Positions 1 to 32,304 of a stretch of DNA of 32,304 nt are shown piece after piece. Each line of letters begins with the position of its first letter. Positions within the stretch are counted from its first letter, which is position 1. The translations under genes were made by a program, and so were the position numbers. Location: assembly GCA_024681295.1 (NCBI GenBank), contig JAILBC010000020.1, forward strand, positions 1-32,304, given 5' to 3'. The notes beneath the pieces are model-generated. The model saw only the letters and a program-made list of their open reading frames with translations. It did no database searches and was not told where the DNA came from. The stretch is from Bacteroidales bacterium. Lineage in GTDB: Bacteria; Bacteroidota; Bacteroidia; Bacteroidales; F082.

Positions 1-1401
1 ACGGGTGGGATCCAGTTTCTTTGTCAGTGCCACAATCTCGGGAGTCTTGAACTGGCCCCATGACTCGTTGAAGGGAACCCACACGCCAATGCAGGGCTGT
101 GAAATCAGGCTCTCAATGATTTCTTTCCACTCCTTTTTATAGCATTCTTCGGACTCTGCCGAGCGCAGGCTCTCCGGACCGTCGAAATAACGGTCGGTCT
201 GCCAGCCCGGGCCTCTCCCACCGCTGGGCATGTCTTGCCACACGATCATCCCGAGGCGGTCGCAGTGGTAGTACCAACGGGCAGGCTCCACCTTCACATG
301 CTTGCGAATCATGTTAAAGCCCAGTTCCTTGGTCTTTTCGATATCGTATGCCAAAGCCTCGTCGGTGGGCGCGGTATACAATCCATCGGGCCACCAGCCT
401 TGGTCGAGAGGGCCGAAATGGAAGATGGGCTTCCCGTTCAGGGTCAGCCGCATGATACCGCTCTCGTCGCGTTGCGTTCCAAAGCAGCGCATGGCAAAGT
501 AACTCTCCACTTGGTCGATTTTCTTCCCTTTTTGGAGCATCGTCACCTTTAAATCGTAGAGATGCGGATGGTCGGGAGTCCAGGTGAGGAAGCCTTCGGG
601 CATGTTCACCTCCACGGGTTGTCCGCCGAGGGCTTTCCCTGTTGCGACAGTCTTCCCTTGGTAGGAGACTTCGACCTGACAAAGTACATCATCAGCCTGG
701 CCTTTGACGTCGGGCAGCACCGTCACAGTGGCACGATCGAGGTCGGGGGTGGTCTTCAGTGATGCGATGTAGCTTTCTGGGACAGGTTCAAGCCACACCG
801 TCTGCCAGATGCCGGTGACGGCGGTGTAGAAGATGCCGCGGGGTTTGTTCACCTGCTTGCCATGAGGGATATAGCTGTCGTCGGTGGGGTCCCAGACACG
901 AACCACCAAAGTGTTACTTTTTGCATTCAGGGCCTGGGTGATGTCGAACGTAAAAGGTGCGTAGCCGCCGGTATGGCTTCCCACTTTGACATCGTTCACC
1001 CACACGTCGGCTTGCCAGTCGACAGCGCCAAAGTGTAGCAGCACCCGCTGGCCTTTCCAGCCTTTGGGCACGCTGAACTCACGCTGGTACCACAGCACCT
1101 TGTCGACGCCGACAGTCTGCTGCACTCCCGAGAGGGAGGACTCAATGCAGAAGGGCACCAGGATCTCGCCATCGTAAGCAGAAGGCAGTTTAGCATCTGT
1201 TGGGGTGATGGCATAGTTCCACAATCCGTTGAGGTTTTGCCAGGCCTGACGGGTCATCAGGGGTCGAGGATACTCGGGCAGCACCTTGTCGGGCTTCACT
1301 TCCGAGGCCCAACGGGTTTTGATTTTGTCTCCAGCAGGCTGATACTGCGCTATCGCGCAGAGGCTGGACAGGAGGAGAAGGGTCATTAGCGTTTTTTTCA
1401 T
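1..1401 (-). CDS. Secreted glycoside hydrolase family 2 (beta-galactosidase/glucuronidase-like), 3' end outside window
   Basis: The frame is open from the start codon to the window edge (467 codons), so the C-terminus is missing. A signal peptide begins MKKTLMTLLLLSSL, suggesting export to the periplasm or cell surface. Residues about 30-200 form the GH2 sugar-binding jelly roll, including RGIFYTAVTGIWQTVWLEPV, which is typical of the family. An Ig-like domain follows, then the TIM barrel with FNMIRKHVKVEPARWYYHCD and WQDMPSGG. NESWG at about residue 445 contains the acid/base glutamate (E446). The nucleophile Glu would lie beyond the edge. Substrate cannot be assigned from sequence; beta-galactoside or beta-glucuronide glycans are family knowledge. 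An in-frame ATG two codons upstream (1407) is an alternative start. The gene begins 13 bases after the YbjN-like gene and may be the tail of that operon. Confidence 0.9.
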   Translation of the reverse strand, partial: MKKTLMTLLLLSSLCAIAQYQPAGDKIKTRWASEVKPDKVLPEYPRPLMTRQAWQNLNGLWNYAITPTDAKLPSAYDGEILVPFCIESSLSGVQQTVGVDKVLWYQREFSVPKGWKGQRVLLHFGAVDWQADVWVNDVKVGSHTGGYAPFTFDITQALNAKSNTLVVRVWDPTDDSYIPHGKQVNKPRGIFYTAVTGIWQTVWLEPVPESYIASLKTTPDLDRATVTVLPDVKGQADDVLCQVEVSYQGKTVATGKALGGQPVEVNMPEGFLTWTPDHPHLYDLKVTMLQKGKKIDQVESYFAMRCFGTQRDESGIMRLTLNGKPIFHFGPLDQGWWPDGLYTAPTDEALAYDIEKTKELGFNMIRKHVKVEPARWYYHCDRLGMIVWQDMPSGGRGPGWQTDRYFDGPESLRSAESEECYKKEWKEIIESLISQPCIGVWVPFNESWGQFKTPEIVALTKKLDPTR

Positions 1402-1414
1402 ATTCATTTTGAGA

Positions 1415-1831
1415 TCACGCCTCTTCGAGGCGTTCTACTAAGCGTTCTGCTGCATCAATCAAGGCGGTCACCGCCCTTGTGACAACCTCAGGTGAAGTCT
1501 CGTCATCGAGCATCTGCTCAAAACTCACCCACACCGAGGCTTGGCGTTTACCGGCTTCGTCGTATTCATAGAGCGATGCTTTCACCACTTTGTAGTTCCA
1601 GTTGACGTTGTTGCAGGCCATCAGGGCTTGGGCGTAGTTCCGGTCGTTCACGTCGAGGATACCAGGGAGGGCCAGGCGGAAGAACAGCGGGTCGTCGGCA
1701 TCGTGCCAGAGCAGGAAGTTCCAGCCTTCATAATTGAAGTTGAGCCCCACTTTGCTGTTGCGTGCCGCGACCTCGTGCGCCTTGAGCCACGAGAGGGTCA
1801 GGCTTTTGGCTGTAAGCTTTCTCGCCGTCAT
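1415..1831 (-). CDS. YbjN-like / secretion-chaperone-fold small protein
   Basis: A 138-residue soluble protein with no signal peptide. The pattern of a short N-terminal helix, an antiparallel sheet rich in aromatics (VGLNFNYEGWNFLLWHDADD) and a long C-terminal helix ending RLVERLEEA resembles the YbjN / type III chaperone-like fold. I assign this by look, not by a search. Its ATG overlaps the stop of the kinase-AAA gene (ATGA), so the two are probably translationally coupled and may be partners. YbjN-like proteins are thought to act as adaptors or chaperones. The last codons and the stop are made by a perfect hairpin (1417-1433). Function is otherwise unknown. Confidence 0.75.
   Translation of the reverse strand: MTARKLTAKSLTLSWLKAHEVAARNSKVGLNFNYEGWNFLLWHDADDPLFFRLALPGILDVNDRNYAQALMACNNVNWNYKVVKASLYEYDEAGKRQASVWVSFEQMLDDETSPEVVTRAVTALIDAAERLVERLEEA
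1417..1433. repeat. Perfect 7-bp-stem hairpin at gene 3' end
   Basis: ACGCCTC, loop TTC, GAGGCGT. It encodes the last residues and stop codon of the YbjN-like gene. The core CCTCTTCGAGG recurs at 6345-6355, where it also sits directly against a stop codon. There is no T-tract on either side, so it is not a classic intrinsic terminator. It may instead stabilise the 3' end of the message or belong to a REP-like family. Confidence 0.6.
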
Positions 1832-3588
1832 TTGTTGAAACCGATTTTAGTCTTGGTGGAGTAAGTCGGGTTCTTGTATCTCAGCACGTCGACGAGGATC
1901 TTTTGGGAGATGGGCACATCCATATAGGCGGCGGTCATGGCGGCCTCGTTGACGGTCTCGGTGATATCGCCAGCCACGAAGTCTTCCGACAGGTTGGCCA
2001 GTTCGTCGTAGTCGATCTCCTCGCAAGGCCTGTTGGACAGGTGTTTGCGGAAGATGTCCTTCCTCGCCTCGAAGTCGGGTTGCGACACCAGGAACACCCT
2101 GTCGATGCAGCCAGGACGGAGCAGGAAAGGATCCACCATGTCAGGCTGGTTGGAGGTAGCCACCAGCAAGATGCCTTTTTCGGCACAGCCGTTCATAAGG
2201 TTCAGCATGGCAACGCTTTCTTTGGTGACGCCTTCGTTACCAGTAACGGGAATCAGGTATTCAATCTCATCAATCCCCAGCATAAACGGGGCTTTGATGG
2301 AGGCAGCATCGAAGATGCGCTGTAGGTTGTCGAGCACGCCTTGTTGATAGATATGTCCGAAGTCGGCAGCCTTCAAAATGGTATAGTTAAATCCCAATTC
2401 CTCGGCGAAGCTCTCCATAACGAGGCTCTTGCCACATCCGGGAGGGCCATAGAGGAGGATGCCGTTGATCTTCGGCAATTGGTACTGCTGGGCTTTGTCG
2501 GGATGTTGAAGGGCAAAGATCACTTCCTTACGGAGCTGTTCCTTGAGTTCGTCGCGACCGGCCACTTGGTCAAAACCGCTACCCGAGCCTTTCTTAAACG
2601 GGATTGCTTGGGTAGACTGAGGAGTAAGGGCGTTCTTCAAGGCGGCCTCCAGGTTGTTCATCACACGTTCCGACTCGTCGGTGGGGGCTTCTGCCGCGCC
2701 CTCATCCTGCTCAGGCGACAGCTTTTCCATCAGCGCATTAAAGAACACATCAGCCGAGACAAAGCGTTTCGCCACAGTGAGTGACAAGGCTTTCTTGAGG
2801 ATTTCCTTCATGAAATCGGGCAATTCCAGTCCCTCAGCTTCCAGTACCAGCGGATTCTTTCGGGCTTCTTTCACCTTGTCGCGGATCAATTCCATCTTGC
2901 CGCCACAATCGGTAAGGTCGGTCTCCCAAGGGGCTTTGCCGAAGATCAGGTAATACAACAAGGCGCCCACCGAGAAAACATCAGACTTGGGCGTGTATAT
3001 GCCTCTATAGGTCTCCGGAGCGCGGAAGAAAGGTGCCAAGTCGCCAACCAGGAAGTTGGGGCGTCCCATCACCATGTAAGAGACGTGGCCGAGGTCGATG
3101 ATGGTGGGCTGGAGCATCCCGTCCTCGAGTTCCTTAAGCATGATGTTCGACGGATGGATGTCGTTATGCAACAAGGCTTTGGAGTGCATGTACTTCAGTC
3201 CGCTCAGCACGCAGAGGGTGATCTGCGAGGCGTCTTCCACGTCGAATACGCCCTCTTTCTCCACCGACTCGTCGAGCAACTGTCCCTGGTAGAACTCCGT
3301 CACCAGATAATGATAGTCCTTATCACCTTTCTTGAAACCGCCGTTATCGATGTAGTGGATGATGTTCTCGTTGCGCTCGGCACTCAGTTCCTTGCTAAAC
3401 ACGATCTCGAACACCTCCTTGCCTTCGAACAGCATGGAGGGTTTCATATCGCTGATATTGAAAACCTTGCAGAAATAAAGCATGTCGTCACCGCCATAAA
3501 CGGTGTAGGACTCGGCCGACGCACCTTTTTTGATGAAAGAATTTACGGTATATTTACCGATTTTATCCCCTTTTTTAAATAGTTCCAT
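1828..3588 (-). CDS. Eukaryotic-like Ser/Thr protein kinase fused to AAA+ ATPase
   Basis: 586 residues in two domains. Residues 10-290 are a protein kinase: degenerate glycine loop (KKGASAES, 20-27), ATP lysine K41, catalytic loop HNDIHPSN (D143, N148), DLG (165-167) in place of DFG, APE (190-192), D203 and R275 of the C-lobe. A linker of about 45 residues leads to an AAA+ module (about 336-572): Walker A GPPGCGKS (381-388), Walker B ending DE (440-441), sensor-1 N480 and the region LLRPGCIDR (489-497). This resembles the FtsH/Cdc48/katanin class, but no HExxH protease motif follows, so it is not FtsH. The first arginine finger of the usual GRFDR is Cys494; R497 is kept. The protein is cytosolic with no membrane segment. 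Likely role: a kinase coupled to a remodelling ATPase, possibly a stress or signalling regulator. The target is unknown. It sits between the DUF2490 and YbjN-like genes. Confidence 0.9.
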   Translation of the reverse strand: MELFKKGDKIGKYTVNSFIKKGASAESYTVYGGDDMLYFCKVFNISDMKPSMLFEGKEVFEIVFSKELSAERNENIIHYIDNGGFKKGDKDYHYLVTEFYQGQLLDESVEKEGVFDVEDASQITLCVLSGLKYMHSKALLHNDIHPSNIMLKELEDGMLQPTIIDLGHVSYMVMGRPNFLVGDLAPFFRAPETYRGIYTPKSDVFSVGALLYYLIFGKAPWETDLTDCGGKMELIRDKVKEARKNPLVLEAEGLELPDFMKEILKKALSLTVAKRFVSADVFFNALMEKLSPEQDEGAAEAPTDESERVMNNLEAALKNALTPQSTQAIPFKKGSGSGFDQVAGRDELKEQLRKEVIFALQHPDKAQQYQLPKINGILLYGPPGCGKSLVMESFAEELGFNYTILKAADFGHIYQQGVLDNLQRIFDAASIKAPFMLGIDEIEYLIPVTGNEGVTKESVAMLNLMNGCAEKGILLVATSNQPDMVDPFLLRPGCIDRVFLVSQPDFEARKDIFRKHLSNRPCEEIDYDELANLSEDFVAGDITETVNEAAMTAAYMDVPISQKILVDVLRYKNPTYSTKTKIGFNK

Positions 3589-3606
3589 GGTTATATGTTT
3601 TTTTAA

Positions 3607-4290
3607 TTAATATTTATAATGATAGGTAAATCCGAGATAGAGACGGTCAACGGGTTCTTTCACCTGGATATCGTTATCCATTCGGGCGGAGAATTCGAGG
3701 TGTTGGCGACGTGACAGTCGGTAGTCGACGGTGAACACTGTGCGTATATTATCGATCACGCTAGCCTTAGGGTCGTTGACGAGCCAGTGAAGCTCAGTGG
3801 AAAGTTCATATTTGAAACGGCTGTTGGGCATTTGGTAGGCGACCTGGAAACGGTTGCGCCAGTACATCTTGGGATTGACGCGGTAGTCGCCCACCCGCTC
3901 ATCGCGGAAGGTGGTCATCAGTCGGCTTCGGTACGAAAATTTGAACCTTCGCCAGGTCTCGGCGTAATTGACATCAAGACCCACACGGGCACGGTTCTCA
4001 TAGAAGTTATGGTCGTTGTAGCGACGGATGGCGCCAACGGAGAGGCCCACGTGCATCCGGTTATGGAGGAAAGGGTATTCTAACTCCACGGAGTTGAGCC
4101 AGCGGTCGAACTGGGTGCAGTTGTGGTCGAAACGCAACTCCTCCTCCACCTCAATGGCGAGTTTACGCGTCAGGTCAGCGTCGAACTTCGCACTGAGGAT
4201 AGCACCGAAGTCGCTTGTCCGTCCGCTCTGACCAAAGACAGAACAGACAGAAGCCAGCAGCAGCACTATAAACCACTTCCCCCTTAGCAT
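3607..4290 (-). CDS. DUF2490 family outer-membrane beta-barrel protein
   Basis: 227 residues. An N-terminal signal peptide ends near VCSVFGQ. The rest is alternating amphipathic strands rich in Tyr, Arg and Phe, and the chain ends in an aromatic (HYKY), as expected for an outer-membrane beta-barrel. Motifs such as LAIEVEEELRFDH, NRFQVAYQM and YELSTELHW match the DUF2490 pattern I know from Bacteroidota. Its ATG starts one base after the stop of the DUF4956 gene, so the two are surely in one transcript. Function unknown; it may be a small porin or envelope sensor linked to the polyphosphate genes. Confidence 0.8.
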   Translation of the reverse strand: MLRGKWFIVLLLASVCSVFGQSGRTSDFGAILSAKFDADLTRKLAIEVEEELRFDHNCTQFDRWLNSVELEYPFLHNRMHVGLSVGAIRRYNDHNFYENRARVGLDVNYAETWRRFKFSYRSRLMTTFRDERVGDYRVNPKMYWRNRFQVAYQMPNSRFKYELSTELHWLVNDPKASVIDNIRTVFTVDYRLSRRQHLEFSARMDNDIQVKEPVDRLYLGFTYHYKY

Positions 4291-5016
4291 TTAGAAATCT
4301 TTAAGTTTAGTATAGGTTCCAATAGTTGAGCTCTCACCGGGTTTCAGTCTGTACCAAATCTTGACGTAGGCCACGTCGCGCAGATAGTCGATATGACCGA
4401 TTTCCATCTTCTCGATGGTGATGCCGGTACGTTCCTCAAGGTTGGCTTTCAGTTCTTCTTCCCTACCTTCTTTCACCAGGTCGATCTTATCATAAAGAAT
4501 CACCTTCTCCGCCAGTTGCTTCGAGAGGCGGTTGCCCTCGAAGGCCCAGATGGCAAGGATGACGAGCACATTGGTGACCAGCAGTTCGAGGAGACTGGTC
4601 GTCAGCGCTTGACCGTTGATGATGGACAGGCCCATGACCACGAAGAGGTAGGTCATCTCACGGATACGAAGCGTCTCTGTGCGGTATCGTATCATGCCGA
4701 AGATGGCAAACAGGCCCAAAGCGTAAGCAACGTTCATCTTCATATTATCCATTAAGGTGATAATCAAGAAGATAACGACAGCAAACATCATAAAGGTGAA
4801 ATAATAGTCGCGGCGCTGCGACTTCCTGTAGTAGAAGAAGCGGATGATGATCCAGCATACCAGGAAGTTGAGTGCGAAGCGGAACAGCAGGGTCCACAGA
4901 CTCATGGAGTCGAACAGCGGGACGCCGAGGAAGTTGATGTCGGATGCGCCAGCACCGTTGCCGAATTCACGAGCAATATCGGGATCAAATTGTGGGGCGG
5001 CTTGGAGGAGTATCAT
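4291..5016 (-). CDS. DUF4956 integral membrane protein
   Basis: 241 residues with about four transmembrane helices: about 42-62 (LWTLLFRFALNFLVCW), 72-90, 95-108 (YALGLFAIFGMIRYRTET) and 120-160. A cytosolic alpha/beta C-terminal domain of about 75 residues follows (EERTGITIEKMEIGHIDYLR). The IRYRTETLRIREMTYLF segment is the conserved core of DUF4956. Genes of this family commonly lie beside VTC-domain polyphosphate polymerase genes (established co-occurrence), and that is the case here: the polymerase is directly upstream. A role in anchoring or exporting polyphosphate is inferred. The gap to the upstream gene is only a heptad repeat. Confidence 0.85.
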   Translation of the reverse strand: MILLQAAPQFDPDIAREFGNGAGASDINFLGVPLFDSMSLWTLLFRFALNFLVCWIIIRFFYYRKSQRRDYYFTFMMFAVVIFLIITLMDNMKMNVAYALGLFAIFGMIRYRTETLRIREMTYLFVVMGLSIINGQALTTSLLELLVTNVLVILAIWAFEGNRLSKQLAEKVILYDKIDLVKEGREEELKANLEERTGITIEKMEIGHIDYLRDVAYVKIWYRLKPGESSTIGTYTKLKDF

Positions 5017-5023
5017 AGTGAAA

Positions 5024-5055
5024 AGTTAAGAGTTAAGAGTTAAGAGTTAAGAGTT
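5024..5055. repeat. Heptanucleotide tandem repeat, AGTTAAG x 4.5
   Basis: Four perfect copies of AGTTAAG plus four bases. On the minus strand the unit reads TCTTAAC. The array contains the stop codon of the VTC gene, encodes its last residues (TLNS) and fills the gap up to the DUF4956 start. It belongs to the TCTNAMY heptad family found at five other loci in this window. Confidence 0.9.
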
Positions 5056-5807
5056 TTCAATTTATTGATTCTTCGGAGTTTCTTTTTGAAGCGATTCTGT
5101 TTGACTTCAGGGCGGGTCATGGCGGTGCCGATGCAGTATTTGCTGATCTTATAGGGTTTGATACGGAGGTCGAAAAGCACTTCTTTGAGCAGGGAACGGG
5201 CACGGCCGTCCTGTTTCAGTTCCATGATCACCAGCGAGTCCATCGAGGCGGAGGTGTTGGAGACGAAGTTGTTAAAGTTCACGTTACAGTCAATCGTGAG
5301 ACGTTCCGTCTTTTCGTAGTTGACGAGTGTGAAACGGTCGAACACTGTTTCCAAGTTGGGGCTCAGGCTTGCGACTGGATAAGGTTGCCGTTCGGTGAGG
5401 AAAGCCATCGCCTGAGGATCTTTCAGGACGTCCGTTCCTAGAGGTACCTCGATGCGTTTTTTCTTGGTGCGGCCTTTATTGGTTTTGTGTTTCACCTCGC
5501 AGAAGGTCAGGTGCGAGTCCACGTAGGTACGCACCCTCACCTTGTCGCGCACCAGATGCCGGTCGTGATGGATGATGTACATCCTCAGGTCGGGCGTATC
5601 GTAGTACACCGTATCATAGGCAGACAGACGCTTGCCTTCCACTTCCTGGGCATAGTAATGGTCGTGGATGCCGTTCAGGATAGCCATAAGCTGATCGGAG
5701 GTGACTAGGAACTTCGTGTCGACGCGGTTCATCAGTTTGACGTCCTTCATCTCATCCAGGGTGATGGGGCTCATCGTGTTTACTATGTCGAGGATGGCGG
5801 GGTTCAC
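5040..5807 (-). CDS. VTC-domain polyphosphate polymerase
   Basis: 255 residues matching the VTC/CYTH-like tunnel fold that makes inorganic polyphosphate from ATP. Basic tunnel residues are visible in order: NRVDTKF (27-33), YYDT (68-71), HDRH (81-84), KVRVRTY (89-95), CEVKHKTNKGRTKKKR (103-118) and acidic MELKQDG (195-201, with E196 for metal). SKYC near 222 is also typical. No SPX domain and no membrane segment are present, as in other bacterial members. It overlaps the upstream secreted-protein gene by 4 bases and is followed by DUF4956, its usual partner. The C-terminal residues KTLNS are written by the heptad repeat, so the end of the protein may vary between strains. Confidence 0.88.
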   Translation of the reverse strand: MNPAILDIVNTMSPITLDEMKDVKLMNRVDTKFLVTSDQLMAILNGIHDHYYAQEVEGKRLSAYDTVYYDTPDLRMYIIHHDRHLVRDKVRVRTYVDSHLTFCEVKHKTNKGRTKKKRIEVPLGTDVLKDPQAMAFLTERQPYPVASLSPNLETVFDRFTLVNYEKTERLTIDCNVNFNNFVSNTSASMDSLVIMELKQDGRARSLLKEVLFDLRIKPYKISKYCIGTAMTRPEVKQNRFKKKLRRINKLKTLNS

Positions 5808-6232
5808 TTGGAGATGTATTCGAATACTTTGACAGATTCCAGTTTGCCGTTGGGGTAATAGTTGAGTTGGCGGCTCTTGGAGCCGTCTTCGTTATACTCG
5901 AACTTGCGGATGCGCACCACTTTGTCGCGGTCGTTGTATTCGATCTCGCGCACCACTTTGGCGGTGATGTCGCTGTCGGGTGGGTACTCACTCACCACGC
6001 GTGATTTCTGGCCGTAGCTTGCGTATTCGATTTCTTCGATCTTGCGGCCCAGCTCGTCGTAGGTGGTCACATGGTCGAGGAAGGGCATCCGTGAGCCCAC
6101 GGGGGTGTTCCACTCCTTGAGGATCATGCCGCGACGGTTTTCGCGCTTCTGGATGGTGCTTTCGGAGACTGACTGGGAGAACAGCGGCAGGGCGATGAGT
6201 CCCAGAAGCAATAACAACAATAATCTTTTCAT
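5804..6232 (-). CDS. Small secreted protein with YD/MORN-like strand repeats
   Basis: 142 residues. A clear signal peptide (MKRLLLLLLLGLIALPLFSQ) is followed by a series of short strand repeats: TTYDELGRKIEEIEY, REIEYNDRDKVVRIRKFEYN and YYPNGKLESVKVFEY. These resemble the beta repeats of RHS/YD and YwqK-type proteins. No catalytic motif is visible. Its stop overlaps the VTC start (ATGA), so it is the first gene of the operon. The protein is probably periplasmic or surface-bound; function unknown. Confidence 0.75.
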   Translation of the reverse strand: MKRLLLLLLLGLIALPLFSQSVSESTIQKRENRRGMILKEWNTPVGSRMPFLDHVTTYDELGRKIEEIEYASYGQKSRVVSEYPPDSDITAKVVREIEYNDRDKVVRIRKFEYNEDGSKSRQLNYYPNGKLESVKVFEYISK

Positions 6233-6252
6233 TTTCTATTTTTTCTTTATTA

Positions 6253-6330
6253 CGCCTCGCTTCGCTCGGCGAGTTTAGTAGGGGGTTCGCTCAGCCCCAG
6301 GTTACGCTCGCTAAGCTCGCTCACCTGGGG
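6253..6330. repeat. Stacked inverted repeats in intergenic region
   Basis: Two hairpin-forming elements lie in the 126-base gap between the lipoprotein and secreted-protein genes. CTCGC/GCGAG pairs at 6256-6260 and 6269-6273. CCCCAGGT (6295-6302) pairs with ACCTGGGG (6323-6330) around an insert holding two direct GCTCGC copies. The composition is unlike the flanking AT-rich spacers. This is possibly REP-type DNA; I see no coding potential or TAnnTTTG box here. Confidence 0.55.
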
Positions 6331-6341
6331 TTATTAGGATG

Positions 6342-6358
6342 GCACCTCTTCGAGGTGC
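6342..6358. repeat. Perfect 7-bp-stem hairpin abutting lipoprotein stop codon
   Basis: GCACCTC, loop TTC, GAGGTGC. It starts immediately after the TGA of the lipoprotein gene (minus strand). It shares the 11-base core CCTCTTCGAGG with the hairpin at 1417-1433. There is no T-run, so it is a weak candidate for termination and a better one for a 3'-end stabiliser or REP-like element. Confidence 0.6.
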
Positions 6359-7072
6359 TCATACTTGGATTCTTACTATGAAGGTGGTGTCGGGTTCCAT
6401 TTGGAAAACCTGGTTGGCCTCGACGGTGACAGTGTCGATGACCGGGAAGGGGACTTCTTGGGCATCTTGGGTGTAGGTGATCACCTCGTAGGTGCCGGGA
6501 AGTACTTTTTGGAAGGCGAACACGCCGCCCACGCCCACACGGGCGTCGTCAAAATGATAAATCTCGCCGAGTTTGCGGAGATAGACCCTATGTTCGTAAG
6601 CCCAGCCTTCGCCGCGCCACTCGTTGTTATGGAAATACCAAGCCCACACCTTGCCGGTGATGACCGAGGTGCCGTAGGCCTTGCCGTCGTGGACGTAGAT
6701 GGTGGGCACCTGGGCCACCTTACCTCGTTCCAAGGTCACCTTTTCCGACACAGCCACCTTCTCGCCGGTAGGCAGGGTGGAATAGGCAAACACCGTGTAG
6801 TCGCCCGGGGTCAGATAGTTGAACTGATAGAAACCTTCGGGATTGGTCTCGGTATCGTTGCCATAGAATTCCTCGTCGCCATACACGATAAACACGTCGG
6901 TCTTGGCTGCATCGAGGGTGTCGGCTTCCAGTTGGTAGTTGTCGTCAGGGTGATGGACCAGCTTCACGTAGCCCTGCACGGTGCCTGTGCCGCCTTCGCC
7001 TTCCTTGTTGTTGCAGGACGACAAGGCGAAGCACAGAAGCATGACAGCAAGAATGATTTTTCCGTATTTCAT
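6359..7072 (-). CDS. Lipoprotein with carboxypeptidase-regulatory-like (Ig-fold) domains
   Basis: 237 residues. A signal sequence ending in lipobox LSSC predicts lipidation at Cys20 and membrane attachment. Two Ig-like modules follow: GTVQGYVKLVHH...PGDYTVFAYS (about 30-125) and SVITGKVWAW...PGTYEVITYT (about 135-235). The PGxY motifs are typical of CarboxypepD_reg-like or Cna-B-like folds. No catalytic residues are seen. It starts 3 bases after the MarR stop, so it is co-transcribed with the regulator and the AONS-like enzyme. Role unknown. Confidence 0.8.
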   Translation of the reverse strand: MKYGKIILAVMLLCFALSSCNNKEGEGGTGTVQGYVKLVHHPDDNYQLEADTLDAAKTDVFIVYGDEEFYGNDTETNPEGFYQFNYLTPGDYTVFAYSTLPTGEKVAVSEKVTLERGKVAQVPTIYVHDGKAYGTSVITGKVWAWYFHNNEWRGEGWAYEHRVYLRKLGEIYHFDDARVGVGGVFAFQKVLPGTYEVITYTQDAQEVPFPVIDTVTVEANQVFQMEPDTTFIVRIQV

Positions 7073-7075
7073 TGT

Positions 7076-7513
7076 TTAAAAGTTATGTTTCTCAATATTG
7101 TCGCAGGCACATTTCAGCACGTTGACGAACGTCTTCAGGTCCTCTTCCGGGATGCCTTCGAGGATGTCGTTGATGGCGTCGATGGCCACCCGTTTGGTGT
7201 TGTCCTTCATGGCGAGGCCCGTCTTGGATAACTTGATGTTGTTGACTCGGCGGTCCGCCGAGTCAACAACACGCTGCACCAGGCCTTTCTTCTCCAGGTT
7301 GTCGATAAACTGGGTCACCGAGTTCTTGTCCTTCTGGATGATGTAAGCGATGGTCTGCTGGGTCATCTCACCCTGATTCCAGAGGGCATCCATCACTAGG
7401 AACTGTTCGGCTGTAAGGTTGATCCCCTCTTTCTTGAAGACAGCCGCGATGTGCTTCTTCATTTTGCAGTTGAAGATATTGACCCAAACGCCAGCCTGTT
7501 TAACGAGCATCAT
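7076..7513 (-). CDS. MarR-family transcriptional regulator
   Basis: 145 residues with the winged helix-turn-helix layout of MarR: N-terminal dimerisation helix (FNCKMKKHIAAVFKKEGINL), HTH (MTQQTIAYIIQKDKNSVTQF), recognition and linker (IDNLEKKGLVQRV), wing with the family motif DSADRRVNNIKL, and a C-terminal dimerisation helix. Known members are dimeric repressors that bind palindromes of about 16-20 bp and respond to small phenolic or lipid ligands. The stretch encoding the wing (7237-7271) is itself a perfect palindrome. The gene lies 5 bases downstream of the AONS-like enzyme gene, which it may regulate. The first two codons are both Met; which is used is unclear. Confidence 0.88.
   Translation of the reverse strand: MMLVKQAGVWVNIFNCKMKKHIAAVFKKEGINLTAEQFLVMDALWNQGEMTQQTIAYIIQKDKNSVTQFIDNLEKKGLVQRVVDSADRRVNNIKLSKTGLAMKDNTKRVAIDAINDILEGIPEEDLKTFVNVLKCACDNIEKHNF
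7237..7271. repeat. 35-bp perfect palindrome inside the MarR gene
   Basis: The left arm TGTTGTTGACTCGGCGG (7237-7253) is repeated as its exact reverse complement at 7255-7271, with one base (7254) between. It encodes VVDSADRRVNN, the DNA-binding wing. A palindrome this long in coding DNA is very unlikely by chance. Confidence 0.9.
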
Positions 7514-7518
7514 AGCAC

Positions 7519-8787
7519 TTAATAGTTATAAGGGATACACATGTTGGGCACTTCGGTGCCATCGTAAACGCCTTTGTCGAGTTTTTCCTTAACCTCCTTG
7601 AAGGCGTTGAGGGTGTATTCCACATCCTCCATGCTGTGCGCAGCGGTGGGGATGATGCGGAAGATGATCATGCCCTTGGGGATGACGGGATAGGTCACCA
7701 CCGAGCAGAAGATGCGGTAGTTCTCGCGCAAGTCTTTGGCGATGTTGGTGGCTTGCACCACGTCGCCCTTGACGTGCACCGGCGTGACGCAGGCCTCGGC
7801 GGGACCGATGTCGAAGCCCATGTTACGGAAGCCCTCCTGAAGAGTACGGGTCACCTTCCACAGTTGGGCTCTGAGGCGGTCGCCTTCCTCGCCGCGGATG
7901 ATCTCAAGACGTTTCTCACAGCCTTCCACGATGGCGAGAGGGAGGCTCTTGGCGTACATCTGGGAACGCATGTTGTAGCGAAGATATTCGATGACATGAC
8001 GCGGGCCGGCCACGAAGCCACCGATGATGGCCATGGCCTTGGCATAGGCACCGATGTAGATGTCGATGTCGTCCATCACGCCGAAATGTTCCGAGGTACC
8101 ACGACCAGTGGGCCCCATCACGCCGAAGCCGTGGGCGTCGTCGATGAGGATGCGGAAACTGTATTTTTGTTTCAGTTTGACGATGCCGGCCAGGTCGCCC
8201 AAGGCACCGGTCATACCATACACGCCTTCGGTGATGACGAGGATGCCGCCACCGGTCTTCTCCACCACTTCGGTAGCCACCTGTAGTTTCTTCTCCAGGT
8301 CGCCCATGTCGTTGTGGCGGTATTTGTATTTGTTGCCAAGATGCAGGCGGATGCCGTCGAGCAGGCAGGCGTGTGCCTCGTTGTCATAGACGATGACATC
8401 GTGGGGGCTGGTGAGGGTGTCGATGGTGGACACGATGCCCTGGTAGCCGAAGTTGAAGAGGTAGGCGGCTTCCTTCTTCTCGAAGTCGGCCAGCTCTTTC
8501 TCAAAATGCTCATGCATGCGGGTCTGGCCCGACATCATACGGGCGCCCATCGGAGCGGCGAGGCCCCAGCGGGCGGCACCTTCGGCATCGGCCTTGCGGA
8601 TGGCCGGATGGTTGGCCAGTCCGAGATAATTGTTCAAACTCCAGCAAAGCACCTCTTTGCCATTGAAAACCATACGAGGTCCCAGTTCGCCTTCCAAACG
8701 GGGGAATGCGAAATAACCGTCAGCACGCTCGCGGTATTGTCCAATCGGACCACCCGAGTCTTTGGCTATTCTTTCAAAAATGTCCAT
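7519..8787 (-). CDS. AONS-family PLP acyltransferase (serine palmitoyltransferase-like)
   Basis: 422 residues of the alpha-oxoamine synthase fold, which condenses an amino acid with an acyl thioester, releasing CO2. Visible motifs are LNNYLGLANHP (51-61), NEAHACLLDG (136-145), TEGVYGMTGALGDL (186-199), DDAHGFGVMGPTGRG (216-230) and the PLP lysine K250 in GAYAKAMAIIGGF. Relatives include KBL, BioF, serine palmitoyltransferase and the cysteate acyltransferase of sulfonolipid synthesis. With an SDR divergent from it, a sphingoid or sulfonolipid first step is plausible. BioF or KBL is less so, because no biotin or threonine genes are near. The N-terminus is longer than in BioF and the C-terminus has an extra tail (VPNMCIPYNY). 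It is transcribed from the promoter at 8836-8843 through a heptad-repeat 5'UTR. Confidence 0.85.
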   Translation of the reverse strand: MDIFERIAKDSGGPIGQYRERADGYFAFPRLEGELGPRMVFNGKEVLCWSLNNYLGLANHPAIRKADAEGAARWGLAAPMGARMMSGQTRMHEHFEKELADFEKKEAAYLFNFGYQGIVSTIDTLTSPHDVIVYDNEAHACLLDGIRLHLGNKYKYRHNDMGDLEKKLQVATEVVEKTGGGILVITEGVYGMTGALGDLAGIVKLKQKYSFRILIDDAHGFGVMGPTGRGTSEHFGVMDDIDIYIGAYAKAMAIIGGFVAGPRHVIEYLRYNMRSQMYAKSLPLAIVEGCEKRLEIIRGEEGDRLRAQLWKVTRTLQEGFRNMGFDIGPAEACVTPVHVKGDVVQATNIAKDLRENYRIFCSVVTYPVIPKGMIIFRIIPTAAHSMEDVEYTLNAFKEVKEKLDKGVYDGTEVPNMCIPYNY

Positions 8788-8793
8788 CTTTAT

Positions 8794-8828
8794 AGAATTT
8801 AGAATTTAGAATTTAGAATACAGAATTT
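8794..8828. repeat. Heptanucleotide tandem repeat, AGAATTT x 5 (one degenerate), forming a 5'UTR
   Basis: Five units: three perfect AGAATTT, one AGAATAC and one AGAATTT. On the minus strand the unit is TCTAAAT. The array lies between the -7 box at 8836-8843 and the AONS-like start at 8787, so it makes up nearly the whole leader of that mRNA. Confidence 0.9.
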
Positions 8829-8835
8829 AAAATTA

Positions 8836-8843
8836 CAAAATTA
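8836..8843 (-). promoter_or_regulatory. -7 box for the AONS-like operon
   Basis: Minus-strand TAATTTTG matches TAnnTTTG. A minus-strand TTG at 8864-8866 lies 20 bases upstream, a good spacing for the Bacteroidota -33 element. Confidence 0.6.
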
Positions 8844-8878
8844 GTAAATATATTGATTATCCACAACCTTAGATTTAT

Positions 8879-8886
8879 TACTTTTG
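8879..8886 (+). promoter_or_regulatory. -7 box for the SDR-VOC operon
   Basis: TACTTTTG matches TAnnTTTG, 18 bases before the ATG at 8905. Its position decides the SDR start: a TTG start at 8884 would lie inside the promoter. It is divergent from the AONS-like promoter about 40 bases away, so one regulator could control both. Confidence 0.6.
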
Positions 8887-8904
8887 CAAAAAAGATATGA
8901 GAAT

Positions 8905-9696
8905 ATGTTGAATTTGAAAGGCAAGCATGCCATTGTGACAGGTGGAGGCACGGGAATCGGGCGATCCATTGCCCTACATCTAGCCCAGGAGGGCTGCAAC
9001 CTGATCCTCACGGGGTTGGGCGAGGCCGACCTTGAGAAAGTCAAGGCAGAGTGCGAGGCTTTAGGTGTGAAGGCTTGGGCTAAGGAGACCCGACTCGACG
9101 ATTACAGTTCCATCGACGAGTTTCATGAGTATGTGACTGGACTTGGCGTGGGCATTGACCTCTTTGTGTTGAATGCCGGCATCTCGCAACGCGAGAAGGC
9201 TTTGGACACCGACTTCAGCGTGGATGAGAAGATTCTCAAGATAGATTTTTTGAGTGGCGTCTATCTGGTGAAGAAGTTCGGTGACATGATCAAAGCCTCG
9301 GAACATGTTCAGTTTTCGGTGACCACTTCCCTCTCGGGTTTGTTTGGATTCCCGTTGCGCTCGGCCTACTGCGCCGCCAAGCATGCACTATTCGGTTTCT
9401 ACGAATCACTGGAATTGGAATATCCCAACATCAACGTTACGTTCCTGATTCCAGGGCGCATCAACACGCAGATCAGCAAGAGCGCCTTGATGGGCGACGG
9501 CACAGCCCATGCCAAGATGGATGCGGGACAAGCCAACGGTCTTGATGTGGACAAGTGCGGCGCCATCGCCGTGAGGGCCATCAAGCGGCAGAGACACCGC
9601 AAACTCATCGGCAAGAAAGAATTGTTAATGGCACATATACATAAATGGTGTTTGCCACTCTACTATAGATTATCTAGGAAAATCTCAGCAACATGA
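8905..9696 (+). CDS. Short-chain dehydrogenase/reductase (possible 3-ketosphinganine-reductase-like)
   Basis: 263 residues with the classical SDR Rossmann fold. The cofactor loop is TGGGTGIG (about 13-20), followed by NAG near residue 91 and the catalytic set Ser (TTSLSG), Tyr and Lys (SAYCAAKHALFGFYESLELE). PGRINT after the active site is also typical. The YCAAKHAL.GFYESL segment resembles the DHRS7 / ketosphinganine reductase branch. Together with the divergent AONS-like enzyme this suggests reduction of a 3-keto amine product, but this is inference. The ATG at 8905 is preferred because the upstream TTG falls in the promoter. The stop overlaps the VOC gene start (ATGA). Confidence 0.85.
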   Translation: MLNLKGKHAIVTGGGTGIGRSIALHLAQEGCNLILTGLGEADLEKVKAECEALGVKAWAKETRLDDYSSIDEFHEYVTGLGVGIDLFVLNAGISQREKALDTDFSVDEKILKIDFLSGVYLVKKFGDMIKASEHVQFSVTTSLSGLFGFPLRSAYCAAKHALFGFYESLELEYPNINVTFLIPGRINTQISKSALMGDGTAHAKMDAGQANGLDVDKCGAIAVRAIKRQRHRKLIGKKELLMAHIHKWCLPLYYRLSRKISAT

Positions 9697-10757
9697 AACA
9701 AAAAGTTATCTGTGGAATACAGCAAGTGGGTATCGGAGTCAACGACTTCGTGGAGGCCTGGAAGTGGTATTATGACCACTTCGGATTTGAAGTAAAGATT
9801 GTCGATGACGAGGGTGTGGCGGAGCGCATGCTCCCCTATACGGGAGGCAAGCCCCAGCCCCGTCGTTCAGGTATCGCGGTCAACATCCGTGGCGGTGGCG
9901 GTTTCGAGATCTGGCAGCCCAAAGGGCGCGAACTCAACTATCTGAAAGAGCCAGTCCGTCTGGGCGACCTAGGCATCCTCATCGCCAAGGTCAAGACGGC
10001 TGATATCGAGAAGGCCTACAATACCTTTATCAACGAAGGACTCAACGTGCTCAGCGAGATTCACACCTCCCCCACTGGCTATCGTCATTTCTTCATGAAG
10101 GATCCCTACGACAACCTTTTCCAGATTGAGGAAGACGGTTACGTGTTCGTCGACGAAAAGAAGACCACTGGCGGTGCCAACGGCTCAGTGATCGGGGTAA
10201 GCGACATGGAGCGTTCCCTCCCCTTCTACAGGAAACTATTGGAATACGACAAGGTGGTGTTGGACCAGACGGCCGTTTTTGAAGACCTGCAAAGTCTCCC
10301 GGGAGGAGAGAAAAAGGTACGCCGCGTCATCTTGGAGCGTTCTAAGCCCATCGAGGGACCGTTGTCGGGCATCATGGGCACCTCACGCTTGGAACTCATT
10401 CAGGCCGAGGCTCCTGGCAAGAAACTCTACGAAGGCCGTTATTGGGGCGACCCTGGCTTCATTCATCTCTGCTTCGACGTACGTAACATGGAGGCTGTGA
10501 AGGTCGAGACCGAGGCCATGGGGCATCCCTTTGTGTGCGACAGTGGAGCCGACTTCGGGATGGGCGAGGCCAACGGGCACTTCACCTATGTGGAGGATCC
10601 CGACGGTACTTTGATTGAGTTCGTCGAGACCTTCCGGATTCCGATTATCAAGAAGATTGGTCTTTACCTGAATTTGGCCAAAAAAGACGACCACAAACAG
10701 TTGGGGATCCTCAAGTTGTTGAGGTTCGCCAAGGTCAAACGGGATAATATCAAATAA
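9693..10757 (+). CDS. Tandem VOC-superfamily (glyoxalase/HPPD-like) protein
   Basis: 354 residues with two VOC halves. The first (about 5-155) contains QQVGIGVNDFVEAWKWY, GGGGFEIWQP and DPYDNLFQIEE. The second (about 165-325) contains GVSDMERSLPFYRKLLEYD, FIHLCFDVRN and EDPDGTLIEFVE. Glu and His positions in the second half fit a metal site; the first half has Gln where a His ligand is often found. VOC enzymes include glyoxalase I, epimerases and ring-cleaving dioxygenases, so the reaction cannot be fixed. It is translationally coupled to the SDR, so both probably act on one pathway. A basic C-terminal tail (LLRFAKVKRDN) follows the fold. Confidence 0.82.
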   Translation: MKQKVICGIQQVGIGVNDFVEAWKWYYDHFGFEVKIVDDEGVAERMLPYTGGKPQPRRSGIAVNIRGGGGFEIWQPKGRELNYLKEPVRLGDLGILIAKVKTADIEKAYNTFINEGLNVLSEIHTSPTGYRHFFMKDPYDNLFQIEEDGYVFVDEKKTTGGANGSVIGVSDMERSLPFYRKLLEYDKVVLDQTAVFEDLQSLPGGEKKVRRVILERSKPIEGPLSGIMGTSRLELIQAEAPGKKLYEGRYWGDPGFIHLCFDVRNMEAVKVETEAMGHPFVCDSGADFGMGEANGHFTYVEDPDGTLIEFVETFRIPIIKKIGLYLNLAKKDDHKQLGILKLLRFAKVKRDNIK

Positions 10758-10783
10758 AAAAAGCCGCGTTTCCGCGGCTTTTT
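10756..10783. terminator. Bidirectional intrinsic terminator between VOC gene and ompH
   Basis: An A-run, GCCGCG (10763-10768), a four-base loop, CGCGGC (10773-10778), then a T-run. It works on both strands and separates the convergent VOC and OmpH genes. Confidence 0.9.
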
Positions 10784-10799
10784 CATTCATTCATTCCTA

Positions 10800-11321
10800 T
10801 TATTTCTTGATACCCAATTTAGCCTTCACGTCTTTGGTGACGTCAACGGCGTCGGCACCGATATAAACGGTAGCGCCAGTGGCGGTGTCCAAGATATAGG
10901 TGTAACCCTTTTCCTTACCGATGGTGTTGATGGCGTTCTGGATTTTCTCCAGCAGCGGCTGCAGCAGTTCGGCACGTTTGGCGTCGAAAGCGTCTTCAGC
11001 GTTGGCTTGGAAAGCGGTGATGCGGCTCTCGAGGTCGACAAGTTCCTTCTCCTTGGACTGTTTCACCAGGTTCGACATGGTCTCAGCGTTGGTTTGATAG
11101 TCCTGAAGTTTGTTCTGATACTCGCCATACATGGTCTTGAGCTGCTCCTGAAGCTCATTATAGTAAGCCTCCAGGTTCTTCTCAGCTTTTGCTCTGTCAG
11201 GCATGTCGTTCATGATTTCATTGGTGTTGACATGCGCGATTTTCACGGTTTGGGCGCTGACGAAGCCATTCATGACGAACAGGGCGGCGGCGAGGAAGAA
11301 TACTTTGATGATTTTGTTCAT
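10800..11321 (-). CDS. OmpH/Skp family periplasmic chaperone (copy 1)
   Basis: 173 residues. The signal peptide (MNKIIKVFFLAAALFVMNGF) is followed by the OmpH start motif VKIAHVNTNEIMNDMPDRAK, a long charged coiled-coil (about 40-120) and the closing LLEKIQNAINTIGKEKGYTYILDT motif. Skp-like trimers hold unfolded outer-membrane proteins for the BAM complex. It lies after a second ompH and bamA, the usual Bacteroidota order. It also has its own -7 box at 11365-11372, so it may be expressed separately. Length fits the family. Confidence 0.92.
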   Translation of the reverse strand: MNKIIKVFFLAAALFVMNGFVSAQTVKIAHVNTNEIMNDMPDRAKAEKNLEAYYNELQEQLKTMYGEYQNKLQDYQTNAETMSNLVKQSKEKELVDLESRITAFQANAEDAFDAKRAELLQPLLEKIQNAINTIGKEKGYTYILDTATGATVYIGADAVDVTKDVKAKLGIKK

Positions 11322-11364
11322 TTTACAAATTATTTAATGATTTAATTTTTCCTTTTTGAGGGCG

Positions 11365-11372
11365 CAAAGATA
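11365..11372 (-). promoter_or_regulatory. -7 box for ompH copy 1
   Basis: Minus-strand TATCTTTG fits TAnnTTTG. TTG at 11391-11393 lies 18 bases upstream. The site is in the 81-base gap between the two ompH genes. Confidence 0.55.
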
Positions 11373-11402
11373 CAAAAAACTTCGTTATGGCAACTGGTCC
11401 GA

Positions 11403-12059
11403 TTATTTTTTGGTGTTTCCGCTCTTGGGGGTGATGTTACCCGACTTGGAGCCAGTGTTACCTGATTTTGCGTTGGTGCTTGCAGCGGCGTTGGCGCGTT
11501 TGCGGTCTTCGCGGCGCACGGTCTGCATCACGTTGCTGAGTTGGTCGAGCACGTCGTCGCTGACGTCGACTTTGTCGGAAGCATAGAGGATGGAAGTACC
11601 CGAGGCGAGGTCGAAGATGAAGCTGTAACCTTTGGTCTGGGCGATTTCGGTCAGTGCAGTGTAGATCTTTTCCTGAATGGGTTGAACGAGTTCGGTTTGT
11701 TTCTGATACAACTGTCCATCAGCACCGAAATACTGCATCTGAAGGTTCTTGGCCTCTTGTTCCTTATTGATGATTTCCTGCTCACGGGCGTGTTTTTGGT
11801 CTTCGGAGAGGAGCACCATCTCGGTCTGGTATTTCTTGTACATCTCCGACACCTTAGTGTAGATAGCTTTTATTTCATTTTCCCACTTGGTGGAGAGGGC
11901 GTTGAGTTCTTCCTGGGCATCGGCATATTCAGGGATGTTGCTCAGGATGTAGTCTGAATCGACATATGCAATTTTTTGTCCGCCAATTTGGGCGTAAGTG
12001 CTGAGGGCGCCGCAGCAAACAAGGGCCACCGTCAGAAGTAGTGATTTGAGTGTTTTCAT
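11403..12059 (-). CDS. OmpH/Skp family periplasmic chaperone (copy 2) with repetitive basic tail
   Basis: About 218 residues from the start MKTLKSLLLTVALVCCGAL, a clear signal peptide; an upstream in-frame ATG at 12086 would add nine polar residues in front of it and is less likely. Mature motifs are QKIAYVDSDYILSNIPEYAD, a coiled-coil (about 45-120), and IQEKIYTALTEIAQTKGYSF. Unlike copy 1 it ends in a tail of about 30 residues rich in Lys, Ser, Gly and Asn with three SGN repeats (KSGNT, KSGNI, KSGNT). The tail may extend the tentacle tips or bind another partner. It lies 66 bases after bamA. Confidence 0.9.
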   Translation of the reverse strand: MKTLKSLLLTVALVCCGALSTYAQIGGQKIAYVDSDYILSNIPEYADAQEELNALSTKWENEIKAIYTKVSEMYKKYQTEMVLLSEDQKHAREQEIINKEQEAKNLQMQYFGADGQLYQKQTELVQPIQEKIYTALTEIAQTKGYSFIFDLASGTSILYASDKVDVSDDVLDQLSNVMQTVRREDRKRANAAASTNAKSGNTGSKSGNITPKSGNTKK

Positions 12060-12125
12060 TGTATTATCGTTGTTTATTTGTTTCACGAAAGAGTTACTTC
12101 ATCAATAACCATGCCGATTTCAGCC

Positions 12126-14756
12126 TTAGTCGATCGAGCCTCCGATGGAGAAGTGGAACTGGCTGCCGTTGGCAGTCTTGTCTCCCGGAACCTGGTCGAA
12201 GCCATAGCCCCAGTCAAGGCCCAACAGACCAAACATCGGGAGGTAGATACGGGCACCGACACCGGCAGAGCGGTACACTTTGAAGGGATTGAAGTTCTCG
12301 AATCCCAGCCAACAGTTACCCGCCTCCACAAAGCCCATGGCATAAATGGTGGCTGTGGGGTTGAGCGACAAAGGATAACGCAGTTCCATAGTATATTTGG
12401 TGAAGATGTTACCACCAATGGCAATACCGTTACTACTTTCTGGGGTAAGGGACTCGTTCTTATAGCCCCTCATACCTATAATCTCACGGCTGTCGAAGTT
12501 ATAGTTTCCCAGACCGTCACCGCCAAGATAGAAACGATGGAACGGCGTGGGACCTATCTCCTTGTTATAATAGCCTAGATAACCAAAGCGAACACGGGTC
12601 ATCAACACGAGTTTCTCGTAAAGCTCCGAGTACCAAGCGGCTTTGAACTTCCACTTGTGCATCTCAATCCATTTGTATTTCTCTTCATCCGCCATACTGC
12701 CATAGTCATTATTGGTAAAGAGCGATACGGGAGGAGTGATTTCCAGCGACAGCTGCACCTCCGAACCGTTACGCGGATAGAGCGGCTGGCTCACCGAGTT
12801 ACGACCGATGTTGAAGTTGTAGCTGACCATGTTGTAATAGCCGTTGCCCGTACCGAAGTTGAGAATGCTGGCATAGTTCTTCAAACGATAGTTAATGTAT
12901 GAAACGCCATGGTACAGGGTGAAGTAGTCATCAGGCCAAGTCAAACGTTTGCCTAGGCCCACCGTGGCACCCGTCATACGGAAAAAGCCGAATTTCTCGT
13001 CACTCCTATTATAGCCGTTGCCGTAGTATGACTGGTAGATGGACGTGGTCAGCGAGTTGGGTTTGCGGCCGCCAAGCCAAGGCTCGGTGAATGAGGCGGA
13101 ATAGCCGATATAGCGTGTCCCGTAGGTTGTCAGGTTCAGTGACAGTTTCTGTCCGTCGCCGCCAGGGATGGGCTTCCAAGCATCACCATTGAAGAGGTTG
13201 CGCATGGAGAAATTGTTGAATGAAAGGCCTGCCTGAAGGATAAGCATATTGTAGCCCCATCCTGCGGAGAACGACACTTGGTCGGCGCTGGCTTCTTCAA
13301 CTTGATACTCGATATCGACGGTATTGTCGGTATAATTGGGTTTCACATCAGGCAGGATGGACTCTTGGTTGAAGAATCCCAGGGTGGCGAGTTCACGGAC
13401 GGTACGGGTGACGTCGCTACGGCTGAAGAGCTGACCGGGACGGCTGTACATCTCGCGGATGACCACGAAGTCGTTGGTCTTGGTATTGCCTTTCAGCGTC
13501 ACGTTGCTGATACGTGCCTGTTTGCCCTCATTGAGGCGGATTTCTAGGTCGATGGAGTCGTTCTCCACCTGCACCTCCACGGGGTCGACATGGAAGAAGA
13601 GATAGCCATCGTCCATATAGAGTGAGGAGATATCGAGCGTGGTCTCACTGTAAGTGAGGTTATTATTGAGCAGTTCCCTGTTGTAAACGTCGCCGGGTTT
13701 GATACCCAGAACACCGTTGAGGGTCTCGCTGCTGTATTTGGTATTGCCTGTCCAGTTGATGTTGCGGTAATGATAGAGGCCACCCTCGTCGATGACAAGG
13801 TCGATGCCCAAATCGCCGTCTTCGAGGTTGTACACTGAGTCGCGCACGATGATGGCGTCGCGATAGCCTTTGGCGTTGTATTTGGCGATGATGTTCTGCT
13901 TGTCATCCTCGTAGTTCGACTCAAGGAACTTGGAGCTCTTGAAGATACGGGGGCGGTAGTTCTCATAGAAGTATTCCTCCACATCGGTGATGGCTCTGAG
14001 AGGGTGAAGGGTGACCGCATCGGCGATGGCGTTGACAACGGTGGGTCCCAGCGGGTCAAGGGGGTTGAACACGCCTTTCTGTTTGGTTTCCTTCATTGCC
14101 GAGTAAATGGCCACGTCAGAGAGGTTTTCGTTGCCAATCAGGTTGATCTTTCCGATCTTCACCTTTTTACCTTTATCGACATTGATGATCAAATCCACAT
14201 AGCTTTCTCTCGTGGTATCGGGCACTTGGGTGATTTCGACCACAGCGTTATAATAGCCTTTCTCAGCATAAAAGTTCTCGATGATGCGCCGTGTCTTGGT
14301 CTCCAAATGTTCGGTGGCGATGTCGCCCCGAGAGAGGTTGATCTGGTTGCGGATGTCATCGGCTTCCGACTTTTTGATGCCTTCGAAAGAGAATTTGGAG
14401 ACGCGGGGGCGTTCTTGGACGACAATCTGGAGGAAGATTTTGTCGCTCACGATGTTGGTGGCGTTGATAGCCACGTCATCAAACATGCCTTGGTCCCAGA
14501 TCTTGCGAATCGCCATGGCGATATCGTCGCCAGGGACGGTAATCTCGCTGCCGACTCTAAGGCCGGAGAGCATGGAGAGCACATTGCCATCGACGTACTT
14601 GGCGCCCTCGACGGTGATGCCGGCGATTTCGTATTTCTTAGGGTTGTTGTAGTCGATATCCGAGAGGTCGTCGCCGATTTTGATCTGGGCTGAAGCGAAG
14701 CAACCCACCATCAAAAGGGCGACAAGGAGAATATATTTTTTCATCATGAGCATCAT
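12126..14756 (-). CDS. bamA: Outer-membrane protein assembly factor BamA (Omp85)
   Basis: 876 residues. A signal peptide (KKYILLVALLMVGCFASAQ) is followed by POTRA repeats over about residues 40-460 (YEIAGITVEGAKYVDGNVL, RVSKFSFEGIKKSEADDIR, KVKIGKINLIGNENLSDVA, YHYRNINWTGNTKYSSETL, ARISNVTLKGNTKTNDFV). The C-terminal 16-stranded barrel (about 490-876) follows. BamA folds and inserts beta-barrel proteins and is essential. The region near LGLDWGYGFDQVPG is the conserved end of the barrel. The protein ends GGSID rather than in the usual aromatic after FHFSIG. The first ATG overlaps the uppS stop; MMKKY four codons later is an alternative start. Confidence 0.96.
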   Translation of the reverse strand: MMLMMKKYILLVALLMVGCFASAQIKIGDDLSDIDYNNPKKYEIAGITVEGAKYVDGNVLSMLSGLRVGSEITVPGDDIAMAIRKIWDQGMFDDVAINATNIVSDKIFLQIVVQERPRVSKFSFEGIKKSEADDIRNQINLSRGDIATEHLETKTRRIIENFYAEKGYYNAVVEITQVPDTTRESYVDLIINVDKGKKVKIGKINLIGNENLSDVAIYSAMKETKQKGVFNPLDPLGPTVVNAIADAVTLHPLRAITDVEEYFYENYRPRIFKSSKFLESNYEDDKQNIIAKYNAKGYRDAIIVRDSVYNLEDGDLGIDLVIDEGGLYHYRNINWTGNTKYSSETLNGVLGIKPGDVYNRELLNNNLTYSETTLDISSLYMDDGYLFFHVDPVEVQVENDSIDLEIRLNEGKQARISNVTLKGNTKTNDFVVIREMYSRPGQLFSRSDVTRTVRELATLGFFNQESILPDVKPNYTDNTVDIEYQVEEASADQVSFSAGWGYNMLILQAGLSFNNFSMRNLFNGDAWKPIPGGDGQKLSLNLTTYGTRYIGYSASFTEPWLGGRKPNSLTTSIYQSYYGNGYNRSDEKFGFFRMTGATVGLGKRLTWPDDYFTLYHGVSYINYRLKNYASILNFGTGNGYYNMVSYNFNIGRNSVSQPLYPRNGSEVQLSLEITPPVSLFTNNDYGSMADEEKYKWIEMHKWKFKAAWYSELYEKLVLMTRVRFGYLGYYNKEIGPTPFHRFYLGGDGLGNYNFDSREIIGMRGYKNESLTPESSNGIAIGGNIFTKYTMELRYPLSLNPTATIYAMGFVEAGNCWLGFENFNPFKVYRSAGVGARIYLPMFGLLGLDWGYGFDQVPGDKTANGSQFHFSIGGSID

Positions 14757-15490
14757 TTACGGATTTGTTCGCTGGTTTTGCCGAAGCGGCGTTCGCGGTG
14801 CTGGTAGTCGACAATAGCGGCATAGAGGTCGTCTTTCCTGAAGTCGGGCCAATATTTGTCGGTGAAATAGAGTTCCGAGTAGGCCAGTTGCCACATCAGG
14901 AAGTTGCTGATTCTGAGTTCGCCGCTGGTACGGATGAGCAATTCAGGATCAGGTTTCCCAGCCATTGACAGATAGTTGGAAACTGTTTCCTCGGTGATGT
15001 CGGCGGGTTGAAGGGATCCTTCCTTAACGGCTTTTGCGATATTACGAGCGGCATTGGAGATATCCCATCGGCCGGAATAGCTCAGGGCCAGGGTAAGTTC
15101 CATACGATTGCCTTGGCTGGTAGCGTCGATAGCGCGGTACAACTCATCACGGATGCCTTGCGACATGCGCTCCACATCGCCGATCACGTTGAGGCGGATG
15201 CCATTCTTGAGCAGTGTCGCGGTCTCTTTCTTGATGGTTTGCGAGAGCAACGTCATCAGACCACTTACCTCGTCGCCAGGACGGTTCCAGTTCTCGGTGG
15301 AGAAGGCGTAAAGGGTCAGGTATTCGACACCGAGTTCGGCGCAGGCCTCGTTCACTTCTCTGACCGACTGTATGGCACTTTGGTGTCCGAACAGCCTTGG
15401 CTTGCCGTGTTCCTTGGCCCAACGTCCGTTGCCATCCATGATGATGGCGATATGACGAGGCAGGCGTTCTATGTTGATTTGTTCCTTCAT
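14753..15490 (-). CDS. uppS: Isoprenyl transferase (undecaprenyl diphosphate synthase)
   Basis: 245 residues. Cis-prenyltransferase motifs: IAIIMDGNGRWAKEHG (catalytic D19), GHQ, LTLYAFSTENWNRP, and the C-terminal DPELLIRTSGELRISNFL with YSELYFTDKYWPDF. It adds isopentenyl units to farnesyl diphosphate to make the C55 carrier for cell-wall and O-antigen synthesis. Length and motif spacing are standard. It sits between DUF6089 (4-base gap) and bamA (overlap), an arrangement conserved in Bacteroidales. Confidence 0.96.
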   Translation of the reverse strand: MKEQINIERLPRHIAIIMDGNGRWAKEHGKPRLFGHQSAIQSVREVNEACAELGVEYLTLYAFSTENWNRPGDEVSGLMTLLSQTIKKETATLLKNGIRLNVIGDVERMSQGIRDELYRAIDATSQGNRMELTLALSYSGRWDISNAARNIAKAVKEGSLQPADITEETVSNYLSMAGKPDPELLIRTSGELRISNFLMWQLAYSELYFTDKYWPDFRKDDLYAAIVDYQHRERRFGKTSEQIRK

Positions 15491-15494
15491 CGTT

Positions 15495-16385
15495 TTAATA
15501 ATCAGTCATTTTGCATGCTGTTTTTTCGGGGAGCACAAACTTCCAAGTCATGGAAAGGTTGAGCATCCCGAACCAGTCGTTGGTACCAGCATTGCCGCGT
15601 TGGTATTTCTGATAGTTTACTGGGGAGTTTGCAGGAGCGATAAATTCTCCTGTAGGATCAGTGAAATCGTATCCTTGGGCGACAGCATGTTCCTTGGCAT
15701 AGTTGCCATGAACCCCGTCGAGGTAATCTGTCAGGGCATAGTGCATCCGCCATTCGACGGTAGTGGCAAGGTGTTCCGAGAGGGAGACCTTCACACCAAG
15801 GCCGAAGGGGATGGACAGGGCAAAATTATGTCCCACCCTTTCATCGCTCACAGTGAACACGTCGGCGCCATTGGGATCTTCGCCGAGGTCATTAAAATAC
15901 ATGACATCCAGGGAGTCGATGCCAGTGAAAGGCTGCACCGAATACATCATGCCGGAGATGCCTGCAAAGATATAGGGAGAGAATCCTTTGTCGTGTTTTC
16001 CAGTGTAGTAGTCCAGGAAGTTGAACTCCACCATAACACTCAGGTCATCAACGGTGTTTCTGAAGTTCAGGTGACACTGCGGCCTCCAAGCAGCCAACGT
16101 GTCGCCGGCTCTCAGGTGAAGGTGTGTGTAATCGACACGCACCGCCCAGCGTGAGTCATAGTTATAGCGAGCCAATACGCCGAGATCGTAGTGAAACTGC
16201 TTCAGGCCCTTCCACTCCCATTGGCCCAGGTTACGCCAAACATTCAAGTCACCGGCATAGGTGGTAGCGCCAAAATGAGGGCCAACCTCGATGGTCCTAG
16301 GGCTTTGGGCAAACGACACTGAACCGCTCAGGCACAGCAGCACCAAGCTCATTGTCACCATCAAAAAACGCAGTGTCTTCTTCAT
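15495..16385 (-). CDS. DUF6089 family outer-membrane protein
   Basis: About 296 residues. Signal peptide MKKTLRFLMVTMSLVLLCLS, then an outer-membrane beta-barrel-like sequence opening RTIEVGPHFGATTYAGDLN, which matches DUF6089 proteins found before uppS in Bacteroidales. Further strands include YDLGVLARYNYDSRWAVRVD, MVEFNFLDYY and GLGVKVSLSEHLATTVEWRM. The start at 16385 is chosen over the ATG at 16403 because a -7 box occupies 16401-16408. Function unknown; a role in envelope biogenesis is inferred from its neighbours. Confidence 0.87.
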   Translation of the reverse strand: MKKTLRFLMVTMSLVLLCLSGSVSFAQSPRTIEVGPHFGATTYAGDLNVWRNLGQWEWKGLKQFHYDLGVLARYNYDSRWAVRVDYTHLHLRAGDTLAAWRPQCHLNFRNTVDDLSVMVEFNFLDYYTGKHDKGFSPYIFAGISGMMYSVQPFTGIDSLDVMYFNDLGEDPNGADVFTVSDERVGHNFALSIPFGLGVKVSLSEHLATTVEWRMHYALTDYLDGVHGNYAKEHAVAQGYDFTDPTGEFIAPANSPVNYQKYQRGNAGTNDWFGMLNLSMTWKFVLPEKTACKMTDY

Positions 16386-16400
16386 AGATTTAAAAGTTTG

Positions 16401-16408
16401 CAAAGTTA
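16401..16408 (-). promoter_or_regulatory. -7 box for the DUF6089-uppS-bamA-ompH operon
   Basis: Minus-strand TAACTTTG fits TAnnTTTG, 15 bases before the ATG at 16385. It rules out the longer start at 16403. Confidence 0.6.
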
Positions 16409-16442
16409 AGACATTTTTTTAATAATGTGACAACGCAGAAAA

Positions 16443-17264
16443 TCAATTTCTATTGTCCTTGCCCCACGATAGTTTGTTGCGGATGGTGCTGAAGAAGTCG
16501 GTCCCCTCCATCCTAACGGTGTTGATGCAGAAGCCTGCCTTGCGCACCACCAACTCCACCGAGGTGTCGAGGGCGCAGGCATGAGAGTCCATGCTGAAGA
16601 CGAATTTTTTCTCGCGGCCTTCCACTTGGATGCGCACCGTGCTTTCGTCGGGGATGACGATGGGCCGCACAGTGAGATTATGTGCTGCGATGGGAGTGAC
16701 AACGAAACAATGGGAGTCGGGAGCGAGGATGGGACCTCCCGCACTGAGGGAGTAAGCCGTGGACCCCGTAGGAGTAGCCAGAAGGATACCATCACCCCAG
16801 TAGGTGTTGAGATAGACATCGTCGACGAACACTTTGATGGCGAGCAGGCTGTGTTCGGGGTTACGGATCACGTTCAGCTCGTTAAGGGCGAAGCGCACAT
16901 CACCGAAGACATTCTTTGGCGAGATGACTTCCAAGAGTGTGCGGGCCTCGGTGGTGTATCGGCCTTGAAGGATATGTTGGACGGCCTGAGGGATCTCTTG
17001 TTTGGCCACGCTGGAGATGAAGCCCAGCCTTCCCATATTGATTCCTAAGATGGGGATGCCCGTGTCGCCCACCAGGGGCACCGCGTCGAGCAGGGTGCCG
17101 TCGCCTCCAATGGAGAACAGCAGGTCGACATCTCGCTCGAGGTTGTCGTGGCGGTTGAGGCAATCCTGCACTTCCACGTGGTTGTCAAGTAGTTCCTGTA
17201 TGAGCTGTTGCAGGTATATCTCGTTTTCAGGGGCGATAGACTTCCCAAATATTGCGATTTTCAT
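16443..17264 (-). CDS. nadK: NAD kinase
   Basis: 273 residues. It phosphorylates NAD to NADP. Signature motifs are LLFSIGGDGTLLDA (GGDG at 53-56), GINMGRLGFIS, the conserved LNELNVIRN (N128, E129) and WGDGILLATPTGSTAYSLSAG (157-175), which binds NAD. The C-terminal FSMDSHA is also as expected. Length is typical. It lies 12 bases after the ACT-like remnant gene; in other Bacteroidales the full CBS-ACT gene also precedes NAD kinase. Confidence 0.96.
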   Translation of the reverse strand: MKIAIFGKSIAPENEIYLQQLIQELLDNHVEVQDCLNRHDNLERDVDLLFSIGGDGTLLDAVPLVGDTGIPILGINMGRLGFISSVAKQEIPQAVQHILQGRYTTEARTLLEVISPKNVFGDVRFALNELNVIRNPEHSLLAIKVFVDDVYLNTYWGDGILLATPTGSTAYSLSAGGPILAPDSHCFVVTPIAAHNLTVRPIVIPDESTVRIQVEGREKKFVFSMDSHACALDTSVELVVRKAGFCINTVRMEGTDFFSTIRNKLSWGKDNRN

Positions 17265-17276
17265 AGTTTGGTCGAT

Positions 17277-17648
17277 TTAGATGTTCATATAACGCATCAG
17301 TAAGGAGTATCTGTCGAGCAGGTCGAGGTTCTCGTCAGGCGAACTGAAGACGCCAACGATGTTGTAGTTGTATCGTTCGAAGCTTTTGACGATGGCGGCG
17401 CATTCAGGTTGGTTCAACAATAGGGTCACCACGATCCTGCCAGGGTCTTCAGGGTTATCGTCGACCGTGAGGCCAAGTATCTTGGCATCGTTTTCCTCCA
17501 CGATACGGGCAATTTCAGAGAGGCTATAGTCATAAGCACCCATCTCCAGTTGGATGATGGAGGTGAGAGGTGAGAGGTGAGAGGTGAGAGTTTTCCAGTT
17601 TTCCGTTCCAAGTTCTCCGTTTTCAGTCTTCATAGCTCCAATCCTCAT
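17277..17648 (-). CDS. ACT-like C-terminal half of a CBS-domain protein (5' half lost)
   Basis: 123 codons if the ATG at 17648 is used; MKTENGELG at 17633 is an alternative. Residues about 30-123 (IIQLEMGAYDYSLSEIARIV...LLMRYMNI) match the C-terminal ACT-like domain of a protein of about 220 residues that precedes NAD kinase in other Bacteroidales and normally starts with two CBS domains. Those CBS domains are absent. In their place lie about 25 residues written by the heptad element at 17560-17625, and beyond it the rsgA coding end, which this gene overlaps by 26 bases. It is either a decaying gene or a functional stand-alone ACT domain. The CBS-ACT comparison is from memory of the family. 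Confidence 0.7.
   Translation of the reverse strand: MRIGAMKTENGELGTENWKTLTSHLSPLTSIIQLEMGAYDYSLSEIARIVEENDAKILGLTVDDNPEDPGRIVVTLLLNQPECAAIVKSFERYNYNIVGVFSSPDENLDLLDRYSLLMRYMNI
17560..17625. repeat. Compound heptad element (GAGGTGA x4 then GTTTTCC-type x5)
   Basis: Four copies of GAGGTGA plus GAG (17560-17590) adjoin about five degenerate units of GTTTTCC type (17590-17625). In the minus-strand coding sense this is a purine-rich block followed by TCTCACC repeats. It encodes the N-terminal segment KTENGELGTENWKTLTSH and following residues of the ACT-like remnant, and reaches the stop codon of rsgA. Confidence 0.85.
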
Positions 17649-18549
17649 TGTTATACATTCTCAAATAGTTGTTATAGCGCCAGTCGGCGATATCGCCGTT
17701 CTCCACGGCTTCTTTGACGGCGCAGCCTGGCTCGTGGGTGTGGGTGCAGTTGGCAAAGCGGCACTGGCTCATCAAGCCACGCATCTCAGGGAAACGTTGT
17801 GCCAAGGTCTCCGTCTCCATGTCGTAGAGGGCAAACTCTTTGATGCCAGGCGTATCCACAATCCAGCACCCGAAGTCAAGATGGTGCATCTCGGCGAAGG
17901 TGGTGGTGTGCTTACCTTTGTTGTGCACGTCGGAAATGGCACCGATCTTCAAGTGTTGGTTGGGGTCAAGTGCGTTCACCAGAGCCGACTTCCCCACGCC
18001 GGAGTGACCTGAGAAGAGGCATATCTTGTCACGCATGAGATCTTTGAGTTCGTCGAGTTGGAAGCCCGTCTTGGCCGACACGCCGAACGAGGTGTAGCCG
18101 ATGCTTTGATAGTACTCAATCAATTCGGCCATTTCCCCTATCTGGTCATCGTTATAAAGGTCACATTTGTTAAAAACCAAAGCGGTCGGAATATGATAGG
18201 CTTCCGCGGTGACCATGAAGCGGTCGATGAATCCAGTGGAAGTGCGTGGTTGGGTCACGGAGGCCACGATGATGGCGAGGTCGATGTTAGCGGCGATGAT
18301 ATGGGAGGCTTTGCTGAGGTTGACCGACTTACGGACAATAACGTTGTTGCGGGTCTCGATGTTTTTGATCACGCCCGTAGGTTTTCCTGGTTCTTGTTCG
18401 AAAGTAACGTTATCGCCCACAGCAACGGGGTTGGTGGAGCGCAGTCCGTCGAGGCGAATCTTGCCTCGAAGACGGCATTCCCACTGTTGTCCCTGTTCGT
18501 CGAGGACGATATACCAGCTTCCAGTTGATTTAATGACTTTGCCTTTCAC
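17623..18549 (-). CDS. rsgA: Ribosome small-subunit-dependent GTPase RsgA
   Basis: 308 residues, circularly permuted GTPase. An N-terminal OB fold (VIKSTGSWYIVLDEQGQQW) is followed by G4 NKCD (127-130), G1 GHSGVGKS (181-188) and G3 DTPG (232-235). The zinc site is C263-x4-C268-x-H270-x5-C276. It acts in late 30S maturation. The start is GTG, fixed by the conserved beginning MKGKVIKSTGSWY. A -7 box ends only 4 bases before it, so the message may be leaderless. The 3' end overlaps the ACT-like gene, and its last codons (WSYED) meet the heptad element, so the natural C-terminus may have been altered. Confidence 0.95.
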   Translation of the reverse strand: MKGKVIKSTGSWYIVLDEQGQQWECRLRGKIRLDGLRSTNPVAVGDNVTFEQEPGKPTGVIKNIETRNNVIVRKSVNLSKASHIIAANIDLAIIVASVTQPRTSTGFIDRFMVTAEAYHIPTALVFNKCDLYNDDQIGEMAELIEYYQSIGYTSFGVSAKTGFQLDELKDLMRDKICLFSGHSGVGKSALVNALDPNQHLKIGAISDVHNKGKHTTTFAEMHHLDFGCWIVDTPGIKEFALYDMETETLAQRFPEMRGLMSQCRFANCTHTHEPGCAVKEAVENGDIADWRYNNYLRMYNNEDWSYED

Positions 18550-18553
18550 GGCG

Positions 18554-18561
18554 CAAATTTA
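18554..18561 (-). promoter_or_regulatory. -7 box for rsgA, 4 bases from the start codon
   Basis: Minus-strand TAAATTTG fits TAnnTTTG. Only 4 bases separate it from the GTG start, which suggests a leaderless transcript. No clear -33 element is visible. Confidence 0.5.
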
Positions 18562-18625
18562 CAAAAATTAAAGATGTGAGGTTTAAAGTTTTTGTGTTAT
18601 TAAAATTCTATAAATAAAAAATTAC

Positions 18626-18633
18626 TATTTTTG
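18626..18633 (+). promoter_or_regulatory. -7 box for dprA
   Basis: TATTTTTG fits TAnnTTTG, 20 bases before the dprA ATG. The -33 element is not clear; a TTTTG at 18591-18595 is too far upstream. Confidence 0.5.
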
Positions 18634-18653
18634 CATTAATTATTAATTTAATT

Positions 18654-19754
18654 ATGGAAAAACAAATCTTATATCAGATTGCCATCACGCTGATCCCGGG
18701 GATTGGGGACGTCAGCGGAAAGAGGCTCGTGGCCTACTGTGGGAGTGCGGAGGCCGTGTTTAAAGAAAAACGCAAGACATTGGAAAAGATCCATAACATC
18801 AAGGAGTTCACCGTCGACGCCATCTGCCGCCCGAAGGACATCCTGAAACGGGTGGAACAGGAAGTGGAGTTCATCGAGAGCAACAACATCCGTCCGCTCT
18901 TTTACCAAGACCCTGACTACCCAAGGAGGCTGCTACAATGCGACGACAGTCCGATGATGCTCTATTTCAAAGGCAACGCCAATCTCAACGCCCAACGCGT
19001 GGTGGCCATCGTAGGCACACGCAACATCACCGACTACGGGAAGGAGTGTTGTTCCCTGCTGGTGAGCGACCTCGTCGACGACGGGGTGCTGGTGGTCAGC
19101 GGACTGGCTTACGGTGTGGACACCATGGCGCACCGAACCTCAGTTAATGTAGGCATCTCCACGGTGGGCGTCTTGGGCAATGGCTTGCAGCAGATCTACC
19201 CTGCCGCCAACAAGAAACTGGCTTTGGAGATGCTTGCCAACGGCGGGCTGCTCACCGAGTGCATGAGCGGCACTTTGCCCGACCGGGAGAACTTCCCCCG
19301 ACGCAACCGCATCATCGCCGGCATGGCCGACGCTGTTGTTGTCATTGAATCGGCCCTGAAAGGCGGCTCTCTGATCACCGCCGACCTGGCCAACTCGTAC
19401 AGCCGCGACGTGTTTGCCTACCCGGGACGGGTGATGGACCTCTACAGCCAGGGTTGCAACTACCTTATCCGCACCAACCGCGCCCACCTCATGGAGAGCG
19501 TAGCCAATTTGCGTTACGTGATGCGCTGGGAACGGGACAGCACCAAAGAAGAACGGCAGACCACCATTTTCAGGGAGTTCTCCGAGGAGGAGAAAAAGAT
19601 CATGGATTGCTTTGGCAACAAAGGCATCGTAAACCTCGATGACTTGATTATAGGGACGGGACTACCAACCACAAAACTGGCGAGCCTACTGCTCAACCTG
19701 GAATTTGATGGGATTGTGATGGCGCTGCCAGGAAGGCGGTACCAACGGTGTTAG
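18654..19754 (+). CDS. dprA: DNA-processing protein DprA
   Basis: 366 residues. An N-terminal HhH-like region ([17 protein letters not shown], 14-30) is followed by the Rossmann-like DprA core: [19 protein letters not shown] (86-104), [12 protein letters not shown] (118-129), [14 protein letters not shown] (147-160), [20 protein letters not shown] (207-226) and [11 protein letters not shown] (236-246). A C-terminal winged helix (about 300-366) ends the protein. DprA loads RecA on incoming single-stranded DNA in natural transformation; it is present even in species not known to be competent. Its TAG overlaps the lepA TAA on the other strand by four bases, so the two transcripts converge with no spacer. 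Confidence 0.94.
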
Positions 19755-21538
19755 TCGAGTTTGAGGACAGCTAGGAAAGCGGACTGTGGGACTTCGACGT
19801 TGCCGATTTGGCGCATGCGTTTCTTACCGGCCTTCTGTTTCTCGAGGAGTTTACGCTTACGGGAGACGTCGCCGCCATAGCACTTGGCAGTCACATCCTT
19901 GCGCACCTGACGTACCGTCTCACGAGCGATGATCTTGGCGCCGATGGCCGCCTGGATGGCGATGTCAAACTGATGGCGTGGGATGAGCTCCTTGAGCTTC
20001 TCGCACATGCGGCGACCGAAGTCGTAAGCATGACCACGGTGGATCAAAGTGGACAAGGCGTCGACCGACTCGCCGTTGAGCATGATGTCGAGCTTTACCA
20101 AATCAGCATCCTGATAGCCGGCGATATGATAGTCAAACGAGGCATATCCTTTTGAAATTGATTTCAACTTGTCGTAGAAGTCGAACACAATCTCACTCAG
20201 CGGCATCTGGAAAGTCAGTTCCACTCGGTCGGTGGAGAGGTAGACCTGGTTTTTGAGGATGCCGCGACGTTCGATGCAAAGCGTCATGATAGGACCCGTG
20301 AAGTCGTTCTTGGAGATGATCTGGGCGATGATATAAGGTTCCTCGATATGGTCGATCTTGGTCACTTCGGGAAGTCCAGAGGGGTTATGCACCTCAATCA
20401 TCTCACCGTCGGTCTTGAAGCATTTAAACGAGACGTTGGGCACGGTGGTAATCACATCCATGTCAAATTCACGGTCGAGACGTTCCTGCACGATTTCCAT
20501 GTGGAGCAAGCCGAGGAAGCCGCAACGGAAGCCGAAGCCCAAGGCAGCTGAAGACTCAGGTTCCCATACCAAGGAGGCATCGTTCAGTTGCAGCTTTTCA
20601 AGGGAAGCACGGAGTTCTTCGTAGTCGTCGGCATCTACGGGATAGATACCTGCAAACAGCATGGGCTTGACGTTTTCGAATCCAGCCACGGGTTGGTCGC
20701 AAGGACGTTCCACATGGGTGATGGTGTCACCCACCTTGACCTCCTTGGAAGTCTTAATGCCCGAGATGATGTAGCCCACGTTACCTGCCGAGAGCTCGTT
20801 CACTGGCACCTGATGCAGCTGCAGCACGCCTATCTCATCGGCGTTGTATTCCTTGCCGGTGGCAAAGAACTTAACGAGGTCGTTAGTGTGCATGGTACCA
20901 TTCACGATACGGAAGTAGGCGATGATGCCACGATAGGAGTTGAACACCGAGTCGAAGATGAGAGCCTGAAGCGGTGCATCCGGATCGCCCTTAGGAGCAG
21001 GTACCTTCTCCACGATGGCATCGAGCACAGCAGGTACGCCTTCGCCGGTACGGGCGCTTACTTTCAAAATATCCGAAGGATCGCAACCCAACATGTCGAC
21101 AATCTGGTCTTCCACGATGTCGATCATGGCGCTGTCCATGTCGATTTTGTTCATCACGGGGATGATCTCCAGGTCGTGTTCGAGGGCCGAATAGAGGTTG
21201 GCGATGGTCTGCGCCTGGATGCCTTGGGTGGCGTCGACCACAAGCAAAGCACCTTCGCAGGCAGCGATGGAGCGTGACACCTCGTAGGAGAAGTCGACGT
21301 GGCCGGGGGTGTCGATGAGGTTGAGGGTATAGACCTCGCCTTTATATTCGTATTTCATCTGGATGGCGTGGCTCTTGATGGTGATGCCGCGCTCGCGTTC
21401 CAGGTCCATATCGTCGAGCACCTGGTCCACCAGTTCCTTCTCGCTCACTGTTTTAGTGAGTTCAAGCAGGCGGTCGGCCAAGGTGGACTTGCCATGGTCG
21501 ATATGGGCGATGATGCAGAAGTTTCGGATGTTTTTCAT
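19751..21538 (-). CDS. lepA: Elongation factor 4 (LepA)
   Basis: 595 residues, the normal length. Translational GTPase motifs: G1 AHIDHGKS (11-18), switch [20 protein letters not shown]3 DTPGH, G4 NKID. LepA-specific C-terminal sequences ([50 protein letters not shown]) set it apart from EF-G and TypA. It acts on ribosomes in initiation or back-translocation. Its start lies 5 bases after a -7 box (21544-21551), so the leader is almost absent. Confidence 0.96.
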
Positions 21539-21543
21539 GGCGG

Positions 21544-21551
21544 CAAAGGTA
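21544..21551 (-). promoter_or_regulatory. -7 box for lepA, 5 bases from the ATG
   Basis: Minus-strand TACCTTTG fits TAnnTTTG. Five bases separate it from the lepA ATG. A divergent box for the DUF3667 gene lies 16 bases away. Confidence 0.5.
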
Positions 21552-21567
21552 AGAAAAAAAACTTTAC

Positions 21568-21575
21568 TAAATTTG
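21568..21575 (+). promoter_or_regulatory. -7 box for the DUF3667 gene
   Basis: TAAATTTG fits TAnnTTTG, 19 bases before the ATG at 21595. Confidence 0.55.
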
Positions 21576-21594
21576 CGTCATTAAAACTCAAATC

Positions 21595-22422
21595 ATGGAC
21601 AACGAAATCGTCACCACTTCGAACACCACCAAGTGCCTCAACTGCGGCAATGAGTTCGATGGCAAGTTCTGTCCCAAATGCGGACAAAAAGCAGCCACCG
21701 GGAGATTTACGATGAAGTTCCTCATGCAGAACCTTCTCATGGGCATTTTCGGCAACGACGGCGGTATCTGGTTCACGCTGAAAAAACTGTTCACCCATCC
21801 CGGGACCATGGTCAAGGAAATCCTCGATGGCAAGCGCAAAAGCTATTTCTCACCCTTCCCGATGCTGTTTTGCGCCCTGGCGTTCTACATCCTGCTTTTC
21901 ACCTTGACGGGAACCGTGGACGACACACGCGTGGATCTTCATGGCGAAGACTTTGTCATCAGCCTTAACAAGTATAATTACATCCTGTCCAGCAATCAGT
22001 TGAGTCGTTTCCTTGATGCCTATTGGAACCACTACACCACGAGCACCCTATTGACCTTGCCATTGATCGTTGTGGCGGCAAGGGCTTGTTTTGGCAAGAA
22101 AAACCGAAAGCGCTATTATTGGGCAGAGTATTGCGTCCCCATCGTCTATGCCATGGTACTCACCACCTTGTTCCGTTGCCTTACCTGCATCGTTTTTACC
22201 TTCGCTCCCGAGGTGGCGCTCTTCCTAAAACTGTTCACCTGGGTCATCATGGCCGTCTCCATAGCCTTCTGTTTCCGAAAAATGGCGGAAATGAGCTTCA
22301 TCAAGTCATTCTGGCGCAGCCTTTTGACCATGCTATTGTACCATACGATGATCCTCTTCCTCATCATTATCGGAGTGATCGTTGTGGCGAAAATCCAAGG
22401 CTCGGTCATCATTGACGCGTAA
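21595..22422 (+). CDS. DUF3667 membrane protein with N-terminal zinc ribbon
   Basis: 275 residues. A zinc ribbon CLNCGNEFDGKFCPKCGQK (Cys 14, 17, 26, 29) opens the protein. A conserved region follows (LFTHPGTMVKEILDGKRKSYFSPFPMLF), then about four or five transmembrane helices: about 83-103, 145-163, 180-205, 210-225 and 240-270. This is the DUF3667 layout widespread in Bacteroidota; function is unknown. It is transcribed alone, diverges from lepA and converges with the PPDK-like gene 8 bases beyond its stop. Confidence 0.85.
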   Translation: MDNEIVTTSNTTKCLNCGNEFDGKFCPKCGQKAATGRFTMKFLMQNLLMGIFGNDGGIWFTLKKLFTHPGTMVKEILDGKRKSYFSPFPMLFCALAFYILLFTLTGTVDDTRVDLHGEDFVISLNKYNYILSSNQLSRFLDAYWNHYTTSTLLTLPLIVVAARACFGKKNRKRYYWAEYCVPIVYAMVLTTLFRCLTCIVFTFAPEVALFLKLFTWVIMAVSIAFCFRKMAEMSFIKSFWRSLLTMLLYHTMILFLIIIGVIVVAKIQGSVIIDA

Positions 22423-22430
22423 CCCTTGCG

Positions 22431-25400
22431 CTATTCCACCTTGTAATGCCCCAAATAAACCAATCCTTGGTTGCCGTCGATGGCAATCTTGTCGCCCATG
22501 TGGAGGGGATGGCCGTTGATGGCGCCGAACTCATCGTCGATGTCGACGTCGAGGCCGTCGCAGTTCACCACGCAGACCTTGCCAAGGCGCACTGCCGTGA
22601 CAGCAGCATGCGAAGTGGCGCCACCGCGAGCGGTGAGCAGACCGTCGCAGTCGAAGATCATGCCGATGTCGTCAGGCACCGTGTCGGGACGGACCAAGAT
22701 GACATTATCGTCAGGACACTTCTCGCGGAGCTCCTTGATCTGCTGGGCGTTGAAGGCCGCCAATCCATTCATAGCGCCACCACCGATGCCGATGCCGTGG
22801 CCAACGGAAAGTTGAAAACGGAGAGTGGAAAGTGGAAAGATAAATGAACTTTCCGTTTTCCGTTTTCCGTTCTCCGTTGTCTTTAGGTCTTGGTCGCGGG
22901 TCTGAAGAATATAGAAATCATCGGGGTTATCGCTCTCGAAGGTGAATTCAATCTCTTGGGGGCTGTAGCCCAGTTCTTCGGTGAGTTTCACGGCGGTGTT
23001 GTAAATCTTCTTGTACATGTCGGGCAACATGGTCTGCATGGAGGGGCCTTCGAGACCTGCTGCTTTGCGTTGGGTCTCCCCTATCGGCAGCGGTTTCACA
23101 AGGCCGCCCACGATGTCCTCGCCCTGGCTGCGCATGGTGAAGTCGCCATAGAGGTGTACGCCAGGCCGTTCACGGTTGGGGTTCTGAGTGAACACCACGC
23201 CAGTGCCAGAGGTGGCGCTGCGGTTGCCGAAGATCATCTGCTGTACGATGACGGCCGTTCCCCAGTTCTCGGAAATGCCAAGGTGACGACGGTAAGCCAG
23301 GGCACGTTCCGAGTTCCATGAGTCGATGACCATATTGACGCACTCGATGAGTTGTTTGAAAGAGTCTTGTTCGAAGACCACACCGTGATCATCAAGGATG
23401 CGTTTGTAAGCCATGGCAATCTCGCGCATCTGGTCAGCGCTAAAGTCGGCTTTCATCAATACGTTGGTCCGCTGCTTATAGGCGTTGATCTCGTCATCAA
23501 ACACATCACGTTCGATGCCTTTGGCCATGCCCCAACTTTGAAGGAGACGGCGGTACGAGTCCCAGATGGCCCATCCCTTGTCGGAATCCTGGGCCACAGT
23601 CTCGGCAATCTCGTCGTTGAGGCCGACATTCAAAAGGGTGTCCATAGCACCTGGCATGGAGATGGCCGTACCTGAACGCACCGAAAGCAGCAGTGGACGC
23701 TGGGGATCACCGAATTTCAGCTTGGTGATGTCCTCCAGTCCATCGATGAACTTGCGGATCATGCCGTGAATCTCGGAGCGCAGTTCGGGGATGGTGTTGA
23801 TGGTCTCGTTACGGCGGAAGGTCTCAGTGGTGATGACAAAACCAGGAGGTACTGGAAGTCCGTTCAGGTAGAGGTTCTTCAGGTGGTAGGCCTTGTTTCC
23901 GATAAACACCTGGTTGTCCATCTTGGGTGTGGGGGTCCAGAAGGGGCTGATGAGCATCTCAGAGTTGTAGGTCATGATGTCGCGGATCAGTTTCTCGTCG
24001 AGGTCGGCAGCCATCCCTCTTAACGACTTCAGGATACGGGCGATGAAATTGTCGAGGGGCTGCATCAGGAAGGCGTCCGACAGCAGGTCACGGTGGAACT
24101 CTTCGGATTTACGGCTTATCAAGGCGGCGGTCTCACGTTCGTCAAGCTTGCCTTCGGGGTCGAAGAGTTGCGGGACGATGACCTTGAGGGGATATTCGTA
24201 AGACTTCAGGAAGTAGCTGATGACGATGCGTTTCACGTCTTCCGAGATAAACTGGAAGATGTTGATATACTGATCGAACGAGAAGCTTCGTGAGGTCAGT
24301 GAGTACTTGAGCATCTGTAGTTTGGCGTTGAGGCCTTGGTTGGTGATGCCGTCGAGTTCGAGACCTTCGCGGAAGTATTCGAGGATGTCGTAGATGACTT
24401 CAAGCGTGCGAGCAGAGATGTATTCGAGGTTGATGCTCTGAACCACCTGTTCCATGAGTTGGGTAGCTACACGTTCAAGGCGGAAGGTCAAGCCCATGGC
24501 CTCGAATTTGTTCTCGCGGTAGGTGCCATACATCGAGGGGATGCCGATGGCGATATGGCGTTTGTGGTAGATATTCTCCCAGCCTTCGCTCTCTTCGGGA
24601 TTGAAAATCACCGATTTCAATTTCTCCATGAAGGCATAGATGAGCTTCAGCGACTTGCCCACCTCCTTGTTTTTATAGGCTTTCTCAAACTCGTCAATGT
24701 CTTTGTCAGCGATGAAGGGATAGTTGCGCAGCGAGCTGAAAATGTTGACCGACTCGAAGGAGTATTTCTCGCGCAGGAAGGCGTAGAGATCCTTGATATC
24801 CATGAGTCGTGCGTGTTCGCGGTCGCCGATGGTTTGGTCAATACCCAGTTTCTCCACGGCACGATGGATGAGTTTGTCGAAGTCGTCGCGTGAAAGCATG
24901 AGCAGGTCCTCGGGGTCGAGACAACTGGTCTCGCACATGGCCACGGTAATCTCATGCACGTAAGTGAACCATTCGCTATTGACGTCGATGCTGTCGTATA
25001 CGTTGTTGGGAAGGATGGCTCGGAGATCCTCTTTGACGCCATCGCACCAAAACTTATATACGTTAAGCGTTAACCCTATAAGTGTATTGTTACTTTCAGT
25101 ATGTACTTGTTTTCTGAGGAAATGAACCAGTTTATCTTCGCGGCCTGAGATTTCGTCCATATTGGTGGTGACATTGCGAATCTCGCCTTCGGCGCCGATT
25201 TCGTTGAAATAAACCGGGAAGATGCGGGTGAGCTGTTTCACCTTCTTATAATAGGGACTGATGTTCGAGTTGAGAATCTTGGTAATCTCGCGTTGGAAGA
25301 GGTCCGTGTCGCTAAGGAAGATACCTCCTAGTTTGAGGTTGACGATGAGGGAGGAGAGCAGTTTCTCCATGGGGTATTTGGAGTGTTCGATGAGTTCGAG

Positions 25401-26543
25401 CCACACGCGGATGTTTTTCAGGTGGTTCTCGTCCACCGAGAGTTGCCAGTCCTCGTTGACGAACACTTTGCCTGGGGTGACGAAGCCGAAGTTGATGAGT
25501 TTCTTCTCGAAGTAGTTGACAATGTCGCGTTGTTCGGTTTGGTCAATGTCGATGATCTTCAGGCCCAGGGTCAGCTGGAAATCGAGCACGGCCGACATGT
25601 AGTCGCCGCGGAGTTCTTGGGCGAGATCGAAAATGGTGTCGATGAAAGGCTCGATATCTTCTTGGGGCATTTCGTCGACAGCGTCGCGGAGCATGCGGTT
25701 CATGTTCCAGATGAGGCGTTCACGCTGGCTCTCCATCCCCGGGAGGTGGAGCAGGTAGAACACGTAGTGGAACTTGGTGATGAAATGAGGGAAGGTCTCT
25801 TCCGATTTCGTGAAACGAGCGGCGATTTGGTCGAATACCGGCATGTTGGAGAGTCTCTCCCAGGTATCGGCATTTTCCAAGTCGTTATTGAGTTGGTTGA
25901 AATAGGGCTCGCCGATGGAGTCCTTGATGGCTTTGGCCTCATCGGGTTGAACAAGAGCGGCTTTTTCGGTAAGCCATTGTTCCACTAGGGTAGTGTCGCG
26001 CCAGTAGCGGTAGGTTTCTTGGAGGATGGTCTTTGTCAAGCTCATTGCCTTAGGGCCGTATTGCTCGTCGTGGGCCAGTTTGTCCAGATAGCGAATGGCG
26101 TATTTTGAGGCCAGGATGTAGCAGTCTCGGTTGTCGTCGAAGCGTTCTTCAAGAACGTCGAAAACAGCGTCGAGGAGTACTTTCTTGGTAGCAAATTCAA
26201 GGAGGGTGTTAACAATATTGAGCCTTAGCTTTTTTGAGACTTCTGGTCTCAGAAGGCTACGCATCATCTCAATGGGGACAAGCAAAGCATCGGCGGGAAT
26301 GTCATCGCGGGTGTAGAACCAGAAATCGTCGATCAGGATCTTACGGAGTTCCTCGGTGACGAACGTGTGGTTCGACATCGGGTGGTGGAATTCGGTGATG
26401 CACTCCTTGGCTCTTTTGTTGATTCCGAAATATTTGACAGAGAGGTTGATGAACTCTTGATGTATTTCGGGGATGAAGATGTTTTTGTATCGGGTCTGCT
26501 CGAGGTTGGCCTCAAGGGCTTGTGATTTAAAAGGTTCGGACAT
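22431..26543 (-). CDS. Giant PEP/pyruvate-dikinase-like protein (ATP-grasp and swivelling His domain, no TIM barrel)
   Basis: 1370 residues. Residues 1 to about 870 are a large, mostly helical region of unknown function. A PPDK-type nucleotide-binding domain begins near 873: NKAYHLKNLYLNGLPVPPGF, SVRSGTAISMPGAMDTLLNV, TQNPNRERPG and GEDIVGG, ending DDFYILQTRDQD. A swivelling phosphohistidine domain holds TARGGATSHAAVTA (His near 1310). The C-terminal PEP/pyruvate TIM barrel of true PPDK and PEP synthase is absent, so the acceptor reaction is unclear. It could phosphorylate a protein or another substrate. Between the two domains, residues about 1221-1246 are encoded by a heptad element. The ATG lies 4 bases after the hipA stop and no promoter box is visible, so it may be transcribed with hipBA. 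Confidence 0.85.
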   Translation of the reverse strand: MSEPFKSQALEANLEQTRYKNIFIPEIHQEFINLSVKYFGINKRAKECITEFHHPMSNHTFVTEELRKILIDDFWFYTRDDIPADALLVPIEMMRSLLRPEVSKKLRLNIVNTLLEFATKKVLLDAVFDVLEERFDDNRDCYILASKYAIRYLDKLAHDEQYGPKAMSLTKTILQETYRYWRDTTLVEQWLTEKAALVQPDEAKAIKDSIGEPYFNQLNNDLENADTWERLSNMPVFDQIAARFTKSEETFPHFITKFHYVFYLLHLPGMESQRERLIWNMNRMLRDAVDEMPQEDIEPFIDTIFDLAQELRGDYMSAVLDFQLTLGLKIIDIDQTEQRDIVNYFEKKLINFGFVTPGKVFVNEDWQLSVDENHLKNIRVWLELIEHSKYPMEKLLSSLIVNLKLGGIFLSDTDLFQREITKILNSNISPYYKKVKQLTRIFPVYFNEIGAEGEIRNVTTNMDEISGREDKLVHFLRKQVHTESNNTLIGLTLNVYKFWCDGVKEDLRAILPNNVYDSIDVNSEWFTYVHEITVAMCETSCLDPEDLLMLSRDDFDKLIHRAVEKLGIDQTIGDREHARLMDIKDLYAFLREKYSFESVNIFSSLRNYPFIADKDIDEFEKAYKNKEVGKSLKLIYAFMEKLKSVIFNPEESEGWENIYHKRHIAIGIPSMYGTYRENKFEAMGLTFRLERVATQLMEQVVQSINLEYISARTLEVIYDILEYFREGLELDGITNQGLNAKLQMLKYSLTSRSFSFDQYINIFQFISEDVKRIVISYFLKSYEYPLKVIVPQLFDPEGKLDERETAALISRKSEEFHRDLLSDAFLMQPLDNFIARILKSLRGMAADLDEKLIRDIMTYNSEMLISPFWTPTPKMDNQVFIGNKAYHLKNLYLNGLPVPPGFVITTETFRRNETINTIPELRSEIHGMIRKFIDGLEDITKLKFGDPQRPLLLSVRSGTAISMPGAMDTLLNVGLNDEIAETVAQDSDKGWAIWDSYRRLLQSWGMAKGIERDVFDDEINAYKQRTNVLMKADFSADQMREIAMAYKRILDDHGVVFEQDSFKQLIECVNMVIDSWNSERALAYRRHLGISENWGTAVIVQQMIFGNRSATSGTGVVFTQNPNRERPGVHLYGDFTMRSQGEDIVGGLVKPLPIGETQRKAAGLEGPSMQTMLPDMYKKIYNTAVKLTEELGYSPQEIEFTFESDNPDDFYILQTRDQDLKTTENGKRKTESSFIFPLSTLRFQLSVGHGIGIGGGAMNGLAAFNAQQIKELREKCPDDNVILVRPDTVPDDIGMIFDCDGLLTARGGATSHAAVTAVRLGKVCVVNCDGLDVDIDDEFGAINGHPLHMGDKIAIDGNQGLVYLGHYKVE
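22806..22876. repeat. Compound heptad element inside the PPDK-like gene
   Basis: Five purine-rich units (GGAAAGT, TGAAAAC, GGAGAGT, GGAAAGT, GGAAAGA; 22806-22840), an 8-base spacer, then four pyrimidine-rich units (CTTTCCG, TTTTCCG twice, TTCTCCG; 22849-22876). The halves are roughly inverted copies, so the element can fold as a long imperfect hairpin. It is read in frame and adds ENGKRKTESSFIFPLSTLRF and flanking residues. Confidence 0.88.
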
Positions 26544-26547
26544 GGTA

Positions 26548-27651
26548 TTATTGATATTCTTTTGACATTATTTCTTTACAATTTTCTCGGACGAAGTCGA
26601 TGATCTCCAATCCGCGTTTTTTTGATATTCTGATATCCTCGCCCACTGCCAGCATGTCATTTACGGTAGGTTTGCCGTTGCCGTTCACCGAGGTGGCATG
26701 TTCGCCATGGTAGCCTTCGGGTAGCGGAGTGAGGTCATAAGCCGGAGCCATCTTCCAGCGTCCGTCACGGCAGATGAAGCTGAAGTTTTTGGCATGGTCA
26801 TCCTTATTGTCAGTGAACACGTTGAATGCCATAAGGCGGAACATGGCCTCCACTTGTTTGGGCTCCTGTGTTAGATAACCAGTGAGGTGAAGCAACGTCT
26901 TATAGTCGAGTTTGGGAAAATCTATCGACTCGTTCAAGAGTGCGCCTGCGGTAGCCACATGGAGACGTTCTCCATCGGCTAGGTCGAAACGGCGCGAAGC
27001 GAAATATTTTCCTTCCATCAGCTTGAAATCGGGTACTTCGATGCCGCAACGACGGGCGGTTTCATTATAGTGGAACTCTGTCGCTCCGAAGTCCTTGGGG
27101 TCGTAGGTATGGCGAAACTTCACCAACCAGTCACCTTCCTCATCGTGGTAGAGACATTTTGGGCGGCATCCGCAAGAGTTGCCGCTCCGATAATAAAGTG
27201 CGGCGGCATCGTTCTCGTTTCGTTCCGACAGCACTTCCAATGCCATCTCTTGAATACGGTCGAGCGCAATGACTTCCGAGGAGGGCTCCATCTTGGTTTC
27301 CGGCTCGTAGCATAAAGCGCCCATCCCCGATTCGCCCACAATGCTTAGGCGTTGCAAGGGCCTCAAACCCAACTCGTCAATCCCCTGCTGACGGAGCATC
27401 CTGTTAAGGAGGTATCGTCCGTAGCCATCGGGGAGGCTATCCTCGAAGATGCCGAAATTGCCCCAAAAAGGGCGTTCGGGGGCGATGAACATTTCAGACT
27501 TCAAAGGCAAATCCAGGGGAGAGATCGAGAAGCCCGCCGCCAGCCATTCCTTGTCGTAATGGAACACGCAGCGTTTTCCATCGGGTGTTTGGGTCAACTC
27601 GCCGACAGTCTTCCCATGATATTTGACGAATATCTTACTGATTGAATTCAT
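26548..27651 (-). CDS. hipA: HipA-family Ser/Thr kinase toxin
   Basis: 367 residues from ATG 27651, chosen because a strong purine-rich site GGGGGAG lies two bases before it and it overlaps hipB by only 17 bases; the longer start at 27726 would overlap by 92. The HipA N-terminal domain includes SPLDLPLKSEMF and FGIFEDSLPDGYGRYLLNRM. SIVGESGMGALCYEPE follows. SGNSCGCRPK (156-165) corresponds to the loop with the autophosphorylated serine (S159 here). The catalytic segment is NKDDHAKNF (D284, H286, N289) and the metal motif is APAYDLTP (D306). Known HipA kinases inactivate tRNA synthetases and cause persistence; the target here is unknown. The PPDK-like gene follows after 4 bases. Confidence 0.9.
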   Translation of the reverse strand: MNSISKIFVKYHGKTVGELTQTPDGKRCVFHYDKEWLAAGFSISPLDLPLKSEMFIAPERPFWGNFGIFEDSLPDGYGRYLLNRMLRQQGIDELGLRPLQRLSIVGESGMGALCYEPETKMEPSSEVIALDRIQEMALEVLSERNENDAAALYYRSGNSCGCRPKCLYHDEEGDWLVKFRHTYDPKDFGATEFHYNETARRCGIEVPDFKLMEGKYFASRRFDLADGERLHVATAGALLNESIDFPKLDYKTLLHLTGYLTQEPKQVEAMFRLMAFNVFTDNKDDHAKNFSFICRDGRWKMAPAYDLTPLPEGYHGEHATSVNGNGKPTVNDMLAVGEDIRISKKRGLEIIDFVRENCKEIMSKEYQ

Positions 27652-27961
27652 TTCTCCCCCGTTTTCTGCCCTTGTTTCTGTTGATGGTGTCGAGTTCCTC
27701 CATAGTGGAATACACAGGTTCGGCAAGCAGCGATTTCAGTTCATCCGTATAACCCAAAGCCTTTGCCAAGGCAAGGAATCCCACCAGCGAGATACAATGA
27801 TGCTGCTCAAACTTGGCGATCGTAGGCACGGGCACTCCGCTCATCATTGACAGGGCTGCACGCGACAGGCCCTTCTCCAGCCTACGTCGTTTCACATTCC
27901 CGGCCAGCCTCACGGCCAAGTCATCCGCCGAGTCCATATTGAAATCATACAGCAAAGGCAT
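27635..27961 (-). CDS. hipB: HipB-like XRE-family antitoxin
   Basis: 108 residues with a lambda-repressor-type HTH: LAGNVKRRRLEKGLSRAALS, SGVPVPTIAKFEQ, LVGFLALAKALGYTDEL (about 18-75). A basic C-terminal tail (RNKGRKRGRNEFNQ) follows. A start at MDSADD (27937) is possible. It overlaps hipA and is expected to neutralise the toxin and repress the operon. A -7 box is at 27989-27996, and copies of ATTGTAT in the leader and promoter could be its operators. Confidence 0.88.
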   Translation of the reverse strand: MPLLYDFNMDSADDLAVRLAGNVKRRRLEKGLSRAALSMMSGVPVPTIAKFEQHHCISLVGFLALAKALGYTDELKSLLAEPVYSTMEELDTINRNKGRKRGRNEFNQ

Positions 27962-27964
27962 ACT

Positions 27965-28071
27965 ATTGTATCTCTAAACTTTGGAAAGCAAAGATAAAAA
28001 ATATTATTGTATTTGATTGCGAAGATAAGATTTTTTTTGACATTGTGGTTTTTTACCATAAGAAATTGTAT
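27965..28071. promoter_or_regulatory. Three ATTGTAT copies between hipB and gapA
   Basis: ATTGTAT occurs at 27965-27971, 28006-28012 and 28065-28071. The first lies in the hipB leader, the second upstream of its -7 box and the third overlaps the gapA -7 box. These are candidate HipB operator half-sites. The region is AT-rich, so chance is not excluded. Confidence 0.3.
27989..27996 (-). promoter_or_regulatory. -7 box for hipBA
   Basis: Minus-strand TATCTTTG fits TAnnTTTG, 27 bases before the hipB ATG. No clear -33 element is seen. Confidence 0.55.
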
Positions 28072-28076
28072 CTTTG
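28069..28076 (+). promoter_or_regulatory. -7 box for gapA
   Basis: TATCTTTG fits TAnnTTTG, 45 bases before the gapA ATG. Candidate upstream TTG at 28043-28045. Confidence 0.6.
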
Positions 28077-28121
28077 CATTTTGATTTAAATTTGAATAAT
28101 CTTTAAAACAATTAGCATCCA

Positions 28122-29129
28122 ATGGAAAAGATTAAAGTAGGTATCAATGGTTTCGGCCGTATTGGCCGTAACGTGTTCCGCATCATTTGCGAACGTCCGA
28201 ATCTGGAAATCGTGGGCGTCAACGACCTGACGAGCACCAAGGTGCTGGCCCACCTGTTGAAATACGACTCCACCCAAGGCAAGTTCCCTGGCACGGTGGA
28301 ATATGACGAGACTGCGTTGATTGTCAATGGCCAGCGCATCCCAGTCACCGCTGAGCGTTCACCGCTGAACATCAAGTGGGGCAAGACCCCCGACGTTGTG
28401 GTTGAGTCAACTGGTGTGTTCCGTACCAAGGACGGCACCAAAGGCGGCTATGGCGACCACCTGAAGAACGGCGCCAAGAAGGTCATCCTCTCCTGCCCTT
28501 CGAAGGATGCCATCGACGCCACCATCGTGGTCGGTGTGAATAACCACGAACTCACTGACGAGATCGAGTGCGTGAGCAACGCCTCCTGCACCACCAACTG
28601 CCTAGCTCCCGTGGCCAAGGTGTTGAACGACCGTTTCGGCATCGAGCAGGGTTACATCACCACCATCCACAGCTACACCAACGACCAGGTGATCCTCGAC
28701 GGTCCGCACAGCGACCTTCGTCGTGCCCGTTCCGCCGGCTTGTCGCAGATTCCCACCACCACTGGCGCCGCCAAGGCCGTGGGTATTGTTATCCCTGACC
28801 TCAACGGCAAACTCGACGGTATCGCTGTCCGCGTCCCCACCCCGACCGGTTCATTGGTTGACCTCGTCTGCACATTGAAGACCGAAGCCACCAAGGAAGA
28901 GATCAACGCCGCCATGAAGGAAGCCGCCGAAGGCCCGATGAAGGGTGTGCTTGAATACACTGAAGACCCGATCGTGAGCTGCGACATCATCCACAACCCC
29001 CACAGCAGTGTGTTCGATGCCCAGAGCACCATGGTGATGGGCAAGATGGTGAAGATCATGTCGTGGTACGATAATGAATGGGGTTACTCCAACAGAATGG
29101 TGGACCTGATTGAGATGATGAAGTATTAA
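28122..29129 (+). CDS. gapA: Type I glyceraldehyde-3-phosphate dehydrogenase
   Basis: 335 residues. NAD-binding INGFGRIGRNVFR (8-20), with Asp35 in VNDL pointing to NAD rather than NADP. The catalytic segment is SNASCTTNCLAPVAKVL (Cys156) and the catalytic His is in TTIHSYTNDQ. The C-terminal SWYDNEWGYSNRMVDL is typical. It converts glyceraldehyde 3-phosphate to 1,3-bisphosphoglycerate in glycolysis. Codon use is strongly biased to C-ending codons, as expected of a highly expressed gene. A heptad repeat and a terminator follow. Confidence 0.97.
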   Translation: MEKIKVGINGFGRIGRNVFRIICERPNLEIVGVNDLTSTKVLAHLLKYDSTQGKFPGTVEYDETALIVNGQRIPVTAERSPLNIKWGKTPDVVVESTGVFRTKDGTKGGYGDHLKNGAKKVILSCPSKDAIDATIVVGVNNHELTDEIECVSNASCTTNCLAPVAKVLNDRFGIEQGYITTIHSYTNDQVILDGPHSDLRRARSAGLSQIPTTTGAAKAVGIVIPDLNGKLDGIAVRVPTPTGSLVDLVCTLKTEATKEEINAAMKEAAEGPMKGVLEYTEDPIVSCDIIHNPHSSVFDAQSTMVMGKMVKIMSWYDNEWGYSNRMVDLIEMMKY

Positions 29130-29136
29130 AGAAGAC

Positions 29137-29162
29137 AGAAGTAAGAAGTAAGAAGTAAGAAG
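29137..29162. repeat. Heptanucleotide tandem repeat, AGAAGTA x 3.7
   Basis: Three perfect AGAAGTA units plus five bases, between the gapA stop and its terminator, touching the left arm of the hairpin. On the minus strand the unit is TCTTACT, fitting TCTNAMY. Confidence 0.85.
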
Positions 29163-29183
29163 GGACGGCTACGGCTGTCCTTT
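29160..29183 (+). terminator. gapA terminator hairpin with cUACGg tetraloop
   Basis: A ten-base-pair stem (two G-U pairs), AAGGGACGGC and GCTGTCCTTT, closes on the loop TACG, giving the very stable UNCG class. The T-run after it is short and interrupted. It lies 30 bases after the gapA stop. Confidence 0.7.
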
Positions 29184-29203
29184 CTTTGGTTAAAAAAACG
29201 GTT

Positions 29204-29881
29204 ATGAAAAAACTATTCATCTTAAGTTTATTAGTCACAATGTCATTATTTGGTTTTGCACAGAAAGATTGGTTCGGGTTTAACCGATATCAGGCTGACA
29301 ATGAAAGGATTATCTCTAACGAAGACTACCCTGAAGTAGTCTTCATGGGGAATTCCATTACCGACAACTGGGCTTATTTCCATCCCGACTTTTTTAGCGA
29401 GAACCACTTCTGCGGAAGGGGTATCGGTGGTCAGACCTCTGCCCAGATGCTGGTGCGGTTCACTGCCGACGCCATCAACCTCCATCCGAAGGCCGTGGTC
29501 ATCATGGCGGGCACCAATGACGTGGCCCACAACGACTACTACGTTGAGTTTGACCATGTTGTGGAAAACATCGTGGCCATGTGCGACCTTGCCAAGGCCC
29601 ACAGCATCATCCCCATTATCTGCTCCATCCCGCCTTGTTCCAAGTTTCCTTGGAGACCAGAGATTGATAATCCCGGTCAGACCATCGTAGATCTCAACAA
29701 GATTCTTAAGGACTACGCTGATGCGAATGGCATCGTCTACGTCGATTTCCACGCGGCCTTTGCCGATGAGAACCTCGGACTCCCGAAGTCATTTAGTGAT
29801 GACGGCTGCCATCCCAACCCCGAGAGTTACTTCCCCATGGAGGAGATGGTGTTGGAGACTATCGAACAGGTTTTGAAATAA
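29204..29881 (+). CDS. Secreted SGNH/GDSL-family esterase or lipase
   Basis: 225 residues from ATG 29204; a TTG at 29186 would only add residues in front of the signal peptide MKKLFILSLLVTMSLFGFA. SGNH blocks are in order: FMGNSITDNW (catalytic Ser), RGIGGQTS (Gly), GTNDV (Asn) and DDGCHPN (Asp and His). Such enzymes remove acetyl or acyl groups from glycans or lipids; the PAF-acetylhydrolase-like branch of secreted Bacteroidota proteins is the closest guess. It follows gapA after its terminator and converges with the acyltransferase gene 9 bases away. Confidence 0.9.
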   Translation: MKKLFILSLLVTMSLFGFAQKDWFGFNRYQADNERIISNEDYPEVVFMGNSITDNWAYFHPDFFSENHFCGRGIGGQTSAQMLVRFTADAINLHPKAVVIMAGTNDVAHNDYYVEFDHVVENIVAMCDLAKAHSIIPIICSIPPCSKFPWRPEIDNPGQTIVDLNKILKDYADANGIVYVDFHAAFADENLGLPKSFSDDGCHPNPESYFPMEEMVLETIEQVLK

Positions 29882-29890
29882 GCCCCTTTT

Positions 29891-30910
29891 TTATGGGATC
29901 AAGATTTTGTTCACGAAAGGTATTTTTCGGATCAGTTTCGTTGTGTAAAGACTCAAAACGAAAACAGCAATACAGATCAAAGGCAGCATGAACGCTTGAT
30001 TGAACACGTTCCGGACGATCTCTTTGTTAAGCACCATCAGCCACAAATCATGGGTCAGATAAATGCCGAACAAGTCGTGCCTCACATAGTCAACCAAACG
30101 ATAGGTCTTGGATCCCCGACCGGCCGTCCTCTCTTTTACGAAGACAAACAACGCGGCCGCCATCATCATCACGTGAACGCTTAGGTAGGTATAGAACTTT
30201 TCGTCAAATGCACCTTTGGAAAGCGACAATCCGATACTACCGCCGATAGTGGCAAGTGCACTCACCATCCCTAGGATATAGATTACCCATCTTTGCCCCG
30301 TGGTGGTCTCAAGGGATGAAAGATAGTAACCCAAAAGAAAGTATCCGGCATACCCGACTAGGGTATTCATAGCAAACAATGGAGCGATCTGCTTGATCTC
30401 GTCGACAAAAACGAAACTGCCTGCGAGATAACACAACCAGATCAGCAGGGCATAACGCAACAGTTTCCTGTCCGATGCAATGGGGCGCAACAGGGGGATG
30501 AGCAGATACACGCCACAAAGCATGGGAAGAAACCACAGATGGTAATGGGGAGTAAGCCATTCAACCTGAAACGGCTCCTTTTTGATTACATACCACACCA
30601 ACACAATGGCCAGGGCATAGATCAACCACCAGGAAACGTAAGCCAACAAAAGACGGGGGACTTTTCTTTTCAGCACCGTTTTAGTCGTGATCTGCTTTTG
30701 TGGATTCAGGTACAAAGCCCCGCTAATCATCACAAAAACCGGCACTGCCCAACGCACCAGACTGCCACCCACCACGGCGACATACCAGTTGTATTGCCCA
30801 AACGACAACGGCAACCCGTCCGCCACCACATGGATGAAGATCACCGCAAGGGTCGCGACGAGGCGGAGGATGTCGAGATAGGCGATACGCTGTGTGTTGT
30901 TGTCAGGCAT
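29891..30910 (-). CDS. Acyltransferase family 3 (OafA/WecH-like) membrane protein
   Basis: 339 residues with about ten transmembrane helices. The family opening RIAYLDILRLVATLAVIFIH (with the conserved R-x4-D and catalytic His of IHV) is at 8-27. HLWFLPMLCGVYLLIP and YAGYFLLGYYLSS are typical later motifs. Such enzymes O- or N-acetylate surface glycans using acetyl-CoA. There is no SGNH domain in this chain, though a separate SGNH esterase is encoded next door on the other strand. It begins 8 bases after the T9SS-type gene, so it is probably co-transcribed with it. Confidence 0.9.
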   Translation of the reverse strand: MPDNNTQRIAYLDILRLVATLAVIFIHVVADGLPLSFGQYNWYVAVVGGSLVRWAVPVFVMISGALYLNPQKQITTKTVLKRKVPRLLLAYVSWWLIYALAIVLVWYVIKKEPFQVEWLTPHYHLWFLPMLCGVYLLIPLLRPIASDRKLLRYALLIWLCYLAGSFVFVDEIKQIAPLFAMNTLVGYAGYFLLGYYLSSLETTTGQRWVIYILGMVSALATIGGSIGLSLSKGAFDEKFYTYLSVHVMMMAAALFVFVKERTAGRGSKTYRLVDYVRHDLFGIYLTHDLWLMVLNKEIVRNVFNQAFMLPLICIAVFVLSLYTTKLIRKIPFVNKILIP

Positions 30911-30918
30911 TTCAAAAC

Positions 30919-32304
30919 TTATCTGATGATCATGATCGACCCCTGGAGGCGCTTGGTGACAGGCCCTTCGGGGGTTATCATTTCCACGTCGCAGACGTAG
31001 AAATAAGTGCCAGGTGAGCAGGGCTGACCGCTACCACCAGCGCGACCGTTCCAGTTGATGAAAATGTCGTCGGTATCGAAGACCGTGCGGCCCCAGCGGT
31101 TGAAGATGTGCGTCTTCACATTCGTGATAAGGTCAGGGGTGATGCGTAAGGGAACGAACACGTCGTTGATGCCGTCGCCATTGGGCGTAAAGGCGTTAGG
31201 CAACTCATAAACAGGCTGGTCGGGTTCCGGCTCTGGTTCTTCCGCTGTGGGCTTCACCTCGACGATGGCGGAAAAGTTCACCAACGGACGGGGCAAACCC
31301 TCCAACGTGTAGTGCCCATAGGTACAGACATAATAACGGTAGGTGACTTCGTTTTGGACGTGAACATCGTCGTATGACATGGCGGCAGTAGTCCCAATCT
31401 TGACAAACACCGTGTCCAATTCCTTGAAGATCTGGGTACTATCGACCACCCAAGGCACTTCCTCTGTCCAACTTAAGGAAGCCTTTTGGTCTTCTCCCTT
31501 GCCAATAAGCATCACGGCACCGGCAGAAGCGCTGGTTCCCATCACCTGCTGATTGGCATCTTTCATCTCCACCCGATATGCCAAAGACTGTACTTCAGCA
31601 AGATTCACCTCCGTATCGAAGAAGGTGGAGTCCGAGCCAGAATAGACTGTACTTTCCGAGCCATTGAGGTTGCGAATAAGTCGGTAAGAATAAGGTGCTG
31701 TAAACTGGTCATCAATTTCCCGGGGTCTCACCCACGCCACCTTAAGATGACCGTTATTTAACTGTGACTCGTCGTTGGAGACTTTGGTCATCAGCGGTTG
31801 ATTGTTCGGGATTTGAAAACACACCTCCTCGCTGGGTCGGCTCTCGGCGCCATCGTGGAACAGGGCTACCACACGGTAACAATAGTCCACGCCTTGGGTA
31901 AACTCCACTCCCCCATTGTCGTCGACGTAGAAAGTGGCATTGGCAGGCAGTTCGGCAATCATTTGATAGCCTGGACGAACACCAGTCTCGCAATAGTCAG
32001 GCTCGTAAGGCGTGGAACCGGTACGGCGATACACACGGATGGCGGAGACGTTGGAGCAGCACAGATAAGGCGACCAGGTGAGGTGAGAATTGAGAATTGA
32101 GAATTGAGAATTGAGAGTTTTCCGTTTTACCTCCCATTCGGTCGGTGAGCCCTTCGGGGTTCCGTTTTCCGTTTTCCACTTTCCACTTTCCACTTCCAGT
32201 CCTTCCACTGCTGGGCCGATGACGGTGATATTGACGGCATGGACATTGGAGAGGGGGATGGGGAAAGAGTTGTCCTTGGCGTGGATGACCAGTTGGTAAG
32301 GCAT
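30919..32304 (-). CDS. T9SS type B (gliding-motility-associated C-terminal) secreted protein, 5' truncated by window
   Basis: 461 residues are visible and the frame reaches the edge; the Met at the edge is probably internal. The C-terminal domain (about 366-461) is the CHU_C type: LPNAFTPNGDGINDVFVP, HIFNRWGRTVFDTDD, WNGRAGGSGQPCSPGTYFYV, ending GSIMIIR. It marks export by the type IX system. Upstream are fibronectin-III-like modules (VRVYRRTG-like strands, FTQGVDYCYRVVALFHDG, YRYYVCTYGHY) and the acidic proline-rich EEPEPEPDQP linker. Residues about 36-75 are encoded by a heptad element (32080-32198), an insertion between modules. Function is likely adhesion or surface structure. Confidence 0.88.
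   Translation of the reverse strand: MPYQLVIHAKDNSFPIPLSNVHAVNITVIGPAVEGLEVESGKWKTENGTPKGSPTEWEVKRKTLNSQFSILNSHLTWSPYLCCSNVSAIRVYRRTGSTPYEPDYCETGVRPGYQMIAELPANATFYVDDNGGVEFTQGVDYCYRVVALFHDGAESRPSEEVCFQIPNNQPLMTKVSNDESQLNNGHLKVAWVRPREIDDQFTAPYSYRLIRNLNGSESTVYSGSDSTFFDTEVNLAEVQSLAYRVEMKDANQQVMGTSASAGAVMLIGKGEDQKASLSWTEEVPWVVDSTQIFKELDTVFVKIGTTAAMSYDDVHVQNEVTYRYYVCTYGHYTLEGLPRPLVNFSAIVEVKPTAEEPEPEPDQPVYELPNAFTPNGDGINDVFVPLRITPDLITNVKTHIFNRWGRTVFDTDDIFINWNGRAGGSGQPCSPGTYFYVCDVEMITPEGPVTKRLQGSIMIIR
32080..32198. repeat. Large compound heptad element in the T9SS gene
   Basis: GAGGTGA plus four GAATTGA units (32080-32114), then GTTTTCC and GTTTTAC (32117-32130), then about 33 bases with a small hairpin (CCC, TTC, GGG), then GTTTTCC twice and ACTTTCC twice (32164-32191) and a degenerate unit. 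In the coding sense, purine-rich heptads precede pyrimidine-rich ones. Translated residues include ESGKWKTENG and NSQFSILNSHL. Confidence 0.85.

Follow-up and report, generated by a model that had tools for sequence, protein, structure and literature searches.

The six loci described here, from a gut bacterium of the Bacteroidales, are members of a class of 7-bp tandem micro-arrays found throughout the genome. The purine strand of an array tends to face away from the flank that it adjoins: a gene end, a gene start or, at intragenic sites, the sequence on either side. Inside genes, the arrays substitute for older codons and keep the reading frame. We infer, with a probability of about 0.4, that they arise by slippage together with copying between arrays, in which purine 3' ends would be extended.

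The window, i.e., the whole 32,304-nucleotide stretch of DNA that was analysed, carries the features collected in Table 1. The six loci of the preliminary description are real and accurate to within a few bases (the last spans 32080–32195), and both consensuses that it quoted for the pyrimidine strand, TCTNAMY and TTTCCRY, are correct, as are its heptamer units. The 5017–5055 array lies 1 nt away from where ORF 4291–5016(−) starts and overlaps the end of ORF 5040–5807(−). The 17560–17625 compound encodes the N-terminus of ORF 17277–17648(−), the 22803–22878 compound lies in-frame within a PPDK-type gene, 22431–26543(−), and the 32080 compound sits in ORF 30919–32304(−), a gene with a CHU_C domain. 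Gene contexts here and below come from a codon-usage gene caller built for this analysis; no annotation was used. An Rfam search of the window gave 0 matches at the gathering threshold.

Table 1. Heptamer arrays and associated features of the window.
Feature	Position	Strand	Composition and context
Simple array	5017–5055	+	Purine unit AGTTAAG on +, pyrimidine unit TCTTAAC on −
Simple array	8793–8826	+	Unit TAGAATT (TCTAAAT on −); between divergent ORFs 7519–8787(−) and 8884–9696(+)
Compound	17560–17625	.	Purine array GAGGTGA x4 (17560–17590), then irregular pyrimidine units to 17625
Compound	22803–22878	.	Purine block 22803–22839, loop, pyrimidine block 22850–22878 (TTTCCGT)
Simple purine array	29130–29162	+	AAGAAGT/AAGTAAG; immediately past the stop of gapA-like ORF 28122–29129(+)
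Predicted hairpin, terminator-like	29158–29185	+	3' of gapA; last array unit used in the outer stem; z −3.5 on +
First half of compound	32080–32128	.	Purine array (TGAGAAT), then short pyrimidine stretch GTTTTCCGTTTT
Dispersed 31-bp core	32129–32159	+	Inside the 32080 compound; 10 matches in this genome
Pyrimidine array	32160–32195	+	TTTCCGT, then TTTCCAC

Seven perfect period-7 runs of at least 14 matches were found in the window; among periods 2–30 the only other one represented was the harmonic 14, with three runs. At a 12-match cut-off, the seven observed runs compare with a mean of 0.0 and a maximum of 0 in 200 dinucleotide shuffles, and the anticipated excess over shuffled sequence is thus present. 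Among the same-genus genomes sampled, period 7 comes first in all five (array hits were part of the reason for choosing the stretches of G000, G004, and G010, but played no part for G023, G009, and the stretches L061–L080), while in G009 period 8 nearly ties, with 22 arrays versus 28. G009 had at first passed for array-poor, with one TCTNAMY match, which was rejected when a de novo search returned 24 elements with other words; the stretches of G225 held one array. The picture of a dispersed family, uniform within loci and different between them, therefore holds above chance and genome-wide. Tandem 7-nt units occur beyond chance and ahead of other lengths, as in heptanucleotide long simple sequence repeats. 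Heptamers are the leading long-unit class among such repeats and among the cyanobacterial STRR sequences, as they are here; the STRR sequences are specific consensus heptamers of cyanobacteria, and the present host belongs to the Bacteroidales.

The unit words behave as species dialects: within one genome a small set of words turns up again at dozens of loci, while most relatives have, by pattern, few or none of them. A single, looser grammar covers most units: YYT-N-MVY, read on the pyrimidine strand; the corresponding YYTNMVY x4 scan is permissive, its reversed control also matching arrays (344 vs. 195 in G000), and it shows breadth rather than exact counts. Nor is TTTCCRY limited to compound elements, as had been supposed: it also forms simple arrays in this genome, and TCTNAAT units form compounds in relatives.

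One strand rule nevertheless holds across these species-own words, a hint that a common copying process may lie behind this little-studied class of bacterial repeats. In 71 versus 17 arrays that adjoin only a stop, and in 21 versus 7 that adjoin only a start, the purine strand is directed outward from that border; such one-border arrays lie mainly at stops (88 vs. 28 at starts), and 24 of the 116 are exceptions to the rule. A nearest-flank test gave 113 outward and 46 inward, and the rule recurs in G396, a genome of the same phylum (9 vs. 2). It is weak for units without GG (47 vs. 29, p 0.05), and separate arrays within 1 kb of each other show no purine–pyrimidine order (RY 10, YR 12).

Turnover of the arrays was read between species at 70–90% identity. 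In 28 of the 31 detected orthologous arrays, site and polarity were the same and the words different; two had opposite polarity, one of which (L144) is a compound by eye. In 25 compared relatives no array was detected at the orthologous sites. At L116:4935, arrays were seen in eight of ten relatives by eye and in six by the detector. The 8793–8826 site of the window, followed in nine relatives, carries an array of the same polarity in six, of opposite polarity in one, and none detected in two. The suggestion that units drift as a group is right as far as it goes but incomplete, since the unit word gives way to another whereas place and polarity persist. Such sites, conserved but for their words, make it possible to follow array turnover.

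Within genes, ancestral sequence has given way to the array: about 34 bp in PPDK, with the length unchanged, 57 to 75 bp at 17560, 55 to 64 bp at L130:1473, and 34 to 85 bp at L130:5160. At 17560, four relatives have other codons, and the compound of G020 is built of other words. Compounds of the TTTCC class inside genes encode similar peptides, their words changing between species nevertheless. Several host genes are housekeeping enzymes (Mur ligase, class-V aminotransferase, PPDK type), and in-frame replacements in them repeatedly supply new protein loops. A 7-nt unit does not divide evenly into codons, and the arrays do lie in coding sequence, which is what switches turning genes on and off by unit gain or loss would need. 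Such phase variation is highly improbable, given the housekeeping hosts and the length differences between species: all 83 intragenic ones (six sites; the relatives are not independent, and 53 comparisons share one PPDK difference) were multiples of three, whereas at intergenic sites this holds for 18 of 37. The frame shifts that had been predicted from unit gain or loss are thus not seen between species.

The 32080 element is broken by a 31-bp non-array core, and the matches to this core counted in Table 1 are those with at most three mismatches. In 13 of the 21 copies read, the core lies between pyrimidine heptamer arms and is joined to them at the same base. Two copies in G023 have another word on both sides, and at one MBOAT site the core lies within a compound in G008 and is absent in G000.

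Single arrays prevail, 247 of 302 elements being purine-only or pyrimidine-only; four masked all-N stretches are excluded from these counts. Compounds (47–148 bp) place the purine block before the pyrimidine block in 54 cases versus 0 in the reverse order, with one mixed, so that the order first noticed in the window is a rule; outward purine polarity at each flank would produce it, as arrays from two flanks read purine-then-pyrimidine. One of the 54 calls (G010, L238:17473–17525) looks by eye less like a true compound than a mixed tract. The long hairpin ascribed to all three intragenic elements of the window holds for PPDK (z −5.1 and −5.4 vs. shuffles) and not for 17560 (z −0.6 and +2.0) or 32080 (z −0.8 and +1.9). 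The constant order could also mean that the compound is the whole of a mobile palindromic element of the Rickettsia-palindrome, MITE, or REP type, with single arrays as its halves and words diverging after insertion. We consider this unlikely. The arms are indeed matched in G023 and G010, where 0 of 5000 swaps reached the own-arm score, three G010 elements have the loop AGCCTGCGGTAGC in common, intragenic copies are in-frame, and arrays 16–60 nt past a stop are pyrimidine-sense (20 vs. 4), as expected of a distal half. Against it stand the prevalence of single arrays, arms of different unit classes in several compounds (L085, L074, L101, and the window compounds at 17560 and 32080), and the replacement, not mere interruption, of ancestral sequence. 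Rickettsia palindromic elements likewise sit in-frame within unrelated genes (PMC10969869), as do the 15 of our 54 compounds called inside genes; those are described, in the available text, as families of about 150 bp with a conserved peptide, whereas the present elements are heptamer-built and change their words. Mirror copying of arms as a general process was rejected: it holds in G023 and G010 and is suggestive in G004 (375 of 5000 swaps), but own arms in G000 are no better matched than swapped ones (0.540 vs. 0.556), and within the TTTCC class matching was not significant in any genome. No inverted pairing of TCTNA units was found in G000.

Under the reading we favour, arrays would grow and shrink through 7-nt slippage and would template one another, by template switching or short-homology conversion via shared units. 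Such templating would spread a genome's words, overwrite adjacent bases, and carry passengers such as the 31-bp core; extension of the purine-strand 3' end outward from the flank would set the polarity, fold-back copying could give the matched arms of some elements, and arrays would be tolerated by selection where genes end and within protein loops. The period spectra, dialects, strand rule, same-site word change, codon replacement, passenger core, and matched arms in G023 and G010 argue for slippage with copying between arrays; turnover seen between species and not as a copying event inside one, the unmatched G000 arms, the exceptions to the rule and its weakness in units lacking GG, the lack of order within 1 kb, period 8 in G009, the two orthologues of opposite polarity, and the 25 relatives with no array argue against it. 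Plain local slippage, with chance seeds, independent drift, and no traffic between arrays, would explain the prevalence of heptamers by how much DNA the polymerase holds, a suggestion made earlier for long simple sequence repeats. It accounts for the local homogeneity of arrays and the persistence of sites, and heptamers are described as the leading 5–11 nt repeat class in most genomes (PMC4679880; PMC4692102). We regard it as unlikely on its own: a handful of words is found at dozens of loci of one genome yet, by pattern, is scarce or missing in most relatives, and slippage alone would not lead one to expect that codons at the flanks are replaced or that arrays enclose a common core.

Heptamer repeats as such are not new, having been counted, though not explained, in many bacteria, and the analogy drawn earlier to cyanobacterial heptamers is apt. 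The nearest precedent is GGGAATC, reported from Xanthomonas and Nostoc (PMC4692102), whose tandem 7-bp arrays lie for the most part between genes and near ORFs, with the G-rich purine strand coding after stops and non-coding before starts, sites common to species while length and sequence vary, and divergent gaps under-represented. Interest in these GGGAATC/GGGGA(C/T)T repeats was ascribed to G-quadruplexes; as described there, they use one quadruplex-capable G-run word per group and prefer four units, whereas here there are many words, GGG in 5 of 155 arrays near a stop, RY compounds, and replacement inside genes. A strand rule over many unrelated words, matching that of quadruplex-forming repeats in two other phyla, points to a common cause, which is testable. 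A further heptamer, TAACTGA, has been described from Beggiatoaceae, some Cyanobacteria, and five Bacteroidetes (PMC4679880), which qualifies the earlier remark that no formal description was known; our literature search found no paper on such arrays in Bacteroidales. The TAACTGA heptamers too are patchily distributed direct repeats, with related species lacking the array and other heptamers nearby in some Bacteroidetes, but, in the available text, a single word in one orientation, mostly just upstream of start codons; ours are many-worded and lie mainly at gene ends, and TAACTGA is absent among the 22 commonest units listed for each of five genomes. Neither a dialect-wide strand rule nor a passenger core is mentioned for long simple sequence repeats or STRR sequences in the available text of the two papers. 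A dedicated cellular process, working mostly in 7-nt steps, that lengthens purine-rich 3' ends away from flanks that are kept, using a word particular to the genome, would keep rewriting gene borders and some protein loops, and would make the Xanthomonas and Nostoc heptamers the same kind of product and quadruplexes incidental; this we hold to be a rather unlikely, speculative extension.

Some arrays may have been recruited as transcript-end hairpins, at gapA and between convergent genes. Compounds gather in the latter setting: 22 of 38 intergenic compounds lie between convergent genes, compared with 98 of 748 baseline gaps, and in G023, sampled irrespective of arrays, 8 of 12 compared with 28 of 224. 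That the elements as a whole are selected at the RNA level, their purine 3' ends and hairpins kept as terminators or 3' stabilisers, is a reading that this clustering and the gapA hairpins favour. It is nevertheless improbable, since the intragenic compounds, where termination is unwanted, are all RY as well, and of the three in the window one alone folds more stably than its shuffles. At the end of gapA itself, a heptamer compound hairpin is present in three relatives, and in several genomes the hairpin with a U run at the gene end is terminator-like by eye.

Period-7 arrays are present at all six places for which the preliminary description had claimed heptamer loci (see table). The window (G000:C132 in an assembly of 2,715,622 bases and 174 contigs, 91% complete) contains seven perfect runs of period 7, each with 14 matches or more. 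No other period between 2 and 30 occurs except 14, the harmonic of 7. With the cut-off set to 12 matches, dinucleotide shuffling (200 replicates) yielded a mean of 0.0 and a maximum of 0 period-7 runs. The host is an uncultured member of the Bacteroidales, and the closest named matches of its PPDK-type protein come from assemblies mostly of ruminant gut.

Coordinates of the arrays and neighbouring features in the window
Position	Strand	Feature
1828-3588	-	ORF, by its motifs a putative protein kinase-AAA ATPase fusion
5017-5055		heptamer locus
6295-6359		65-bp intergenic dispersed repeat
8793-8826		heptamer locus
17560-17625		heptamer locus
22803-22878		heptamer locus in the PPDK-type gene
26548-27961	-	two ORFs, putatively a HipA/HipB-type pair
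29130-29162		heptamer locus at the gapA end
32080-32195		compound element (purine array, then pyrimidine array)
32129-32159		31-bp core of the 32080 element

In 20 stretches of the host genome, G000, selected independently of arrays (165,330 bases once masked stretches were removed), there were 20 period-7 arrays, and the periods from 3 to 15 other than 7 and 14 gave 0 to 3 arrays each. Three tandem units of TCTNAMY matched 62 times in this genome vs 7 for the reversed control, and three of TTTCCRY 68 times vs 0 for the control. Period 7 also ranks first in the same-genus genomes G023 (71 arrays in 400 kb), G004 (63 in 379 kb), G010 (71 in 191 kb) and G009 (28 in 104 kb) and in G396, labelled only as of the same phylum (37 in 200 kb); the pattern-rich G225 has just 2 arrays in the 200 kb examined. 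The unit length itself varies in G009, where 22 period-8 arrays (AAGACTAC, AGTCACCG and others, in L226, L227, L229, L230 and L232) occur in the same 104 kb.

The triple TCTNAMY was matched in 21 of 23 same-genus relatives and in 2 of 16 genomes of other families within the order, and the triple TTTCCRY in 9 of 60 genus genomes, G000 included, four of which have at least 28 matches. The unit tables vary from genome to genome, with TTTCCAC/TTTCCGT in G000, TCTAAAT/TCTTACT in G004, CTTTAGC/CTTTTGC in G009, and TTTCCAC and ATTCCGC in G010. A four-unit YYT-N-MVY pattern matches in 265 of 395 Bacteroidota genomes, which indicates breadth only, because its reversed control also matches arrays.

Among 302 elements from five genomes, 54 are purine-then-pyrimidine (one of them, L238, doubtful by eye), 0 pyrimidine-then-purine, 1 mixed and 247 single. 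For single arrays adjoining only a stop codon the purine strand is the sense strand in 71 vs 17 cases, and for those adjoining only a start the pyrimidine strand is sense in 21 vs 7; therefore the purine strand runs outward from the gene border that the array adjoins. Arrays adjoining both are split 29 and 27. A nearest-flank test gave 113 outward vs 46 inward (p 1e-7), and 9 vs 2 in G396. Near stops, the bias is 58 vs 16 for units with GG but without GGG and weaker for units without GG (47 vs 29, p 0.05). The 7-bp register in G000 is kept where GGRA-type modules give way to TYTCC-type ones, with 12, 24, 33, 40 and 38 pairs at distances of 7, 14, 21, 28 and 35 and 0 to 7 at other distances, the linker being AC or GT in 10 of 12 adjacent cases; neither the opposite order nor TCTNA modules in this genome gave 7-bp distance peaks.

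Intergenic compounds with both neighbours called (n = 38) lie in convergent gaps in 22 cases and in a divergent gap in 1, against a baseline of 98 convergent among 748 gaps. In G023 stretches sampled without regard to arrays, an array is carried by 16/43 convergent, 29/220 codirectional and 3/45 divergent gene pairs. Comparison by eye of the gapA 3' end in 20 relatives showed purine arrays leading into a hairpin, as in the window, in G066, G070, G050, G008 and partly G053, the heptamer compound itself as the hairpin in G004, G010 and G023, and no heptamer array in the remaining 12. In several of these a GTAGAGACG...CGTCTCTAC palindrome replaces the array (L171, L175, L180, L181, L185). Some arrays are likely used as transcript ends, a use that cannot account for the same purine-pyrimidine order within coding sequence. 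Fifteen compounds were called within genes: a Mur ligase bears one at the same place in G000 and G023, a class-V aminotransferase bears one in G023 and G010 (by their motifs probably MurE and SufS), and the hosts also include an MBOAT protein, riboflavin kinase/FAD synthetase, U32 peptidase and S41 peptidase. In several host proteins the array falls inside the Pfam match.

At orthologous sites, place and polarity are kept and words change. Of 61 distinct relatives, 53 have a PPDK site that is 24 bp shorter and 8 one of equal length; in insert-bearing relatives the array is of equal length with different words (TTTCCGT in G000, TTTCACC in L005) or is decayed (L002, L007), and among the sequences listed about 34 neighbouring coding bases have turned into purine array only in G000. 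At the 17560 site, four relatives have the older codons and G020 a compound built of other words. Directly 3' of one stop codon (L116:4935), 8 of 10 relatives have purine-sense arrays by eye, in at least six word classes, and 2 have none; the automated detector gives 6 with an array. Across single-array sites of G000, the 31 arrays detected in relatives have the same polarity in 28 cases, the opposite in 2 (one, L144, a compound by eye) and a compound in 1; 25 compared relatives had no array by the detector. All 83 length differences at six intragenic sites are multiples of three, as are 18 of 37 at five intergenic sites, the relatives in both counts not being independent events.

The 31-bp core, searched with up to 3 mismatches (control, 0), matches 10 times in G000, 20 in G008 and 13 in G023 and is found in 8 of 60 genus genomes. 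In 13 of 21 copies inspected, with arms judged by eye, it is flanked by pyrimidine heptamer arms with the junction at the same base; two of these, both in G023, have another word on both sides. At one MBOAT site the core lies inside a compound in G008 and is absent in G000.

A single explanation has to account for the fixed period, the words common to a genome, the inheritance of sites and polarity while words change, flank replacement, and passengers such as the 31-bp core. A proposed mechanism, slippage together with copying of one array from another, covers all of these, and the polarity suggests that purine 3' ends may be extended by synthesis outward from the flank. Plain slippage is one of the two strongest rivals. 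The other is a mobile palindromic element; the matched arms in G023 and G010 favour either this or fold-back copying, but arms of mixed class and the numerous single arrays speak against the element. In PMC4679880 and PMC4692102, heptamers are reported as the leading class among long-unit repeats and a polymerase-length suggestion for their prevalence is already made; GGGAATC-type repeats of Xanthomonas and Nostoc, as described in PMC4692102, follow the same position and strand rule as the arrays here. Our literature search, with most subscription journals outside its reach, found no report of such arrays in Bacteroidales.

The other 8 inspected core copies lie outside heptamer arrays, 7 of them within a different palindrome, GGATT...GCAATGAC (L360-L364, L365, L366 and L370). 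A loop, AGCCTGCGGTAGC, is common to three G010 compounds (L237, L242, L244), one with arms of another word. In G004 the 65-bp dispersed repeat is matched at least 10 times, in some cases by 32-bp pieces with a spacing of about 36 bp.
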